Positions 1 to 64,000 of a stretch of DNA of 64,000 bases are shown piece after piece; position 1 is the stretch's first letter; every line of letters begins with the position of its first letter. A model generated the notes under the pieces. It ran no database searches. It was not told the origin of the DNA and worked only from the letters and a program-made list of their open reading frames with translations. A program made the position numbers and the translations under genes. Location of the stretch: the NCBI RefSeq assembly GCF_017104565.1, contig NZ_JAAGPD010000037.1:1-64000 (forward strand). Reading direction: 5' to 3'. This DNA comes from Paraburkholderia sp. Tr-20389 (GTDB taxonomy: Bacteria; Pseudomonadota; Gammaproteobacteria; Burkholderiales; Burkholderiaceae).

Positions 1-44
1 TCGGTCAATGCGGCCATGACGGCCAGAATCGCGAGCTTGCGCAT
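1..44 (-). CDS. N-terminal fragment of an exported protein
   Basis: Only the first 14 codons are inside the window. They read Met-Arg-Lys followed by a run of Leu, Ala, Ile and Val, which is the start of a signal peptide or membrane anchor. An AAGGAG ribosome binding site (51-56 on this strand) precedes the ATG at good spacing, so the start is credible. The gene runs off the left edge and its function cannot be told. The next 278 bases up to the TetR gene show no convincing gene. Confidence 0.6.
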   Translation of the reverse strand, partial: MRKLAILAVMAALT

Positions 45-322
45 CGATTGCTCCTTCAATGAGTTGTGCGTTCCGCGTGCGCCGTATGGTCGGCGTCGTG
101 CGAAGCCCGCACCTTACCCATCGAATGCAAGTTGCGTTTAACAGCCTCGTTACAGAATCGACAGAAGGTTGCACGCGGGCGTATCCGTTCCGACGCGCGG
201 AAGTGAGCTAGAAGGCCCGCCGGATATGGATGGACGCATCCGTCGCAGCGCGCGATGTCCGTCACGTTCTGTCTGTCTTTGTAAGGGACGTTAAGGTGTG
301 CGCGTTGGCGAATCGCCACGCC

Positions 323-1057
323 TTACTTTTTCTTGCGTCGCTGCTGGTTCGCTTCGCGCATGGCGATCATCGCGCGCAGCAGGATGACGCTCTGTTCATC
401 GATCAGTGTGCAGAGCTGCTGCAAGCGCTCGCCGTCGATCGATTTCCACTGCAGCGCAGACAGCGCCGTGCAACGCGTGAGATGAAACGACACGAGTTGC
501 CCGTTGATCGCCAGCAGGCGAATGATCGTTTCGGGATCGTCGGCGGGCCGTCCGAGCAGCCGGCCGATGATTTCCGAACTGACGCTCAGCAGCGGCTTGC
601 GCATGCGCTCGTTCAGGCGCTCGGCGCTGAACGCGGGACCGAGGCCCGCCTGCTCGCGCGCCATGAAGAGCCGCCACGTGGCGGGTGTTTCCGTCGTGAA
701 CAGATAACTGGCGACGCGCGCCTGAATCACACGAAACGCGTCGATCAATTCGTCGTCGGACGGTTTGCCGTCGAGCACCGTCTGTGCGGCGGCGACGGCA
801 TCCGCGAAATAGGCGCCGACGCTCGTCATGATGTACTCGACGCACGCCTGATAGACGCCTTCCTTGTTGTCGAAGTAATACACGAGCGCGGGCGCGTTGA
901 CGCCCGCATGCTCGGCGATCTCGCGCGTCGACGCGCCTTCGAAGCCGCGTTCGCCGAACAGGCCCAGCGCCGCCTCGATGATCTTCGCGCGGGTCTCTTC
1001 GCCGCGCTGATAGCCGCCTTCCGCTGCGGGGCGGTGTCTCGGTGTGCGTGTTATCAC
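323..1057 (-). CDS. TetR-family regulator, CerR/CecR type, of the adjacent efflux operon
   Basis: A 244-residue one-component repressor. Residues about 20-70 form the TetR helix-turn-helix: a helix ending in FGERGFEGAS, then TREIAEHAGV and the recognition part with VYYFDNKEGVY. The remainder matches the CerR-type C-terminal ligand domain (DUF1956). The start is GTG. The gene is divergent from an EmrA-EmrB-OprM operon, and the shared 134-bp region contains an almost perfect 22-bp inverted repeat next to the efflux gene start. Local repression of the pump, relieved by an unknown drug or metabolite, is therefore likely (inference). The C-terminus ends in a Lys/Arg tail. The inducer cannot be read from sequence. 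Confidence 0.9.
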   Translation of the reverse strand: MITRTPRHRPAAEGGYQRGEETRAKIIEAALGLFGERGFEGASTREIAEHAGVNAPALVYYFDNKEGVYQACVEYIMTSVGAYFADAVAAAQTVLDGKPSDDELIDAFRVIQARVASYLFTTETPATWRLFMAREQAGLGPAFSAERLNERMRKPLLSVSSEIIGRLLGRPADDPETIIRLLAINGQLVSFHLTRCTALSALQWKSIDGERLQQLCTLIDEQSVILLRAMIAMREANQQRRKKK

Positions 1058-1123
1058 GAGTCGTCCCGTCGATTGAAGGATGAATACAAAAACACCAGAA
1101 CAGTAAAAGGTAAGGAACGGGAA

Positions 1124-1135
1124 AACAATATTGTT
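1124..1135. promoter_or_regulatory. 12-bp perfect palindrome in the tetR-emrA intergenic region
   Basis: AACAATATTGTT is a perfect palindrome 68 bp upstream of emrA and 67 bp upstream of the TetR gene. It could be a second operator half or part of the divergent promoter. It is less convincing than the 22-bp repeat at 1159-1180. Confidence 0.4.
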
Positions 1136-1161
1136 GACTAAATTGTACCAACTGGAATAAT
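1134..1161 (+). promoter_or_regulatory. Candidate sigma70 promoter of the efflux operon
   Basis: TTGACT (1134-1139) and AATAAT (1156-1161) are spaced by 16 bp and lie about 30 bp upstream of the emrA start. The downstream operator at 1159-1180 overlaps the -10 region, which fits repression by steric block. Confidence 0.45.
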
Positions 1162-1180
1162 TATAACGATCGGTATAATT
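1159..1180. promoter_or_regulatory. TetR-type operator upstream of emrA
   Basis: A 22-bp inverted repeat with arms AATTATA and TATAATT around a central CGATCG. Only one symmetric base pair breaks the dyad. Size and position (11 bp before the emrA start codon, overlapping the presumed -10) are typical of TetR-family operators. Assignment to the divergent TetR is by proximity. Confidence 0.7.
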
Positions 1181-1191
1181 CTGGAGTCGAC

Positions 1192-2340
1192 ATGTCAGCC
1201 ACCTTGCCCGTTGAGGAATCGGGGCGCGCAGCGAGCGCGCAACGGTCTGGAAAGAAGGGCGTTTTTCTCCTGATCGGCGGCGTCGCCGTGCTCGGCGCCA
1301 TTGCGTGGGGCGCGCACTGGTGGACGGTGGGACGCTTCATCGAAAGCACGGACGACGCGTATCTGCAAGCCGACGGCATGACGGTCGCGCCGAAGGTATC
1401 GGGCTACGTGGCCGACGTGCTGGTCGGCGACAACCAGCGTGTGACGCGCGGCCAGCCGCTCGTGCGGCTCGACAGCCGTCAGTACGACGCCGTGCTCGAA
1501 CAGGCGAACGCGACCATCGCTGCGCGCCGCGCCGACATTCTGCGTGGCGAAGCGGAACTCGCGCAGCAGCAGGCGGCCATCGCGCAAGCCCGCGCGCAGC
1601 TCGACGGCGCGACCGCGAACGAGGCGCATGCCGCCGACCAGGTCAAGCGCTATGAGCCGCTTGCCGCGACGGGCGCCGAGACGAACGAACGCGTCGCCGA
1701 TCTGCGCAACACGCAGCGCCAGGCGAGCGCGACGCGCGCGGCGGACGCCGCCGCGCTGCAAAGCGCCGAACGCCAGATCGCGACGACGCATGCGGCGATC
1801 GAACAGGCGCGCGCACAACTGGCCGCCGCCGAAGCGAGCGCGCGCCAGGCGCAACTCGATGCGCAGGACACGACGGTCAAGAGCCCGATCGACGGACGCG
1901 TGGGCGACCGCAGCGTGCGCGTCGGTCAGTATGCACAGCCGGGCACGCGCTTCATGACGATCGTGCCCGTGCAGGACGTCTATCTCGTAGCGAACTTCAA
2001 GGAAACGCAGATCGGCATGATGCGCATCGGACAGCCTGTGACGCTGCGCGTCGACGCGTTGCCGGGCGCGAAGCTGCACGGCACGATCGACAGCTTCTCG
2101 CCGGGCACGGGTTCGCAGTTCGCGCTGCTGCCTGCGCAGAACGCGACGGGCAACTTCACCAAGATCGTGCAGCGCGTGCCCGTGCGCATCAAGCTCGATG
2201 TCGGGCCGGAAACCCGCAAGGTGCTGTTGCCCGGTCTGTCGGTGAATGTCGACGTGGACACGCGCGACGCGCGCAACAACGAAGCGCGCATCGAACGCGA
2301 GAACGAAGCGCACGTCGCGCACGAGAACAACCGTGGCTGA
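1192..2340 (+). CDS. emrA: HlyD/EmrA-type membrane fusion protein of a multidrug efflux pump
   Basis: A 382-residue periplasmic adaptor. One N-terminal membrane anchor (residues about 22-42) is followed by a lipoyl/barrel-sandwich segment (STDDAYLQADGMTVAPKVSG). A long Ala/Gln/Arg-rich coiled-coil hairpin (about 100-225) follows, then the second lipoyl half (KSPIDGRVGDRSVRVGQYAQPG) and a beta-barrel. This is the EmrA domain order. The start has a GGAG site 5 bases upstream. Its stop overlaps the GTG start of emrB, so the two are translationally coupled. The C-terminal tail is rich in Glu, Arg and Asn. Substrates are unknown. Confidence 0.93.
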   Translation: MSATLPVEESGRAASAQRSGKKGVFLLIGGVAVLGAIAWGAHWWTVGRFIESTDDAYLQADGMTVAPKVSGYVADVLVGDNQRVTRGQPLVRLDSRQYDAVLEQANATIAARRADILRGEAELAQQQAAIAQARAQLDGATANEAHAADQVKRYEPLAATGAETNERVADLRNTQRQASATRAADAAALQSAERQIATTHAAIEQARAQLAAAEASARQAQLDAQDTTVKSPIDGRVGDRSVRVGQYAQPGTRFMTIVPVQDVYLVANFKETQIGMMRIGQPVTLRVDALPGAKLHGTIDSFSPGTGSQFALLPAQNATGNFTKIVQRVPVRIKLDVGPETRKVLLPGLSVNVDVDTRDARNNEARIERENEAHVAHENNRG

Positions 2341-3928
2341 GCACGCCGCCGTGCAATCGCAGTCGCAAGCCGCCTCGGCCAAACCCGCGAACGCGAGCCC
2401 CGCGGACTGGACGGCCGTCGCGGCGGGCGCGCTCGGCGCGCTGATGGCGACGCTCGACATCTCGATCACGAACTCCGCGCTGCCGCAGATTCAAGGGCAG
2501 ATCGGCGCCACGGGCACGGAAGGCACGTGGATCTCGACGGGCTATCTGATGTCCGAGATCGTGATGATTCCGCTCGCCGCGTGGCTCACGCGCGTGTTCG
2601 GGCTGCGCAATTTCCTGCTCGGCAATGCGACGCTCTTCACGCTGTTCTCGATCATGTGCGGGATGTCGCATAGCCTGCCGCAGATGATCGTCGGCCGGAT
2701 CGGCCAGGGCTTCGCGGGCGGTGCGATGATCCCGACCGCGCAGACCATCGTCGCGACGCGGCTGCCGCGTCATCAGATGCCGATCGGCATGACGATGTTC
2801 GGCCTGATCGTGCTGCTCGGGCCGTTGCTGGGTCCGGTGGTCGGCGGCTGGCTCGCGGAGAACATCGACTGGAGCTGGTGCTTCTTTCTGAATCTGCCCG
2901 TGGGCGTGGCGCTCGTCGTGCTGCTGGTCGCCGGGCTCGATACCGCGCGCACCAACTGGCAGCAGTTCGTGCGCGCCGACTGGCTCGGCATCGTCGGCAT
3001 GGCGGCGGGTCTGAGTTCGCTCACCGTCGTGCTCGAAGAGGGGCAGCGCGAGCGCTGGTTCGAGTCGTCGATGATCGTGTGGCTGAGCGTGGTGGCCGTC
3101 GTCGGAATCGCATTGCTGATTGCGGCGCAGTTCGTGTCGAAGCAACCCATCGTACGGTTGAAGCTCCTGACCAACGCGCGTTATTCGAGTGTGATCTTCA
3201 TCGTGTTCACGGTCGGCGCGGGGCTGTACTGCGTGTCGTACCTGCTGCCGCAATTCCTGAGCGGCGTGGCGGGCTACAACGCGCAGCAGTCGGGTGCGGT
3301 GATGCTGATGTCGGGCTTGCCCGCGTTCCTGATGATGCCCGTGCTGCCGCGTCTGATGGGGCGCGTCGATACGCGTCTGCTCGTGGCGGCAGGACTTGCG
3401 TGCTTTGCAGGCAGTTGCCTGCTCGACATCGCGCTGACGGCGCAAAGCGCGGGCGACGACTTCACGTGGTCGCAACTGCTGCGCGGAGTCGGCCAGGTGC
3501 TCGCGATGATGCCGCTGAATCAGGCATCGATGGCGGCCGTGCCGCGCGAACAGGCGGGCGACGCGGCGGGCCTCTACAACATGGCGCGTAACCTGGGCGG
3601 CTCGGTGGGCCTCGCGCTGCTCGGCACGTTCATCGACCGGCGCAATACATTTCATGACGACATGATCCGCGAATCGGTGACGGCGAATTCGCTCGTCGGT
3701 CAGGAGCATGTCGCGCAGAGCGCGGCGGGCTTTTTCTCACAGCACGGCGATATGGCCTACGCGAAGATGCAGGCGCTCGGCCAGCTCGCGGCGCAGATGC
3801 AGTTGCAGGCGAGCGTGATCACATTTTCCGAAACGTTCTACGTGCTCGCCGTCGCGCTGCTGTTGTGCATTCCACTCGCTTTTCTTCTCAAGAAGCCGGC
3901 ACTGGGTACGCCGTCGGCTGGACACTGA
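2333..3928 (+). CDS. emrB: MFS drug:H+ antiporter, DHA2 (14-TM) family, EmrB-like
   Basis: A 531-residue inner-membrane transporter. Residues 21-60 carry the DHA2 signature with LMATLDISITNSALPQIQG. Many hydrophobic segments follow, consistent with 14 helices, and the motif C region (GLIVLLGPLLGPVVGG) of antiporters is present. I chose the GTG at 2333, overlapping the emrA stop. The open frame extends further upstream but only inside emrA. With EmrA and the outer-membrane factor it should span both membranes and expel hydrophobic drugs or aromatic compounds (family knowledge). Confidence 0.93.
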   Translation: MAEHAAVQSQSQAASAKPANASPADWTAVAAGALGALMATLDISITNSALPQIQGQIGATGTEGTWISTGYLMSEIVMIPLAAWLTRVFGLRNFLLGNATLFTLFSIMCGMSHSLPQMIVGRIGQGFAGGAMIPTAQTIVATRLPRHQMPIGMTMFGLIVLLGPLLGPVVGGWLAENIDWSWCFFLNLPVGVALVVLLVAGLDTARTNWQQFVRADWLGIVGMAAGLSSLTVVLEEGQRERWFESSMIVWLSVVAVVGIALLIAAQFVSKQPIVRLKLLTNARYSSVIFIVFTVGAGLYCVSYLLPQFLSGVAGYNAQQSGAVMLMSGLPAFLMMPVLPRLMGRVDTRLLVAAGLACFAGSCLLDIALTAQSAGDDFTWSQLLRGVGQVLAMMPLNQASMAAVPREQAGDAAGLYNMARNLGGSVGLALLGTFIDRRNTFHDDMIRESVTANSLVGQEHVAQSAAGFFSQHGDMAYAKMQALGQLAAQMQLQASVITFSETFYVLAVALLLCIPLAFLLKKPALGTPSAGH

Positions 3929-3936
3929 CATCTGTG

Positions 3937-5466
3937 ATGAAGCTATTTGATTTCGTCGCCGCTCCGCGCGGCGCTGCTGCGGGGCGCGCCCGTTCGTCGG
4001 ACGCCGCGCGCCGCCGCTTATTTCATGCGGGTTCGATGCTTCCGCCGTTCGCTGCTGCGTTGACCATGCTGCTTGCAGGCTGCACGGTCGGCCCCGACTA
4101 CAAGGGCGCGCCCGCCACGACGCACGCGAGCAGCTTCAAGCGCGCGCCGGACGGCGTCGTGTCGACGGCACCCGGCGTCGCGGCATGGTGGGTCGCTCTC
4201 GACGATCCGCAACTGACGTCGCTGATCGACGCGGGCATCGCCAACAGCCCCGATCTGCGCGCGGCGCAGGCACGCGTGCGGCAGGCGCGAGCGGGCCTGT
4301 CGCAGCAGCAGAGCAACGAGTTGCCGAAAGTCGGCGCGAGTGCGGCGTATCTGCGCACACGCGAGCCCGATCTGTCGTCGCTGAGCGGCAGCAGTTCCGG
4401 CTCGTCGGGTGGACGCGGGCCCGTCGCGCTGTATCTTGCGGGTTTCGATGCAAGCTGGGAACTCGATCTGTTCGGCGGCACGCGCCGCGCGGTCGAAGCG
4501 GCGTCGGCGGAAGCGGACGCGTCGCAGGCGGATCTCGCCGACGCGCACGTGCAGCTCGCCGCGGAGATCGGCAGCGCCTATGTCGGCTTGCGCGATCAGC
4601 AGCAGCGCATGGCGATCGTGCGCAAGTCGGCGGAACTCGAAGAGCGCGTGCTGACGCTGACCGAGCAGCGGCGCGATCGTGGCGTCGCGTCGCAACTGGA
4701 CGTGGAACGTGTGCGCACGCAGGTCGAGAACACCCGCAATGCGCTGATTCCTCTCGATGCGCAGATTGCCGAATCGCTCGACGAACTTGCGGTGCTGACG
4801 GGCCGCGAGCCGGGCGCGCTGGACGACATGCTGAATGCGTCAGCGCCGTTGCCCGCGTTGCCGCAGTCGATCGCCGTCGGCGATCCGGCGGAGTTGCTGC
4901 GGCGGCGCCCCGATGTGCGTGCAGCCGAGCGGCGGCTCGCGTCGCAGAGCGCGCAGATCGGCGAGCGCGAAGCGGACTGGTTTCCGAAAGTGACGCTGTT
5001 CGGTAGCCTGGCCTTCAGCGCCGCCGACCCCGGACACCTGGTGCGCAAGAACAATTTCACCTGGCTCACGGTGCCTTACCTGCAATGGAACGCATTCGAC
5101 TTCGGGCGCACGAAGGCGCGTGTCGATCAGTCGCGCGCCGCGTTCGACGAGGCGCAGGCGAAGTACGAAAGCACCGTGCTCGGCGCGCTGCGCGATGCCG
5201 ATGTCGCGCTCTCGCGTTATGGCCATGAGCGGGAGAACGTCGTCAGCCTCCGCACGGTCGAGTCGTCCGCGACGCGCGCAGCGACGCTGACCGAACAGCG
5301 CTATCGCGCGGGTACGGCGACGGCGCTCGACTGGCTCGATGCCGAACGGACCCGCTATACGGCCGAACAGAATCGCATCCAGAGCGACGCGCAACTCATC
5401 AAGGACTACGTCGCCTTGCAGAAGAGCCTGGGGCTCGGATGGGAAGGGATGGTGTCCGTGCAATAG
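3937..5466 (+). CDS. Outer-membrane efflux lipoprotein, OprM/NodT family
   Basis: A 509-residue outer-membrane factor, third gene of the efflux operon and only 8 bp after emrB. A lipoprotein signal with lipobox LLAGC is followed by the family start TVGPDYKGAP. Two repeated OEP regions follow, with the conserved second half around LLRRRPDVRAAERRLASQSA and PYLQWNAFDFGRTKARVDQ. The N-terminus before the lipobox is unusually long; an internal ATG at 4036 would give a more normal signal peptide and may be the true start. It acts as the exit duct for EmrAB. A serine/glycine-rich loop (SGSSSGSSGG) sits in the first half. Confidence 0.93.
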   Translation: MKLFDFVAAPRGAAAGRARSSDAARRRLFHAGSMLPPFAAALTMLLAGCTVGPDYKGAPATTHASSFKRAPDGVVSTAPGVAAWWVALDDPQLTSLIDAGIANSPDLRAAQARVRQARAGLSQQQSNELPKVGASAAYLRTREPDLSSLSGSSSGSSGGRGPVALYLAGFDASWELDLFGGTRRAVEAASAEADASQADLADAHVQLAAEIGSAYVGLRDQQQRMAIVRKSAELEERVLTLTEQRRDRGVASQLDVERVRTQVENTRNALIPLDAQIAESLDELAVLTGREPGALDDMLNASAPLPALPQSIAVGDPAELLRRRPDVRAAERRLASQSAQIGEREADWFPKVTLFGSLAFSAADPGHLVRKNNFTWLTVPYLQWNAFDFGRTKARVDQSRAAFDEAQAKYESTVLGALRDADVALSRYGHERENVVSLRTVESSATRAATLTEQRYRAGTATALDWLDAERTRYTAEQNRIQSDAQLIKDYVALQKSLGLGWEGMVSVQ

Positions 5467-5502
5467 CCGCGCTGAGCCCGAGACTGTCGCGCGACTACGA
5501 AA

Positions 5503-5533
5503 AACGCCACGGCGCATTGCGCGCCGTGGCGTT
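5503..5533. terminator. Bidirectional intrinsic terminator between convergent genes
   Basis: A perfect 13-bp stem (arms AACGCCACGGCGC and GCGCCGTGGCGTT) encloses a 5-nt loop. It sits between the stops of the outer-membrane factor (+) and the TAXI receptor (-). Read on the minus strand the stem is followed by a T-run, so termination of the TAXI gene is best supported. On the plus strand the tail is weaker. Confidence 0.8.
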
Positions 5534-5563
5534 GTCTTATCTGGCCGTCGCGCTGACGCGACC

Positions 5564-6667
5564 TCACTTGCCGCATAACAGAAGCAGACGTTCCTGATCG
5601 GAGCAAGGCCGTTTCGGCTTGGGCGCGGCCGTCGGCTGCTGCTGCACCGACGCCGACGTGCCGCCCGCCGGCATCGACGCGCGCCGCGCGATGCACGAGC
5701 GCAAGTGCCGTTCGATAGGCGGATAGTATTGCCAGCCTTTCGTGAGCGGCGGCAATTCGAGCTTCACCTGCTTCCACTTCGGATGGCCTTTTTCCTGAAG
5801 CACGTCGAAGTTCTCGCACAGCGAATCGGCGAAGCGGTTCAGATTGCTCACCGTATCGCGCAGGCCGTAATCGTACGTGACGAGAAAAGCCTTCACGGTC
5901 AGCGTCGGCACGTCCTCTTTTAACCAGTTCGGATAGCTGCTCTGGCGGATCGTCGCGGGAAAGTAGGTTTCCTTCGCGCGCGTCGTTTCCGCCGCACCCG
6001 GATCGACGCGCAGAATGCGAATCTGCGCAAGCAGGTCGGGATTCATGTCGGTGAAGAGCTTGGCAGGCTGTCCCGCGACGATCACAGCCACGTCGATCTT
6101 CTTCACGACGAGCGCGGCAATCGCGTCTTCGTTCGAAAGGCTCTGCACGTTCTGGTCGGGAATCGCCTGGTTGAACATCAGGTGATAAAGCGTGGTCGCC
6201 GACTGCGCAGTGCCGCTGCCGATCGGCCCGATGCTGATGACCTTGTCCTTGATCTCATTGATCGTCGTCATCGGCGAGTCGTTGCGCACGACGAAATAGA
6301 TCTCTTCGTTGTAGAGCGGCATGATGAGGCGCAACGGGCGGATCGTCGTTCCGGCGTCCGCGTTGCCGGAGTTCGCCATGTCGAGATATGCCTGGTACAC
6401 ATCCGACTGCACGAGTGCGAGCTTCACGCCCGGCTCGAAGCGCATGCGCTGCACGTTCTCTGCGGAGCCCTTCGACGGCATCACTTCGAGGTCGATGCCG
6501 GCCGGCTGCGCGACGTATTTCGCGAGGTCCGCGCCGATCTGGATATAGGTGCCGCGCTCCTGTCCCGTGACGATCTTGTAGTGCGCGCTGACTCCGGCTG
6601 CCACGGCCAGCGACGCGATCAATAAGCTCACCACTGCCGTCAATCCCGTCAGTATCGTCTTGAGCAT
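5564..6667 (-). CDS. Orphan TAXI-family solute receptor (TRAP-type)
   Basis: A 367-residue protein with an N-terminal signal or anchor (residues 1-24, ending AVAAGVSA). A TAXI/NMT1-like periplasmic binding fold follows, with YKIVTGQERGTYIQIGADLAKYV and SKGSAENVQRM. Other family features include VALVQSDVYQAYL-like and SIGPIGSGTAQSATTLY segments. TAXI proteins normally feed a TRAP permease, but no DctM/DctQ gene lies nearby. The C-terminus carries an extra Pro/Ala/Ser-rich tail ending with closely spaced cysteines (RPCSDQE, LLLLCGK), not typical of the family. It may be co-transcribed with the zinc-ribbon gene upstream (118-bp gap). The ligand is unknown. Confidence 0.85.
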   Translation of the reverse strand: MLKTILTGLTAVVSLLIASLAVAAGVSAHYKIVTGQERGTYIQIGADLAKYVAQPAGIDLEVMPSKGSAENVQRMRFEPGVKLALVQSDVYQAYLDMANSGNADAGTTIRPLRLIMPLYNEEIYFVVRNDSPMTTINEIKDKVISIGPIGSGTAQSATTLYHLMFNQAIPDQNVQSLSNEDAIAALVVKKIDVAVIVAGQPAKLFTDMNPDLLAQIRILRVDPGAAETTRAKETYFPATIRQSSYPNWLKEDVPTLTVKAFLVTYDYGLRDTVSNLNRFADSLCENFDVLQEKGHPKWKQVKLELPPLTKGWQYYPPIERHLRSCIARRASMPAGGTSASVQQQPTAAPKPKRPCSDQERLLLLCGK

Positions 6668-6785
6668 GGTCTATCTACCTTATGGTGTGTTGAACAGCAT
6701 GCGCCAACGGCTGACGCGCATGTTCCGTTACATCAGGCATTGCAATGCGTTGAGTAGCTTCGTTTTCTCGATTGCGTGACGTGCT

Positions 6786-7982
6786 CTACGGTTTGTTCGC
6801 TGACGAAGGCTGGTGTTTCCAGCCCGATTCGCGGATCGCGCGCATCTGCGCGTCGATGCTGCTGACGGCGCTCGCCGCGTTGCCGGTGGATGTGCCCGTT
6901 GCCGGGGCGTTGGCTGCCGGGTTGGCTGCCGTGTTCGCTGTTGCCGCGTTGGTGCTTGGCATGCCGGGCGGCAATGGCGGAAGCGCCGGCGCGGCTTTCG
7001 TGCTCGCGGCGGCTGCCGGGTTGGCATTGGCATTCGCGCTTACGTTCGCGTTCGCTGTCGTCGCAGCGCGCGGCGACGGTGCGGCGGCACCCGTCAGCGG
7101 CTTCCAGCCCGTCGACAGAATCACGCGTTCGAGCAGCGTCTGCGCCTCGACGCTGCTGGTGTCGATGGCGAGCGCCTGTGATGCGCGCTCGCGCACGCAA
7201 CCCCACAGCTTGTCTTTCGCACAGGTGTTCGCCACGCCGAGCGCAACGTCGCGCTTGTTTTCGCGATCCTTCAGATCGCTCTGCATCTGCATTGCTTCCG
7301 TATTGTTCGGTTCGATGGCATGGGCATCGGACAGCGCGGCCTTCGCATCGGCGAGGCTGTTGTGGGCGAGACTCGTACGCGCCGCGCGCAATGCGTCGGG
7401 CACGTTCCGGTAGTGTTGCACCGCGCGTGGCGGCGGCGCTGCCGGGACGACAGGCGAGATGACGGCAACGGATGCGGCCGGTGTCTTCAAGACGGGCACG
7501 TTCGTCACGTTGGCACTGGGCGCGTTGTGAGCCGTCTGCGGTGGCGTGTATGGCGAAATCGATCCACCCGAGGTGCTCGCGCTATTGGTTGGCTCGTCGC
7601 TGCCCGTGTCCTGCCGGTGGTCGCCCAGCAGCAGATAGCCCGCATAGCCGAGCGCGAAGATGAACAGCAACAGCACGACGCCCTTCGTGAAGATCCAGCG
7701 GCCGGCCGCTTGCCAGAGCGGCAACGGCACGTCGAGGGGTGGAATCGGTACGTCGGGCGAGAGGAGCGGCGAGATGCCCGTACCGTCCGAGGCGATGTCG
7801 GCGAGCGGTGGCGGCTGCGTATCGACGGCCCGCAACTGCGTGCCGGCGCGCTTGCGCTGAATGGGTTCGAGGGGGTGATCGGCGCCGCAGTACGGGCAGA
7901 AGTCGACATGCTGATACAGCACGCCGCCGCAACGAGTACACGGCGTTGGGAAACCCTGGGCAGGTGATGTTTCAGCAGACAT
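6786..7982 (-). CDS. Zinc-ribbon membrane protein with TPR-like and low-complexity domains
   Basis: No named family is recognised. The 398-residue protein starts with a zinc ribbon (Cys15-x2-Cys18 and Cys29-x2-Cys32, in CTRCGG and CPYCGA). It continues with a Pro-rich linker, one transmembrane helix (about 98-119) and a Ser/Thr/Pro-rich stretch. A helical segment (about 195-290) then resembles one or two TPR units, with DAHAIEPNN and RASQALAIDTSS. The protein ends in an Ala/Asn/Pro repeat-like tail. I chose the ATG at 7982, preceded by GGGG; a TTG at 7994 is also in frame. The order cytoplasmic zinc ribbon, TM, periplasmic helical domain suggests a scaffold or sensor (inference). It lies upstream of the TAXI receptor on the same strand. 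Confidence 0.75.
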   Translation of the reverse strand: MSAETSPAQGFPTPCTRCGGVLYQHVDFCPYCGADHPLEPIQRKRAGTQLRAVDTQPPPLADIASDGTGISPLLSPDVPIPPLDVPLPLWQAAGRWIFTKGVVLLLFIFALGYAGYLLLGDHRQDTGSDEPTNSASTSGGSISPYTPPQTAHNAPSANVTNVPVLKTPAASVAVISPVVPAAPPPRAVQHYRNVPDALRAARTSLAHNSLADAKAALSDAHAIEPNNTEAMQMQSDLKDRENKRDVALGVANTCAKDKLWGCVRERASQALAIDTSSVEAQTLLERVILSTGWKPLTGAAAPSPRAATTANANVSANANANPAAAASTKAAPALPPLPPGMPSTNAATANTAANPAANAPATGTSTGNAASAVSSIDAQMRAIRESGWKHQPSSANKP

Positions 7983-8416
7983 GCTTAACCCCAACCAGTT
8001 GTATGCGATGCCATTTCGGCATGCTCAGGATCGGAGTTGAAGCAAACTCGCAGTTGGCGGAACTACGATCCACATGCGCTGGGTAGCGGCCAGCCCAGTC
8101 CTTTCTTTACGGGGCCGCTGTGTGTGCCAATATGGTTTCTTTCGCTCGTCGCGTCAATCGACGTTGTTACCTATCGCAGACAAATACACTTTGATTTCAG
8201 GGGGAAAACGATAACGCGTCAGGGTTTTTGCATAGACGCGAATACAACGCGGCAACCCGTACATTGATCATAGGAAACGCCGCCCTCAAACAAAAGGCCG
8301 GTGCGCATCGCGACCGGCCTGTGAATTTGTGAAGTACCTCGATAATAGAGTGCACGCATTTCGTGCACGGAAGGACGTGTGTGCGTTTGCTAGCGTTTGT
8401 CCGTTTTCGACGTGCT
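7983..8416. other. 434-bp intergenic region without a supported gene
   Basis: This region holds the upstream part of the zinc-ribbon gene and the 3' end region of the MFS gene. It is noticeably richer in A and T than its surroundings around 8150-8290. It contains an intrinsic terminator (8295-8320) and a second inverted repeat at 8350-8368 (GTGCACG, 5-nt spacer, CGTGCAC). Open frames here are short, lack ribosome binding sites and look accidental. Confidence 0.6.
8295..8320 (-). terminator. Intrinsic terminator of the MFS gene
   Basis: Arms AGGCCGGT and ACCGGCCT form an 8-bp stem. Read on the minus strand it is followed by TTTTGTTTG. It lies about 95 bp after the stop of the DHA2 transporter. 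Confidence 0.65.
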
Positions 8417-9925
8417 TTAATGCTGGCGCAGCGGATGGTCTCTCAACAGCCACGCAAGCGCGAACGCGAGTACCACCACGCATGCAGCGACGATGTACAC
8501 GGTATGCAACGCGCCCGCGAACGCTTGCAGATAGTCGTCGCGCAATACGGCCGGCAAGTGATGGATAGCAGCCGGGCCGAGTGCGTGCGGCAATTCGGTG
8601 TCGGGCGGAATCAGCGCTTGCAGACGCGCGCTCAGGCCATTCGAAAAGACCGCTCCGAATGCCGCTACGCCGACCGAGCCGCCAATTGAACGAAACAGCG
8701 TGGCGCCCGACGTCGCCGTGCCGAGATGCTTGAACGGCACCGCGTTCTGCACGGCAAGAATCAGCACCTGCATCACCATGCCGAGTCCGCAGCCGAGCAC
8801 GGCCATATACGCGTACATCACGTGAACGGGTGTGTCGAGCTTCAGCGTCGTGAGCAGCAGCATCGCGATGCCGACGAGGAACGTGCCCATGATCGGGAAC
8901 ATGCGGTACTTGCCGATACGGCTGATGATGCGTCCGGTGACGATCGACATCAGCAGCACGCCGCCCATCATCGGCAACATCTGCATGCCGGCTTCCGACG
9001 GCGTGGAGTTCTTCACCACCTGCAGATACATCGGCAGGAACGTCACCGATCCGAACAGCGACACGCCGACGATGAAACCGATCGCGCTCGACAGCAGGAA
9101 CGTGCGGTCGCGAAACAGTTCGAGCGGCATGATCGGCTCGACGGCAAGACGCTCTTCATAGATGAATCCGCCGATACAGATGAACGCGAGCAGCAGCGTG
9201 CCCCACAGTTGCGGCGACGTCCACGGCAGCACCGTGCCGCCCTGGCTCGTGAACAGGATCACGCAGGTGAGGGCGCCTGCGAGAAACGCCGCGCCCATGT
9301 AGTCGATAGTGTGCTTCACCTGTTCCACACGCGGCTTGAACACGGCGCCGATCACGAGCAGCGCGGCGATGCCGAGCGGCACGTTGATGTAGAAAATCCA
9401 GCGCCACGACAGATGGTCGACGAGAAAGCCGCCCATCATCGGACCGATCACGGTGGCGAGGCCGAACACGCCGCCGAACACGCCCTGATAGCGGCCGCGT
9501 TCCGCAGGCGGAATCACGTCGCCGATCGCGGCCATCGTGATCACCAGCAGTCCGCCGCCGCCGAGTCCCTGCAGCGCGCGCAAGAGGATCAACTGCGTCA
9601 TGTTCTGCGCGACGCCGCACAGCGCGGAGCCGATCAGAAACAACACGATCGCCGTCTGCAGCACGATCTTGCGGCCGAACAGATCGCCGAACTTGCCGTA
9701 CAGCGGCACGACGATCGTCGATGTGAGCAGATATGCGGTGACCACCCACGACAGGCTATCGAGCCCGCCGAGTTCGCCGACGATGGTGGGCAGCGCCGTC
9801 GACACGATGGTCTGGTCGAGCGCCGCGAGCAGCATCACCAGCAGCAGCGCGGGAAACAGCACGCGAAGAGACGGACGCCCGGTGGCGGCGGGCATGGCGT
9901 CGGCAGTGAGAGTGGGGCTTTCCAT
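8417..9925 (-). CDS. MFS multidrug transporter, DHA2 (14-TM) family
   Basis: A 502-residue inner-membrane antiporter. Motif D1-like [20 protein letters not shown] lies in the first helix. Motif A ([10 protein letters not shown]), TM4 with [12 protein letters not shown] and the antiporter motif ([11 protein letters not shown]) are present, with about 14 hydrophobic segments in all. The chosen ATG at 9925 has a GGGAG site 5 bases upstream; an upstream ATG at 9946 lacks one and would fall in the operator. The gene is divergent from a TetR regulator with an 18-bp inverted repeat between them. Drug or metabolite export is expected; the substrate is not deducible. Confidence 0.93.
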
Positions 9926-9940
9926 TTGTACTCCCGTTGC

Positions 9941-9958
9941 TTTCAAGTTGGCTTGAAA
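9941..9958. promoter_or_regulatory. Candidate TetR operator between MFS and tetR
   Basis: A perfect inverted repeat: TTTCAAG, TTGG spacer, CTTGAAA. It lies 16 bp upstream of the transporter start and 57 bp before the TetR gene. A TTAATTAA palindrome follows immediately (9959-9966). Confidence 0.6.
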
Positions 9959-10014
9959 TTAATTAACACGCAGATTAATATATTCGACATCGCAGCGTTC
10001 GTCAAATACAGGTC

Positions 10015-10743
10015 ATGGCAAGGAAAGCAGAAGCGGGATCGAAAGCGGGTGCGGATCAGGTGGAGCAGGCTGGTATCGAAGAAGCGGGGGCGCAGCCGGG
10101 TTCGGCGGCTGCGGCGCGCAGACCGGGTCGTCCATCCGGCAGCGGCCGCGGTCCGGAACAGCGCGCGCGTCTGCTGGACGCGGCGCTCGCGCTGTTCGCG
10201 CGGCAGGGCATCGTCGATACGACGCTCGGGCAGGTTGCACGCGAGGCCGGCTTCACGCCCGCGATGATGCATTACTACTTCAAGACACGCGATCAGTTGC
10301 TCGACGTGCTGATCGACGAGCGCTTCCTGCCGCTGCGCGCGCGCCTGGGCGGCTCGTTTCAGGTACATCCCGACGACCCCGTCGCGGCCATCACGCTGCT
10401 CGCGGAGCGGCTCGTCGAAGTGGCGGGCGACTATCCGTGGTTTCCGCCGTTGTGGATCCGCGAGGTGATCAGTGAAGGCGGCCTGCTCAAGCTGCGCATG
10501 CACGAGCGTTTCGGCGACGCGAACCAGAAAACCGGCATCGCGTACATCGAGAAATGGCAGAAGGACGGCAAGATCAATCCGGAACTGGAGCCGTCGCTGA
10601 TGTTTCTGTCGGTGATCGGTCTGACGATTTTGCCGCTCGCAACGTCGTCGATGTGGCGCAACGATCCCGCGCGCCGCAAGCTGACGGCCGACGATATCGC
10701 ACGGCACGCCGTCGCGCTGCTGACGCACGGCGTCGCGCGGTAA
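10015..10743 (+). CDS. TetR-family repressor of the divergent MFS transporter
   Basis: A 242-residue regulator with an unusually long, Ala/Gly/Gln-rich N-terminal extension (about 45 residues). The helix-turn-helix follows, with FARQGIVDTTLGQVAREAGF and HYYFKTRDQLLDVL. The C-terminal ligand domain has no recognisable subfamily. A conventional start further downstream is not evident, so the extension is kept. Divergent orientation and the inverted repeat at 9941-9958 support local control of the transporter. Confidence 0.88.
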   Translation: MARKAEAGSKAGADQVEQAGIEEAGAQPGSAAAARRPGRPSGSGRGPEQRARLLDAALALFARQGIVDTTLGQVAREAGFTPAMMHYYFKTRDQLLDVLIDERFLPLRARLGGSFQVHPDDPVAAITLLAERLVEVAGDYPWFPPLWIREVISEGGLLKLRMHERFGDANQKTGIAYIEKWQKDGKINPELEPSLMFLSVIGLTILPLATSSMWRNDPARRKLTADDIARHAVALLTHGVAR

Positions 10744-11179
10744 GCCGGGCGCGACGCCACTCTCTCATCAAAATGCCGCGCATAGCCTGAGCGGCACGCA
10801 ATGTGCTTCATGCTATGCGTTTCGCAAGTCTGCCTTCGGACCTTCACGCAGGCGTCTTGCGCGATCGTCAAGATGGCGCGGTGCCGTTTGGCGTCAACCT
10901 GTATGCCGAAGCGGACAAGCGTACGGTGGCGTGCAACTCGACGGGTAAAATCGAGTCCGAGTTGTGGGCATGCGCCGCGCAACGGCGCGCGCAGACGAAT
11001 TCGCGAAACAGGGTAGATCGACGGACGAACAGCGCGTCCGTCATCCATTGGTAAGAACGTGCATACGAGAGTAGAAACGTTGAACTGTTTTCCGCTGCCG
11101 GTGCTGGCGCGGTACATCAATGCGTTACATCATGGCCACGTCAGAATGCATAACCAGATTTTCAAGCCATAACATCAAG
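10744..11179. other. 436-bp region without a supported gene
   Basis: This lies between the TetR gene and the receiver-domain gene. Short open frames occur on the plus strand (10803-11054, for example) but lack a ribosome binding site, a recognisable domain or typical codon bias. I see no tRNA, terminator or clear repeat. The second half presumably carries the promoter of the response-regulator gene. Confidence 0.5.
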
Positions 11180-11596
11180 ATGAACGGAGTATTGAGGCTC
11201 GATCAGGCCACGATCGTGCTCGTTGAAGACGACCCGCAAAACAGGGAATCGTTGAAGATTTTGCTCGAATCGGAAGGGGCGAACGTCATCGCCGTGGCGG
11301 ATGCGGAAGAGGGAGTCGAGGCGGCTGTGCGGGCGTTGCCCGATGCCGTCGTCTGCGATCTGGATCTGCCCGCGATGGACGGCTTCTATCTGATTCAGCG
11401 CCTGCGGGATCACGAGATTCGCGGCGATCTTTCCCCTTCGGTCGCAGTGGCCCTCACGGGCCATACCGATGAAGCCTACCGGCTGCGCAGCATCGGCGAA
11501 GGTTTCCAGCATTTCATGACGAAGCCGGCGCCGCCCGAGGCGCTGGTGACGCTACTGCACGATGCGATAGGCGCACGCGCCGCTGGTTTGACCTGA
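11180..11596 (+). CDS. Single-domain response regulator (CheY-like receiver)
   Basis: A 138-residue stand-alone receiver. The acidic pocket is EDD (residues 16-18). The phospho-acceptor is Asp60 in VVCDLDLPAMDG, the conserved Thr is in ALTGH, and the conserved Lys is in FMTKPAPP. There is no output domain. Such proteins act in phosphorelays or by protein contact. No histidine kinase is adjacent; the nearest is the hybrid kinase at 17.1 kb. The frame is open upstream to 11120, but the ATG at 11180 removes a non-family leader. Neither start has a strong ribosome binding site. Confidence 0.85.
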   Translation: MNGVLRLDQATIVLVEDDPQNRESLKILLESEGANVIAVADAEEGVEAAVRALPDAVVCDLDLPAMDGFYLIQRLRDHEIRGDLSPSVAVALTGHTDEAYRLRSIGEGFQHFMTKPAPPEALVTLLHDAIGARAAGLT

Positions 11597-11627
11597 AGCT
11601 CGAACCGCGGCGCTTTCGTGGATGAAT

Positions 11628-12227
11628 TCAGCTGCCGGCGGCTTGCGCCGCCTGGCACGTGGAACACAGTCCCTTCAGCTCGATTCCGTCGCCGGCGAGC
11701 CGGTATCCCGCGTTTTCGATTTGCGCGACGAGTGCTTCGCGCAGCGCAGGCTGATGCAACTCGGTGACGTTGCCGCATTGCTGGCACACCACCAGAATGC
11801 CGTGCTGACATTGCGTCAGATCGTGACAGACGGCGAACGCATTGATCGACTCGATCTTGTGCACGAGTCCGGCGGACAGCAGAAAGTCGAGCGCACGATA
11901 CACCGTGGGCGGCGCGGAGCCCGGGTGAATCTGGCGCATGTCGTCGAGCAGCGAATACGCCTTGGTTGCGCGCCCCGATGTCAGCAGCAGTTCCAGCACC
12001 TTGCGGCGGATCGGCGTGAGCTTTTCGCCGCGTTCGCGGCAATATTCTTCGGCCAGCGCGAGCGCCGCTTCGGCGGAAGCGGGCGTGCCGTGCGCATGGT
12101 CGGCGTGCTCGCGATGCGGGCCGCCATCATGCGAATGGGCGTGACCCGCGGCATGCGCATGGTGCGCGTCGTGCGAATGATCCCGTGCGGCAGCGGCGGC
12201 GGCCGCAGTTGGCTTGGCGTTTTTCAT
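11628..12227 (-). CDS. zur: Fur-family zinc-uptake regulator Zur
   Basis: A 199-residue Fur-fold repressor. An unusual N-terminal extension contains an Ala run and about a dozen His in HSHD/HAH-type clusters. It is followed by the winged helix (LTPIRRKVLELLL, TVYRALDFLLSAGLVHKIE). The zinc-binding dimerisation domain has two CxxC pairs (CQQCG and CSTC) and His residues in HDLTQCQHG. With zinc bound it would repress high-affinity zinc uptake genes (family knowledge). The His-rich tail could buffer metal. A TATAAT sequence sits 6 bases before the ATG, suggesting a leaderless message. No znuABC lies nearby. Confidence 0.88.
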   Translation of the reverse strand: MKNAKPTAAAAAAARDHSHDAHHAHAAGHAHSHDGGPHREHADHAHGTPASAEAALALAEEYCRERGEKLTPIRRKVLELLLTSGRATKAYSLLDDMRQIHPGSAPPTVYRALDFLLSAGLVHKIESINAFAVCHDLTQCQHGILVVCQQCGNVTELHQPALREALVAQIENAGYRLAGDGIELKGLCSTCQAAQAAGS

Positions 12228-12233
12228 CCGCTG

Positions 12234-12239
12234 ATTATA
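12234..12239 (-). promoter_or_regulatory. Candidate -10 element of zur
   Basis: On the minus strand this reads TATAAT, exactly six bases before the preferred zur ATG. Transcription would then begin at or next to the start codon. A matching -35 hexamer is not obvious. Confidence 0.4.
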
Positions 12240-12300
12240 CGGTTCATCCCGCATCGATAGCGCGGGCGCCCGTGTGCCCGCGCGTGCCGGCCGTATCGTG

Positions 12301-12927
12301 TCAGTCGAGCTTTGCCTCGAAGCCGCGCTTCACGCCCGGACGTTCGAACAGCATGTCGTACCAGCGCTTCACGTTCGGATACTCGGCGAGATCGACCTTA
12401 TGGCGTTCGTGCCGCCACGCCCAGCCGAGAATCGCGAAGTCGGCGATCGACAGCTCGCCCGCCACGTACTCCGTCTTGCCGAGCCGCGCATCGAGCACCG
12501 AGTAAAGCCGCCGCGTTTCGGTGGAAAAACGCTTCAGGCCATAGCGCTTGTCGTCTTCGGACGCGAGCGCCGCAAAATGATGCACCTGGCCCGGCATCGG
12601 CCCGAAGCCGCCCATCTGCCACATCAGCCATTCGAGCACGGGCACACGGTCGCGCAGGCTGGCGGGCAGGAACTTGCCCGTTTTTTCGCCGAGATACAGC
12701 AGGATCGCGCCCGATTCGAACACGCTGATCGGCTGGCCGTCCGGTCCGTCGGGATCGACGATCGCGGGAATCTTGTTGTTCGGGCTGATTGCGAGGAAGT
12801 CGGGATCGAACTGCTCGTCCTTCGTGATGTTGATCGGCCGGACGACGTACGGCAGTTCCATTTCTTCGAGCGCGACGCTGATCTTGCGGCCGTTCGGCGT
12901 GCCCCATGCGTAGAGCGAGATGGTCAT
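12301..12927 (-). CDS. Glutathione S-transferase, nu-class-like (YfcG/YghU type)
   Basis: A 208-residue cytosolic GST. The N-terminal thioredoxin fold has the nu-class glutathione motif TPNGRKI near residue 10, then NNKIPAIVDPDG and the ESGAILLYL helix typical of the glutathione site. The C-terminal all-helical domain ends with the N-capping box (LSIADFAILGW). YfcG-type enzymes often act as disulfide reductases or peroxidases rather than classic transferases. It starts 4 bp after the stop of the second GST gene and is probably co-transcribed with it. Confidence 0.9.
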   Translation of the reverse strand: MTISLYAWGTPNGRKISVALEEMELPYVVRPINITKDEQFDPDFLAISPNNKIPAIVDPDGPDGQPISVFESGAILLYLGEKTGKFLPASLRDRVPVLEWLMWQMGGFGPMPGQVHHFAALASEDDKRYGLKRFSTETRRLYSVLDARLGKTEYVAGELSIADFAILGWAWRHERHKVDLAEYPNVKRWYDMLFERPGVKRGFEAKLD

Positions 12928-12931
12928 GTTG

Positions 12932-13558
12932 TCAGGTCAGATCGAAGTCGACGTATTGCTTGAAGCCGGAGCGGGTGGCGAGCCGCAGATACCAGCGTTC
13001 GAGATTCGGCAGTGACGGACGCTCGACGCCCGGCAGCCCGAACCAGCGCTTCGCATACGCGCCCAGGACGACATCCGCAAGCGTGAAATTCTCGCCTTCG
13101 ATGAAGAAGCGTCCTTGCAACTGCGCGTCGAGCATCTTCCACAGCTTCGCGACATTGTCGATGTCGGCGGCGAGCTTCGCGTCGTCGCGCTGCTCCGCCG
13201 GCGTGCGCACGATAGCCCAGAACACCGGGCGCTCGGCGGGCTGCAGCGTGGACAGAGCCCAGTCGAGCCAGCGGTCGATGCTGGCGCGCGCCTTGGGTTC
13301 TTCGGGGTAGAGCAGGCTGGATGCGCCGTACTGCGTGACCAGATAGCGCAGGATCGAGTTCGATTCCCACAGCACATAGTCGCCGTCGACGAGCGTCGGC
13401 ACCTTGCCTGTCGGGTTCATCGCGAGATATTCGGGCTCGTCGTTGCGGCCGAATTGCAGGCCGGCGTCGATGCGGTGATAGGGTAGGACCAGTTCGTCGC
13501 ATACCCACAGGACTTTCTGTACGTTGACCGAGTTTGCACGTCCCCAGACTGTAATCAT
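12932..13558 (-). CDS. Glutathione S-transferase family protein
   Basis: A 208-residue GST, the first gene of a two-GST operon. The N-terminal thioredoxin fold contains GRANSVNVQKVLW, NPTGKVPTLVDGD and ESNSILRYL. The C-terminal domain has the FTLADVVLGAYAKRWF capping box. GAGG precedes the ATG by 8 bases. Sequence similarity to the downstream GST is low, so the pair is not a recent duplication. The substrate is unknown; detoxification or ring-cleavage isomerisation are both possible for this family. Confidence 0.9.
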   Translation of the reverse strand: MITVWGRANSVNVQKVLWVCDELVLPYHRIDAGLQFGRNDEPEYLAMNPTGKVPTLVDGDYVLWESNSILRYLVTQYGASSLLYPEEPKARASIDRWLDWALSTLQPAERPVFWAIVRTPAEQRDDAKLAADIDNVAKLWKMLDAQLQGRFFIEGENFTLADVVLGAYAKRWFGLPGVERPSLPNLERWYLRLATRSGFKQYVDFDLT

Positions 13559-13716
13559 CCGGTAATCCTCTTTCTCTTCTAGCTACGTTGGCAAGCCGCG
13601 CCTTGCGCGGCGTTCAACCACTCACGATACACGAACGGGATTTTTCTTTCCTTTCGCTGGAAAAGCCCCTACAGCCGTTGCGTACAATGGGCGCACCCCA
13701 ATTTGACGAGGCGCGC

Positions 13717-15390
13717 ATGGCCCGCATTGTCCCCGACGACTGGAAGAGTCTCGCCACCACGGGCGCCGCCGCGCGCGAGCGCGAAACGCTGGCGCTGTTC
13801 GAAGAAGCGCTGCCGCGCGACTACACCGTCTATCACGGCGTGCACTGGACGCGGCTGCACGAAGGTTTCTCCGTGTTCGGCGAGGCGGACTTCGTGATCG
13901 TGAGCCCGTCGGGGCGTGTGATGATCGTCGAGCAGAAAACCGGCTTCCTGCGCGAAACGCCGAAAGGGCTCGTCAAGGTCTACATGCAGACCGAGCGCAA
14001 TGTGGCGATCGCGCTCGCCCGTACGATCGAAGGGCTGCACCGGCGCTTCACGGCGGCCTTCGGCGCGGGCACGTATTTCATCGAAGAGCTGCTGTATTGC
14101 CCGGATCACGTGGTCAGGGACGCGGCCATCGCAGGCGTGAACCCGGCGCGCATCGTCGACGCGACGCGCAAGGACAAGCTCATCGAAACCATCCGTACGG
14201 CGCTGCCCGCCGACGAGCCGCGTCTCGCCTGCGCGTCGAAGATCCACCATTTTCTCGCCGACGAACTTGCGCTCACGCCCGACGCGAGCGCGCTGGTCGG
14301 GCAGGCGGGCACGCTCGTCACGCGGCTCGCGGGCGGACTGGCGACGTGGGCGCGACGGCTCGAATTCTCGCCGTTCCGGCTGCGCGTGATCGGCACGGCG
14401 GGCTCCGGCAAGACACAGCTGGCCGTGCAGGTGATGAAGGACGCCGTCGCGCGCGGCGAGCGGCCGCTGTACGTGTGCTTCAACCGCCCGCTGGCGGACC
14501 ACATCGCGCGCGTCGCGCCGCCGGAGGCGAAGATCGCGAACTATCACCAGCTGTGCGACTGGATCGTGCGGGAAAGCGGCCGTGCGCCGGATTTCCAGAG
14601 CAACGACGTATTCGACCAGCTCGAAAGCGCTTTTGCCGCCACGCCGATCGACGCGCGCTGGCAATACGACGTGCTGATCGTCGACGAAGGGCAGGATTTC
14701 CAGCAGCCGTGGGTGCCCGCGCTCGAACGTCTGCTGAAGCCGGGCGGCGCGCGGTGGTGGCTCGAAGATCCGCTGCAGAATCTGTATATGCGCGAGCCCG
14801 TCGCGCTGCCCGGCTGGACGGTGCTGCGCGAATCGACCAACTATCGCAGTCCGCGCGACATCCTCGACTATCTGCGCAACGTGGTCGGCGCGACGGTGCC
14901 GCTGGCGGGCAGCCTGACGGCGGGCGGCCCGTTCGACGGCTCCGACATCTCGCTCTCGACCTACGACGAAACCCAGACGCCTGAAAGCTGCATCGACGCG
15001 ACCAAGCGCGCGATCACCCAGGCGCTCGCGCTCGGCTTTCGCAAGCAGGACATCGCGGTGCTGTCGTTTCGCGGACGCGAAGGCTCGGTGCTGTGGCCGC
15101 TCGATCATCTCGGCCCACACCGGCTGCGCAGCTTCACGGGCAAGTACGATCTGTTCGGCAATCCCGCCTACCGGGAAGGCGACGTGCTGCTCGACTCGAT
15201 CTACCGCTTCAAGGGGCAATCGGCGCCGTGCGTGATCCTGAGCGAAGTGGATTTCGACGCGTTCGACGAACGCAACGCGCGCAAGCTGTTCGTCGGCGCG
15301 ACGCGCGCGACGATGAAGCTGATCGTGGTCGCTTCGCAGCGCGCCGCGCGGCATCTGCAACTGGGCGAGGCGAAGGAGCAGGCCGCGTAG
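13717..15390 (+). CDS. NERD-domain / superfamily I helicase-like protein
   Basis: A 557-residue protein. Residues about 20-130 form a NERD (nuclease-related) domain with GEADFVIV and the VEQKTG motif (Glu72, Lys74), resembling the D/E-x-K nuclease core. The rest is a compact UvrD-like helicase: Walker A GTAGSGKT (226-233), motif II IVDEGQD (321-327), a motif around STNYRSPRDIL and a C-terminal motif with YRFKGQSAPCVIL and FVGATRA. The start at 13717 has GAGG at proper spacing; an upstream ATG at 13687 is possible. NERD-helicases are suspected DNA repair or defence factors. No partner defence genes are seen, so a housekeeping or repair role is equally likely. Confidence 0.88.
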   Translation: MARIVPDDWKSLATTGAAARERETLALFEEALPRDYTVYHGVHWTRLHEGFSVFGEADFVIVSPSGRVMIVEQKTGFLRETPKGLVKVYMQTERNVAIALARTIEGLHRRFTAAFGAGTYFIEELLYCPDHVVRDAAIAGVNPARIVDATRKDKLIETIRTALPADEPRLACASKIHHFLADELALTPDASALVGQAGTLVTRLAGGLATWARRLEFSPFRLRVIGTAGSGKTQLAVQVMKDAVARGERPLYVCFNRPLADHIARVAPPEAKIANYHQLCDWIVRESGRAPDFQSNDVFDQLESAFAATPIDARWQYDVLIVDEGQDFQQPWVPALERLLKPGGARWWLEDPLQNLYMREPVALPGWTVLRESTNYRSPRDILDYLRNVVGATVPLAGSLTAGGPFDGSDISLSTYDETQTPESCIDATKRAITQALALGFRKQDIAVLSFRGREGSVLWPLDHLGPHRLRSFTGKYDLFGNPAYREGDVLLDSIYRFKGQSAPCVILSEVDFDAFDERNARKLFVGATRATMKLIVVASQRAARHLQLGEAKEQAA

Positions 15391-15451
15391 AGGCCGAGGC
15401 AGGCGCCGCGCAAAGGCATAACGCACGCATCACGGCGTGCGCCGCGAAAAC

Positions 15452-16399
15452 TCAGTGCCAGGCCGACGCGGCGACCAGCGTGCCCTTGTACGTGAGCGCG
15501 TCCCACCAGATCACGCGCAACAGCGGCGCGAGCTTCGCGATGTACAGTGCCTGCACGGGATCGCTTTCGACGAAATGCGTGACGCCGCAACGAAGCGCCG
15601 CGGCCGCCTTGTGCGCGGCGGCGCCTTCGGGCGTTTCGTCGTGGCTGTCGGGCATGCGCATCACGAGTTCCAGATGTCCGAAGCCGTGCCGCTCGAGCCA
15701 CGCGCGCGTGCGCGCAAGATCGGCGTGCGGCCGGCCCGTGATCACCGCGCGCACGTTCTGAAGATCGACGTCGGGCAGCACTTCATACGGCAGCAGCGCA
15801 TCGCGCTCGTTCAAAGCGGCGGCGAGGTCTTCGTCATATCGTGACAGCGGCACGTCGGGCAGCAGGATGCCGTCCAGATCGATCGCGTAGGTAGCGTATT
15901 CGTGGTCATCCGCCATTTTCCCGGCGGAACCGGACTCGACCTTCAGCCAGTCCTCGCGATAGTCGTCCGTGTAGGCCTGGCGCTCCCACGGGAACAGCGC
16001 GAAAAAGCCCGAGGCGTCGTTGGCGTAGTCCGGGCGGATGCGGCTGATTTCGTCGTATGCGCCCGTCAGCGTCTTGACGATCAGGCCGTGCTGTTCGAGG
16101 AACGCGATGCAGTCGACCAGCGTGAAGCCGCGCCCCGCGATGTCCTCGCACAGCAGCACCTTCGAGCCGGGAGCGGGCAGCGGCTGCGCCGAATCCCACG
16201 TGACATGGCGCGCGCGGCGGTCGTAGCTGAGAAACGCGACGGGCACGCCGACGGCATGCGACGCCATCAATGCGAGCGGCGCACCGCCCCGTAAAATGCC
16301 GATGGCGGCGGCGAAGCGCTCTTCGAGCAGGGCGGGCTGCAGCGAGTCGATCCAGTGGTCGAGCTGTTCGTAGGTCAGCGGTAGAACCGGCTTTTTCAT
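15452..16399 (-). CDS. Phosphoribosyltransferase fused to a HAD-like domain
   Basis: A 315-residue fusion. Residues 1-160 look like a type I phosphoribosyltransferase, with ILRGGAPLALMASHAVGVPV and the PRPP-loop-like VLLCEDIAGRGFTLVDC. Residues 165-315 look like a small HAD-type domain, with the YAIDLDGILLPD motif (Asp174, Asp176) and VITGRPHADLARTRAWLER. Such fusions suggest a nucleotide salvage or phosphatase step in which product is dephosphorylated at once (inference). The canonical DDxxxT PRPP loop is altered to EDIAGRGF. It is convergent with the NERD-helicase (61-bp gap) and divergent from the signalling genes at 16.6 kb. Confidence 0.8.
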   Translation of the reverse strand: MKKPVLPLTYEQLDHWIDSLQPALLEERFAAAIGILRGGAPLALMASHAVGVPVAFLSYDRRARHVTWDSAQPLPAPGSKVLLCEDIAGRGFTLVDCIAFLEQHGLIVKTLTGAYDEISRIRPDYANDASGFFALFPWERQAYTDDYREDWLKVESGSAGKMADDHEYATYAIDLDGILLPDVPLSRYDEDLAAALNERDALLPYEVLPDVDLQNVRAVITGRPHADLARTRAWLERHGFGHLELVMRMPDSHDETPEGAAAHKAAAALRCGVTHFVESDPVQALYIAKLAPLLRVIWWDALTYKGTLVAASAWH

Positions 16400-16600
16400 G
16401 ACGGACGGAGGTTGCGCTTTGCGGTAGGCCGGATGGACGCGCGTCCGCGAAACGGCTTTTTTGAGATGGAGCCGATATTATGCACGGCATGTAACGATTC
16501 TGTGTCGGGGTAGGGCCAGCGGCGCTGTCGTTATTGTCCGACGGCGTTGTCAGGCACAATGCGGGCACATCGACAACAAGACCACAAGAGGGACCTGAAA

Positions 16601-17125
16601 GTGCACTACAAGAAGAACGGATGGTTGCGCGTGCTTGCGCTGATGTCCGTGCTGGCGCTGGCGTTTGCTTCGTTCGGAGCGGGCGCTGCGCCGTTGACGG
16701 CGGCGCTCGCGCTCGACGTGAAGGGCAAGATCGCGAAGACCAACGACGCCGATCACAGCGAGTTTCACTTTTCGGAAGCGCAGTTGCTCGCGCTGCCCGC
16801 GCACAGCATTTCCACGTCGACGACGTGGACGGCAAAATCCACCTTCACGGGACCGCTGCTCGCGGATATCCTCAAGACCGTGGGCGCCTACGGCGATCAG
16901 ATCGAAATCCATACACTGGATGACTACACGTACACCGTTCCCGTGTCGGACACGAGCCGCTATGGCGTGATCGTCGCGTACAGCATGAACGGCAAGCGCC
17001 TGCAGGTCAGCGACTTCGGGCCGCTGTTTCTCATCTATCCGCGCGACCAGTTTCCCGGCGAACTGGCGGGGGCGTCGGCGGACGCGAAATTCGTATGGCA
17101 GATCAAGGCTCTCATCGTCAAATAG
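16601..17125 (+). CDS. Periplasmic molybdopterin-oxidoreductase-fold protein without cofactor cysteine
   Basis: A 174-residue exported protein. A signal peptide (residues 1-28) is followed by a domain resembling the sulfite-oxidase/YedY molybdopterin-binding fold. Segments include FTGPLLADILKTVGAY, TLDDYTYTVPV, VIVAYSMNGKRL and PLFLIYPRD. The mature protein contains no cysteine, so the Mo-ligating Cys of catalytic members is absent. I start at GTG 16601 because GAGGGA lies at correct spacing. The gene overlaps the histidine kinase by 31 bp, which strongly couples the two. A ligand-binding accessory for the kinase is a reasonable inference. Confidence 0.82.
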   Translation: MHYKKNGWLRVLALMSVLALAFASFGAGAAPLTAALALDVKGKIAKTNDADHSEFHFSEAQLLALPAHSISTSTTWTAKSTFTGPLLADILKTVGAYGDQIEIHTLDDYTYTVPVSDTSRYGVIVAYSMNGKRLQVSDFGPLFLIYPRDQFPGELAGASADAKFVWQIKALIVK

Positions 17126-18948
17126 GACGGCGCCCGCTGCGCCGTGTCGTGCTCGTCGTCATCTGGATCGCCGCGCTCGCGGCGCCGACTGCGGCGATCA
17201 GCTATCTGCTCTACTCGACGCTGCTCAATCCGCGTGCGACCCAGCAGCTGACGGGCACCTATGACGGCTTCTACTGGGACGCCGCGCAACTGCAGATCGC
17301 TTACGCGCGGCTCGAAAGCCAGCTGCTGCTGTACCAGACGGGCGTCGATAGCGACTATCCTCGGCTCGCGCTGCATTTCCAGGTGCTGCAATCGAAGCTG
17401 CGCGTGATGGCGGGCTCGACGCAGCGCCTCGCCGCCCAGGCAGAAGCCGTGCAGCGCCAGCAGCAGGAGATCGCCGGGCTGTCGGCGATGCTGGTCGCGC
17501 TGCAGCCGTCGCTCGACGCGCTGCCGACGTCGCCCGTGCTCGCTTCGCAGATGGTCGAGGAACTGCGCAAGCACTGGAAGGAAGTCAACGATCTCGCGTT
17601 GAGCCGCCGCAACGTCGACCTGCAGGACCGCGAGGCGATGAACTCCGACTTCATCGCGAAGCGCCGGATGCTGTTCGCGGGCGGGCTGGTGCTGCTGTTG
17701 CTGTCGGCGGCGGCGACCACGCTGCTCGTGATGAACGGCCGGCGCCGCACCCGGCTGATTCACCAGCAGCACGCCGCACTCGATGCCGAGCATCAGGCCA
17801 GCCGGGCCGCGCGCGAGGCGAGTCTCGCGAAGGATGCGTTCCTCGGCATGATCAGCCACGAGTTGCGCACGCCGCTGCACGCGATCGTCTCGTCGATCGA
17901 ACTGCTCGGCTTCACGTTTCATTCCGAGGCGGACCGCAAGGTGCTGCATCGGCTGGAGACGGCCGCGCGCCATCTCGAAGCGCAGATGAAGGACTTGACC
18001 GACTATGCGCGTCTCGGCGCCGGCAAGCTCGAATTGCGCAACGAGCATTTCGATCCGCGCGAGCTGCTGGTGTCGATCGTCGACGAAAACGAACCTGCTG
18101 CGCGCGCGAAGGGGCTCGTGTTCGAAGGCATCGCGAGCGGGCGAGTCGGGCTCGTCGATTCCGATCCGCATCGTATCCGTCAGATCGTCAACAACCTCGT
18201 GACCAACGGCATCCGCTATACGGAACGCGGCATGGTCACGCTGCATTTCGAACAGCGCGACGATGCGCTGACCGTGGTCGTCACCGACACGGGCGCGGGT
18301 GTACCGGACAAGCAGATTCCGCTGATCTTCAAGGAGTTCACGCAACTGGACTCGTCGCGCACGCGGCGCTTCGAGGGCGCGGGCATGGGGCTCGCGATCG
18401 TGCAGGGTCTGGTGGACCTGTTCGGCGGGTCGATCGGTGTCGACAGCGAGGTGGGCAAGGGCACGCGCTTCACGGTGACGATCCCCGTGAAGCCGGTCGC
18501 CGCGCCGGTGGGCGTGTCGGCGGCGCCGCAAGCGGCGCATGGCGAGGGGCGTCCGCAGGTGCTGATCGTCGACGACAACCAGCTGATCCGCGAGTCGCTG
18601 TGCGAAATGCTCGCGCACATGGGATGCGACACGGCCGCCGTCGCCAATGCTGACGACGCGCACGCGTGGCTGGCTGCGCAGCGTTGCGATCTGGTGCTGC
18701 TCGATCTGCACATGCCGGACAAGGACGGCTACGCGTTCATGGCCGAGTATCAGGAGAGGGTGAGCGGGCAACCGGCCGACGCGCGCACGCCCGTGATCGC
18801 GGTGAGCGCTTATGCGCCCGAGGGCGCGGCTCGCGCCGAGGCCGATCTGTTCTTCGACAGCCTGACGAAGCCCGTTCACTACGAGGTGTTGCGCAACGCC
18901 GTGCAGCGCGCGCTGGCGGCGCGGCACGGGGCGTCGGTAGCGGGCTGA
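17095..18948 (+). CDS. Hybrid sensor histidine kinase with C-terminal receiver
   Basis: A 617-residue membrane kinase. TM1 (about 18-42) and TM2 (about 192-212) bracket a roughly 150-residue helical periplasmic sensor. The HisKA H-box has His255 in MISHELRTPLHAI. The HATPase domain has an N-box around NNLVTNGIRYT, then TDTGAGVP and GAGMGLAIVQGL. The receiver (about 487-610) has Asp537 in VLLDLHMPDKDG and Lys in LTKPVH. There is no Hpt domain, so a separate phosphotransfer protein or the regulator encoded next door is expected. It overlaps the upstream periplasmic protein gene and is convergent with a BetR-type regulator. Confidence 0.93.
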   Translation: MADQGSHRQIGRRPLRRVVLVVIWIAALAAPTAAISYLLYSTLLNPRATQQLTGTYDGFYWDAAQLQIAYARLESQLLLYQTGVDSDYPRLALHFQVLQSKLRVMAGSTQRLAAQAEAVQRQQQEIAGLSAMLVALQPSLDALPTSPVLASQMVEELRKHWKEVNDLALSRRNVDLQDREAMNSDFIAKRRMLFAGGLVLLLLSAAATTLLVMNGRRRTRLIHQQHAALDAEHQASRAAREASLAKDAFLGMISHELRTPLHAIVSSIELLGFTFHSEADRKVLHRLETAARHLEAQMKDLTDYARLGAGKLELRNEHFDPRELLVSIVDENEPAARAKGLVFEGIASGRVGLVDSDPHRIRQIVNNLVTNGIRYTERGMVTLHFEQRDDALTVVVTDTGAGVPDKQIPLIFKEFTQLDSSRTRRFEGAGMGLAIVQGLVDLFGGSIGVDSEVGKGTRFTVTIPVKPVAAPVGVSAAPQAAHGEGRPQVLIVDDNQLIRESLCEMLAHMGCDTAAVANADDAHAWLAAQRCDLVLLDLHMPDKDGYAFMAEYQERVSGQPADARTPVIAVSAYAPEGAARAEADLFFDSLTKPVHYEVLRNAVQRALAARHGASVAG

Positions 18949-18987
18949 CGGCCGCGCCGCTGCCTGGCGAGGTTGACGTCCTCGCGC

Positions 18988-19842
18988 TTATGCGCGGCTC
19001 AACCGTTTCGACAGATCGGCGACGAGAATCGCCATGCGCGCCGGTTTCTCATAGCACGCGACGTCGTAGTTGCGTACGATGTCGCTGATCTCCGACTCGC
19101 TCGCCTTGCCCGTCAGCAGTTCGCCCGTCAGCACGAAAATGGGCGCGTCCGGGTTTTCCGACGCGCGCACCGCGCGAATCGCTTCCGCCGAGGTCTGCGG
19201 GCCGAACAGCCAGTCGATCACGACGCCGTCGAACACCTGCGTCTGCAGCGTTTCCGCAAAGGCGGTGAGCCCGTAGATCGCGATGGCTGCAAAGCCGCTG
19301 CGTTCGAGATAGTCGCGCAGGTTGTCGGCGGACGCCTGGTCGTCGTCGACGACGGCGATCAGCGGCTTGTCGGTCTCGGCGCGGCGCGGATAGATTTCGA
19401 TCTTGTGGACTTCGTACGCGTTCTGATAGAGCGCGCCGTCGTGACGCACCACGCGCCACTGGTCGAGCTTCGACCACGCAATGAACTCCGGCCGGCTGCC
19501 CGCTTCGATCGGCGCACCGATCCACGCGGTGCACGCCAGCTCGATCGAGCCGATCGCGAACACGGCTTCCTGCGCGGTGGCGCCCACCATGCCCGGATCG
19601 AGCGACTGCGCGCCGAACAGTTGCGCGGCCGGCTCGCCGAACACCTCGGCGACCTTCTTGATCTGCGAGAGCGTCCACGGACTGTTGCCGCGCAGCTTCC
19701 GGTGGCCTTGCGAAAAACTCAAATCGAGGATCCGGCAAAGCTCGCTGGTCTGCTGACGCTTGCCGATGCCGTGACGGCTCATCAACTCGCGCACGCGTTC
19801 GGCGACGGCTAGCGAATCGGTTGAGGTGGCTTCGTTGGACAT
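18988..19842 (-). CDS. Response regulator with N-terminal BetR-like HTH
   Basis: A 284-residue protein. An N-terminal helix-turn-helix region (about 10-75), with GIGKRQQTSELCRILDLS and LSQIKKVAEVFGE, resembles the BetR domain. A middle region of unknown fold (about 85-155) follows, then a C-terminal receiver (acidic VVDDD, Asp210 in GVVIDWLFGP, Lys in YEKPAR). Output-first architecture is unusual but known for BetR-type regulators. The preferred ATG at 19842 lacks a ribosome binding site. It is convergent with the hybrid kinase, 39 bp apart, and is the likely recipient of its phosphoryl group (inference). Confidence 0.85.
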   Translation of the reverse strand: MSNEATSTDSLAVAERVRELMSRHGIGKRQQTSELCRILDLSFSQGHRKLRGNSPWTLSQIKKVAEVFGEPAAQLFGAQSLDPGMVGATAQEAVFAIGSIELACTAWIGAPIEAGSRPEFIAWSKLDQWRVVRHDGALYQNAYEVHKIEIYPRRAETDKPLIAVVDDDQASADNLRDYLERSGFAAIAIYGLTAFAETLQTQVFDGVVIDWLFGPQTSAEAIRAVRASENPDAPIFVLTGELLTGKASESEISDIVRNYDVACYEKPARMAILVADLSKRLSRA

Positions 19843-20297
19843 GCGCGAAGTGTGAGTCGATGTAAGTAGTTGTATGTGACGAGACCTCGTGGCGGCAGCG
19901 CGATGCCACGCGGCGCGCCGGGCGCACGGACTGCCCTCGGGGGCAGCCACTGTACCGCAAGACTTCGGGCGCGCCTGGTGTCGCGCCGTGTCCGCATGAT
20001 CGATTGCGTTCGACGAATCTGCCGATTCTAATGAGTTCGATCGCCCGTTGCTAACGAAGGCCTGTCCGATTCATGCGTAACCTTTCTATTTTAACGTTGA
20101 AAGGTATGCAAAACGAATGACGACCTGGATTCAGGCGCGATTTCGATGATGGAATCGACTGACCGATTGACGGCGCGCAAAGGCGCAAGGACGAGCGGAC
20201 GCAGCGCCCGGCGGTTTTTGGCCGGGATTGCGGCGCGCGGGGGAGCCTGAGAAGATGCTGTCCCTCGATACCGTTTCGTTGCACCGTTTCCGTTCCG
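19843..20297. other. 455-bp region without a supported gene
   Basis: This is the divergent promoter region between the BetR-type regulator and the FAD dehydrogenase gene. It contains an inverted repeat at 20080-20105 (ACCTTTC, 12-nt spacer, GAAAGGT) and an A/T-rich patch near 20025-20110 suited to a promoter. No RNA gene was recognised. Confidence 0.5.
20080..20105. promoter_or_regulatory. Inverted repeat upstream of the FAD dehydrogenase gene
   Basis: Perfect 7-bp arms ACCTTTC and GAAAGGT with a 12-nt A/T-rich spacer, about 190 bp before the start codon. Possible regulator site; the binding protein is unknown. Confidence 0.3.
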
Positions 20298-21638
20298 ATG
20301 ACGACCACCTATCCGCTGCACGCCAACCTGAGTCCGGCCGACACGCCGTTTCCCGATCAAGCCGACGTCGTCATCGCGGGCGCGGGCATCATGGGCTGCG
20401 CGGCGGCGTACTATCTCGCGCGCCGCGGCGTGAAGGCGGTCGTGCTGGACAAGTCGCGCATCGCGGGCCAGCAGTCGACGCGTGCGTGGGGTTTCGTGCG
20501 CCAGCAGGGCCGTGAAGCCGCCGAAGTGCCGCTGATGATGGCGGGCATGCGCATCTGGGAGCAGCTCGAACGCGAACTGGATTTCGATCTCGAATGGCGG
20601 CAGGGCGGTTGTCTGTACGTCGCGGACAACGACGAGGACTGGGCGTCGTTCCAGCAATGGCTGGATGTCGCGAAGCAATATGGACTGGACACGCGCGTGC
20701 TCGATCGCGCGCAGATCGACCAGCATGTGCGCGGCATGCAGGGCAAGGTGCTGGGCGGCCTGTATACGGCGAGCGACGGCCAGGCCGAGCCGCGCCGCGC
20801 GGCGGCTGCGTTCGCGGCGCGCGCCGTGGAAGCGGGCGCGCGGTTCTTCGAGGGCTGTGGCGTGGTCGGCGTCGAACGGGCGGCGGGCGCGGTGACGGGC
20901 GTCGTGACCGAGCGCGGCACGATCCGCACGCGGCGTGTGATTTGTGCGGCGGGCGCGAGCAGTTGGCGGCTGCTCGACACGCTCGGCATTGCGTTGCCGC
21001 AGCAGGCGGTGCGCGGTACGTGCATGCGTACGAATCCGCTGCCGGCCGTCACGGCGTCGACGTTCTGGGGCCACGGCCTCGGCATTCGCCAGCGGACGAA
21101 CGGCGCGATCAATCTCGCCGACGACATGCAGGTCGATGTCGACATGACGTTCGGCCACTTCCGTGCGCTGAAGTGGTTCTTGCCCGAGCTGTGGGCGCAG
21201 CGCCAGAAGTTCAGCTTCCATCTGAACGGTGCGCTCGTGCGCGATCTGTGCGACCGTCTGCCGGGCGTCGTGCCTGTCGATGAGCGCGTTCTGCATCCGC
21301 GCGATCCGAATCCGCAGCCGAACCGGGGTCACGCGCCGCGAGCCTTGCAGAAATTGCGCGCGCTGTTTCCGGCGCTCAAGGATGCACGGATCGTCGAGTC
21401 GTGGGCCGGGTTGATCGACGTGCTGCCGGACGGTATTCCTGTGCTCGATGCACCTTCGCAGATTTCCGGTCTGCTGATCGCCACGGGGTTTTGCGGACAT
21501 GGCTTCGCGATGGGACCGATCGTCGGGCGCCTGATGGCCGAGTGGATCGACGACGGGCAGCCGTCGATGGATCTTTCCGCATTCCGGTTGCAGCGGTTTT
21601 TTGATGGGACGATGCAGCGGCCGCGGAGCATGTTGTAG
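20298..21638 (+). CDS. FAD-dependent D-amino acid dehydrogenase-like oxidoreductase (DadA family)
   Basis: A 446-residue flavoenzyme. The dinucleotide-binding fold is at 23-53 (ADVVIAGAGIMGCAAAYYLA). The family C-terminus around ESWAGLIDVLPDGIPVLD and FCGHGFAMGPIVGRLMAEW carries the FAD-closing motif. There is no signal peptide. DadA-like enzymes oxidise D-amino acids or D-hydroxyproline, passing electrons to the respiratory chain. Together with the dehydratase and reductase genes downstream on the same strand, an imino-acid substrate is likely (inference). An 849-bp gap filled by a repeat element separates it from those genes. No clear ribosome binding site precedes the ATG. Confidence 0.88.
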   Translation: MTTTYPLHANLSPADTPFPDQADVVIAGAGIMGCAAAYYLARRGVKAVVLDKSRIAGQQSTRAWGFVRQQGREAAEVPLMMAGMRIWEQLERELDFDLEWRQGGCLYVADNDEDWASFQQWLDVAKQYGLDTRVLDRAQIDQHVRGMQGKVLGGLYTASDGQAEPRRAAAAFAARAVEAGARFFEGCGVVGVERAAGAVTGVVTERGTIRTRRVICAAGASSWRLLDTLGIALPQQAVRGTCMRTNPLPAVTASTFWGHGLGIRQRTNGAINLADDMQVDVDMTFGHFRALKWFLPELWAQRQKFSFHLNGALVRDLCDRLPGVVPVDERVLHPRDPNPQPNRGHAPRALQKLRALFPALKDARIVESWAGLIDVLPDGIPVLDAPSQISGLLIATGFCGHGFAMGPIVGRLMAEWIDDGQPSMDLSAFRLQRFFDGTMQRPRSML

Positions 21639-21648
21639 TCGGGGTCGG

Positions 21649-22403
21649 TTTTTGTCTGCGACGCAGTCGCCAAGCTTTGCCTTCTCGGCGCGGGCTTTGC
21701 CGGTTTGGTTTTTTGTTTTTGGCTTTCGCTGGCATCCGCGGTTTCGCGTGCTGGCATCCGCGTTTTGCTTCTGGTTTGCTGGCGTTGCCCCTGTGCGGGG
21801 CGGCACTTACTTTCTTTGCCGCCGCAAAGAAAGTAAGCAAAGAAAGCGGGCTAACCCCGCCAGTGCTAGTGATTGCCTGCGGGCCCCCGTCAGTTCCTAC
21901 GCTTCATGCGGCAACGCGTTTGTTTGCGCCCGTTGCCAGCGTGCTAGCTGCACGCATCACCCGCTTCACATTGCCGTATCACGGCCTGCGTTACCAGACG
22001 GCCACCGCCGCCCAGGTGGCAAACTGTGTGTAGGCAGTCTCGACGTAGATGCTCCACTTCGGACTGAAAAGCGGATCGGTGTCGTAGGATCGCCAACGCA
22101 TGTGGTGCAGCAACCTACACACAGTTTGCCACCTGGGCGGCGCCGACGATTCGCTGCCGCTGGCCGGTTACGGGTGATTGGAGTGGGTGATGCGCCGGTT
22201 CAAGGCGCTGGCAACGGGCGCAAAACAAAGTGTTGTGGTGTGAAGTACGGGACCCGTTGGGGGCCCGCGTGCCGCCCCGCACAGGGGCAACGCCTGAACA
22301 CCGACATGAAAAAGCGGATGCCAGCGAAAGCGCAGAGCGAAAACCAAAAGGCGAAGCCCGCGCCGAGAAGGCAAGAACGGCGACTACGTCGCAGACAAAA
22401 AAC
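21649..22403. repeat. Long palindromic repeat element, copy 1
   Basis: A 755-bp element whose right half is an imperfect reverse complement of its left half. The ends read TTTTTGTCTGCGACG and CGTCGCAGACAAAAAA. Shared blocks in order from each end are CTTCTCGGCGCGGGCTT, GCTGGCATCCGC, GCGTTGCCCCTGTGCGGGG, a stem-loop block and GCGCCCGTTGCCAGCG. The core is at 22006-22142. The left arm keeps the hairpin at 21807-21836 (13-bp arms, 4-nt loop); the right arm has lost the equivalent of about 75 bp. It starts 10 bp after the stop of the FAD dehydrogenase gene. It is in the same orientation as copy 3 and inverted relative to copy 2. No protein coding is credible. Confidence 0.9.
22006..22142. repeat. 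Core of repeat copy 1: 29-bp inverted repeats around a conserved spacer
   Basis: Perfect 29-bp inverted arms (22006-22034 and 22114-22142) contain CCCAGGTGGCAAACTGTGTG and its complement. They enclose 79 bp that include CTGAAAAGCGG and ATCGGTGTCGTAGGA. The enclosed segment is conserved in all three copies. Confidence 0.9.
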
Positions 22404-22487
22404 CTATTTAACCGCGATATCGCGCCGCACACGCATAATGTGCTGCTCTCAACCGCTACCCCAATCCTCGCGAGGAGCAATCGCATC

Positions 22488-23495
22488 ATGAAACTGAACC
22501 GCGTGATCAGCACGGTTGAAGTGCATACGGGCGGCGAACCGTTTCGCATTGTCACCAGCGGGCTGCCGAAGATTCCCGGCAAGACCATCGTCGAGCGGCG
22601 CGCGTGGCTCAAGGAGCACGCCGATCATCTGCGCCGTGCGCTGATGCTGGAGCCGCGCGGTCACGCCGACATGTACGGCGGCTACCTGACCGATCCCGTT
22701 TCGGAAGGCGCGGACTTCGGCATCATCTTCGTCCACAACGAGGGCTACAGCGATCACTGCGGCCACGGCGTGATCGCTCTCGCGACGACAGCTGTCTCGC
22801 TCGGCTGGGTCGAGCGCACGGAGCCGGAAACGCGCGTCGGTATCGATGCGCCGTGCGGCTTCATCGAAGCGTTCGTCAAATGGGACGGCGATCACACAGG
22901 CAGCGTGCGCTTCGTCAACGTGCCGTCGTTCATCTGGCAGCGCGACGTGAGCGTCGAAACGCCGGGCTTCGGCATCGTGCGTGGCGACATTGCGTTCGGC
23001 GGTGCGTTCTATTTCTACACGTCGGGCGAGCCGTTCGGACTCGATGTGCGCGAGTCGCAAGTCGACCGGCTGATCCAGTTCGGCGCCGAAGTGAAGCGCG
23101 CGGCGAACGCGGCGTTCGAGGTCCGGCATCCGCACATTCCGGAGATCAATCACATCTACGGCACAATCATCGACAACGCGCCGCGTCATCCCGGCTCGAC
23201 GCAGGCGAACTGCTGCGTGTTCGCCGACCGCGAAGTCGACCGCTCGCCAACGGGTTCGGGCACGGCGGGCCGCGTCGCGCAACTCTATTTGCGCGGCCAG
23301 CTGGGCAAGGACGAGACGCTCGTCAACGAGTCGATCATCGGCACGGTGTTTCGCGGGCGCGTGTTGTCCGAGACGAAGCTCGATCGCTTCGACGCCGTGA
23401 TTCCCGAGATCGAAGGCAACGCGCATATTTGCGGTTTCGCAAACTGGATCGTCGATGAACGCGATCCGCTTACCTACGGTTTTCTGGTGCGCTGA
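22488..23495 (+). CDS. Trans-3-hydroxy-L-proline dehydratase (proline racemase family)
   Basis: A 335-residue enzyme of the proline racemase superfamily. The first catalytic residue is Cys91 (SDHCGHG), but the second position is Thr255 (RSPTGSG) instead of Cys. Cys/Thr pairing marks trans-3-hydroxy-L-proline dehydratases (EC 4.2.1.77) rather than racemases or 4-hydroxyproline epimerases (family knowledge). The product is pyrroline-2-carboxylate. GAGGAG lies 10 bases before the ATG at 22488. The next gene, 23 bp downstream, encodes a matching reductase, which supports the call. Confidence 0.88.
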   Translation: MKLNRVISTVEVHTGGEPFRIVTSGLPKIPGKTIVERRAWLKEHADHLRRALMLEPRGHADMYGGYLTDPVSEGADFGIIFVHNEGYSDHCGHGVIALATTAVSLGWVERTEPETRVGIDAPCGFIEAFVKWDGDHTGSVRFVNVPSFIWQRDVSVETPGFGIVRGDIAFGGAFYFYTSGEPFGLDVRESQVDRLIQFGAEVKRAANAAFEVRHPHIPEINHIYGTIIDNAPRHPGSTQANCCVFADREVDRSPTGSGTAGRVAQLYLRGQLGKDETLVNESIIGTVFRGRVLSETKLDRFDAVIPEIEGNAHICGFANWIVDERDPLTYGFLVR

Positions 23496-23518
23496 ACGCG
23501 CAAGGGAGCAGCTTCGAT

Positions 23519-24436
23519 ATGAGCAGCACGCCGATTTTCGACGCCGCCGGCACGGCGCGCCTGATTCCGTTTCGCCCGCTCGTGGACGCATTGAAGATAG
23601 CGGCCGCCGATTACGCAGCCGGACGCGTCGCGAGTCCCGAGCGGCTCGTCGTGCCGCTGAACGACAACGGCATCATGCTGTCGATGCCCGCCGCGGCCGC
23701 CGATCTCGCGATCCACAAACTCGTCAATGTCTGCCCGCGCAACGGCGAGCGCGCGCTGCCCACGATTCACGGTCAGGTGATGACGTTCGACCCGGACACG
23801 GGCAAGACGCTGTTCATTCTCGATGGTCCGACCGTCACGGGACGCCGCACGGCCGCAATGACGATGCTCGGCATCGAGACGCTGTCGCACGCCGCGCCGA
23901 AAGACATACTTCTAATCGGCGCGGGCACGCAAACGGCGAGCCATCTGCAGGCGATCGGCGAACTGTACCCGGACGCGCGCGTTCGAGTGCGCGGCACGTC
24001 GCCGGCGCGCGCGCAGGCGTTCTGCGACGCGCAGCGAGACAAGGTGCGAGCGCTCGAACCATTGAGCGACTCGACGATCCCCGATTCCGTCGATACCGTC
24101 ATCGCGCTGACGACGAGCCGTCAGGCTGTCTACGACGAAGCGCCGCGCGCGGGGCGGATCGTGATCGGCGTCGGCGCGTTCACGCCGCAGATGTGCGAGA
24201 TCGGTGCGCGCACGCTCGCGGGCAGCGCGCTATATGTCGACGATCTGGCTGGCGCGAAGCATGAAGCGGGCGATTTCATCCAGGCGGGCATCGACTGGTC
24301 GACGGTGACGGGCATCAAGGATGCCTTCTCGAACAGGCCGGCCGTCGACAGGCCCATCGTCTTCAAGACGGTCGGCTGCGCGGCGTGGGATCTGGCGGCG
24401 GGGCGCGTCGCTCGCGCTGCGCTGGGCGCGGGCTGA
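23519..24436 (+). CDS. Delta-1-pyrroline-2-carboxylate reductase (ornithine cyclodeaminase family)
   Basis: A 305-residue protein of the ornithine cyclodeaminase/mu-crystallin family. It has a substrate domain (LVVPLNDNGIMLSMPAAA) and a Rossmann NAD(P) site (ILLIGAGTQTASHLQAIGEL). Next to the dehydratase, reduction of pyrroline-2-carboxylate to L-proline (EC 1.5.1.49) is the most likely reaction. Ornithine cyclodeaminase cannot be excluded by sequence alone. A GGGAG site precedes the ATG. The pair forms a two-step route from trans-3-hydroxyproline to proline. Confidence 0.85.
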   Translation: MSSTPIFDAAGTARLIPFRPLVDALKIAAADYAAGRVASPERLVVPLNDNGIMLSMPAAAADLAIHKLVNVCPRNGERALPTIHGQVMTFDPDTGKTLFILDGPTVTGRRTAAMTMLGIETLSHAAPKDILLIGAGTQTASHLQAIGELYPDARVRVRGTSPARAQAFCDAQRDKVRALEPLSDSTIPDSVDTVIALTTSRQAVYDEAPRAGRIVIGVGAFTPQMCEIGARTLAGSALYVDDLAGAKHEAGDFIQAGIDWSTVTGIKDAFSNRPAVDRPIVFKTVGCAAWDLAAGRVARAALGAG

Positions 24437-24688
24437 GCGTTCGGCGTTGGGCGCAATCCGGGCCTTCGGATATCGATGCAACGCCGTCGATCACTACGTT
24501 TCGTCGCATGCAGGTCAGGTCGGAATCGAAACGAACGTCCGTGCCGTGTCACGTCAGCAAGCGTGCAAACAAACCGAAAACGTTGCAACATAGTCGTCTC
24601 GCGCAATCCCGCCGTTGTAAGCGCTGCCTGAAAGGGTGGCCTGGACGGGCTTGCGTTCTTCCCAGCAGTTCATTTTTGCGACCGCGCT

Positions 24689-26173
<1,485 letters not shown>

Positions 26174-26196
26174 GCCTCTGGATGCATGAGTGTGAG

Positions 26197-26228
26197 AAAG
26201 GCGAAGAGGGTGACTTCTTCGCCTTTTT
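26197..26228 (+). terminator. Intrinsic terminator of zwf
   Basis: An 11-bp stem with arms AAAGGCGAAGA and TCTTCGCCTTT and an 8-nt loop is followed by a T-run. It begins 24 bp after the zwf stop. Confidence 0.85.
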
Positions 26229-26268
26229 CGTTTTCAGACCGAGCCGCGCTCTTCAGCCGGTCGGGTAG

Positions 26269-27195
26269 TCACTCATCCGCAGCGTCGTGCAAGTGGTCGG
26301 CGAGGTAATCGATCAGCGCCCGAACCTTCGACGGAAGGAAGCGGTTAGGCGGATACAGCAGCCAGACGGGGCCCATATAGGGACGCGCCTCGAACTCCCA
26401 CTCGTCGAGAACCTGAACGAGATCGCCTTGCCGCAGCGCTTGCGCCGCGGCGAAGTCGGGCAGGCTCGCAATGCCGAAGTCCTGCAACGCTGCATCGAGA
26501 CGGGCGCCCGCATGGTTGGCGATATAACGCCCCCTCACTTCCAGCGACTGGGTTTGCGTGCCGCGCCGGAAATGCCATCGATTGTCGTCGACCGTTTCTC
26601 CCAGATACAGGCACTCGTGCCGTGCGAGATCGCGCGGCTCGGCGGGTGTCCCGTGTGCGTCGAGATAGGCCGGCGACGCACATAGCAGCCATCGCACGGT
26701 ACCGAGCCGCCGGGCAGCGAGGCCCAACGGCGGCGAGCGTGTCAGTCGAATCACAATGTCGACGTCGTCCCGCAACGGATCGACTTCGCGGTCGGCAAAC
26801 ACCAGTTGCACATCCACGTCCGGCCAGTTGCGCAGAAATCCGGGTATCAGCGGATGGATCACGGATCGCGCGAAAGCGATCGGCGCACTGACGCTGACCT
26901 TTCCTCGCGGCTCGCCGACCACTTGTCCGGCGACATCGACGGCGCCTGACGCCGCACCGACGATGTCGCGGCAATAGCGATAGACCTGCGCGCCCGAATC
27001 GGTCACCCGGACGCTGCGCGTCGAGCGCTCCAGCAGGCGCGTGCCAAGCGATTCCTCCAGGCGTTTGATCTGCCGGCTCACCGTCGACGGCGTGCTGCCC
27101 AGTTGGCGCGCGGCCTCGGAGAAATTGCCGGCATCGACCACGCGGGCAAAGGTCGCCATGTCGGGCAACAGCGCAAAAAGCTCAGTGGGGTTCAT
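26269..27195 (-). CDS. LysR-family transcriptional regulator
   Basis: A 308-residue regulator. The winged HTH lies at residues about 12-70 (FSEAARQLGSTPSTVSRQIKRLEESLGTRLLER). The substrate-binding domain follows, with the CrgA-like pattern (GKVSVSAPIAFARSVIHPLIPGFL). It is divergent from an EamA transporter and probably controls it (family habit). The 128-bp intergenic region has no perfect dyad but contains the A/T-rich stretch expected of a LysR site. The effector is unknown. Confidence 0.9.
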   Translation of the reverse strand: MNPTELFALLPDMATFARVVDAGNFSEAARQLGSTPSTVSRQIKRLEESLGTRLLERSTRSVRVTDSGAQVYRYCRDIVGAASGAVDVAGQVVGEPRGKVSVSAPIAFARSVIHPLIPGFLRNWPDVDVQLVFADREVDPLRDDVDIVIRLTRSPPLGLAARRLGTVRWLLCASPAYLDAHGTPAEPRDLARHECLYLGETVDDNRWHFRRGTQTQSLEVRGRYIANHAGARLDAALQDFGIASLPDFAAAQALRQGDLVQVLDEWEFEARPYMGPVWLLYPPNRFLPSKVRALIDYLADHLHDAADE

Positions 27196-27323
27196 TGTCG
27201 TGCTCGCATCGGTCGACGCATTTGTGCATCTCAGACATAAAAGATGTTCTCCGAGCCCCGATTATAGTTTCCGGCGCAATGCCCGATCATTCGGACTGTT
27301 CGATGAGAAAAAGGGAGTCCGAC

Positions 27324-28256
27324 GTGTCGAATCAGAAACGTTTGCTGTGGATATCCGACCTGATGTTGCTCGCGGTCGCGATGGTGTGGGGCACGAGTTA
27401 TGGGGTCGTGAAAGTCGCGCTCGCGTTCTATCCCGTTTTGGGGCTGCTCGCGCTGCGCTTTGGGCTGACCTTCATCGTGCTGTCGCCGGCATTGCGATCG
27501 CTGCGGCACGTCAAGGCTTCTGCACTCATCGGCACGTTCGGCGCGAGCGTGCTGCTGCTCGGCATCTTTCTGGCCGAGACGTTCGGGATCTCGCTGACGC
27601 GAGCGTCCAACGCCGCGTTTCTGATCAGCTTGTGTGTCGTGCTGACGCCGCTCGTCGAATGGGCGCTGCTGCGCAGAAAGCCGTTGCCTGTCGAGTGGAT
27701 CGCCGTCGGATTGTCGCTGGCGGGTGCTGCTCTAGTGAGCGGCGGCGTGTTCATTCCGACGGCCGGCGATGCGTTGATTCTGCTCGCTGCGCTGCTCCGC
27801 GCATTGATGGTATGCGTGACCAAACGTGTGATGCGCGACCCGGCGCTCGCGCCGCTGTCGGTGACGGCGGTTCAGGCGGGCACCGTCGCGCTCGGCAGTC
27901 TCGTCGTCGCGCTGGTGTGGCCGTCCGGGCAATGGCGTGCACTGCCGTCGCTCGCCGGGCATGGCGTCTTCTGGATGAGCATCGGCTACCTGGTGATTGC
28001 CTGCACGCTGTTCGCATTCTTCGCGCAGAACTTCGCCGTCAAGCGCAGCAGCCCGACACGCGTGGCGCTATTGATGGGAAGCGAACCGGCGTTCGGCGCG
28101 CTGTTCGCGTACGCGTGGCTCGGGGAGCATCTTTCGATGTCGGGCTGGGTCGGAGGCGGCTTGATGGTGTCAGCCTCCGTGCTCGCAACAGTGCCCTGGC
28201 AAAAGCGTACAAGCGCTTCGGTCGACGTGCATGCGGCTGTCGCGAGTGACGCCTGA
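27324..28256 (+). CDS. EamA/DMT-superfamily transporter
   Basis: A 310-residue, roughly 10-helix inner-membrane exporter made of two repeated EamA domains. Features are MVWGTSYGVVKVALAFYPVL in the first helix pair and SEPAFGALFAYAWLGEHLS near the end. I place the start at GTG 27324 because GGGAG lies 6 bases upstream; ATG 27303 is an in-frame alternative. Members export amino acids or metabolites. The substrate is not deducible. It is divergently paired with a LysR regulator. Confidence 0.88.
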   Translation: MSNQKRLLWISDLMLLAVAMVWGTSYGVVKVALAFYPVLGLLALRFGLTFIVLSPALRSLRHVKASALIGTFGASVLLLGIFLAETFGISLTRASNAAFLISLCVVLTPLVEWALLRRKPLPVEWIAVGLSLAGAALVSGGVFIPTAGDALILLAALLRALMVCVTKRVMRDPALAPLSVTAVQAGTVALGSLVVALVWPSGQWRALPSLAGHGVFWMSIGYLVIACTLFAFFAQNFAVKRSSPTRVALLMGSEPAFGALFAYAWLGEHLSMSGWVGGGLMVSASVLATVPWQKRTSASVDVHAAVASDA

Positions 28257-28369
28257 CGGCGCGCAAAAAGGCATTGCCGACTGGCATCGCATGCCTCGTA
28301 TCGAGCGCCGACGATCCGCGCGACATCGACGACGCCGCGTCGCCGTTCGCGCCGGGTCAAACGGCGCGC

Positions 28370-29455
28370 TCAGAACACATCCACCCGCCCCGGAAAGGTC
28401 TCTTCGTAAGCCGCCGCCGCATCACCTTCAACGGGCGTGCCGCCGCGCTGCTCCCTGAACATCACGGGCGGCATGCCGAATTCCTTGCGAAACTCGCGCC
28501 CAAGATGTGATGCGTCGGAGAATCCGCAGCTCGAAGCGATGTCCGCCACCGTCCGGTCCGAACTCGTCAGCAACCACGCAGCCGTTCTCAAGCGAACCTG
28601 TTTCGCAAACGCCTGCGGGCTCTTCCCCGTCTCCGCCTTGAACAGCCGCTCCAGCTGACGCGGCGACAAATCCAGCTTGCAAGCGAGTTCTTCCAACGGC
28701 AGCGTGCGCCCGACATGCTGCTCCATCAACAGGATCGCGCGCTTGACCTTCGGATGCGTCGCCGGCTCCAGCCCCGGCGGATGCGGCTGCGGCGCGTTGC
28801 CTTTCTGCATTTCGCCGACGAGCAGAATCCGCAGCGCCTTCTGCACCGTCGCCGTCTCGAAGTGCCGCAGCAGGATCGCTGCCGCCACGTCGATCGAAGC
28901 CCGTCCGCCCGAGCACGTAATGCGTCGCCGGTCGATCACGAACAGCCGGTCCGCGACCAGCGAGTCCGAATTGACGGCAGGGAAGCGTTCGACGAAATCC
29001 CAGTAGTGAAACCAGCTGACGCAAATCCGGTGCGCGTCGAGCACGCCCGCGCGCATCAGCGCGAACACGCCTGTGCAGATGCCGACCAGCGTTGCGCTCT
29101 TGCGCGCAGCGTCGCGGATGAACTGCAGCGTTTCGTCGCTTGCCTGCGGCCCCGAATGCAGCAGCCCGCCGACGACGACCACGTAGTCGAACGGCTCGGC
29201 ATCGGCGAAGGTTTCCCACGGTGTGATCTGGATGCCGCAACTCGCGCGCACGGGCGCGAGCGTGTCGCCAATCACGCTCCACGAGCAGCGCACCGGCTTG
29301 CTGTAGTCGCCTTCGTCGGCGGAAAGACGCAGCATGTCGACGAAGCCCGAGAACGCCGTCAGCGTGAAGTTCGGCAGCAGGATGATGCCGAAGCGGATGC
29401 GCTCTTTGGGCAGCGCGTCGATGGAAGTCAGCGGTAGTGAATCAACGATGGTCAT
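28370..29455 (-). CDS. GlxA-type AraC regulator, GbdR/SouR-like
   Basis: A 361-residue regulator. The N-terminal DJ-1/PfpI-like (amidotransferase-fold) domain, about 15-200, contains FGIILLPNFTLTAFSGFVD and VGICTGVFALMRAGVL with a Cys at the nucleophile elbow. The C-terminal AraC double HTH (about 245-340) has LACKLDLSPRQLERLFKAETGKSPQ and SSCGFSDASHLGREFRKEFG. This architecture is that of GbdR and SouR, which sense glycine betaine, dimethylglycine or sarcosine. Divergent placement next to sdaA-soxBDAG makes control of sarcosine and serine catabolism likely. The ATG at 29455 is preferred; the frame extends to 29497. Confidence 0.85.
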   Translation of the reverse strand: MTIVDSLPLTSIDALPKERIRFGIILLPNFTLTAFSGFVDMLRLSADEGDYSKPVRCSWSVIGDTLAPVRASCGIQITPWETFADAEPFDYVVVVGGLLHSGPQASDETLQFIRDAARKSATLVGICTGVFALMRAGVLDAHRICVSWFHYWDFVERFPAVNSDSLVADRLFVIDRRRITCSGGRASIDVAAAILLRHFETATVQKALRILLVGEMQKGNAPQPHPPGLEPATHPKVKRAILLMEQHVGRTLPLEELACKLDLSPRQLERLFKAETGKSPQAFAKQVRLRTAAWLLTSSDRTVADIASSCGFSDASHLGREFRKEFGMPPVMFREQRGGTPVEGDAAAAYEETFPGRVDVF

Positions 29456-29798
29456 GAAGGTCGTCAGTGGCCGACAACGAATAAGAATAAACAACACGCA
29501 CGCGGGATAACCCTAGCGTCGCCGATCCGGCTGCATGCCTCTTGTCCTTTTGCGACACCGATTTTCTCAGATGCGAAGCGCGTGCGCCCCTGTCCGGCAT
29601 GCGATCCACAGAACGCCGGGCCGCCCTGACTTGCGTTTTTCCGTCACCGGCTTGCGCGGAAGCGCAGTGGAAACCCGCTCTGGCGTCGCCATCCCACGTC
29701 GATGCCGTTTTTGTTCTATCTGCGGATTTTACGCTTTGGTGTACTGGCGTCACTGCGGAAGTCTCGCGTTTCCGCCCACTCAACTGAGCAAGGTTTCC
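29456..29798. promoter_or_regulatory. Divergent control region of the sarcosine/serine operon
   Basis: 343 bp between the GbdR-like regulator and sdaA, with no supported gene. It contains two similar half-site pairs: TGTCC, TTT, TGCGA (29543-29555) and TGTCC, GGCA, TGCGA (29591-29604). These are candidates for AraC-type binding. No terminator or riboswitch (glycine aptamer, for example) was recognised. Confidence 0.4.
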
Positions 29799-31187
29799 AT
29801 GAACGTCAGCGTTTTCGACCTGTTCAAGATCGGCATCGGACCATCGAGTTCGCATACGGTCGGCCCGATGATCGCCGCGTGCCGCTTCGCTTCGCATATC
29901 GAGGACGCGAATCTGCTCGCGTTCGTGCGCCGCGTGAAAGTCGAGCTGTATGGCTCGCTCGGCGCGACGGGCAAGGGCCACGGCACCGACAAGGCGGTGC
30001 TGCTCGGCCTCGAAGGCCATCTGCCCGACACCATCGACCCCGATATGATCGAACCGCGTCTCGCGGACATCCGCAAGGGCAAGCAACTGTCGCTGCTCGG
30101 CAAGCACCAGATCGCGTTCGAGGAGAAAGAGCACATTGCGTTCTTCCGCCGTCTGATGAGCGGCACGGGCAGCATCGTGCATCCGAACGGCATGCGCTTT
30201 CAGGCATTCGACGAGAACGGCCAACTGCTCGTCGAGAAAGAGTATTACTCGGTCGGCGGCGGCTTCGTCGTCAACCGCGAAGGCGATCGCGTGAACGGCG
30301 TGCGCGCGGGCGGCGAAGTGCCATATCCGTTCCGCACCGGCGACGACCTGATGCGTGTATGCCGCGAAAGCGGGCTGTCCGTCGCGCAGGTGACGTTCGC
30401 CAACGAATGCGCGTCGCGCCCGGCAGAAGAAGTGCGCGAAGGCCTGCTGGCGATCTGGCGCACGATGGCCGCATGCGTCGAGCGCGGCTGCAAGATGCAT
30501 GGCGAGCTGCCCGGCCCGATGAAGGTCAAGCGCCGCGCCGCCGATCTCACCGTGCAACTGCGTACGCGTTCGGAAGAGTCGCTGCGCGATCCGCTGTCGA
30601 TGCTCGACTGGGTCAACCTCTACGCAATGGCCGTCAACGAAGAGAATGCCGCGGGCGGCCGCGTCGTCACCGCGCCGACCAACGGCGCAGCAGGCGTGAT
30701 CCCCGCCGTGCTGCATTACTACGTGAAGTTCGTGCCGGGTTCGAACGAGAACGGCATCGTCGACTTTCTGCTGACGGCGGCCGCCATCGGCATCATCTAC
30801 AAGGAAACGGCGTCGATCTCGGGCGCCGAAGTGGGCTGCCAGGGCGAAGTCGGCGTTGCGTGCTCGATGGCCGCGGCGGCGCTCGCGGCCGTGATGGGCG
30901 GCACGGCGACGCAGGTCGAGAACGCCGCCGAAATCGGCATGGAGCACAACCTCGGCATGACCTGCGACCCCGTCGGCGGCCTCGTGCAGATTCCCTGCAT
31001 CGAGCGTAACGCGATGGGCGCGATCAAGGCGCTGAACGCATCGCGCATGGCGTTGAAGGGCGACGGCCAGCACTACGTGACGCTCGACAACGTCATCAAG
31101 ACGATGCGCGAAACGGGCGCCGACATGAAAACGAAATACAAGGAGACGTCGCGCGGTGGTCTCGCCGTGAACGTCATCGAATGCTAA
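29799..31187 (+). CDS. sdaA: L-serine dehydratase, iron-sulfur type
   Basis: A 462-residue single-chain L-serine ammonia-lyase (EC 4.3.1.17). The N-terminal ACT-like beta domain begins [20 protein letters not shown]. The alpha domain carries the 4Fe-4S cysteines in [13 protein letters not shown] and [13 protein letters not shown]. It deaminates serine to pyruvate, draining the serine made from glycine released by sarcosine oxidase. It is the first gene of the sox operon, 37 bp before soxB. The start at 29799 fits the family N-terminus; the much longer open frame upstream is non-coding. Confidence 0.96.
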
Positions 31188-31224
31188 TGGAAACCAGCAA
31201 GGCAACGACGAAGGGGTCTGCACG

Positions 31225-32469
31225 ATGAGCCGCTATTCGATATTCAGTCTGTTCCGCAACGGGTTGTCGTATCACGAGAACTGGGAGCGACAGTGGAGAA
31301 GCCCGGAACCGAAGAAGGAATACGACGTGGTGATCGTCGGCGGCGGCGGGCATGGTCTCGCGACCGCGTACTACCTCGCGAAGGAACACGGCGTGAAGAA
31401 CGTCGCGATTCTGGAGAAGGGTTGGATCGGCGGCGGCAACACGGCGCGCAACACGACCATCGTGCGCTCGAACTATCTGTGGGACGAGTCGGCCGCGCTG
31501 TATGAAAAGGCGATGAAGCTGTGGGAAGGTCTGTCGCAAGACCTGAACTACAACGTGATGTTCTCGCAGCGCGGCGTGATGAACCTCGCGCACACGCTGC
31601 AGGACGTGCGCGACACCGAGCGCCGCGTGAATGCGAACCGCCTGAACGGCGTCGATGCCGAGTTCCTCACGCCCGCGCAGATCAAGGAAATCGAGCCGAC
31701 CATCAACCTGAACAGCCGTTACCCGGTGCTCGGCGCTTCCATTCAACGCCGTGCGGGCGTCGCGCGTCACGATGCGGTTGCATGGGGCTTCGCACGCGGT
31801 GCGGACCAGGCGGGCGTCGACATCATCCAGAACTGCCAGGTGACGGGCATCCGTCGCGACGGCGGCCGCGTGACGGGCGTCGATACGGTGAAGGGCTTCA
31901 TCAAGGCGAAGAAGGTCGCCGTCGTCGCAGCCGGCAACACGACCACGCTCGCCGACATGGCGGGCATCCGTCTGCCCATCGAAAGCCATCCGCTGCAGGC
32001 GCTCGTGTCGGAGCCGATCAAGCCCGTCGTCAACTCGGTGATCATGTCGAACGCGGTGCATGCGTACATCAGCCAGTCCGATAAGGGCGACCTCGTGATC
32101 GGCGCGGGCGTCGACCAGTACACGGGCTTCGGGCAGCGCGGCAGCTTCCACATCATCGAAGGCACGCTGCAGGCGATCGTCGAAATGTTCCCGGTGTTCT
32201 CGCGTGTGCGGATGAACCGTCAGTGGGGCGGCATCGTCGATGTCTCGCCCGATGCATGTCCGATCATCAGCAAGACCGACGTCAAGGGCCTGTACTTCAA
32301 CTGCGGCTGGGGCACGGGCGGCTTCAAGGCGACGCCGGGCTCGGGCTGGGTGTTCGCGCACACCATCGCGAACGACGAACCGCATCCGCTGAACGCGCCG
32401 TTCTCGCTGGACCGCTTCTACAGCGGCCATCTGATCGACGAACACGGCGCTGCTGCCGTGGCCCACTAA
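31225..32469 (+). CDS. soxB: Heterotetrameric sarcosine oxidase, beta subunit
   Basis: A 414-residue flavin-binding catalytic subunit. The FAD fold is [19 protein letters not shown] near residues 34-52, and the family start is [23 protein letters not shown]. The site for covalent FMN and the substrate pocket are in the usual region ([31 protein letters not shown]). Full length. With the other subunits it oxidises sarcosine to glycine, producing H2O2 and methylene-tetrahydrofolate. AAGGGG precedes the ATG. A strong hairpin lies between soxB and soxD. Confidence 0.97.
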
Positions 32470-32492
32470 ACGCGCGCAACTGCGTTGCATGG

Positions 32493-32527
32493 GACCAGAG
32501 TAAGGCGCTAAAGCGCCAACTCTGGTC
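32493..32527 (+). other. Strong hairpin between soxB and soxD
   Basis: The outer stem GACCAGAGT/ACTCTGGTC (9 bp, perfect) stacks on the inner stem GGCGC/GCGCC around a TAAA loop. There is no T-run, so it is not a standard terminator. It ends 17 bp before soxD, just upstream of the GGAG site. A role in RNA processing, stability or differential subunit yield is likely. Confidence 0.75.
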
Positions 32528-32544
32528 GACACTGGAGAAACACA

Positions 32545-32844
32545 ATGCTGATGATCGAATGCCCGTGGTGCGGGCCGCGCGCCGAATCCGAATTTAGCTG
32601 TGGCGGCGAAGCCGACATTGCCCGTCCGCTCGACACCGACAAGCTCACCGACCGCGAATGGGGCGAGTACCTGTTCATGCGCAAGAATCCGCGCGGCGTG
32701 CACCGCGAGCAATGGATGCACACGCAGGGCTGCCGCCGCTGGTTCATGGCGACACGCGACACCGTCTCGTACAACATTCAGGGTTACGACACGTTCAAGA
32801 CGGGCAACACGTCCGCTGATGCTCAAGGGGGCAACAAGCAATGA
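32545..32844 (+). CDS. soxD: Sarcosine oxidase, delta subunit
   Basis: A 99-residue zinc-binding subunit, the usual size. It starts with the CPWCGPR zinc motif; the second half holds His and Cys ligands in HREQWMHTQGCRRWF. It bridges the alpha and beta subunits in the complex. GGAG precedes the start by 6 bases. Its stop overlaps the soxA start (ATGA), indicating coupled translation. Confidence 0.96.
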   Translation: MLMIECPWCGPRAESEFSCGGEADIARPLDTDKLTDREWGEYLFMRKNPRGVHREQWMHTQGCRRWFMATRDTVSYNIQGYDTFKTGNTSADAQGGNKQ

Positions 32845-35840
32845 GCCAGAAGAACCGCCTCGGCGCCGGTGGGCGCATCAACCGCGCGATCCCGCTGACC
32901 TTCACGTTCAACGGCCGCACGTATCAGGGCTTTCAGGGCGACACGCTGGCGTCCGCGCTGCTCGCGAACGGCGTGCACTTCGTCGCGCGCAGCTTCAAGT
33001 ATCACCGGCCGCGCGGCATCGTCACGGCCGACGTCGCCGAACCGAATGCTGTCGTGCAGCTGGAGCGCGGCGCCTATACGGTGCCGAATGCACGCGCGAC
33101 GGAGATCGAGCTGTATCAGGGGCTCGTTGCGACGAGCGTGAACGCAGAGCCGAATCTCGAACACGATCGCATGGCGATCAACCAGAAGTTCGCGCGCTTC
33201 ATGCCTGCGGGCTTCTACTACAAGACCTTCATGTGGCCGGCCAAATGGTGGCCGAAGTACGAAGAGAAGATCCGCGAAGCCGCGGGTCTCGGCAAGGCGC
33301 CCGAAGTGCTCGACGCCGACCGCTACGACAAGTGCTACGCGCATTGCGACGTGCTCGTCGTGGGCGGCGGACCGACGGGTCTCGCGGCGGCGCATGCGGC
33401 GGCGTCGAGCGGCGCGCGCGTGATCCTCGTCGACGATCAGCGCGAACTCGGCGGCAGCCTGCTGTCGTGCAAGACGGAGATCGACGGACATGCGGCGCTG
33501 AGCTGGGTCGAGAAGATCGAGGCGGAACTCTCGCGCATGCCCGACGTGAAGATCCTGTCGCGCAGCACGGCGTTCGGCTATCAGGATCACAACCTCGTCA
33601 CGGTGACGCAGCGTCTGACGGAGCATCAGCCCGTGTCGATGCGCAAGGGCACGCGCGAACTGCTGTGGAAGATCCGCGCCAAACGCGTGATCCTCGCGAC
33701 GGGCGCTCACGAGCGTCCCATCGTGTTCGGCAACAACGATCTGCCGGGCGTGATGCTGGCGTCGGCGGTGTCGACGTATGTCCATCGCTTCGGCGTGATG
33801 CCGGGGCGCGATGCCGTTGTGTTCACGAACAACGACGCGGGCTATCGCTGCGCGCTGGATATGAAAGCGTGCGGCGCGAACGTCACCGTCGTCGATCCGC
33901 GAGCGCAGGGCAGCGGCGCGTTGCAGGCGGCCGCGCGCCGTCACGGCGTGAAGATCATGAACAACGCGGCCGTGATGACGGCGCATGGCAAGCAGCGCGT
34001 GACGTCCGTGGAAGTGGTCGCGTATGCGAACGGCAAGACGGGCGCGAAGCAAGCGGACCTGCAATGCGATCTGGTCGCGATGTCGGGCGGCTTCAGCCCG
34101 GTGTTGCACCTGTTCGCGCAGTCGGGCGGCAAGGCGCACTGGAACGATACGAAAGCGTGCTTCGTGCCGGGCAAGGGCATGCAGCCGGAAACGAGCGTCG
34201 GCGCGGCGGCGGGCGAATTCAGCCTTGCGCGCGGCCTGCGTCTCGCGGTCGATGCCGGCGTCGAAGCCGTCAAGTCGATCGGTTATGCGGTGACGCGTCC
34301 GCAGGTGCCGCAGGTGGCCGAAGTCGTCGAGTCGCCGCTGCAGCCGCTGTGGCTCGTCGGCAGCCGCACGGAAGCGGCGCGCGGTGCGAAGCAGTTCGTC
34401 GACTTCCAGAACGACGTATCCGCGGCCGATATTCTGCTTGCGGCGCGCGAAGGCTTCGAATCCGTCGAGCACGTGAAGCGCTATACGGCGATGGGCTTCG
34501 GCACGGATCAAGGCAAGCTCGGCAACATCAACGGCATGGCGATTCTCGCGGATGCGCTCGGCAAGACGATTCCCGAAACGGGCACGACGACGTTCCGTCC
34601 GAACTACACGCCCGTGACCTTCGGCACGTTCGCGGGCCGCGAACTCGGCGATCTGCTCGACCCGATCCGCAAGACGGCCGTGCACGAATGGCACGTCGAA
34701 AACGGCGCGATGTTCGAGGACGTCGGCAACTGGAAGCGTCCGTGGTACTTCCCGCTGAAGGGTGAAGACCTGCATGCGGCCGTCAAGCGCGAATGCCTCG
34801 CGGTGCGCAACAGCGTCGGCATTCTCGATGCATCGACGCTCGGCAAGATCGACATTCAGGGCCCGGATGCCGCGAAGCTGCTGAACTGGATGTACACGAA
34901 TCCGTGGAGCAAGCTCGAAGTCGGCAAGTGCCGCTACGGCCTGATGCTCGACGAAAACGGCATGGTGTTCGACGACGGCGTGACGGTGCGCCTCGCCGAC
35001 CAGCACTTCATGATGACCACCACGACGGGCGGCGCGGCGCGCGTGCTGACGTGGATGGAACGCTGGCTGCAGACGGAATGGCCGGACATGAAGGTGCGCC
35101 TCGCCTCCGTGACCGATCACTGGGCGACCTTCGCCGTGGTCGGTCCGAAGAGTCGCAAGGTTTTGCAGAAGGTGTGCAGCGACATCGACTTCGCCAACGA
35201 AGCGTTCCCGTTCATGTCGTATCGCAACGGCACGGTGGCGGGCGTGAAGGCGCGCGTGATGCGGATCAGCTTCTCGGGTGAACTCGCTTATGAAGTGAAC
35301 GTGCCCGCGAACATGGGCCGCGCGGTATGGGAAGCGCTGATGGCCGCGGGCGCCGAGTTCGACATCACGCCGTACGGCACGGAAACGATGCACGTGCTGC
35401 GCGCGGAGAAGGGTTACATCATCGTCGGTCAGGATACGGACGGCTCGGTCACGCCGCACGATCTGGGCATGGGCGGGCTGGTCGCGAAGACCAAGGACTT
35501 CCTGGGACGCCGTTCGCTGTCGCGTTCGGATACGACGAAGGACAACCGCAAGCAGTTCGTCGGTCTGCTCACCGATGATCCGCAGTTCGTGCTTCCCGAA
35601 GGCAGCCAGATCGTCGCGGGTCCGTTCCAGGGCGATACGGCGCCGATGCTCGGGCACGTGACGTCGAGCTACTACAGCCCGATTCTGAATCGTTCGATCG
35701 CGCTCGCCGTGGTCAAGGGCGGCCTGAACAAGATGGGGCAAAGCGTGACGATCCCGCTGTCGAGCGGCAAGCAGATCGCTGCGAAGATCGCCAGCCCCGT
35801 TTTCTACGACACCGAAGGAGTGCGTCAACATGTGGAATGA
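32841..35840 (+). CDS. soxA: Sarcosine oxidase, alpha subunit
   Basis: A 999-residue subunit. The N-terminal 2Fe-2S ferredoxin-like fold, without the cluster cysteines as usual for the family, covers residues about 10-100 (LTFTFNGRTYQGFQGDTL). A pyridine-nucleotide/FAD fold (about 165-550) has DVLVVGGGPTGLAAAHAAAS and ILATGAHERPIVF. The C-terminal GcvT-like folate-binding domain (about 600-990) has VAGVKARVMRISFSGELAYE. The GcvT part transfers the methyl carbon to tetrahydrofolate. It overlaps soxD by 4 bp and soxG by 11 bp. Confidence 0.97.
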   Translation: MSQKNRLGAGGRINRAIPLTFTFNGRTYQGFQGDTLASALLANGVHFVARSFKYHRPRGIVTADVAEPNAVVQLERGAYTVPNARATEIELYQGLVATSVNAEPNLEHDRMAINQKFARFMPAGFYYKTFMWPAKWWPKYEEKIREAAGLGKAPEVLDADRYDKCYAHCDVLVVGGGPTGLAAAHAAASSGARVILVDDQRELGGSLLSCKTEIDGHAALSWVEKIEAELSRMPDVKILSRSTAFGYQDHNLVTVTQRLTEHQPVSMRKGTRELLWKIRAKRVILATGAHERPIVFGNNDLPGVMLASAVSTYVHRFGVMPGRDAVVFTNNDAGYRCALDMKACGANVTVVDPRAQGSGALQAAARRHGVKIMNNAAVMTAHGKQRVTSVEVVAYANGKTGAKQADLQCDLVAMSGGFSPVLHLFAQSGGKAHWNDTKACFVPGKGMQPETSVGAAAGEFSLARGLRLAVDAGVEAVKSIGYAVTRPQVPQVAEVVESPLQPLWLVGSRTEAARGAKQFVDFQNDVSAADILLAAREGFESVEHVKRYTAMGFGTDQGKLGNINGMAILADALGKTIPETGTTTFRPNYTPVTFGTFAGRELGDLLDPIRKTAVHEWHVENGAMFEDVGNWKRPWYFPLKGEDLHAAVKRECLAVRNSVGILDASTLGKIDIQGPDAAKLLNWMYTNPWSKLEVGKCRYGLMLDENGMVFDDGVTVRLADQHFMMTTTTGGAARVLTWMERWLQTEWPDMKVRLASVTDHWATFAVVGPKSRKVLQKVCSDIDFANEAFPFMSYRNGTVAGVKARVMRISFSGELAYEVNVPANMGRAVWEALMAAGAEFDITPYGTETMHVLRAEKGYIIVGQDTDGSVTPHDLGMGGLVAKTKDFLGRRSLSRSDTTKDNRKQFVGLLTDDPQFVLPEGSQIVAGPFQGDTAPMLGHVTSSYYSPILNRSIALAVVKGGLNKMGQSVTIPLSSGKQIAAKIASPVFYDTEGVRQHVE

Positions 35841-36480
35841 AACAAGGAACAATGCACCGGGCGCAACCTCGGCAGTCGCACAACGTGTGGCGGGCCAGGC
35901 GTGGCAGGAGTCGCCGCTCGCCGGCGTCGGCGATCTGGTGAAAAAGCACTCGGCGGTGCCGTCGAAGAAGTTTCATCTGCGCGAGAAGGCGTTCTGCGAT
36001 CTGGTGAACCTGCGCGGCGATGTACGTGACGCGGCGTTTGTGAATGCCGTCGCGAGCGTGACGGGCTGCGAGCCGCCCGCGAAGCCGAACACGGTGGCGC
36101 GCGGCAACGGCTACGACGTGCTGTGGCTCGGTCCTGATGAATGGCTGGTGCGTTCGCAGCAGGCGCAGGCGCCTGTTGCCGAAGAGAAGCTGGTCGAGGC
36201 GCTGCAGGGGCAGTTCGCATCGGCCGTCGATATCGGCAGCGGCTGGACGGTGCTCGAAGTGAGCGGCGAGAAGGTGCGTGACGTGATCGCACGCGGCTGT
36301 CCGCTCGATCTGCATCCGCGCATCCTTGCGCCGGGCCAGTGTGCGCAGAGTCATTACTTCAAGGCGTCGATCGTGCTGGTGCCTGTTGCCGGCGATGCGT
36401 ATGAGATCGTCGTGCGCCGCAGCTTTGCCGATTACTTCGTTCGTATCATGCTCGACGCGGCTGAGCCGCTGATGTCGTGA
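35830..36480 (+). CDS. soxG: Sarcosine oxidase, gamma subunit
   Basis: A 216-residue subunit with a GcvT-related fold (ESPLAGVGDLVKKH near the start; WLGPDEWLVRS; SADIGSGWTVLEVSG-like region; RSFADYFVRIMLDAA at the end). It stabilises the folate channel of the complex. An AAGGAG site lies 11 bases before the ATG, inside the soxA tail. The stop overlaps the GTG start of folB. Confidence 0.95.
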   Translation: MWNETRNNAPGATSAVAQRVAGQAWQESPLAGVGDLVKKHSAVPSKKFHLREKAFCDLVNLRGDVRDAAFVNAVASVTGCEPPAKPNTVARGNGYDVLWLGPDEWLVRSQQAQAPVAEEKLVEALQGQFASAVDIGSGWTVLEVSGEKVRDVIARGCPLDLHPRILAPGQCAQSHYFKASIVLVPVAGDAYEIVVRRSFADYFVRIMLDAAEPLMS

Positions 36481-36938
36481 AGCCGTTCGAGGAACCGTTA
36501 GCGGCGTTCATGGAGCCTGCCTTGGGCGCGCGTGGTTCGCGCGGCAAGGGCTGGCGCGTGTTCATCGACGAGCTGGTGGTGTCGACGCGCATCGGCATTC
36601 ATGCGCATGAGCATCTCGCGCCGCAGCCCGTCGTGATCGACGCGAGCCTGGCCTATCGCTGCGAGCCTTCGGAAGAGGGCACGCACGCGATGATCGACTA
36701 TGAGCGGTACTGCAATCGCGTGAGCGAGTTTCTTTCGGCCAAGCCGCATACGCGGATGCTGGAGACGTTGGCTGTCGAGATCGCGCGGTTGTCGTTCGAC
36801 GAGTGGCCGGCGCTCGACGCGCTTACGTTGTCGCTGTACAAGCCGAAGATTCGCGAGGGCACGAGGCGGATCGGTGTCGAACTCGACTGGACGCGGGCGG
36901 ATTATGACGTGCATCGTACCTCGGTTGTTGCGGGCTGA
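36477..36938 (+). CDS. folB: Dihydroneopterin aldolase family protein
   Basis: A 153-residue FolB-type protein. A roughly 25-residue leader precedes the core VFIDELVVSTRIGIHAHEHLAPQPV. The conserved catalytic-site region MIDYERYCNRV and a C-terminal strand LSLYKPKI also occur. It would make or modify a pterin precursor of tetrahydrofolate, the acceptor for methyl groups released by sarcosine oxidase, which explains its place in the operon. The start is GTG overlapping the soxG stop by 4 bp. It may be a second, pathway-specific copy besides a housekeeping folB. Confidence 0.92.
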   Translation: MKPFEEPLAAFMEPALGARGSRGKGWRVFIDELVVSTRIGIHAHEHLAPQPVVIDASLAYRCEPSEEGTHAMIDYERYCNRVSEFLSAKPHTRMLETLAVEIARLSFDEWPALDALTLSLYKPKIREGTRRIGVELDWTRADYDVHRTSVVAG

Positions 36939-36947
36939 GGGCGCCCT

Positions 36948-37214
36948 ATGTCGCGTGCGCAGACGTCCGAGTTGCTCAGGCGCGCGTATGAGTCGGGCGA
37001 TGTGCGTGCCGCCGTTGCTCTGTTAGATCAGAGTATCGCGTTGGGGCATCGCAAGATTGCGTTGATCCGGTATTTGCAGGCGCAGCATCTCGATGCGCCG
37101 CTCGATGCCAGGCATCATGAGTATGTTCGCGATGTCGCTGCGAGGATGAGTCCTCGCACGTTGGCTAGAGTTGTTGGGGAGGCTCGTGCCAGGGCTGGCA
37201 GGCGGGACGGGTAG
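36948..37214 (+). CDS. Small conserved-type hypothetical protein at the end of the sox operon
   Basis: An 88-residue basic, helical protein beginning SRAQTSELLRRAYESGDVR and rich in Arg, Ala and His. I recognise no family. It starts 9 bp after folB and has codon use like its neighbours, so it is probably the last gene of the operon. Repeat copy 2 begins 6 bp after its stop. The function may relate to sarcosine oxidase assembly or regulation, but nothing in the sequence proves this. Confidence 0.65.
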   Translation: MSRAQTSELLRRAYESGDVRAAVALLDQSIALGHRKIALIRYLQAQHLDAPLDARHHEYVRDVAARMSPRTLARVVGEARARAGRRDG

Positions 37215-37220
37215 AGTTTG

Positions 37221-38008
37221 CTTTTTGTCTGCGACGCTAGTCGTCATTCTTGCCTTCTCGGCGCGGGCTTCGCCTTTTGGTTTTCGCTCTGCGCTTTTGC
37301 TGGCATCCGCTTTTTCATGTCGGTGTTCATGCGTTGCCCCTGTGCGGGGCGGCACTTACTTTCTTTGCCGCCGCAAAGAAAGTAAGCAAAGAAAGCGGGC
37401 TAACCCCGCCAGCCCGTGTTCCTGCCTGCGGGCCCCCAACGGGTCCCGCACTCCACACGGCAATACTTTGTTTTGCGCCCGTTGCCAGCGCCTCGAACCG
37501 GCGCATCACCCACTCCAGTCACCCGTAGCGCACCGAGCGGCAGCGACCCGTCTGCGCCACCCAGGTGGCAAACTGTGTGTAGGTTATTGCACTGCATGCG
37601 TTCGCGCTCCTACGACACCGATCCCGCTTTTCAGCCCGGAGTGGTGCACTTCGATCGCGACGGCCTACACACAGTTTGCCACCTGGGCGGCCGTGGATGT
37701 CTGGTAACGCGGTCCGTGACGCGGGAGTGTGAAGCGGGTGATGCGTGAGTTAGCACGCTGGCAACGCGCGCGAACAAGCACGTTGCCGCGTGAAGTGTAA
37801 GAACTGTTGGGGGCCCGCAGGCAATAACTAGCATTGGCGGTGTTAGCCCGCTTTCTTTGCTTACTTTCTTTGCGGCGGCAAAGAAAGTAAGTGCCGCCCC
37901 GCACAGGGGCAACGCATGAACTACCAACACCAAAACGCGGATGCCAGCACGCGAAACCGCGGATGCCAGCAAAGAAAACCCAGAATGGCGACTGCGTCGC
38001 AGAAAAAA
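37221..38008. repeat. Long palindromic repeat element, copy 2 (inverted orientation)
   Basis: A 788-bp element and the most complete copy. The ends are TTTTTGTCTGCGACG and CGTCGCAGAAAAAAA. Both arms carry the TTACTTTCTTTGC/GCAAAGAAAGTAA hairpin followed by the GCGGGCTAACCCCGCCA block and its complement. The arm with two GCTGGCATCCGC units lies on the right here, but on the left in copies 1 and 3, so this copy is inverted. The core is at 37559-37686. It fills the whole gap between two convergent genes: 6 bp after the small sox-operon gene and 4 bp before the stop of the LysR gene. Confidence 0.9.
37559..37686. repeat. Core of repeat copy 2
   Basis: 24-bp perfect inverted arms (37559-37582 and 37663-37686) flank 80 bp. 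On the minus strand this spacer reads CTGAAAAGCGGGATCGGTGT and continues to GCATGCAGTGCAATAA. This is nearly identical to copy 3 read on the plus strand. Confidence 0.9.
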
Positions 38009-38012
38009 AGCA

Positions 38013-38972
38013 TCACGCCGCATGCAAGCGGCCCTGCATCAACATCCTGACCCGTGACAAATCCGCCTCGACATGCCCCTGATGTTCGAACAGCTCAGCG
38101 AGCCAATCCACGAAGGCTCTGACCCGCGGCGACACACGCCGCCCCTTCACATAAGCAACCGAAACAGACATCGGCACCGGCTTCCACTGCGGCAAAACCT
38201 CACGTAACAAGCCCTTGTCGAGCAGAGCTTGCGCAGCAATGCGTGCAGGCTGGATCAACCCAAGCCCCTGCAACCCGCAGGTCAAATACGCATGCTCGTC
38301 GCTGACCTTGATGAAGCCATTCACCTTCACGGTCAACGGACTGCCGCCGACATCGAAGTCGAAGTCGACCGCGCGCCCCGTTAGCGCCGACATGCAGTTC
38401 ACGGCAACATGTCCCGACAGGTCATCGAGACTTTCAGGCATCCCGTATCGTTCAAGATAAGCAGGACTCGCACACGTCACGTGCTCCAGCGTCCCGAGCC
38501 GCTTCGCAGCCAGGCCCGAATCGGGCAACTCGCCCAGCTGGATACTGCAATCCACCGCTTCGCCGACCAGATCGACGTTGCGATGACTCACGCCGATCGC
38601 GAGATCGATCGACGGATAGCGCTCGTGAAAATCATCGAGCGCAGGCAGCACGATCGAAGTCGCAACGGCGCCCGGCATTTCGACGCGCAGACGTCCGCTC
38701 GGATTGTCGAGCGTCTGGCGCAGCGTCGCTTCCATCTCGTCGATATCGGCGAGAATCTGCGCGCAACGCTCGTAATAGGCCGCGCCTTCCGGCGTGAGAC
38801 TCAGACGCCGCGTCGTGCGCACGAGCAGCGTCGTGCCGAGCAGCGCTTCCAGGTTCTGCACAATGGTGGTTGCCGTCGCGCGCGGAATTTCCAGCGACTC
38901 CGCCGCGCGGGTGAAGCTGTTGGTATCGACGATACGCATGAACGTGCGCATCGCCTGAATACGGTCGATCAC
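38013..38972 (-). CDS. LysR-family transcriptional regulator
   Basis: A 319-residue regulator. Its N-terminal winged HTH has FTRAAESLEIPRATATTIVQNLEALLGTTLLVR. The CrgA-like effector domain starts with GRLRVEMPGAVATSIVLPAL. The start is GTG at 38972 with AGGAGAG at good spacing. It reads away from the alcohol dehydrogenase gene upstream (same strand, 187-bp gap) and its stop abuts repeat copy 2. The target genes are not evident. Confidence 0.9.
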   Translation of the reverse strand: MIDRIQAMRTFMRIVDTNSFTRAAESLEIPRATATTIVQNLEALLGTTLLVRTTRRLSLTPEGAAYYERCAQILADIDEMEATLRQTLDNPSGRLRVEMPGAVATSIVLPALDDFHERYPSIDLAIGVSHRNVDLVGEAVDCSIQLGELPDSGLAAKRLGTLEHVTCASPAYLERYGMPESLDDLSGHVAVNCMSALTGRAVDFDFDVGGSPLTVKVNGFIKVSDEHAYLTCGLQGLGLIQPARIAAQALLDKGLLREVLPQWKPVPMSVSVAYVKGRRVSPRVRAFVDWLAELFEHQGHVEADLSRVRMLMQGRLHAA

Positions 38973-39017
38973 GGAACTCTCCTGTTGAAGACAAACCAGC
39001 AGAAAACACCGCGGCGT

Positions 39018-39040
39018 GCGCCGTCATGAGGTGACGGCGC
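39018..39040 (-). terminator. Hairpin downstream of the alcohol dehydrogenase gene
   Basis: A 9-bp perfect stem (GCGCCGTCA/TGACGGCGC) with a 5-nt loop. On the minus strand a TTTT run follows about 10 nt later. Plausible but imperfect terminator, 120 bp after the dehydrogenase stop. Confidence 0.45.
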
Positions 39041-39159
39041 GCCGGTACTGCAAACGCAATGACTGATGCGAGGCGGGAAGCAGGGACAGGCCGCCGTCCT
39101 GCACGGCCTGGAAGGAGGGGGTGAAGCGCGAATCTGGTCCTGTTGGGTCCTGCTGCCCG

Positions 39160-40212
39160 TTACTTGCGGAGCGAGTCGAGATCGATGACGAAGCGGTACT
39201 TCACATCGCTCTTCAACATGCGCTCATATGCTTCATTGATCTGCTGCATCTGGATCATCTCGATGTCCGAGGTGATGCCGTGCTTGCCGCAGAAGTCCAG
39301 CATTTCCTGTGTCTCCGCAATGCCGCCGATCAGCGACCCCGCCAGACGGCGGCGCTTCATGATCAGGTTGAACACCTGCGGCGACGGATGGTCGTGTTCC
39401 GGCGCCCCCACCAGCGTCAGCGTGCCGTCACGCTTCAGCAGGTTGATGAACGGATTCAGATCGTGCTGCGCGGCAACCGTGTTGACGATCAGATCGAAGC
39501 TGTTCACATGCGCTTCCATCTCCGCCGGGTTCTTCGAGATCACCACTTCGTCCGCACCGAGACGCTTTGCATCTTCGATCTTCGATGCCGACGTCGTGAA
39601 CAGCACGACGTGCGCGCCCATCGCATGCGCGAGCTTCACGCCCATGTGGCCGAGGCCGCCCAGACCGACGATGCCGACCTTCTTGCCGGGACCCGCGCCC
39701 CACGTGCGCAGCGGCGAATAGAGCGTGATGCCCGCGCACAGCAGCGGCGCGACGCCCGCTGGATCGAGGTTCTCCGGCACGCGCAGCACGAAGTCTTCAT
39801 CGACGACGAGTTGCGTCGAATAGCCGCCGTACGTCACGGCGCCCGTCTGACGGTCGTTGCCGTTGTACGTGCCGACGAAGCCGTTCTCGCAATACTGTTC
39901 GAGACCTTCCTGGCAGCTCGGGCAGGTGCGGCACGAATCGACCAGACAGCCGACGCCGACCAGTTGGCCCACCTTGTATTTCGTCACCTGCGACCCGACG
40001 TTCGTCACGCGGCCGACGATCTCATGGCCGGGCACAACCGGGAAAATCGTGTTCTTCCATTCGTTGCGTGCCTGATGCAGGTCCGAATGACAGACGCCGC
40101 AAAACAGGACTTCCATCTGTACATCGTGTTCGCGTAGATCGCGACGCTGAAATTCGAACGGCGCGAGTTTCGATTGAGCGTCGGTTGCGGCATAGGCGTA
40201 GGTCGTGGTCAT
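39160..40212 (-). CDS. Zinc-dependent NAD(P)-alcohol dehydrogenase, YahK/CAD type
   Basis: A 350-residue medium-chain dehydrogenase. The catalytic zinc site includes Cys41 (GVCHSDLH) and His63-Glu64 (PGHE). Structural zinc cysteines are Cys94, 97, 100 and 108. The Rossmann motif is GIVGLGGLGHMGVKLAHAMG. Such enzymes reduce a broad range of aldehydes with NADPH. GGAG precedes the ATG at 40212. It is divergent from a YqhC-like AraC regulator, an arrangement known for aldehyde-responsive yqhC-yqhD in enterobacteria, so aldehyde detoxification is likely. Confidence 0.93.
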   Translation of the reverse strand: MTTTYAYAATDAQSKLAPFEFQRRDLREHDVQMEVLFCGVCHSDLHQARNEWKNTIFPVVPGHEIVGRVTNVGSQVTKYKVGQLVGVGCLVDSCRTCPSCQEGLEQYCENGFVGTYNGNDRQTGAVTYGGYSTQLVVDEDFVLRVPENLDPAGVAPLLCAGITLYSPLRTWGAGPGKKVGIVGLGGLGHMGVKLAHAMGAHVVLFTTSASKIEDAKRLGADEVVISKNPAEMEAHVNSFDLIVNTVAAQHDLNPFINLLKRDGTLTLVGAPEHDHPSPQVFNLIMKRRRLAGSLIGGIAETQEMLDFCGKHGITSDIEMIQMQQINEAYERMLKSDVKYRFVIDLDSLRK

Positions 40213-40589
40213 GAATGCTCCAGCTCGATAGTGCAATTGCGCGAGTCGCCGCGCGGTCTGTAAGCGACCTGCAAGCGCGGCGGGTGAATCTGTCGTGCGC
40301 CGTGGCGCGCGGGATGTCCGGCGTGAGAACCGTCCGTGGAGCGCAAAACGCGCGATGCAGGGCAACGCGCAGCGCGGATGCCTCGTGCGAGGCGATGGAC
40401 GGGTGTCGCGGACAGGAAGCGGGCTTTGCGACAGGGTTCCCATGTTAGGGACCGGGCGTGGCCCAGGGAATACCTGAACGTCTTGAAGGTTTGCCTAATT
40501 CTCCTGGCGGCCTCCGCGATAGACCATTTAATGCTAGATTTCAAGCCATATTCTCTGGCCCCGCATGGTTTCGCCAAATGGATTTCATC
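40213..40589. other. 377-bp divergent control region
   Basis: This lies between the alcohol dehydrogenase and the AraC regulator. No gene is supported. The stretch 40480-40570 is relatively A/T-rich and probably holds the AraC-family sites and promoters. I saw no strong dyad or RNA structure. Confidence 0.5.
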
Positions 40590-41576
40590 ATGTCCGACAC
40601 AAAACATTCACATGGCGCGCCGCTCGCGGCGCGCACGCCCCAGCAGCGCATGGTCGAACTGCTGCGCACGCTTGCGCCCGCCGAGGGCATGACGGATGCG
40701 CCGCTCGAAGGCGTCAAGTTTCTGCGCGCGAATCATCCGATGCCGCGCCGCCCGGTGATGTACGAGCCGAGCATCGTCATTGTCTGTCAGGGGCGCAAGC
40801 GCGGCTATCTGGGCGAGCAGTCGTATATCTACGACGCGCAGCAGTATCTCGTGCTGTCCGTGCCGCTGCCGTTCGAATGCGAGACGGAAGCGAGCATCGA
40901 CGAGCCGTTTCTCGGCATTTCGATTCGCGTCGATCTGACGATGGTGGCCGAACTGCTGATGCTGCTCAACGAGACGCACGGCGCCGTCGACAGCGAGCCG
41001 CGCGGCATCTACTCGACGCCGCTCGACGAGCCGCTCGGCGATGCTGTGTTGCGTCTGCTCGAAGCGCTGGTGTCGCCGTTCGATGCGCGCATTCTCGCGC
41101 CGTCGATCGTGCGCGAGATCTGCTATCGCGTGCTGACGGGCGTGCAGGGCGACGCGATTCGAGCGGCACTCACGCATCAGCATCATTTCGGGCGCATCGC
41201 GAAGGCGCTGCGGCGCATTCATACGGAGTACGACGGCGATCTCGATGTCGAAACGCTCGCGCGCGAATCGGGCATGAGCCTCGCCGTGTTTCATGCGCAG
41301 TTCAAGAACGTCACCTCCACTTCACCGATGCAGTACGTGAAGACCACGCGCCTGCATCACGCGCGTCTGCTGATGGTTCAGGACGGGCTGAATGCGAGCG
41401 CGGCGGCGGCGCGCGTCGGCTACGAAAGCGCGTCGCAGTTCAGCCGCGAGTTCAAGCGCCTGTTCGGCTTGAGCCCCGTCGATGAAGTCAAGCGCATGCG
41501 CGGTACGCTCGACCCAGTCGTGCCGCCGCCTCAGCGCCCCGTCACGGCCGCGCGCAAGTACGTGACGACGAACTGA
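40590..41576 (+). CDS. AraC-family regulator with AraC_N domain (YqhC-like)
   Basis: A 328-residue regulator. The N-terminal AraC_N cupin-like domain (about 45-200) contains YEPSIVIVCQGRKRGYLGEQ and QYLVLSVPLPFECETEAS. The C-terminal double HTH has TLARESGMSLAVFHAQFKNV and ARVGYESASQFSREFKRLFG. This is the YqhC architecture; YqhC activates an adjacent aldehyde reductase gene in response to reactive aldehydes. The ATG at 40590 is preferred over 40578; neither has a strong ribosome binding site. Confidence 0.9.
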   Translation: MSDTKHSHGAPLAARTPQQRMVELLRTLAPAEGMTDAPLEGVKFLRANHPMPRRPVMYEPSIVIVCQGRKRGYLGEQSYIYDAQQYLVLSVPLPFECETEASIDEPFLGISIRVDLTMVAELLMLLNETHGAVDSEPRGIYSTPLDEPLGDAVLRLLEALVSPFDARILAPSIVREICYRVLTGVQGDAIRAALTHQHHFGRIAKALRRIHTEYDGDLDVETLARESGMSLAVFHAQFKNVTSTSPMQYVKTTRLHHARLLMVQDGLNASAAAARVGYESASQFSREFKRLFGLSPVDEVKRMRGTLDPVVPPPQRPVTAARKYVTTN

Positions 41577-41607
41577 AGCCTCGTATCGCGCGTGCCCTGT
41601 GGTGCTG

Positions 41608-42000
41608 TCATGCAGGGTCGTGACAGCACACGCAAAGCTTGTTGCCGTCGGGATCGCGAAAGTACGCGCCGTAGTAGTTCGCGTGATATTCGGGGCGCAG
41701 CCCCGGCGGCCCTTCGCAGGCGGCGCCCTGTGCGAGCGCCGTTGCGTGCACGCGATCGACGGTGAGGCGGTCCGCTGCCAGCAGCGCGACCATTGGGCCG
41801 TTGCCCGGCACGGCAGGCTGACCGTCGAACGGCCTGCCGACGAGAAACAGCGGCCGCGCGATACCGGGCTTCATCCATCCTGCCCACGGCCTGTCGTCTT
41901 CGCGGAACTTCAAAGCGAGCCCTAGCTCGGCGAGTAACGTCGAATAGAAATCAAACGCCTGCTCGAAATCGTTGACGCCGATAAACACGTGGGAAAGCAT
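41608..42000 (-). CDS. VOC (glyoxalase/bleomycin-resistance fold) protein
   Basis: A 130-residue single VOC protein. It has the family start LSHVFIGVNDFEQAFDFYSTLL, and the C-terminal metal-site pattern YGAYFRDPDGNKLCVCCHD carries a Glu-to-Asn-type change at the usual Glu position and an extra cysteine cluster. An AAGGAG site lies 9 bases before the ATG. The substrate is unknown. It is convergent with the AraC gene and divergent from the next VOC gene. Confidence 0.88.
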   Translation of the reverse strand: MLSHVFIGVNDFEQAFDFYSTLLAELGLALKFREDDRPWAGWMKPGIARPLFLVGRPFDGQPAVPGNGPMVALLAADRLTVDRVHATALAQGAACEGPPGLRPEYHANYYGAYFRDPDGNKLCVCCHDPA

Positions 42001-42146
42001 CGAATGCGGCTCCTTGTCAGACGGAAACGTAAAGGCGGGTAACGCCGATACCAGCATGATTGCTGATCTGGCTACGCATGTGCGTCGTGGCTACGATGAT
42101 CGCGCTGTCGACTCACGTCACTTCAACCACATTGCGGAGCCCGTTC

Positions 42147-42473
42147 ATGAAGCGCTTTCACATTGCATTGGCCGTTGCGAACCTCGACGCATCGATCGAC
42201 GACTACAGCCGCCGTCTCGGCCAGCCGCCGTCGGCGGTCGTGCCGGGGCAGTACGCAATGTGGCGCACCGACCTGCTCAACTTTTCGATCAATGAAAAGC
42301 CGGAAAAAGCAGGGCAGTTGCGGCACGTCGGTTTCGAGGACGACACAGTCGAAGGCTATTCGAGCAGCATCGACGTGAACGGGCTCGAATGGGAGCTGTT
42401 TTCCGCGGCGGAGCAGGACAGGCGCATCGTCGATACGTATGGCGTGCCTGTGCATGTGCCTCTGAAGAACTGA
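42147..42473 (+). CDS. Small VOC-family protein
   Basis: A 108-residue VOC protein starting KRFHIALAVANLDASIDDYSRRLG, with GGAG 6 bases upstream. It ends in ELFSAAEQDRRIVDTYG. The family often includes arsenic or aromatic-metabolism proteins, but no assignment is possible here. The frame extends upstream to 42060 without a family match. It stands between the first VOC gene (divergent) and the GGDEF gene (convergent). Confidence 0.8.
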   Translation: MKRFHIALAVANLDASIDDYSRRLGQPPSAVVPGQYAMWRTDLLNFSINEKPEKAGQLRHVGFEDDTVEGYSSSIDVNGLEWELFSAAEQDRRIVDTYGVPVHVPLKN

Positions 42474-42503
42474 GCATGCCGCGCGCCATGCGGAGAGGAC
42501 CGC

Positions 42504-43976
42504 TCACTTCTGCGCGCTGCCTGCTTCCTGCGACGTGTAGTGCGCGCGCTTTTCCTCGTACATCAGCAGGTCGGCGCGCTGCACGCCTGCTTCGATGCGT
42601 TCGCCACGTTGCACCGTCGCCATGCCCATCGAGAAGCTGATTGGCGAGCCCGGATAGAACTGGTTGTTCAGATCGACCAGCTGGCGGATCGTCTCGATCA
42701 TCGCTGCGCCGCCGCGCTCGTCGGTGCCGGGCAACAGGATCGCGAACTCGTCGCCGCCGATGCGCGCCGCGTTGAAGGGTGTTTCCATCGCCTTCGCGAG
42801 CACTTCGCCGGCGCGGCGCAGCAGTGCATCGCCCGCCGCGTGACCGAGCTGGTCGTTGACGCGCTTCAGGCCATTGAGGTCGGCCATCACGACCGTCACG
42901 GGGAACGGCCCTTTGCGCTCCAGCCGGTTGAGTTCATCGACGTAGAACGAACGGTTGCGCAGCTTGGTCAGCACGTCGTGCTTGCCGAGAAACTCCAGAT
43001 ACGCTTCGGCCTTCTTGCGTGCGGTGATGTCGGTGAGCGCGACGAGCACGAGATCCCAGTTGCGTTCGTGGCCGGGCAGCACCGAGAACTGCAGGTGCAC
43101 GTGCACCTCGTTGGCTTCGAGCGAATAGTTGAGCACTTCGCGCTGCTGGAAGAGCTTGCCGTCCCACAGATCGATCAGCTGCTCGCGGAAATGCGGGCGC
43201 ATGTCGTCGCGGAAGACTTCGGGCAGGCGGCCGAGCAGCGTTTTTTTGTCGGGGGCGGCGAACATGTCCAGCGTGTGCTGGTTGACGTCGAGCACATGAA
43301 TCTCCGCCATGCAGCGCTCGACGAATTCCGGATGGACGTCGGTGAAGGTGCGGAAATCCGTGATGCCGGCGGCGCGGGCCTCGTCGAGCAGCCGTTTGAC
43401 GGCGCTGAAATCTTCGACCCACAGCGATACGGGCGAGTATTCGAACAGCCCGCGCACGTATTGTTCGGCCGTTGTCACGCGATGGCGAGCGCCTTCCAGT
43501 TCGGTGATGTCTTCCGTCGACACCAGCACGCGGTCCCAGCGCTCTTCGTGGCCGGGCAGGACCTGGCCTTTGAGGAGCACGTCGAGACGCCGGCCGCCGA
43601 GCGTGTAGTTGACTGTCTGGCTGGTGAAGTGTTGCTGGCCGGACCACAGCTGGCAGAGTTCTTCGAGGTGGGTGATCAGCATGTCGTCGCGGAAGACGGC
43701 TGACAGGTTGTCTGTCAGCGTGCTGAAATCTGCGGCTTCGAATTGGCTGAGTGTTTTCTGGTTGACCTTGATGACGCGGATGCGGCTTGCGCATTCGGCT
43801 ACGCGGGTTACGTCGTTACCGACGTGAGCGCGTAGATCCGTCACGCCTTGGGAGCGCCAGTCTTCGAATAGCGCTTTTACCCCGCTGAAGTCTTCGAGCC
43901 ACAGCGCCACGGGCGCGAGATCGAACATTTCCTGATCGTCGGAGGTGGGGCTGCGCGGGCTGGTTGGGGTGGGCAT
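42504..43976 (-). CDS. Diguanylate cyclase with two tandem PAS-like domains
   Basis: A 490-residue cytosolic protein without TM segments. Two closely similar sensor domains (about 15-165 and 180-325) share the pattern PV-LW-EDFS-VK, FRDDM, VNYTL or LNYSL, and VLPGHE-RWD or RNWD. They look like an internal duplication. The GGDEF domain (about 335-485) has DVLTKLRNRSFYV and an intact GGDEF, so c-di-GMP synthesis is expected. No RxxD inhibitory site precedes GGDEF. The ATG at 43976 is used; a TTG at 43991 is in frame. It is convergent with the VOC gene. Confidence 0.92.
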   Translation of the reverse strand: MPTPTSPRSPTSDDQEMFDLAPVALWLEDFSGVKALFEDWRSQGVTDLRAHVGNDVTRVAECASRIRVIKVNQKTLSQFEAADFSTLTDNLSAVFRDDMLITHLEELCQLWSGQQHFTSQTVNYTLGGRRLDVLLKGQVLPGHEERWDRVLVSTEDITELEGARHRVTTAEQYVRGLFEYSPVSLWVEDFSAVKRLLDEARAAGITDFRTFTDVHPEFVERCMAEIHVLDVNQHTLDMFAAPDKKTLLGRLPEVFRDDMRPHFREQLIDLWDGKLFQQREVLNYSLEANEVHVHLQFSVLPGHERNWDLVLVALTDITARKKAEAYLEFLGKHDVLTKLRNRSFYVDELNRLERKGPFPVTVVMADLNGLKRVNDQLGHAAGDALLRRAGEVLAKAMETPFNAARIGGDEFAILLPGTDERGGAAMIETIRQLVDLNNQFYPGSPISFSMGMATVQRGERIEAGVQRADLLMYEEKRAHYTSQEAGSAQK

Positions 43977-44060
43977 CACGGACGGGTCCAAAGTCTGTTT
44001 TCTCGCTATTTTACGGTGCCATGTGGCAATGGAGAAAATTCGACGTCGTTGTTTGAGTTG

Positions 44061-44824
44061 CCGGTTTTGCTGGCATCCGGGTATGCGCGTGCGCTGGCAT
44101 CCGCGTTTTGCCTTCGTACTTCACGCGTTGCCCCTGTGCGGGGCGGCACCTACTTTTCTTTGCAGCGGCAAAGAAAAGTAGGCAAAAGAAAGCCGCTCAC
44201 ACCGCCAGCCCGTGTTCTTGCCTGCGGGTCCCCAGCGGGTCCCGCACCCCACGCGGCAACGCGCTTGTTTGCGCCCGTTGCCAGCGTGCTAACTCACGCA
44301 TAACCCACTTCACATGCCCGCGTCATGGCCCGCATTACCAGGAAGTCCACGGCAGCCCAGGTGGCAAACTGTGTGTCGGCCATCGCGATGCAAGTGCACC
44401 ACTCCGGACTGAAAAGCGGGATCGGTGTCGTAGGAGCGCGAACGCATGCAGTGCAATAACCTACACACAGTTTGCCACCTGGGCGGCGGTGACGGGTCGC
44501 TGCCGCTGGCTGCCTGCGGGTGACTGGAGCGGGTTGTGCGCCTGTTCGAGGCGCTGGCAACGGGCGCAAAACAATGTGTTGCCGTGTGGAGTGCGGGACC
44601 CGTTGGGGGCCCGCAGGCAAGAACAAGGATTGGCGGTGTGAGCGGCTTTCTTTTGCCTACTTTTCTTTGCCGCTGCAAAGAAAAGTAGGTGCCGCCCCGC
44701 ACAGGGGCGACGCATGAACCACGAAGGCAAACCGCGGATGCCAGCGAAAGCGGCAGAGCCAAAGCCCAACCGGCGAAGCCCACACCGAGAAGGCAAGAAC
44801 GTCGACTGCGTCGCAGACAAAAAA
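44061..44824. repeat. Long palindromic repeat element, copy 3
   Basis: About 764 bp. The right end is intact (CGTCGCAGACAAAAAA); the left end is eroded and its exact border is uncertain. The hairpins differ from copies 1 and 2: CCTACTTTTCTTTGC with GCAAAGAAAAGTAGG, present in both arms. The adjoining block reads AGCCGCTCACACCGCCA on one arm and its complement on the other. The core is at 44356-44483. The element lies between the start of the GGDEF gene and the stop of the receptor gene, ending 5 bp before that stop codon. Confidence 0.88.
44356..44483. repeat. Core of repeat copy 3, with a short open frame
   Basis: 21-bp inverted arms, extendable on the right (CCCAGGTGGCAAACTGTGTGT and complement), flank about 86 bp. 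Within it, 44388-44459 is an ATG-to-TAA frame of 23 codons ending IGVVGARTHAVQ, exactly up to the right arm. It has no clear ribosome binding site. Confidence 0.88.
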
Positions 44825-44829
44825 GACGC

Positions 44830-45996
44830 TTACTTCGTACCCACAGTCTGCAACGGGAACCACTTCCCGCCCACAACCTTATAGACGGTCACACCGCCGT
44901 ACTTCAGATCCCCATACTGATCGTAAGCGAGTTCATTCGTCGTCACGCCCCTGGCATTAGTGCCCTTGAGCGCACTCAAATACTGCTTGGGATCCGTCGA
45001 ATCAGCCTTCTTCATCGCGGCAAAAACCGCCATCGCGCCATCATACGCATACGGCGAATACAGTTCGACCTCCTTGTTGAAGCGCTTCTTGTAGCGCTCC
45101 ACATACGACTTGCCGCCCGGCATCTGTTCCAGCGGACTTCCGCCCGACGAAGCGAGGGTCCCTTCTGCAGCTGTACCGGCAATCTTCAGCAACTCGTCGG
45201 AATGAATCATGTCCGGCCCGATCAGCGTCGCCTTCATGGCCAGCGTCTTCATCTGCTTGAGGAACGGCGCAGCCTGCGTATCGGCACCGCCATAGAAAAT
45301 CGCATCGGCATCCGACGACTTGATATGCGTGAGAATCGAACGGAAATCGACGGCCTTGTCGTTGGTGAACTCCTGCGCGACGATCGTTGCGCCCGCAGCC
45401 TTCGCGGCCTTCGCGAACTCTTCGGCGACACCCTGGCCATATGCCGTGCGGTCGTCGACGATCGCGATCTTGCGCAGCTTCAGATCCCTCACGACATACG
45501 CGCCGAGCACGCTGCCCTGCTGCGAGTCGGACGTGACGAGGCGGAACGTCGTCGGCAGATTCTGGCGCGTGTACGCGGGCGCCGTCGCCGTCGCAAGTTC
45601 CGGAATGCCGGCGCGCGCGTAAATGGGCGCAGCGGGAATCGACGTGCCCGAGTTGAAATGGCCGAGCACGGCGACCACGCCGTCGTCGACCAGCTTCTGC
45701 GCGACCGTCGTGCCCTGGCGCGGGTCGGCCTGGTCGTCGGCGGCGTCGAGGACGAAACGCACCGGCTTGCCGCCGATCACGGGGCTCGTCGCGTTGAAGT
45801 CCTCGATCGCCAGTTGCACGCCGCTGCGGAAGTCAGCGCCGTAATGCGCCTGGCCACCCGTCAGCGGCGCAGCGAACCCGATCTTCACTTCCTGCGGCTC
45901 CTGCGCGAACGCGGCGCCGCCCAGCAGCGCACAGGCGATCGCGCTGAGCGCGAACAGGGGACGGCGGCGGCTGACAACATCGATGCGTTGGGACAT
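44830..45996 (-). CDS. Branched-chain amino acid ABC transporter substrate-binding protein (LivK-like)
   Basis: A 388-residue periplasmic receptor. The signal peptide (about 1-31) ends GGAAFA. It has the Peripla_BP_6 fold start VKIGFAAPLTGGQAHYGADF, the hinge region around DDRTAYGQGVAEEFAKAAKA and the C-terminus ELAYDQYGDLKYGGVTVYKV. No liv permease or ATPase gene is adjacent. It follows the P5C dehydrogenase gene by 99 bp on the same strand. Uptake of proline, glutamate or a related amino acid via shared permeases is a reasonable inference. GGAG precedes the start. Confidence 0.92.
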   Translation of the reverse strand: MSQRIDVVSRRRPLFALSAIACALLGGAAFAQEPQEVKIGFAAPLTGGQAHYGADFRSGVQLAIEDFNATSPVIGGKPVRFVLDAADDQADPRQGTTVAQKLVDDGVVAVLGHFNSGTSIPAAPIYARAGIPELATATAPAYTRQNLPTTFRLVTSDSQQGSVLGAYVVRDLKLRKIAIVDDRTAYGQGVAEEFAKAAKAAGATIVAQEFTNDKAVDFRSILTHIKSSDADAIFYGGADTQAAPFLKQMKTLAMKATLIGPDMIHSDELLKIAGTAAEGTLASSGGSPLEQMPGGKSYVERYKKRFNKEVELYSPYAYDGAMAVFAAMKKADSTDPKQYLSALKGTNARGVTTNELAYDQYGDLKYGGVTVYKVVGGKWFPLQTVGTK

Positions 45997-46095
45997 CTGG
46001 TCTTCTCCTCACGTTTGTGTTGGACGCAGGACGGCTCGCGCCGCGCGCCTGTCGCGCGGCGTCCGTCCCGCAGGGGTACAGCGAAAGAAAGGCGC

Positions 46096-47709
46096 TCAGG
46101 CCATGTGCGCGTAGCGGTAGTCGGTGGGCGGCACGTACGTTTCCTTGATCGTGCGCGGCGATACCCAGCGCATCAGGTTCAGCGCCGAACCGGCCTTGTC
46201 GTTGGTGCCGCTGCGGCGCGCGCCGCCGAACGGCTGCTGGCCGACGACGGCGCCCGTCGGCTTGTCGTTCACATAGAAATTGCCCGCCGCGAAGCGCAGT
46301 GCGCGGTCCGCGTCGACAATGGCCGCGCGGTCCTGCGCGAACACGGCGCCCGTGAGCGCATACGGGCTCGTCGTATCGACGAGTTTCAGCACGTCGTCCC
46401 AGGCCTCGTCGCGATACACGTACACCGACAGCACCGGCCCGAAGATTTCCTCGCGCATCGTCACGCAGGCGGGATCGTCGACCTGGATCACGGTCGGCTC
46501 GATGAAGTAGCCCGTGCGGTCGTCGCAGCCGCCGCCCGCGATCACGTGCGCATCGCCCGCATCGAGCGCGCGGCCGATATGACCCGCGATGCGGTCGAAT
46601 GCGTTGCGGTCGATCACCGCGCCCATGAACGTCGAGAAATCGGCGACGTCGCCCATGCTGACGGTGGCGAGCTGGTCGAGCAGCTGTTCCTTCACGGCGG
46701 GCCACAGCGACGCCGGAATGTACGCGCGCGAGGCCGCGCTGCACTTTTGTCCCTGGTACTCGAACGCCCCGCGCAGCAATGCGATCACGAGCGAGGGCAC
46801 ATCGGCCGACGGATGCGCGAGCACGAAATCCTTGCCGCCCGTTTCGCCGACGAGGCGCGGATAGCTGCGATACGTCGCGAGCCGTTCGGACGCGGCGCGC
46901 CAGAGCGAATCGAAGACGGCCGTCGAGCCGGTGAAATGCAGCCCCGCGAACGCCTCGGACGCCAGCGCCACCGACGACACCGTCGACGCCTCGCCCGGCA
47001 GGAAATTGATCACGCCGGGCGGCAGGCCCGCCGCTTCGAGCAGTTCGAGCACGTAATAGTTGGAGAGCGCGGCCGTCGCGGCGGGCTTCCACAGCACGGT
47101 ATTGCCCATCAGCGCCGGCGCGCACGCGAGATTGCCGCCGATCACCGTGAAGTTGAACGGCGTCACGGCATAGACGAAGCCTTCCAGCGGCCGATAGTCG
47201 AGCGCGTTGCGCACGCCGTCGGGCGAGACGGGCTGCATCGTCTGCAGGCTGCGGGCAAAGGCGACGTTCCAGCGCAGGAAGTCGATCAGTTCGCACGCGG
47301 AATCGATTTCCGCCTGCTGCACGGTCTTGCTCTGGCCGAGCATCGTCGCCGCGTTCAGTCTGGCGCGCCACGGGCCGCTCAGCAGATCGGCGGCTTTCAG
47401 GAACACGGCGGCGCGGTCCTCGAACGACCATTGCGCCCATTCGCGCTGCGCATCGGCGGCCGCGCGGATGGCGGCGGCGACATCGTCCGCGCTCGCCTGA
47501 TGAACTTCGGCGAGCACGCGCCGATGCTCGTGCGGGCTGGTCAACGCACGAGCAACGCCGCCTGCGATTCTTTTTCCGCCGACCACCACGGGCACCTGCA
47601 CGGCCTCGCCCGCCTGCTGCGCAAGCGCGGCGGCCAACGCCGCGCGTTCGGGCGAGCCGGGCGGATAAGCTAATATCGGTTCGTTTCTGGGCGCTTCGAC
47701 CACTGCCAT
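46096..47709 (-). CDS. pruA: Delta-1-pyrroline-5-carboxylate (L-glutamate gamma-semialdehyde) dehydrogenase
   Basis: A 537-residue aldehyde dehydrogenase of the stand-alone P5CDH type (EC 1.2.1.88). The N-terminal leader YPPGSPERAALAAAL fits the family. The NAD fold contains VTPFNFTVIGGNLACAPALMGN. The catalytic Glu is in VGETGGKDFV, the nucleophile Cys in FEYQGQKCSAASRAYIP, and the C-terminus in NDKPTGAVVGQQPFGG. GAGG precedes the ATG at 47709. It converts P5C to glutamate, ending proline catabolism. It is divergent from a GntR/FCD regulator. Confidence 0.93.
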   Translation of the reverse strand: MAVVEAPRNEPILAYPPGSPERAALAAALAQQAGEAVQVPVVVGGKRIAGGVARALTSPHEHRRVLAEVHQASADDVAAAIRAAADAQREWAQWSFEDRAAVFLKAADLLSGPWRARLNAATMLGQSKTVQQAEIDSACELIDFLRWNVAFARSLQTMQPVSPDGVRNALDYRPLEGFVYAVTPFNFTVIGGNLACAPALMGNTVLWKPAATAALSNYYVLELLEAAGLPPGVINFLPGEASTVSSVALASEAFAGLHFTGSTAVFDSLWRAASERLATYRSYPRLVGETGGKDFVLAHPSADVPSLVIALLRGAFEYQGQKCSAASRAYIPASLWPAVKEQLLDQLATVSMGDVADFSTFMGAVIDRNAFDRIAGHIGRALDAGDAHVIAGGGCDDRTGYFIEPTVIQVDDPACVTMREEIFGPVLSVYVYRDEAWDDVLKLVDTTSPYALTGAVFAQDRAAIVDADRALRFAAGNFYVNDKPTGAVVGQQPFGGARRSGTNDKAGSALNLMRWVSPRTIKETYVPPTDYRYAHMA

Positions 47710-47735
47710 GACTACCTCGGAAAGGGAGAAATCGG

Positions 47736-47754
47736 ATTCAGGTCTGACCTGAAT
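47736..47754. promoter_or_regulatory. Palindromic operator upstream of pruA
   Basis: Perfect inverted repeat ATTCAGGT, CTG spacer, ACCTGAAT, 27 bp before the pruA start on the minus strand. Size and AGGT/ACCT arms suit a GntR or Lrp-type regulator. Confidence 0.6.
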
Positions 47755-47772
47755 GTATCCATAAGTTAGTAA

Positions 47773-47784
47773 ATTGGATCCAAT
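47773..47784. promoter_or_regulatory. Second palindrome in the pruA-gntR region
   Basis: ATTGGATCCAAT is a perfect 12-bp palindrome, of the TTGGATCCAA type often seen with FCD regulators. It is centred about 31 bp from the neighbouring ATTCAGGT repeat, so near three helical turns. Confidence 0.55.
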
Positions 47785-47861
47785 CCTAGCAGCACATAAA
47801 ATAGACGACAACTTTTTTCGTCGGCCGGCGCTCGGCCGGCTTCCCCACCATTTCTTCATTT

Positions 47862-48527
47862 ATGACGACAGAGCAGGCCAAGGCGGACACCCGTTCGCTG
47901 CCCCAGACGATCCGCGACCAGTTGCGCGAAGACATCCTGCGCGGCGTGTTGCCGCCCGGCACCCAGCTGCGCCAGGAAAATCTCGCCGAGCGTTTCGGCG
48001 CGAGCCGTATCCCCGTGCGCGAAGCGCTCCGGCAGCTGGAGGCGGAAGGGCTCGTCAGCTATCAGGTCAATCGCGGGGCGGTCGTGATCGCGATGTCGAC
48101 GACCGAGATCTGCGAACTGCTCGACATCCGCGCCGCGCTCGAAACGTACGCGGCGAAACTCGCGGTGCCGAACATGGTGGCGGCGGATATCGAGGCGATG
48201 AAGCGCATCCTCGCGTCGTACGACGTGGCGACGACGCCTGCCGAGTGGGCCGAATGCAACCGGCAGTTCCACCTCGCGTTGTGCGCGCCCGCCAACAACG
48301 CGCGTTTGCGCAAGATGATCGAGGAGTACTGCCTGAGCACGACGAACCGCTATCCGCATCTGCGCATGTCGCTGGATACGGAGAAGGGCGACGTGCAGCG
48401 CGATCACTACGAGATCGTCGATGCATGCAAGCGGCGCGCGGTCGACGAAGTGGTGACGCTGATCGAGCGGCACATTCTCGATACGAAACGCGAAGTGATG
48501 GCGGCCGCGCGGCATGCCAAAGCTTGA
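47862..48527 (+). CDS. GntR-family regulator, FCD subgroup
   Basis: A 221-residue regulator. The N-terminal winged helix has LREDILRGVLPPGTQLRQEN and RFGASRIPVREALRQLEAEG. The C-terminal FCD helical bundle (about 90-215) carries metal-site histidines in FHLAL, DHYEIVDAC and ERHI. It is divergent from pruA with two palindromes between them and probably represses pruA and the downstream receptor gene until an amino or imino acid binds. The start is at 47862; no strong ribosome binding site is seen. Confidence 0.9.
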   Translation: MTTEQAKADTRSLPQTIRDQLREDILRGVLPPGTQLRQENLAERFGASRIPVREALRQLEAEGLVSYQVNRGAVVIAMSTTEICELLDIRAALETYAAKLAVPNMVAADIEAMKRILASYDVATTPAEWAECNRQFHLALCAPANNARLRKMIEEYCLSTTNRYPHLRMSLDTEKGDVQRDHYEIVDACKRRAVDEVVTLIERHILDTKREVMAAARHAKA

Positions 48528-48546
48528 GTGCCGGATGGCGCGAGGT

Positions 48547-49734
48547 TCAGCGCAGATGAGAAGCCGTCGTTTGAAATCCGGCGCGGCAGAGCGTGACGAG
48601 TCGTTCTGCGGTGTGCGTCAGGCATTCGGGCTCGACGGACATCGCGGCGTCGATGCCATCCGCGATCTCGTTCACGCGCACGGCGATGGGCGCGTTCGCG
48701 TCCTCCCATGTTTGCGCGAAAGCGATCTGCTTGCATGGCCGCGCGAAGTCTTCGTCGCGCAGCAGATTGATGCGCGGCAGCGCATGCGCGATTGCGACGA
48801 TCCGCCCATGCAGGCTGCTGCCGATATAGCCGCGGCTGTGCGCGATCAACGCACAGATGTCCCAGATATTCAGCGAACGGAAGACGTGCACGTGAGGCGC
48901 GCGCATGCGCGCGGCCGTGCGCTCCAGACACGCCAGATCGTCGTGCCACGGCGCCGCGCCGGCGCGGAACAGCACGACGGCGAGGCGATGCGCGTCGGCC
49001 GCGAGGTCCAGTTGCGCGGCGATCCGCGCGAGCGTTGCGTCGTCGGCGAAATCGGCGCTGAACTGCACGGCGAGATAGCCGGACGGTGCGGCATCGCGCA
49101 GTTGCATGAGCGCCGTTTCGTTTGCATGCGCGCGTATCGTGTCGCCGCACAGGTCGGCGACCAGCACGGCGCAATCGGGCGCGAGCCGCGCGTTGATTCC
49201 GAACTTCGCGAGCAGCGCCTGCGTATGAAAATCGCGCACGCTGATGTCGTCGGCACGCGCGAGTTTGGCGAGCACTTCGTCGCGCAACGCCGCGTCGCGA
49301 ACGTCGAGCGCGACACCGCCGACCGCATTGAATAGCACGCGCACGGCGCTCGGCAATTCATGCTTCGACACCACATACGGCGCACGCTCGCGCGTGCCGA
49401 GCACGCGTTGCGCCCATCCGAAGCGATCGTGCTGCCGCGATGCGATGAGCCGCTGCGCGTGTTCCGGCGATTGCAGCATCACAGCTGCTTCCCACGCGTC
49501 GCAGGCGAGAATCTCTCCGCCGGCATGCAGCAGATCGACCGCACGTTCGTGCCACGGTCGAAGCGCTTCGACACGATGCCCGCCTTGCGCGCGCAGATCG
49601 CGTGCCGCGAGACCCGCGAAGCGCACGCTCCGGTCCGCGAGCAGGCTTGCAGCGACATGGGCGAACAGCATGTCGCCGAAGTTGTGCCGGTCGAACGCGC
49701 CGAACAGAACCACGGGTAACGGATGTGCCGTCAT
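48547..49734 (-). CDS. Polysaccharide pyruvyl transferase family protein
   Basis: A 395-residue protein. The N-terminal motif DRHNFGDMLFAHVAASLL resembles the conserved NxGD start of the family. The C-terminal motif is SRGYIGSSLHGRIVAIAHALP. Members add ketal pyruvate to exopolysaccharide sugars, using phosphoenolpyruvate, in the cytoplasm. No glycosyltransferase or export genes surround it, so it is an orphan and the acceptor is unknown. It is convergent with the GntR gene (19-bp gap). Confidence 0.85.
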   Translation of the reverse strand: MTAHPLPVVLFGAFDRHNFGDMLFAHVAASLLADRSVRFAGLAARDLRAQGGHRVEALRPWHERAVDLLHAGGEILACDAWEAAVMLQSPEHAQRLIASRQHDRFGWAQRVLGTRERAPYVVSKHELPSAVRVLFNAVGGVALDVRDAALRDEVLAKLARADDISVRDFHTQALLAKFGINARLAPDCAVLVADLCGDTIRAHANETALMQLRDAAPSGYLAVQFSADFADDATLARIAAQLDLAADAHRLAVVLFRAGAAPWHDDLACLERTAARMRAPHVHVFRSLNIWDICALIAHSRGYIGSSLHGRIVAIAHALPRINLLRDEDFARPCKQIAFAQTWEDANAPIAVRVNEIADGIDAAMSVEPECLTHTAERLVTLCRAGFQTTASHLR

Positions 49735-50025
49735 CGAGCGAATCCGCCATCACGTAGCGCGTGCCGCGCACGCCGCGATCGTCGAGTTGACTTTCGCATA
49801 TCCATGCCCTACGAATCGAATTAACCGGTCGTCGGTGATATCGGTGCAAAGCTTCATACAAGTCACTGGATGCTGTTCGGAGGGTACACGCAATTCGCGT
49901 GTGGGCGACGATCAGTCTGCAGCGCGCCGGCATGCCGGTGCGCCCCTTCATGCCTCGCAAAACGCAACCATCCTGCTGCCCGGGAACACGGGCACCGCAG
50001 CGACGCTGGTTGCAGGGGATGCATC

Positions 50026-50226
50026 ATGTTTACCTACCTGATCGTCGTCGCCATTTCGGCGTTCGTTCCCTATGTCGCGACGCCGGCCGCCGAAGCCGGC
50101 GTCAGGGCGGTCGTCTCGCATCACAACGACATGGAGACGGGCAGCGACACCGCCACCATACCCGCGCCGACCCTCGTGGCGCAGGACACGCGCGTCGCGA
50201 GTGCGAAGCCGCGGGAAGCACATTGA
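50026..50226 (+). CDS. Small putative exported peptide
   Basis: A 66-residue frame with a hydrophobic N-terminus (FTYLIVVAISAFVPYVA) that could be a signal or membrane segment, followed by a polar tail. AGGGG lies 7 bases before the ATG. No family is recognised. The surrounding 49735-50451 has no other gene, so this could be real or a chance frame. Confidence 0.4.
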   Translation: MFTYLIVVAISAFVPYVATPAAEAGVRAVVSHHNDMETGSDTATIPAPTLVAQDTRVASAKPREAH

Positions 50227-50451
50227 AGCGCTCTTGCTCGCTGGTCCGCGTCGAAAGCACCTCATCTGAAGGATGTTTTATCGCGCTGTAACATGGCCGT
50301 CGATAATCGAAGGGACGGCCGAGATGTATGCGCGTGCATCGAGTCGAACGGCTCGATGTGCTGCGTGTCGCCGTCCTGCCGTTTTGTCCAGCGATCAACC
50401 CGCCCGCCGCAGTGCGGCGCGATGCGTCTACACCCAATGGAGCGAAACCGG

Positions 50452-51273
50452 ATGAGCACGATCACCACAAAAGATGGCACGCAGATTTTCTACAAGGATT
50501 GGGGTACGGGCCGTCCCGTCGTCTTTTCGCACGGCTGGCCGCTCGATGCCGACGCATGGGATGCGCAGATGCTGTTCCTGCTGCAGAACGGCTTTCGCGT
50601 GATCGCGCATGATCGCCGGGGTCATGGGCGCTCGGACCAGCCGTCGAACGGCAACGACATGGACACCTACGCCGACGATCTCGCCGCGCTGCTCGACGCG
50701 CTCGACATCCAGGGCGCGACGCTCGTCGGCCATTCGACGGGCGGCGGCGAAGTCGCCCACTACATCGGCCGTCATGGCACGAAGCGCGTCGCGAAGGCGG
50801 TGCTGATCGGCGCGGTGCCGCCGCTAATGCTGAAAACGGAAGCGAATCCGGGCGGCCTGCCGATGGACGTGTTCGACGGCATCCGCAAGGGCGTCACCGA
50901 TAACCGCTCGCAGTTCTATAAGGATCTCGCGGTGCCGTTCTTCGGCTTCAACCGGCCGGGCGCGAAAGTGTCGCAAGGCACGATCGACGTGTTCTGGGCC
51001 CAGGGCATGGCGGGCGGCATTCACGGCCAGTATCAGTGCATCCGCGAGTTCTCGGAAGTCGATTACACGGAAGACCTGAAGAAGTTCGACGTGCCGACGC
51101 TGATCCTGCACGGCGACGACGACCAGATCGTGCCCATCGACGCAGCCGGCAAGCTGTCGGCGAAGATCGTCAAGAACGCGACGTTGAAGATCTACGAAGG
51201 CGGCTCGCACGGCATGTGCGTGACGGAAGCCGACAAGGTCAACGCCGATCTGCTCGCGTTCATCAATAGCTGA
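50452..51273 (+). CDS. Alpha/beta hydrolase, non-heme chloroperoxidase-like
   Basis: A 273-residue cytosolic hydrolase, the usual length. The nucleophile elbow is GHSTGGG (Ser95), the acid is Asp224 in GDDDQIVP and the base is His253 in GGSHGM. The oxyanion region is [12 protein letters not shown]. Cofactor-free haloperoxidases of this type are mainly esterases or perhydrolases. GGAG lies 9 bases before the ATG at 50452. A strong terminator follows at 51292-51325, so the gene is transcribed alone. Confidence 0.93.
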
Positions 51274-51291
51274 AGACGGCAACCTCGGCTG

Positions 51292-51325
51292 AAAGCGGCG
51301 CGCCCCTTGCGGGACGCGCCGCTTT
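51292..51325 (+). terminator. Intrinsic terminator of the hydrolase gene
   Basis: An 11-bp perfect stem (AAAGCGGCGCG/CGCGCCGCTTT) is followed by GCTGTTTC. It starts 19 bp after the stop codon. Confidence 0.8.
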
Positions 51326-51392
51326 GCTGTTTCATCCGCAGTGCTGCATCGCCCGATGCAGGCAACACGCTGCAACACGAGGATGAACACGC

Positions 51393-51656
51393 ATGGCAAT
51401 CGAACTGGACAAGGACGTGCGCAACGAAGCAATCGCTTCGTTGCAGCGCTACTTCGCGGAGAACATGGACGAGCCGATCGGCAATATCCAGGCAGGTGCG
51501 CTACTCGCGTTCTTCGTCGAGGAAATCGGCCCGGTGATCTACAACCTCGCGGTGCAGGACGCACAGGAGCGCATGCATGCACGCGTGGCTGAACTGGACA
51601 TCGAGTGTCACGAAGACACGTTCGGCTACTGGAAGAAGTATGGCAAGCGGCGCTGA
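51393..51656 (+). CDS. DUF2164 family protein
   Basis: An 87-residue protein matching the DUF2164 pattern: IELDKDVRNEAIASLQRYF at the start, then GNIQAGALLAFFVEEIGPVIYN and a basic tail ending YGKRR. The family is small, widespread and of unknown function. It sits between a terminator and a convergent LysR gene (15-bp gap), so it is monocistronic. Confidence 0.88.
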   Translation: MAIELDKDVRNEAIASLQRYFAENMDEPIGNIQAGALLAFFVEEIGPVIYNLAVQDAQERMHARVAELDIECHEDTFGYWKKYGKRR

Positions 51657-51671
51657 ATCGCGCTTTTTACT

Positions 51672-52583
51672 TCACGCCGCGTCGCGGCTGCGATTGTCGC
51701 GCAACACGAAATCGACGAAGGCGCGCAGCGGCGCGGGCATGTGCTCGCGGCTCGCATAGTACAGACGCGGCCCGGTAAACGACTGCCACCAGTCGTGCAG
51801 GATCGGCACGAGCGTGCCGTCGTCGAGCGCGGGACGCAGGAACTCGTCGAACGAATACACGATGCCGAGTCCGTCCACGGCCACGCGCCGCTGGATGTCG
51901 ATCACGGAAGCCACGATGGGCCCGTTCGGCACGATCCGCACGGTCTCGTCGCCGCGCGTGAACTCCCATACGGCCAGCACACCGCTTTCGAAGCGATGGC
52001 CGATGCACGCGTGCCGCACCAGTTCGTCGGGATGGCGGGGCTCGCCGTGCTGCTGCAAGTACCCGGGCGACGCGGCCGCGATCATGCGCTGCATGGGCGG
52101 GCCGATGGGGACGGCGATCATGTCCCGCTCCAGGCGTTCGTCGTAGCGGATGCCCGCATCGAAACCCGCCGCGAGGATGTCGATGAAGGTGTCGTTCGAC
52201 GCCACCTCGACGGTGATGCCGGGATGCTCCGCGAGAAAGCGCGACAGCAGCGCGGGCAGGATTTCGCGCGCGGCGATCGACGGTACGTTCAGGCGCAGCG
52301 TGCCCGTGGGACTGTCGCGGAACACGTTGATCGCGTCGAGCGCCGTCGAGATTTCACCGAACGCAGGCGCGAGCCGTTCGAACAGGCGCTGGCCGGCTTC
52401 CGTGGGCGTGACGCTGCGCGTGGTCCGGTTCAAGAGGCGCACGCCCAACTGCTGCTCGAGACGCCTGACGGCTTCGCTCAGCGACGAGGCGGACACGCCG
52501 CCTGTGGACGCCGCGTTGCGGAAGCCGCGCGCGGCCGTGACGGCGACAAAGGCTTTCAGATCGGCCAGATCGGGTTCGACCAT
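51672..52583 (-). CDS. LysR-family regulator of the divergent aldo-keto reductase
   Basis: A 303-residue regulator. The N-terminal HTH has [33 protein letters not shown]. The CrgA-type effector domain begins [21 protein letters not shown] used the ATG at 52583; an in-frame ATG at 52607 is also possible. It is divergent from the aldo-keto reductase gene (97-bp gap) and probably activates it, as is common for this pairing. Confidence 0.9.
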
Positions 52584-52680
52584 TGTTCGGGTTTCCGCAC
52601 GGGGCATTCGGATTGAGGCGGATTATCGCACGGTCGGTTTGCGCGGATACTGCGCTTCAACATCCACGGAGAGAACGGAC

Positions 52681-53697
52681 ATGAAGCAACTGCAACTTGG
52701 CAAGACAGGCCCGGCCAGTTCGGCAATCGGCCTCGGCTGCATGGGCATGTCGGGCATGTACGGCCCGGCCGACCGCGCAGAGAGCATCGCGACGATTCAC
52801 GCCGCGCTCGAAGCGGGCATTACGCTGTTCGATACGGGCGACTTCTACGGTTCGGGGCACAACGAGATCCTGCTCGGCGAGGCGTTGAAGCGTGCGCCGG
52901 CATCTCGGCGCGACAACGCGCTCGTCAGCGTGAAGTTCGGCGCGATGCGTGATCCTGCGGGCGGCTGGACCGCGTACGACGCGCGCCCGGCGGCCGTGAA
53001 GAACTTCCTCGCGTATTCGTTGCAGCGGCTGGGCGTCGATCGCATCGACGTCTATCGTCCGGCGCGGCTCGATCCGAACGTGCCCATCGAAGACACGGTC
53101 GGCGCGATCGCGGAGATGGTGCAGGCGGGCTATGTGCGGCACGTCGGGCTGTCCGAGGTCGGCGCGACGACGATCCGCAAGGCGGCATCCGTCACGCCGA
53201 TCTGCGACTTGCAGATCGAATACTCGCTGATTTCGCGCGGCATCGAAGACGAGATCCTGCCGACGCTGCGCGAACTCGGCATCGGCGTGACCGCTTACGG
53301 CGTGCTGTCGCGCGGACTCATCAGCGGGCACTGGCAGAAGGACGCGGCGGCGGGCAAGGGCGATTTCCGTGCGATGAGCCCGCGCTTCCAGGGCGAGAAT
53401 GTCGACCGCAATCTGGCGCTCGTCGAAGCGCTGCGCAAGATCGCGGATGCCAAGGGCGTCTCCGTCGCGCAGATCGCAATCGCCTGGGTGGCCGCGCAAG
53501 GCGACGATATCGTGCCGCTGGTCGGCGCACGGCGGCGCGACCGGCTGACGGAAGCGCTCGGCGCGCTCGACGTGAAGCTGGATGAGGGCGAACTCGCGGC
53601 CATCGAGCAAGCGGTGCCGAAGGGCGCAGCAGCGGGCGAGCGCTATGCGGCCGCGCAGATGGCGCATCTCGACAGCGAGAAGGGCGCTGCGCACTGA
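52681..53697 (+). CDS. Aldo/keto reductase with replaced catalytic histidine
   Basis: A 338-residue AKR barrel enzyme of the YakC-like subgroup. Three of the four tetrad residues are present: Asp51 and Tyr56 ([10 protein letters not shown]) and Lys85 (VSVKFG). The fourth, normally His in a YQHR-type strand, is Ala128 in [14 protein letters not shown]-site residues follow in [19 protein letters not shown] site precedes the ATG. The substrate is unknown. The substitution is probably a subgroup trait and not decay, since the rest is intact. Confidence 0.9.
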
Positions 53698-53917
53698 TGC
53701 ATCGAACGTGAATGGGGCGAGCGGGTCGTTGCGCTTCGCGCGGCCGGCCCGGCGTCATCGTGGCGCCTGTCGACGCGATCCCGACGCAATCGCCAGGCGG
53801 GCGGCACGGCTCACGCAATCATCGCGCGACGCGCTGCGGCGAGCCGGGCTTGTTGCTACACTGCGCGTTCCCCGCACTTCGTTGCAGCCTTGCTCATTCA
53901 CCGCTCGCGTCGATGTC

Positions 53918-54850
53918 ATGAAACCTTCCCTGCTCGTACTGATTCCCCTTGGCGACGACAGTCGCACACGCGTCGCAGCATCGTTCGATCTGCACTACGC
54001 CCCGACACACGATGCACGCACAGAAGCCGTCGCGGCACACGGCGCTGCGATTCGCGCTGTGTTGACCAATGGCACGACGGGTTTGACGTCGGCGGAAATC
54101 GACGCCATGCCTGCACTCGAATTCGTCAGCGCACTTGGCGCAGGCTACGAAAACATTGCGACGGAGCATGCGCGTGCGCGCGGCATCGTGCTCGCGAACG
54201 GCGCGGGCACGAACGACGATTGCGTTGCCGATCATGCGATGGCGCTGCTGCTCGCCGTCGTGCGCGACGTGCCGCAACGCGACCGGGCGACACGCGATGG
54301 CATCTGGCGCGATGCGCTGCCGATGCGGCCGTCCGTGTCCGGCAAACGGCTCGGCGTGATCGGCCTCGGCAATATCGGCCGGAAGGTTGCGCGGCGCGCA
54401 GAGGGCTTCGATATCGATGTCGGGTATCACAACCGCAAAGCACGCGACGGCGTCGCGTGGCGCTACTTCGACGACGTGCGCGAACTCGCGCGCTGGAGCG
54501 ACTATCTCGTCGTCGCCACACCGGGTGGACCGTCGACGCATCATCTGATCGATCGGGACGTGCTGGAAGCATTGGGGCCGAAGGGCTTTCTGGTGAACGT
54601 GTCGCGCGGCAGCGTCGTCGATACGGCTGCGCTCGCGCATGCGCTTGACAACGATGTGATCGCGGGCGCGGGCCTCGATGTGTACGAGGGCGAACCGCAG
54701 CCGCCGCAGGCGCTGCTGCATCTGACGAACGTCGTGCTTACGCCGCATGTAGCGGGCACGTCGCCCGAAGCGATCGGCGCTTCCGTCGACAACTTCATCA
54801 CCAACGCTACGCGCCACTTCGCGGGCGAAGACGTGTTGACACCCATCTGA
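53918..54850 (+). CDS. D-2-hydroxyacid dehydrogenase family protein
   Basis: A 310-residue NAD(P)-dependent dehydrogenase, glyoxylate/hydroxypyruvate-reductase-like. The nucleotide fold is GVIGLGNIGRKVARRAEGF. The catalytic Arg is in NVSRGSVVD, with Glu in the YEGEPQPP region and His in LTPHVAG. It likely reduces glyoxylate, hydroxypyruvate or a related 2-oxoacid. It lies 31 bp before an OsmC gene on the same strand, so the two may form an operon. The start lacks a clear ribosome binding site. Confidence 0.9.
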   Translation: MKPSLLVLIPLGDDSRTRVAASFDLHYAPTHDARTEAVAAHGAAIRAVLTNGTTGLTSAEIDAMPALEFVSALGAGYENIATEHARARGIVLANGAGTNDDCVADHAMALLLAVVRDVPQRDRATRDGIWRDALPMRPSVSGKRLGVIGLGNIGRKVARRAEGFDIDVGYHNRKARDGVAWRYFDDVRELARWSDYLVVATPGGPSTHHLIDRDVLEALGPKGFLVNVSRGSVVDTAALAHALDNDVIAGAGLDVYEGEPQPPQALLHLTNVVLTPHVAGTSPEAIGASVDNFITNATRHFAGEDVLTPI

Positions 54851-54881
54851 TCGTATCGCTCATACAGAGGAGCTTTGTCGC

Positions 54882-55361
54882 ATGGCCAAACATACGGCGC
54901 TCATCGAATGGAACAGCAACGGCAGCAAGTTCACCGACAACCGCTATAGCCGCGCGCATCAATGGACGTTCGACGGCGGCGCGGTGGTGCCCGCATCGAG
55001 TTCGCCGCACGTCGTGCGCGTGCCGTTCTCCGATCCCGCCGGTGTCGATCCGGAAGAGGCCTACGTTGCAGCGCTGTCGAGTTGCCACATGCTGTGGTTT
55101 CTTTCGATCGCGGCGGAGCAAGGCTATGTCGTCACGTCGTATCGCGATGCAGCCGAAGGCACGATGGCGAAAAACGACGCGGGCAAGGAGGTGGTCACGC
55201 GCGTCGTGCTGAAGCCTGCCGTTGCGTTTGCGGGTTCGAAAGCGCCCAGCGACGAAGCACTTGCGCATCTGCATCATCTCGCTCACGACGCCTGTTTTCT
55301 GGCCAATTCAGTGAAGACGGTGATCGATGTCGATGGAAGCTGGAGTTTCAGCGAGGCCTGA
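54882..55361 (+). CDS. OsmC family peroxiredoxin-like protein
   Basis: A 159-residue OsmC/Ohr-fold protein. The catalytic cysteines are in ALSSCHMLWFL and HDACFLANSV, the two expected positions. It would reduce organic hydroperoxides with lipoyl or thiol donors. GAGGAG precedes the ATG by 10 bases. It sits downstream of the hydroxyacid dehydrogenase gene. A minus-strand small RNA candidate begins just beyond its end. Confidence 0.92.
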   Translation: MAKHTALIEWNSNGSKFTDNRYSRAHQWTFDGGAVVPASSSPHVVRVPFSDPAGVDPEEAYVAALSSCHMLWFLSIAAEQGYVVTSYRDAAEGTMAKNDAGKEVVTRVVLKPAVAFAGSKAPSDEALAHLHHLAHDACFLANSVKTVIDVDGSWSFSEA

Positions 55362-55381
55362 TCGCTGGATCGTAGAGCTGA

Positions 55382-55408
55382 AAAATGGCCGACCATGAAA
55401 GGTCGGCC
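55382..55408 (-). terminator. Intrinsic terminator on the minus strand
   Basis: An 8-bp perfect GC-rich stem with a 6-nt loop, followed on the minus strand by ATTTTT. No minus-strand protein gene precedes it, which is the main reason for proposing a small RNA. Confidence 0.7.
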
Positions 55409-55500
55409 GAAAAGATTCCGGCCAATTCCGAGGGCCATGCTGCCGGAACCTGAGAGACCATCATTGTCTCGCGGAGACACTGAAGCCTTGCTTAAGACGC
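55384..55500 (-). ncRNA. Candidate small RNA with intrinsic terminator
   Basis: Read on the minus strand, this segment holds a 5-bp hairpin (GTCTC/GAGAC, plus coordinates 55466-55478) and a second stem with TTCCG/CGGAA. It ends in a strong intrinsic terminator: GGCCGACC, loop TTTCAT, GGTCGGCC, then ATTTTT (55382-55408). No open frame of note exists. The 5' end is uncertain; a CATAAT sequence further upstream on this strand (about 55540) could be a -10, which would make the RNA about 150 nt. It lies in a 748-bp gap. Confidence 0.4.
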
Positions 55501-56109
55501 GCGGCCACAAATAAACAAACGTTGCACGACTGCTAAACCATTATGTCTGTGCAGTAAGGCTGACACGCTGCATCGTTGTGTGCGAATTTGCGTTTTTCGC
55601 ATCAGCGTTGCTTAAGAATTGCGCGCTATGCTATGCGCCCTTTTCGTCGGCAGCCGTCGGTAAGCACTGCGCTATGCAGGCTCACCGATTCATCATTACC
55701 GATTCCTTCTTTCCGCTGCGCCTTGCGAGCCGTATTTTCCTCGTTATATATCCGCCTAATGGGGAACAAGTACTGCGCTCGCCTCGTCACAAATTACCGC
55801 TGTGTTCCTTGCACCACAGTCGCTTTTTTCGAATGTAAAGGATCGTTACTCGCGTAACCGTGGCGCATTGTGCGGCATTCGAGCCGATTCTCTTCTGTCG
55901 CTTTAGCGGCGCGGCTCACGTGCTTGCTCGCGACTTCCCGCCCGCAAATTGCGCTGCCTGCCGTTGCGTCGAGATGTTTTCAAACGGTAACAACCCGTCG
56001 TATTGATGCATCTGCTATTCCGCTACTTTTGAGTCACCGATCGCGAGCATTTAACGGGGGCGCAGTCGGCAATCGTTCGATCAATCGAGGCGGGCTAACC
56101 GATCACACC
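55501..56109. other. 609-bp region without a supported protein gene
   Basis: Base composition here is clearly lower in GC than in the neighbours (notably 55500-55860). Short frames on the plus strand lack family matches. An inverted repeat (GTTAC, TCGC, GTAAC) lies near 55845-55857. The region presumably carries the promoter of the small RNA candidate on one strand and of the sigma54-activator-like gene on the other. Confidence 0.5.
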
Positions 56110-57447
56110 ATGAATCTAAATCTGAAACGGCTCTATCACGTCTGCAACCCGGAGCGTGCCTGTCTCGATGGGAATCTTCCGTCGCTGCAATGGCGCATCC
56201 GCAGCATCGACATCCGCGCACGGCAGGGCGCCGCGTTGCTCGCCAATGATCGCGCCGCCGGTCTGATCGAATTTGCTTCGCTGAACATTCCCGCCGATTT
56301 GAACGAAGTCGACGAACTCACGCGGTCGAGCGCGGCGATCAGTTGGGTCGCCGTCGTCACGAATGCGCATCTCAACGATCCGGAGATCGGGCGTATCGTG
56401 CGTACGCGTTGCGTGAGCTATATCCGCCTGCCCGCAGCGGCGGAAACGATCGTGCAGGAACTGGATCGCGCGTATGAGATGTCGGCGGCCGATGCGAGCG
56501 AACACAGGAACGCGAACAGCGGGGCGCCTGCGATGATCGGTGCATGCGCTGCGATGGGCGACGTGCGCGCGGCGATACGGACCGCATCCGAACACGAGCG
56601 CCCGGTGACGATCGTCGGCGAATCGGGCAGTGGAAAGGCGCTCGCGGCCGCGTCGATTCATCTGGGTTCGTTGCGCCGCGAAGGACCGTTCGTTTCGATC
56701 GATTGCGCAGCGTATGCGCCCGAACGCGTGGAAGCGGAAATATTTGGCGTAGGGGAGACTAAAGTCGAAACGGGCAATCAGCGTTCTCGCCTGAACATGG
56801 CGGAGGGCGGCTCGCTGTACATCGACGGCATCTGCGAACTGCCGCTTGCGGCACAAGAACGACTCGCGGACCTGCTCGGTGGCGGAGCACGCAATGTGCG
56901 CATCATCTGCTCGACACATATCGACTTGCAGCGCGCTGCGGACGAGCATCGTCTGCACGCGCGTCTTTTTGCGTCGCTTTCGCCCACGACGATTGCGATT
57001 CCACCGCTGCGCGAACGCGGGCCCGACATTCGTCTGCTCGCTGCGCATCTGTTGAAGAGCTTCCGTTCCGATTCCCGTCACGACGTGCAAGGTTTTTCGG
57101 TGTGCGCGTGGGAAGCGTTCGATGCGCACACATGGCCCGGCAACGTGCGCGAGATGATCAATCGCATCCGGCACGCGATCGTCGCGAACAACGGGCCGCT
57201 CATCACGGCGACGGACCTGGGTTTCGAACACGCTGCCAGCATGCCGATGATGCGGGCATCCGGCGACGGATCCGATGACATTCCCGAATGGGATGCCATC
57301 GAACTGGCCGTCGCGAGAAATCAGGGCCGGCTCGATGCGGCGGCAATGGAACTGCACATTTCGAAGGTGTTGCTCGCGCGCATGCTGGCCTCGAACGCGA
57401 GGCGCGCCGTGGCGACGCCCGGCGCACTGCGGATGGACTCCGCGTAA
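56110..57447 (+). CDS. Sigma54-activator-like regulator lacking sigma54 motifs (VpsR-like)
   Basis: A 445-residue protein. The N-terminal domain (1-135) looks like a degenerate receiver/VpsR-type domain. The AAA+ domain (about 140-375) has Walker A VGESGSGKA (169-177), but the GAFTGA loop is absent (region 213-222 reads GVGETKVETG). Walker B ends in YIDG without the usual Glu. WPGNVREMINRIRHAI is intact. A Fis-like HTH lies at about 400-432 (AVARNQGRLDAAAMELHIS). Sigma54 contact and ATP hydrolysis are therefore doubtful; it may act on sigma70 promoters, as VpsR-type c-di-GMP regulators do. Confidence 0.85.
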   Translation: MNLNLKRLYHVCNPERACLDGNLPSLQWRIRSIDIRARQGAALLANDRAAGLIEFASLNIPADLNEVDELTRSSAAISWVAVVTNAHLNDPEIGRIVRTRCVSYIRLPAAAETIVQELDRAYEMSAADASEHRNANSGAPAMIGACAAMGDVRAAIRTASEHERPVTIVGESGSGKALAAASIHLGSLRREGPFVSIDCAAYAPERVEAEIFGVGETKVETGNQRSRLNMAEGGSLYIDGICELPLAAQERLADLLGGGARNVRIICSTHIDLQRAADEHRLHARLFASLSPTTIAIPPLRERGPDIRLLAAHLLKSFRSDSRHDVQGFSVCAWEAFDAHTWPGNVREMINRIRHAIVANNGPLITATDLGFEHAASMPMMRASGDGSDDIPEWDAIELAVARNQGRLDAAAMELHISKVLLARMLASNARRAVATPGALRMDSA

Positions 57448-57508
57448 GCGGCTGAAAAGGTGCCCGTGCGCCGGCTGGAATGCTGGCCGCACCGCGCCTC
57501 ACGAACGG

Positions 57509-57531
57509 TTACACAAACCTTTTTTGTGTGA
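57509..57531. promoter_or_regulatory. Inverted repeat between the regulator and the phosphatase gene
   Basis: TTACACAAA and TTTGTGTGA (one mismatch) flank a short T-rich spacer, followed by CACCTTTTCCCC. It is either a weak terminator for the upstream gene or an operator for the phosphatase gene 150 bp downstream. Confidence 0.35.
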
Positions 57532-57682
57532 CACCTTTTCCCCTTTCTGCGCGCTATGCTTGGCTTCAACAACGCAGTTCACGCTTCATCAGCGTACCTG
57601 CCCTGTTCTTTTATTTGTTTCATTTGATTTTTTTTCGGATTTTTTTATTCCGTCCACTGCCGTTTTCCGTACTTCCTGAACT

Positions 57683-58858
57683 ATGAGAGAGCCCTATCGC
57701 GCCGTTCACCGCTACTCGCGTAACGACTCGGGACGTGACTTCGTCGTCGGGGACATACACGGCTGCTTCGCGCAACTGCGCGCGGAGCTGGAAGCGCGCA
57801 ATTTCGATCCGCAACGCGACCGTCTGTTCGCGGTCGGCGATCTCGTCGATCGCGGGCCGCAGTCGGATGCCCTGCTCGAAACCGTCGAACGGTATGACAT
57901 CAGGTCGGTGAAGGGCAATCACGAAGATGTGATCGTGCGCTGGCATGCCGGCGACGAACAGGCCTTTTCGCTGCTCAGCAATGGCGGAAACTGGCTGCTG
58001 GATCGGGCGGAAGATCGCGAATGGGTGAACGCGATCGCCGCGTATATGGCTTCGCTGCCGTATCTGATCGAGATCGAAACCGAACATGGGCTAGTCGGTA
58101 TCGTGCACGCCGATTCGCCCGTGTCGGACTGGAACCGGCTGGTCGTCGATATCGAACGTGAAAAGGCGGATGGCAAGATGCGCCGCAAGGCGATCTGGTC
58201 GCGCACGCGCTGGAAGACCTATCAGCCGCATCCCGCGCCGTCGCGCAACACCTTGCGCAACCTGCTGGACAGGGCAACGAACAGCGTGCGTTCGCAGATG
58301 CATGCGCCGGGACGGATCGACAACGTGACGGCGGTGATCGTGGGCCATACGCCCGTGTCGGGTGTCACCGCGAAGGACAACGTGATCAACATCGACACGG
58401 GCGCTGTCTATGGCGGAAGGCTCACGATCGTCGATCTCGCGGATCTGCCGAAATGGATCGACGTCTCCGCGGGTTCGCCGGACGAGGCCGTGGAACAGGC
58501 CCGGCTCGAACCTGTGATGGCCACGCGCACCGGCGATCCTGCGTTCTCCGATGGCGTGTTCGGCGTGGAAGTGCCTGTGCTGGCGGAAAGCCTGGCGGAC
58601 GCGGAACTGCCCGTGACGGCCGACGAAGCGGTCGTCGACTATCCTGCATCCGTGGATATACCCGTCAACGCGAAAGGTGCGGAGGTCCACGACAGCGGCC
58701 CGCATTTTGCGCCTGAAACGAAATCCGCGCGGCAACCGTTGCCATCGTTCGCGTCGAATACGATGCACATCACCGTGCGTATGAGCATGTTCAACCTGGT
58801 GAGCGAGCGGCAGCAGGGCACTGCTTCGAATAGCGCCGCGCGTCCGCGCCGGCGCTGA
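57683..58858 (+). CDS. PP2A-type serine/threonine phosphatase with C-terminal extension
   Basis: A 391-residue metallophosphatase related to bacterial PrpA/PrpB. Metal-binding motifs are GDIHG (23-27), GDLVDRGPQ (52-60) and GNHE (78-81), followed by VGHTPVSG. The catalytic domain ends near residue 265, the size of a typical PrpA. The remaining 125 residues are an acidic, Ala/Val/Glu-rich tail with an Arg-rich end, which is unusual. No kinase is adjacent. It follows the sigma54-activator-like gene by 235 bp. Confidence 0.88.
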   Translation: MREPYRAVHRYSRNDSGRDFVVGDIHGCFAQLRAELEARNFDPQRDRLFAVGDLVDRGPQSDALLETVERYDIRSVKGNHEDVIVRWHAGDEQAFSLLSNGGNWLLDRAEDREWVNAIAAYMASLPYLIEIETEHGLVGIVHADSPVSDWNRLVVDIEREKADGKMRRKAIWSRTRWKTYQPHPAPSRNTLRNLLDRATNSVRSQMHAPGRIDNVTAVIVGHTPVSGVTAKDNVINIDTGAVYGGRLTIVDLADLPKWIDVSAGSPDEAVEQARLEPVMATRTGDPAFSDGVFGVEVPVLAESLADAELPVTADEAVVDYPASVDIPVNAKGAEVHDSGPHFAPETKSARQPLPSFASNTMHITVRMSMFNLVSERQQGTASNSAARPRRR

Positions 58859-58864
58859 AGGCAC

Positions 58865-59068
58865 TCAGCGCGCGGCATCCATTCCGAGCCGTTTCAGCAG
58901 AGCGCGTCCACGCGCGCTGATCTGCAACGCGGCAACACCGCCGTGCAGTTCGTGCACTTCGACGAGTTCATAGCGGCGTAGAGCCATCACATCCGGGTCG
59001 AGCGATTCGATACGGCGTTCACTGCTACTCAGCAGCATGAGCGTCGCGAGTTCGTGAGGGCTCAACAT
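58865..59068 (-). CDS. Small conserved-type hypothetical protein, winged-helix-like
   Basis: A 67-residue protein beginning LSPHELATLMLLSSSERRIE, with a possible small winged-helix shape (LRRYELVEVHEL; ISARGRALLKRLG). GGAGG lies 7 bases before the ATG, strong support that it is translated. No named family is recognised. It is convergent with the phosphatase gene, 6 bp apart. Confidence 0.72.
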   Translation of the reverse strand: MLSPHELATLMLLSSSERRIESLDPDVMALRRYELVEVHELHGGVAALQISARGRALLKRLGMDAAR

Positions 59069-59252
59069 CGGGACACCTCCGTAGACAAGTGAGCGATCAG
59101 TCCGGACATGCTAATCGGACCGCACGACAGTTTGACTACGGACGTGTTTCACCAGGTTACGCCGTTACAGGTCTGACAATAACGAAAGGCGGCGGTTTGC
59201 GCCGTGCGCGCGACGTGTGCGCGAAACTGCGTCGCGCCACCGCGATGCTGAC

Positions 59253-59290
59253 GCTGTAACAGGCTTACGCGCGGGAAAGCCCGTTACAGC
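59253..59290. repeat. Imperfect inverted repeat downstream of the MFS gene
   Basis: GCTGTAACAGGC and GCCCGTTACAGC (one mismatch) with a 14-nt spacer, about 40 bp after the stop of the minus-strand transporter. No T-run follows, so termination is uncertain. Confidence 0.4.
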
Positions 59291-59330
59291 AACTGGAAAG
59301 GACATCGCTGTGCGGCGCGGCGTGCGTGCA

Positions 59331-60755
59331 TCAGCGCGCGTCGTCGGCGGTCACGCGCCACGCAGACGCATCGTCGTCGACATGCGACACGAGCGTTTCG
59401 AGCGAGAGGCCTTTCGTCTCGATCCCGAGCGCCCACACGGCAAGCGCCGCGACGCCGAACGACAGCGCGCCGAGCGTGAAGACGCCGCCCTGTCCGAAGA
59501 TGGGCAGCACGACGCCGACCGCGTACGGACCGATCAATGAGCCGACACGGCCGATCGCCGATGCAAAGCCGGAACCCGTGGCCCGCGCGCCCGTGCCGTA
59601 GAGTTCGGGTGTGTACGTGTAGAGCACGGCCCACATGCCGAACAGGAAGAACTGCATCGCGAGGCCCGTGCAGATCAGCAGCGTCACGCTGTCGGCATGC
59701 ATCGCGGTCTGGCCGTACGCGTAAGCCATCACGCCGCCGCCGATCAGCGAAGCGATGCACGTCGGCTTGCGTCCCCAGCGCTCGACGAGCCACGCGGCGC
59801 ACAGAAAGCCCGGCACACCGCCAAGCGAAATGAGCACCGTATAGAACACCGATTTCGTCACGGCGAATCCCGCTTGCTGCATCAGGGCGCCGAGCCACGA
59901 CGTGAGTCCGTAGAAGCCGAGCAGCGCGAAGAACCACAATGCCCAGACCATGATCGTGCGCTGACGATAGGCGGCGCTCCAGATCTCGCGGAATGCGCCG
60001 TGCTTCGAAGGAGCGGCCGAATCGGCGAGCAGCGACGGCGCGGGCAGCGAACGCAGTCCTTTGGACTTCATGACCTTCGCCTCGATGGTGTCGAGCACGG
60101 CGTCGGCCTGCGCGAGACGTCCGCGATGTTCGAGCCAGCGCGGCGATTCGGGCACGATGCGCCTCACGATCAGCACGAATACAGCGGGAATCGCGAGCAG
60201 CGCGAAGACGGTGCGCCAGCCGAACTGCGGCAGTACGAAGAACGACACGCAGCCCGCCGTGATGAAGCCCAGCGGCCAGAAGCCGTCCATCAACGCGACG
60301 AGACGTCCGCGCGAAGCCGTCGGCACGAACTCGGACAGCAGCGTCTGCGCGATCGGGAATTCCATGCCCATACCGATGCCGAGCAGCACGCGATACACGA
60401 TCAACGCATCGACGCTTTGCGCCGTCGAGCACAGATACGACGCTACGCCCCACAGCACCATGCTCCACTGAAACACGGGGCGGCGTCCGAAGCGGTCCGC
60501 GAACAGGCCCGCGACGGCGGCGCCGAGCACCATGCCGAAGAAGCTTGCGCTCGCGACGAGCCCCGCTGCTGCGCTCGACAGACCGAACTCCGTCTTGATC
60601 GAGCCGAGCACGAACGTCATCGTGCCGAGATCGACGGAGTCGAAGAAGAACGCAATCGCGATGATGATGAAGATGGTGCGGTGATAGCCCGAAAACGGCA
60701 GGCGTTCGAGCCGCGCGGCAGCGCTGGCTCGTTTGGCGGAAGCGGTGGTCGGCAT
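59331..60755 (-). CDS. MFS transporter, sugar/metabolite:H+ symporter type
   Basis: A 474-residue, 12-helix transporter. TM1 carries FFFDSVDLGTMTFVLGSIK. Motif A repeats occur as GLFADRFGRRPVF and WLVERWGRKP. An acidic motif PESPRWLEHRGR lies in the central loop, as in the sugar-porter and aromatic-acid symporter families. It follows betA on the same strand after 148 bp and a hairpin. Uptake of choline, betaine or an unrelated organic acid is possible, but the sequence does not resemble BCCT or ProP choline carriers closely. Confidence 0.88.
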   Translation of the reverse strand: MPTTASAKRASAAARLERLPFSGYHRTIFIIIAIAFFFDSVDLGTMTFVLGSIKTEFGLSSAAAGLVASASFFGMVLGAAVAGLFADRFGRRPVFQWSMVLWGVASYLCSTAQSVDALIVYRVLLGIGMGMEFPIAQTLLSEFVPTASRGRLVALMDGFWPLGFITAGCVSFFVLPQFGWRTVFALLAIPAVFVLIVRRIVPESPRWLEHRGRLAQADAVLDTIEAKVMKSKGLRSLPAPSLLADSAAPSKHGAFREIWSAAYRQRTIMVWALWFFALLGFYGLTSWLGALMQQAGFAVTKSVFYTVLISLGGVPGFLCAAWLVERWGRKPTCIASLIGGGVMAYAYGQTAMHADSVTLLICTGLAMQFFLFGMWAVLYTYTPELYGTGARATGSGFASAIGRVGSLIGPYAVGVVLPIFGQGGVFTLGALSFGVAALAVWALGIETKGLSLETLVSHVDDDASAWRVTADDAR

Positions 60756-60866
60756 GGCGTCCCCGGGTGGAGGGTGGAAGAAGCCGGCTGTGTCAGCGAA
60801 GCCGGTTCAGTCCAGTAGACGCCGCCATTAATCCGTCATATAGAACAGATTCGGCATTGGGATGGA

Positions 60867-60897
60867 ACGTGTGCGTCATTCGCGATGACGCACACGT
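60867..60897. terminator. Strong hairpin after betA
   Basis: A 13-bp perfect stem (ACGTGTGCGTCAT/ATGACGCACACGT) with loop TCGCG, starting 5 bp beyond the betA stop on the minus strand. There is no T-run, so it may stabilise the 3' end or cause partial termination before the MFS gene. Confidence 0.55.
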
Positions 60898-60902
60898 ATT
60901 CT

Positions 60903-62621
60903 TCAATGCGTATGTGCGGCCACGCTCCGCGCCGGTGCGGGCGCAGCATGCTTCGCGCCGCGCGCCGGTGTGCCGTTCGCCACGTAGTAGGACGCTGTCG
61001 AACGCGCGAGCGGCGTGCGTCCGCGAATGCGATCGGCGATCTTCTCCGCGAGCATGATGGTCGGCGCGTTCAGGTTGCCCGTCGTGATGCGCGGCATGAT
61101 GGACGCATCGACCACGCGCAGGCCTTCGAGTCCATGCACGCGTCCTTCGCCATCGACGACGGCCATATCGTCGTAACCCATCGCACACGAACACGACGGA
61201 TGGTAGGCCGTTTCCGCGCGGGCCCGCACGAACGCATCGATCTGCGCATCGCTCTGCAACTCGGCGCCGGGGCTCAGTTCGCGGCCGCGGAAGCGATCCA
61301 GCGCAGGCTGCGCGATGATCTCGCGCGTGATCCGGATCGCGTCGCGGAACTCACGCCAGTCGAGGGCTTCCGCCATGTAGTTGAAGAGGATCGACGGATG
61401 CTCGCGCGGATCGCGCGAACGCAGTTTCACGCGTCCACGGCTTGGCGAGCGCATCGAGCCGACGTGTGCCTGGAAGCCGTGCATCTTGATCGCGTTCGTG
61501 CCGTTGTAATTGATCGCGACGGGCAGGAAGTGATACTGGATGTTCGGCCACGGATCGTCGTCGCGGGTGCGGATGAATCCGCCCGCTTCGAAATGATTGC
61601 TCGCGCCGATCCCTGTGCCCTTCAGCATCCATTCGATGCCGATGGCGGGCTGATTGCGCAGCAGCAGCGCGGGGTAGAGCGACACGGGCTCCTTGCACTC
61701 GTACTGCATGTACATCTCGAGGTGATCCTGCAGATTCTGGCCGACGCCGGGCAGGTCGAGCACGACGGGGATGTCCAGCTCGCGCAGCCATGCGCCAGGG
61801 CCGACGCCCGAGCGTTGCAGGATCTGCGGCGACGCAATTGCGCCACTGCACAGCAGCACTTCGCGCCGCGCGTGGGCCGTGATCTGCGCCTGTCCATCCA
61901 GATACACGACGCCTTGCGCACGCTTGCCGCTAAAGAGAATCCGGTCGGTGGTCGCGTGCGTGACGATCGTGAGATTGGGGCGTGGCTTCGCCTGATCCAG
62001 ATAGCCGCGCGCGGTGCTCGCGCGGCGGCCGTTGGCCGTCACGGTGCGGTCCATCGGGCCGAAGCCTTCCTGCTGGTAACCGTTGAGGTCGTCGGTACGC
62101 GGATAGCCCGCCTGCACGCCCGCTTCGATCATCGCTTCGAAGAGCGGATTCACGCCGGGCTTGCTGGTCGTCACATGCACGGGACCATCGCCGCCGTGAT
62201 AGTCGTTCGGGCCGGCATCGCGAGTCTCAGCCTTGCGGAAATACGGCAGGCAATCCAGATAGGTCCAGTTTTCCAGGCCTTTTCGTTCGGCCCAGCCGTC
62301 GTAGTCGAGCGCGTTGCCGCGGATGTAGCACATGCCGTTGATCAGCGACGAACCGCCCAGACCCTTGCCGCGTCCGCATTCCATGCGCCGGTTGTTCATG
62401 AACGGCTCGGGGTCCGTTTCATAGGCCCAGTTGTAGCGACGGCCCTGCAACGGATACGCGAGCGCGGCGGGCATCTGCGTACGAAAGTCGAAGCGATAGT
62501 CGGGCCCGCCCGCTTCGAGCAGCAGCACGGTCACGTCGCGGTCTTCCGTCAGGCGAGTGGCGAGCACATTGCCCGCCGATCCCGCGCCGATGATGATGTA
62601 GTCGTACTCTTTCGCTGCCAT
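60903..62621 (-). CDS. betA: Choline dehydrogenase
   Basis: A 572-residue GMC flavoenzyme (EC 1.1.99.1). FAD motif [13 protein letters not shown] (12-24), the GMC signature [16 protein letters not shown] and the catalytic His in [12 protein letters not shown] are present, and [18 protein letters not shown] is near the end. It oxidises choline to betaine aldehyde at the membrane. GGGAG precedes the ATG at 62621. betB lies 11 bp upstream, giving the usual betB-betA order. The C-terminal 30 residues are Ala/Arg/His-rich and variable. Confidence 0.95.
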
Positions 62622-62632
62622 GCTGCGCTCCC

Positions 62633-64000
62633 TCAAAACACGGGCTGATATTTGCCCAGTTCGACCTGGATGGACTTGATGCGCGTGTAGTGCTCGAGCG
62701 TCGTGATGCCGTTTTCGCGCCCGACACCCGATTGCTTGTAGCCGCCCACGGGCATTTCCGCGGGTGACTCGCCCCACGTGTTGATCCAGCAGATGCCCGC
62801 TTCGAGCCGGTGAATCGCGCGATGCGCACGCGCCAGATTCTCCGTCACGACGCCCGCTGCGAGACCATAGATCGTGTCGTTCGCGCGCGCGATTACTTCG
62901 TCTTCGTCGGTGAAGCTCAGAATGCTCATCACAGGCCCGAAGATTTCTTCGCGCACGATCTTCATGTCGTCGCGGCAGTCGGCGAAGACGGTCGGCTGCA
63001 CATATTGACCGCGCGCGTAATCGCCTTCGACGATTCGTGCACCGCCCGTCACGAGCCGCGCGCCTTCGCGCTTGCCGCTTTCGATGTAGCCGAGCACCTT
63101 GTCCAGTTGCGCGGCGCTCGCCAGCGGCCCGAAATTGGTCGACGGATCCGACGGCTTGCCGACGCGAATGCGCTTCACGCGTTCGAGCACGCGCGCCTCG
63201 AACGCCTGCTGCACCGACTGATGCACGAACACACGCGTGCCGTTCGTGCACACCTGTCCTGCACTGAAGAAGTTGGCGGTCACGGCGATGTCGGCGGCGC
63301 GGTCGAGATCGGCGTCTTCGAACACAATCAGCGGCGACTTGCCGCCGAGTTCCATCGTCACTTCCTTCAGCGACGAACCGCCGGCCATCGACATCACTTT
63401 CTTGCCCGTTTCCACGCCGCCCGTGAACGAGATCTTCGCGATGCCGGGGTGCGCGCTCAGCATCGCGCCCACGCGTCCGTCGCCCTGCACGACGTTGAAC
63501 ACGCCGGCGGGCACGCCCGCTTCGAGATAGATTTCCGCGAGCTTCGATGCCGACAGCGGCGTGACTTCACTCGGCTTGAAGATCATCGCGTTGCCGGCAG
63601 CGAGCGCGGGCGCCGACTTCCAGCATGCAATCTGGATCGGATAGTTCCATGCGCCGATGCCCGCCGTCACGCCCAGCGGCTCGCGCCGCGTATAGACGAA
63701 CGACTCCGCACGCAAGGGAATCTGTTGCCCTTCGATTGCCGTTGCCAGACCGGCGTAATACTCGATCACGTCGGCGCCCGTGACGATGTCGACCGCGCGC
63801 GTTTCCGCAATCGGCTTGCCCGTGTCGCGCATTTCGAGTTCGGCGAGCTCGTCGTTGCGCTCGCGCAGCAGTTCGACCGCGCGACGCAGGATGCGCGAGC
63901 GCTGCATCGCCGTCATCGCGGCCCACACGCGCAGGCCTTCACGCGCGGATTGCACGGCGCGCTCGATGTCGGCTTCGCTTGCTTGCTGGACCGTGGCGAG
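62633..64000 (-). CDS. betB: Betaine aldehyde dehydrogenase (5' end outside the window)
   Basis: 455 codons are visible; about 35 N-terminal residues are missing at the right edge, where the frame remains open. Motifs are [22 protein letters not shown], the catalytic Glu in MELGGKSP, the nucleophile Cys in [14 protein letters not shown] and [13 protein letters not shown]. It oxidises betaine aldehyde to glycine betaine (EC 1.2.1.8). It is the first visible gene of a betB-betA unit; betI would be expected just outside. Confidence 0.95.

What the first reader, a model, noticed from the sequence alone, without database searches (positions are those of the whole stretch)
21649..44824. Three copies of a long palindromic element with a conserved core
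Copies at 21649-22403, 37221-38008 and 44061-44824 share TTTTTGTCTGCGACG-type ends. Their blocks (CTTCTCGGCGCGGGCTT, GCTGGCATCCGC, GCGTTGCCCCTGTGCGGGG, GCGCCCGTTGCCAGCG) occur in mirrored order in both arms. The cores have 21-29-bp inverted repeats around about 80 bp. Each copy could fold into one giant hairpin. There is no transposase and no credible protein. I do not recognise a named family. It may be a non-autonomous mobile element, a structured RNA or a chromosome-organising sequence.
Basis: seen in the sequence. Interest (0 to 1): 0.8.

Follow-up and report, generated by a model that had tools for sequence, protein, structure and literature searches.

The report
Giant hairpin repeats behind bacterial genes
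About a hundred DNA repeats, each able to fold into one long hairpin, sit behind the stop codons of genes in this Paraburkholderia genome; copies within a genome stay alike while the set changes from species to species, so they look like two-way transcription stoppers kept similar by copying between sites.

Summary
The three copies (21649-22402, 37221-38009, 44065-44824) are quasi-palindromes, 83-89% alike over the longest shared pieces, folding at z = -19 to -29. This 9.0-Mb genome has about 117 copies. A 20-mer of the outer module is exact in 101 of 118 genus genomes; interiors differ between clades.

Three results define it. (1) Of 77 copies checked, 39 lie between convergent, 35 between tandem and 1 between divergent genes (2 one-sided); 80 of 115 inward stop codons lie 52-164 bp from the module. 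(2) Both arms face incoming transcription with a GC hairpin and T-rich tail: 142 of 154 directions, against 13 of 80 shuffled. (3) Copies evolve in concert: same-site copies of related species ranked first in only 2 of 14 pairs, although sites persist.

Best reading: bidirectional 3'-end/termination elements, REP/BIME-like in kind, homogenised by ectopic recombination. No partner transposase or credible protein was found; no target duplication was seen at the one clean junction. Rfam sRNA family RF02421 is a piece of the arm. Termination and conversion are inferred, not shown.

The parts
21649..22402 (-). copy 1 of the quasi-palindromic element (reverse to copy 2); about 73 bp of the right-arm module deleted
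37221..38009 (+). copy 2, full length (reference copy)
44065..44824 (-). copy 3 (reverse to copy 2); left end lacks TTTTTGTCTGCGACG
37221..37327 (+). left outer arm of copy 2; 6 bp separate it from the TAG (37212-37214) of a short + ORF. In 77 copies the 80 nt before the module, read inward, are T 39, G 31, C 23, A 6 percent
37333..37353 (+). inward-facing terminator-like hairpin GTTGCCCC-TGTGC-GGGGCGGC followed by ACTTACTTTC, left arm of copy 2
37893..37913 (-). inward-facing terminator-like hairpin, right arm of copy 2
37355..37386 (+). nested small palindrome TTACTTTCTTTGC-CGCC-GCAAAGAAAGTAA, left arm (partner 37860-37891)
37860..37891 (+). nested small palindrome, right arm
37560..37580 (+). 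core inverted-repeat arm, left, of copy 2 (copy 1: 22011-22031; copy 3: 44356-44376)
37667..37687 (+). core inverted-repeat arm, right, of copy 2 (copy 1: 22117-22137; copy 3: 44463-44483)
37584..37663 (+). non-palindromic loop of about 80 bp between the core arms of copy 2
21784..21804 (+). left-arm GC hairpin of copy 1
44127..44147 (+). left-arm GC hairpin of copy 3 (right arm variant at 44691-44708)

Best explanation
The three copies belong to a genus-wide family of extragenic quasi-palindromes, roughly 0.5-0.8 kb long. They sit at the 3' ends of genes and most likely work as bidirectional 3'-end elements: a transcript entering from either flank meets, about 100-125 nt after its stop codon, a GC-rich hairpin with a T-rich tail and then a very long stem, so transcription stops (or the RNA end is protected) before it runs antisense into the neighbour. 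Over evolution the copies of one genome behave as one population: sites persist, while the sequence at those sites is overwritten from other copies by ectopic recombination (gene conversion), so each clade carries its own version and an alternative interior can take over many sites (G364). SHOWN: family, anatomy, copy number, placement, conserved inward hairpins, site sharing, lack of same-site similarity. INFERRED: termination activity, gene conversion as the cause, and breakage or template switching at hairpins as its trigger.
For: Placement: 39 convergent, 35 tandem, 1 divergent and 2 one-sided of 77 copies. A second gene caller gives 38, 30 and 2 of 70 copies with genes on both sides, against 11, 23 and 11 of 45 neighbouring gene pairs of the window by the same caller; Fisher p 5e-4 for fewer divergent, 2e-3 for more convergent sites. 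80 of 115 inward stop codons lie 52-164 bp from the module; outward start codons are spread (37 sides, median 219 bp). Inward terminator-like hairpin in 142 of 154 directions, 140 of the 156 sites found lying 80-159 nt from the entry end; 13 of 80 shuffled and 6 of 80 flank directions. Around copy 2, 6 terminator-like sites against 1.4 +/- 1.2 in shuffles. The module holding this hairpin is what is shared across the genus while interiors differ. Concerted evolution: in 14 same-site pairs a copy is 0.75-0.86 identical to paralogs of its own genome, and 0.67-0.76 to same-site partners in the ten pairs between clades; the partner ranks first in 2 of 14 (G299-G329, G322-G353), and 6th and 4th of 10 in the two own-G310 pairs. 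Sites persist: 4 of 5 own sites on the 123-kb contig are occupied in G299. G364 carries another interior at all three window sites; 40 places match that interior there (40 scored of 185 candidates), against 4 in G310, 1 in G000, 0 in nine others.
Against: The T tract is weak (ACTTACTTTCTTTG). No expression data. The hairpin is an inherited shared sequence, so the 154 directions are not independent. The caller favours the nearer ORF end, which can inflate 'stop' calls (one search is the check). Same-site copies would also look unlike each other if elements were repeatedly lost and re-inserted at the same preferred 3' ends; outer arms carry no same-site signal either, so this is not excluded. 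Own and G310 copies differ hardly more between (0.83) than within (0.84, 0.88) genomes. Only about 117 loci of a 9-Mb genome carry an element, so it is no general terminator. Annotated records gave no gene table for an independent check of placement. Site sharing rests on about a dozen sites in one syntenic region; 77 of about 117 copies were analysed; the relatives paired in the rank test were represented by 5-11 copies each.
Confidence: 0.5

Rival explanations
1. A non-autonomous mobile element (MITE- or REPIN-like) moved in trans by an unidentified enzyme that prefers gene 3' ends; clade-specific versions reflect repeated bursts and turnover.
For: High dispersed copy number; occupied and empty orthologous sites, for example 8 bp between two convergent stop codons in G310 where G299 holds a 768-bp element and an 80-bp gap in G356 at the copy-2 site; inverted-repeat anatomy; low-copy relatives in another genus.
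Against: No target duplication seen by eye at the one clean junction (G299/G310; the other comparisons do not align cleanly); ends fade into variable T/A-rich repeats; the only Y1_Tnp match in the genome scores 26.6 bits and no module lies in the 1.4 kb read around it; no element with a transposase of its own among those fetched, the long ones examined holding what read as insertion sequences; 4 of 5 own sites are also occupied in G299, more than random re-insertion would give.
Confidence: 0.3
2. A family of trans-acting small RNAs or a structured RNA whose fold is the selected feature.
For: Outer arm plus module resembles Rfam RF02421 (Bp1_684), 26.0 bits in copy 2 and up to 41.3 in relatives' elements, gathering score 44; that candidate is listed as RT-PCR validated in Burkholderia pseudomallei (passages of PMC3521395).
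Against: Arms of a copy pair no better with each other than with arms of other copies in the module, inner arm and core (.888 v .883.776 v .777.879 v .886); the mid part (.827 v .822) and the outer ends show a slight excess. The alignment-based consensus fold is much weaker (-222) than the fold of the consensus sequence (-612). No sigma-70-like promoter site around copy 2. Over a hundred copies is odd for a trans-acting sRNA gene.
Confidence: 0.1
3. A chromosome-organising or protein-binding sequence (nucleoid protein, segregation or replication site).
For: The core arms are strongly conserved among copies, and the distance between them is nearly constant, about 110 bp, in most listed pairs (one listed pair, on C54, is 133 bp apart).
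Against: Orientation does not follow the replichores on G329 C1: 8+/14- and 16+/14- among the 52 copies listed there (172 hits in the genome, listing capped), Fisher p 0.27; best-arc permutation p 0.115. The interior differs between species. Placement follows gene ends.
Confidence: 0.08
4. Decayed protein genes or a known annotated repeat or insertion-sequence family.
For: Mechanical ORFs cross the copies.
Against: 13 of 15 plasmid or chromid matches have no annotated feature under them, weak evidence because the two records opened have almost no gene table; no Rfam hit at gathering level in the window copies. That scarcity of A on the entering strand leaves few stop codons and so opens frames is inference. 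No test of codon-level selection was run.
Confidence: 0.02

Closest known systems
REP / BIME / REPIN sequences (Enterobacteria, Pseudomonas)
   Same: High-copy extragenic palindromes, mostly between convergent or tandem genes, downstream of coding regions, many close to stop codons (abstract and passages of PMC3733652; passages of PMC12306157).
   Different: REPs are 20-40 bp, most with a GTAG or CGTC tag, GTAG ones with RAYT transposases; these are 0.5-0.8 kb compound palindromes, no partner RAYT found, interior replaced between clades.
Rfam RF02421 Bp1_684 (Burkholderia sRNA candidate Bp1_Cand684_SIPHT)
   Same: Same sequence as the outer arm with its GC hairpin (alignments).
   Different: Rfam models a 113-nt RNA; here it is one arm of a palindrome in high copy. 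In another genus of the family (g12) three of four stretches fetched show it as inverted pairs with 278-299-bp arms at 91-97% identity (one pair over 2 kb apart) and one (L332) is solitary.
MITEs
   Same: Non-coding, inverted-repeat ends, dispersed, occupied and empty sites.
   Different: No target duplication seen at the one clean junction, no parent transposon found, longer than typical (recalled), ends not sharp.
Bidirectional intrinsic terminators
   Same: Inverted hairpins with T-rich tails serving convergent genes.
   Different: Weak T tract, two hairpins about 500 bp apart, repeated sequence shared by over 100 loci.

Membership tests
REP / REPIN (GTAG or CGTC class) | unit of 20-40 bp | tested here: not met
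   consensus about 790 bp from 77 copies
REP / REPIN (GTAG or CGTC class) | unpaired GTAG or CGTC tag at one end | not tested
   no scan for tags was run; the ends (TTTTTTGTCTGCGACG) pair with each other in the consensus fold
REP / REPIN (GTAG or CGTC class) | RAYT/TnpA-REP gene flanked by the repeat | tested here: not met
   one Y1_Tnp match of 26.6 bits in this genome; no module in the 1.4 kb read around it. Relatives were not searched for Y1_Tnp
REP / REPIN (GTAG or CGTC class) | between convergent or tandem genes | tested here: met
   39 convergent, 35 tandem, 1 divergent, 2 one-sided of 77; 38, 30, 2 of 70
MITE | terminal inverted repeats | tested here: met
MITE | target-site duplication | tested here: inconclusive
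   none seen by eye at the one clean occupied/empty pair (G299/G310); two further pairs and the copy-2 site against G356 do not align cleanly at the junctions
MITE | related autonomous transposon | tested here: inconclusive
   none seen in fetched copies; long copies hold what read as insertion sequences; not an exhaustive search
Intrinsic terminator | GC-rich hairpin followed by a T tract | tested here: inconclusive
   hairpin in 142 of 154 directions; at least 5 T in 8 bases but interrupted
Intrinsic terminator | stops transcription | not testable with these tools
   needs RNA data
Rfam RF02421 | score at or above gathering (44 bits) | tested here: not met
   window copy 2: 26.0 bits; none at gathering in the window. 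Elsewhere in the genome 29 matches at E<=0.001 among 42 scored of 1250 candidates, one above gathering (C57:699-812, 47.0 bits), where no inverted partner was seen

The most novel reading that the evidence does not exclude
More than a hundred scattered loci of one bacterial genome form a single recombining population: long quasi-palindromes break or stall replication, repair copies the interior from another locus, and a new interior type can thereby sweep through the sites of a genome (as type B appears to have done at 40 or more places in G364) while the sites stay put. The element is at once a gene-end device and a self-spreading conversion sequence that needs no transposase.
Probability: 0.27. 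Interest if true: 0.82.

Novelty: new variant of a known kind. Interest (0 to 1): 0.62.

Why it matters
Long palindromes are held to be hard for bacteria to keep (recalled), yet here over a hundred quasi-palindromes of near-kilobase length stand in one genome. If the reading is right, they give a natural system for genome-wide concerted evolution in bacteria and for gene-end insulation in high-GC genomes. They also recast a Rfam 'sRNA' family as part of a repeat.

Tried and rejected
Segmental duplication of three copies: rejected, about 117 copies. Compensatory pairing as proof of a selected hairpin: not found in module, inner arm and core, slight excess in the mid part and outer ends. RAYT partner: not supported in this genome. 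Replichore-directed orientation: not supported. Same-site signal in the outer arms: none overall. Canonical SbcD as policing nuclease: three matches, none above the curated cut-off, best 52.4 bits, in a 370-aa ORF that reads as an SbcD-like phosphoesterase (SbcC was not searched; absence of SbcCD is not proven). Long copies as autonomous elements: ORFs listed for two of them (L189, L192) and sequence seen for L190, L194 (ends) and G353 read as insertion sequences (the family names IS481-, IS3- and IS4-like are my own reading, no database result). Rho-site idea for the A/C-rich exit arm: composition only, left open. Annotated-context check: records empty. Phage records: no match. Paper searches for such an element (by listing only) and for its sequence strings (0 papers) showed no description of it; only the held open-licence library was searched. 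Searches looked for REP and palindrome/conversion papers (listings; one paper then opened for passages). My notebook calls the gene before copy 2 'AraC-like'; that label was untested and is withdrawn: it is a short ORF ending at 37214. The notebook's 'about 35 species' with an element upstream of lysR is replaced by the count.
Full report
OBSERVATION. The three copies are real. As single strands (DNA parameters) they fold at -319.7 (copy 2), -292.7 (copy 1) and -335.8 kcal/mol (copy 3) against shuffle means of -158.1, -161.7 and -168.1, with 0 of 20 shuffles as low each time. The majority consensus of 77 copies folds into an almost unbroken hairpin (-612, RNA parameters), but the alignment-based consensus fold is far weaker (-222) and leaves the outer ends unpaired.

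COPY NUMBER AND RANGE. The window lies in a 9.0-Mb draft genome of 129 contigs. A core-arm pattern gives 233 hits and 0 in the control, so about 117 copies. In one search, 40 of 159 candidates were scored and 40 places match. In 299 genomes of the family only this genome has the core-arm pattern with at most 1 mismatch, but that even draw missed the close relatives: full-length relatives at 76-86% occur in G310, G364, G323, G299, G376, G353, G322 and G329 and weaker ones (about 70%) in G301, G311 and G356 (118 genomes, four candidates scored in each; 103 have some match). The outer module 20-mer is exact in 101 of 118 genus genomes, with 1 to 479 hits each. Only some genomes' places were listed; there it stands mostly as inverted pairs at a spacing typical for the genome (465-469 in G120, 450-453 in G307, 468-469 in G345; by subtraction), with single hits and longer spacings as well (G377, G270). 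In another genus of the family (g12) three of four fetched stretches show inverted pairs with 278-299-bp arms at 91-97% (one pair over 2 kb apart) and one a solitary arm. Plasmid and chromid records: 15 with a match, ten Paraburkholderia and five Caballeronia; phages none.

ANATOMY. From outside in: variable T-rich end with GCTGGCATCCGC blocks in this clade; GC hairpin GTTGCCCCTGTGCGGGGCGGC with ACTTACTTTC; nested small palindrome; interior arm; core arm; loop of about 80 bp; then the mirror image. Read inward, the 80 nt before the module hold only 6% A. Terminator-like hairpins of at least 7 pairs face inward in 142 of 154 directions over 77 copies; of the 156 sites found 140 lie 80-159 nt from the entry end. 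Shuffled elements give 13 of 80 directions and left flanks 6 of 80 (controls from the first 40 of the 77 copies; the shuffle keeps dinucleotides only approximately).

PLACEMENT. Of 77 copies, 39 lie between two inward-pointing genes, 35 between tandem genes, 1 between divergent genes and 2 had a gene called on one side only (this caller favours the nearer ORF end). A coarser caller gave 38 convergent, 30 tandem and 2 divergent of 70 copies with genes on both sides, against 11, 23 and 11 of the 45 neighbour pairs of the window (the window's own copies are in that background); Fisher p 5e-4 for divergent and 2e-3 for convergent. Inward stop codons lie at a median of 124 bp from the module, 80 of 115 between 52 and 164 bp; 35 lie further off, up to 1281 bp. 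Start codons facing away are spread (37 sides, median 219 bp). In the window: copy 1 starts 10 bp after the stop codon of an FAD-dependent oxidoreductase gene (20298-21638; Pfam DAO); copy 2 is separated by 6 bp from a short ORF ending at 37214 and by 3 bp from the stop of a LysR-type gene on the other strand (38013-38972); copy 3 ends 5 bp from the stop of a periplasmic-binding-protein gene (44830-45996).

SITES. Ten relatives were compared. At the copy-2 site, type-A elements stand in G299, G329, G323 and G353 (there split by what reads as an insertion sequence); G364 has the same outer modules with another interior; G310, G322, G376 and G301 have other DNA and G356 an 80-bp gap. At the copy-1 site elements stand in G310, G364, G322, G353 and G356. 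At the copy-3 site the right-hand flank was not found beside it in any of the ten; G310 and G364 have an element there. Over the 123-kb contig, 4 of 5 own sites are occupied in G299: three by full elements, one (21649) by a 387-bp part with the right flank 8.8 kb away; the fifth (44045) is the breakpoint. In G310, of the three own sites that map there, two are occupied and one (37222) is not; 69566 and 83252 have no counterpart in the stretch fetched. Empty sites: G310 has 8 bp (CGTTTTCT) between the stop codons of two convergent open frames, and G299 has a 768-bp element filling the space between the same two stops. G299 has a 75-bp gap where G310 has an element, and this genome has 157 bp where G310's element begins directly after a TGA; these two do not align cleanly. 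Which state is older is unknown. One search fetched 78 named loci around relatives of the LysR gene: in 30 of 78 an inverted module pair lies upstream, its inner module 111-249 bp before lysR, in 6 a single module lies there, in 2 (L228, L232) the module lies on the other side, in 40 none was seen, five of these with under 800 nt to look at. Five upstream elements were read; they begin at or shortly after the stop codon of the gene before lysR, in P. xenovorans LB400 (L238) an alcohol-dehydrogenase-like ORF by my reading of the translation.

CONCERTED EVOLUTION. Mean identity in the 650-bp core is 0.84 within this genome, 0.83 to G310, 0.74-0.76 to G299, G322, G323, G329, G353 and G376. For 14 same-site pairs the same-site partner ranks first only for G299-G329 (of 6) and G322-G353 (of 5); in the two own-G310 pairs it ranks 6th and 4th of 10. 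Third codon positions of the LysR gene are 0.60-0.73 identical to the relatives tested, so elements change more slowly than silent sites yet forget their site. Against a simple conversion story: outer arms too lack same-site signal (mean score 28.8 against 27.8), which repeated re-insertion would also give; own and G310 differ hardly more between than within. Type B: 40 places in G364 (40 scored of 185 candidates), 4 in G310, 1 in G000, none in nine others (at most 40 candidates scored each).

STRUCTURE TEST. Left and right arms of one copy pair no better than arms of different copies in the module (.888 v .883, p .22), inner arm (.776 v .777, p .76) and core (.879 v .886, p .9975); the outer ends (.651 v .621.702 v .661) do, 0 of 2000 permutations, and the mid part marginally (.827 v .822, p .04). 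So the hairpin is a property of the family sequence; its fine pairing is not maintained copy by copy in the inner parts.

MECHANISM. Placement directly after stop codons, depletion between divergent genes, and an inward hairpin within the most widely shared part favour a bidirectional 3'-end role. Homogenisation with site persistence favours ectopic conversion; hairpin breakage or template switching as the trigger is inference. No SbcD above the curated cut-off was found in the genome, a weaker SbcD-like protein was.

KNOWN KINDS. The closest kind is REP/BIME: extragenic, palindromic, downstream of genes (PMC3733652, abstract and passages; PMC12306157, passages). Size, missing RAYT partner and interior turnover set it apart. 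Rfam RF02421 is a piece of the arm: up to 41.3 bits in fetched elements, gathering 44; 29 matches in this genome, one above gathering, among 42 scored of 1250 candidates; 18 of 75 family genomes have a match. Paper searches listed no description of the element; most subscription papers are not in that library.

The count at the lysR site, the target-duplication row (now inconclusive), the statement on listed places, the gap before copy 2 and the description of the rank test were mended.

Noticed in passing
window 55380-55460 (-): Rfam RF02871 ncS54 Burkholderia sRNA, 50.6 bits.
   Followed up: no
Rfam RF02421 matches in L199, L193, L202 and others; L330, L331, L333: The Rfam sRNA family Bp1_684 looks like one arm of this repeat; in another genus it appears as low-copy inverted pairs.
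   Followed up: partly
L189, L190, L192, L194 (G377) and the copy-2 site of G353: What read as insertion sequences sit inside these elements; in L190, L192 and L194 they stand at the apex of the small module palindrome and the usual interior is absent at the ends seen.
   Followed up: partly
G000 contig C19 (991 kb): One core-arm pair is listed on this long contig while far shorter contigs carry several (listing cut at C54); may be a replicon difference or an assembly effect.
   Followed up: no
copy-2 site of G299, G323, G329; L244: Element ends and one interior carry short tandem repeats such as (GCAAAAA)n, (CCCAAAA)n and (GCTGAAG)n that differ between species.
   Followed up: no
window 44065-44824, right side: The copy-3 site is a synteny breakpoint against the ten relatives compared, as if recombination between copies had rearranged the genome.
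   Followed up: partly
G000:C12:60223-60513 (L156): Single Y1_Tnp (RAYT-like) match in a 237-aa frame with what looks like a degenerate HUH motif (my reading) and no element beside it.
   Followed up: partly
L238-L302 (30 of 78 loci): A site upstream of lysR holds an element in 30 named Paraburkholderia or Burkholderia records, with module spacing from 358 to 775 bp.
   Followed up: partly
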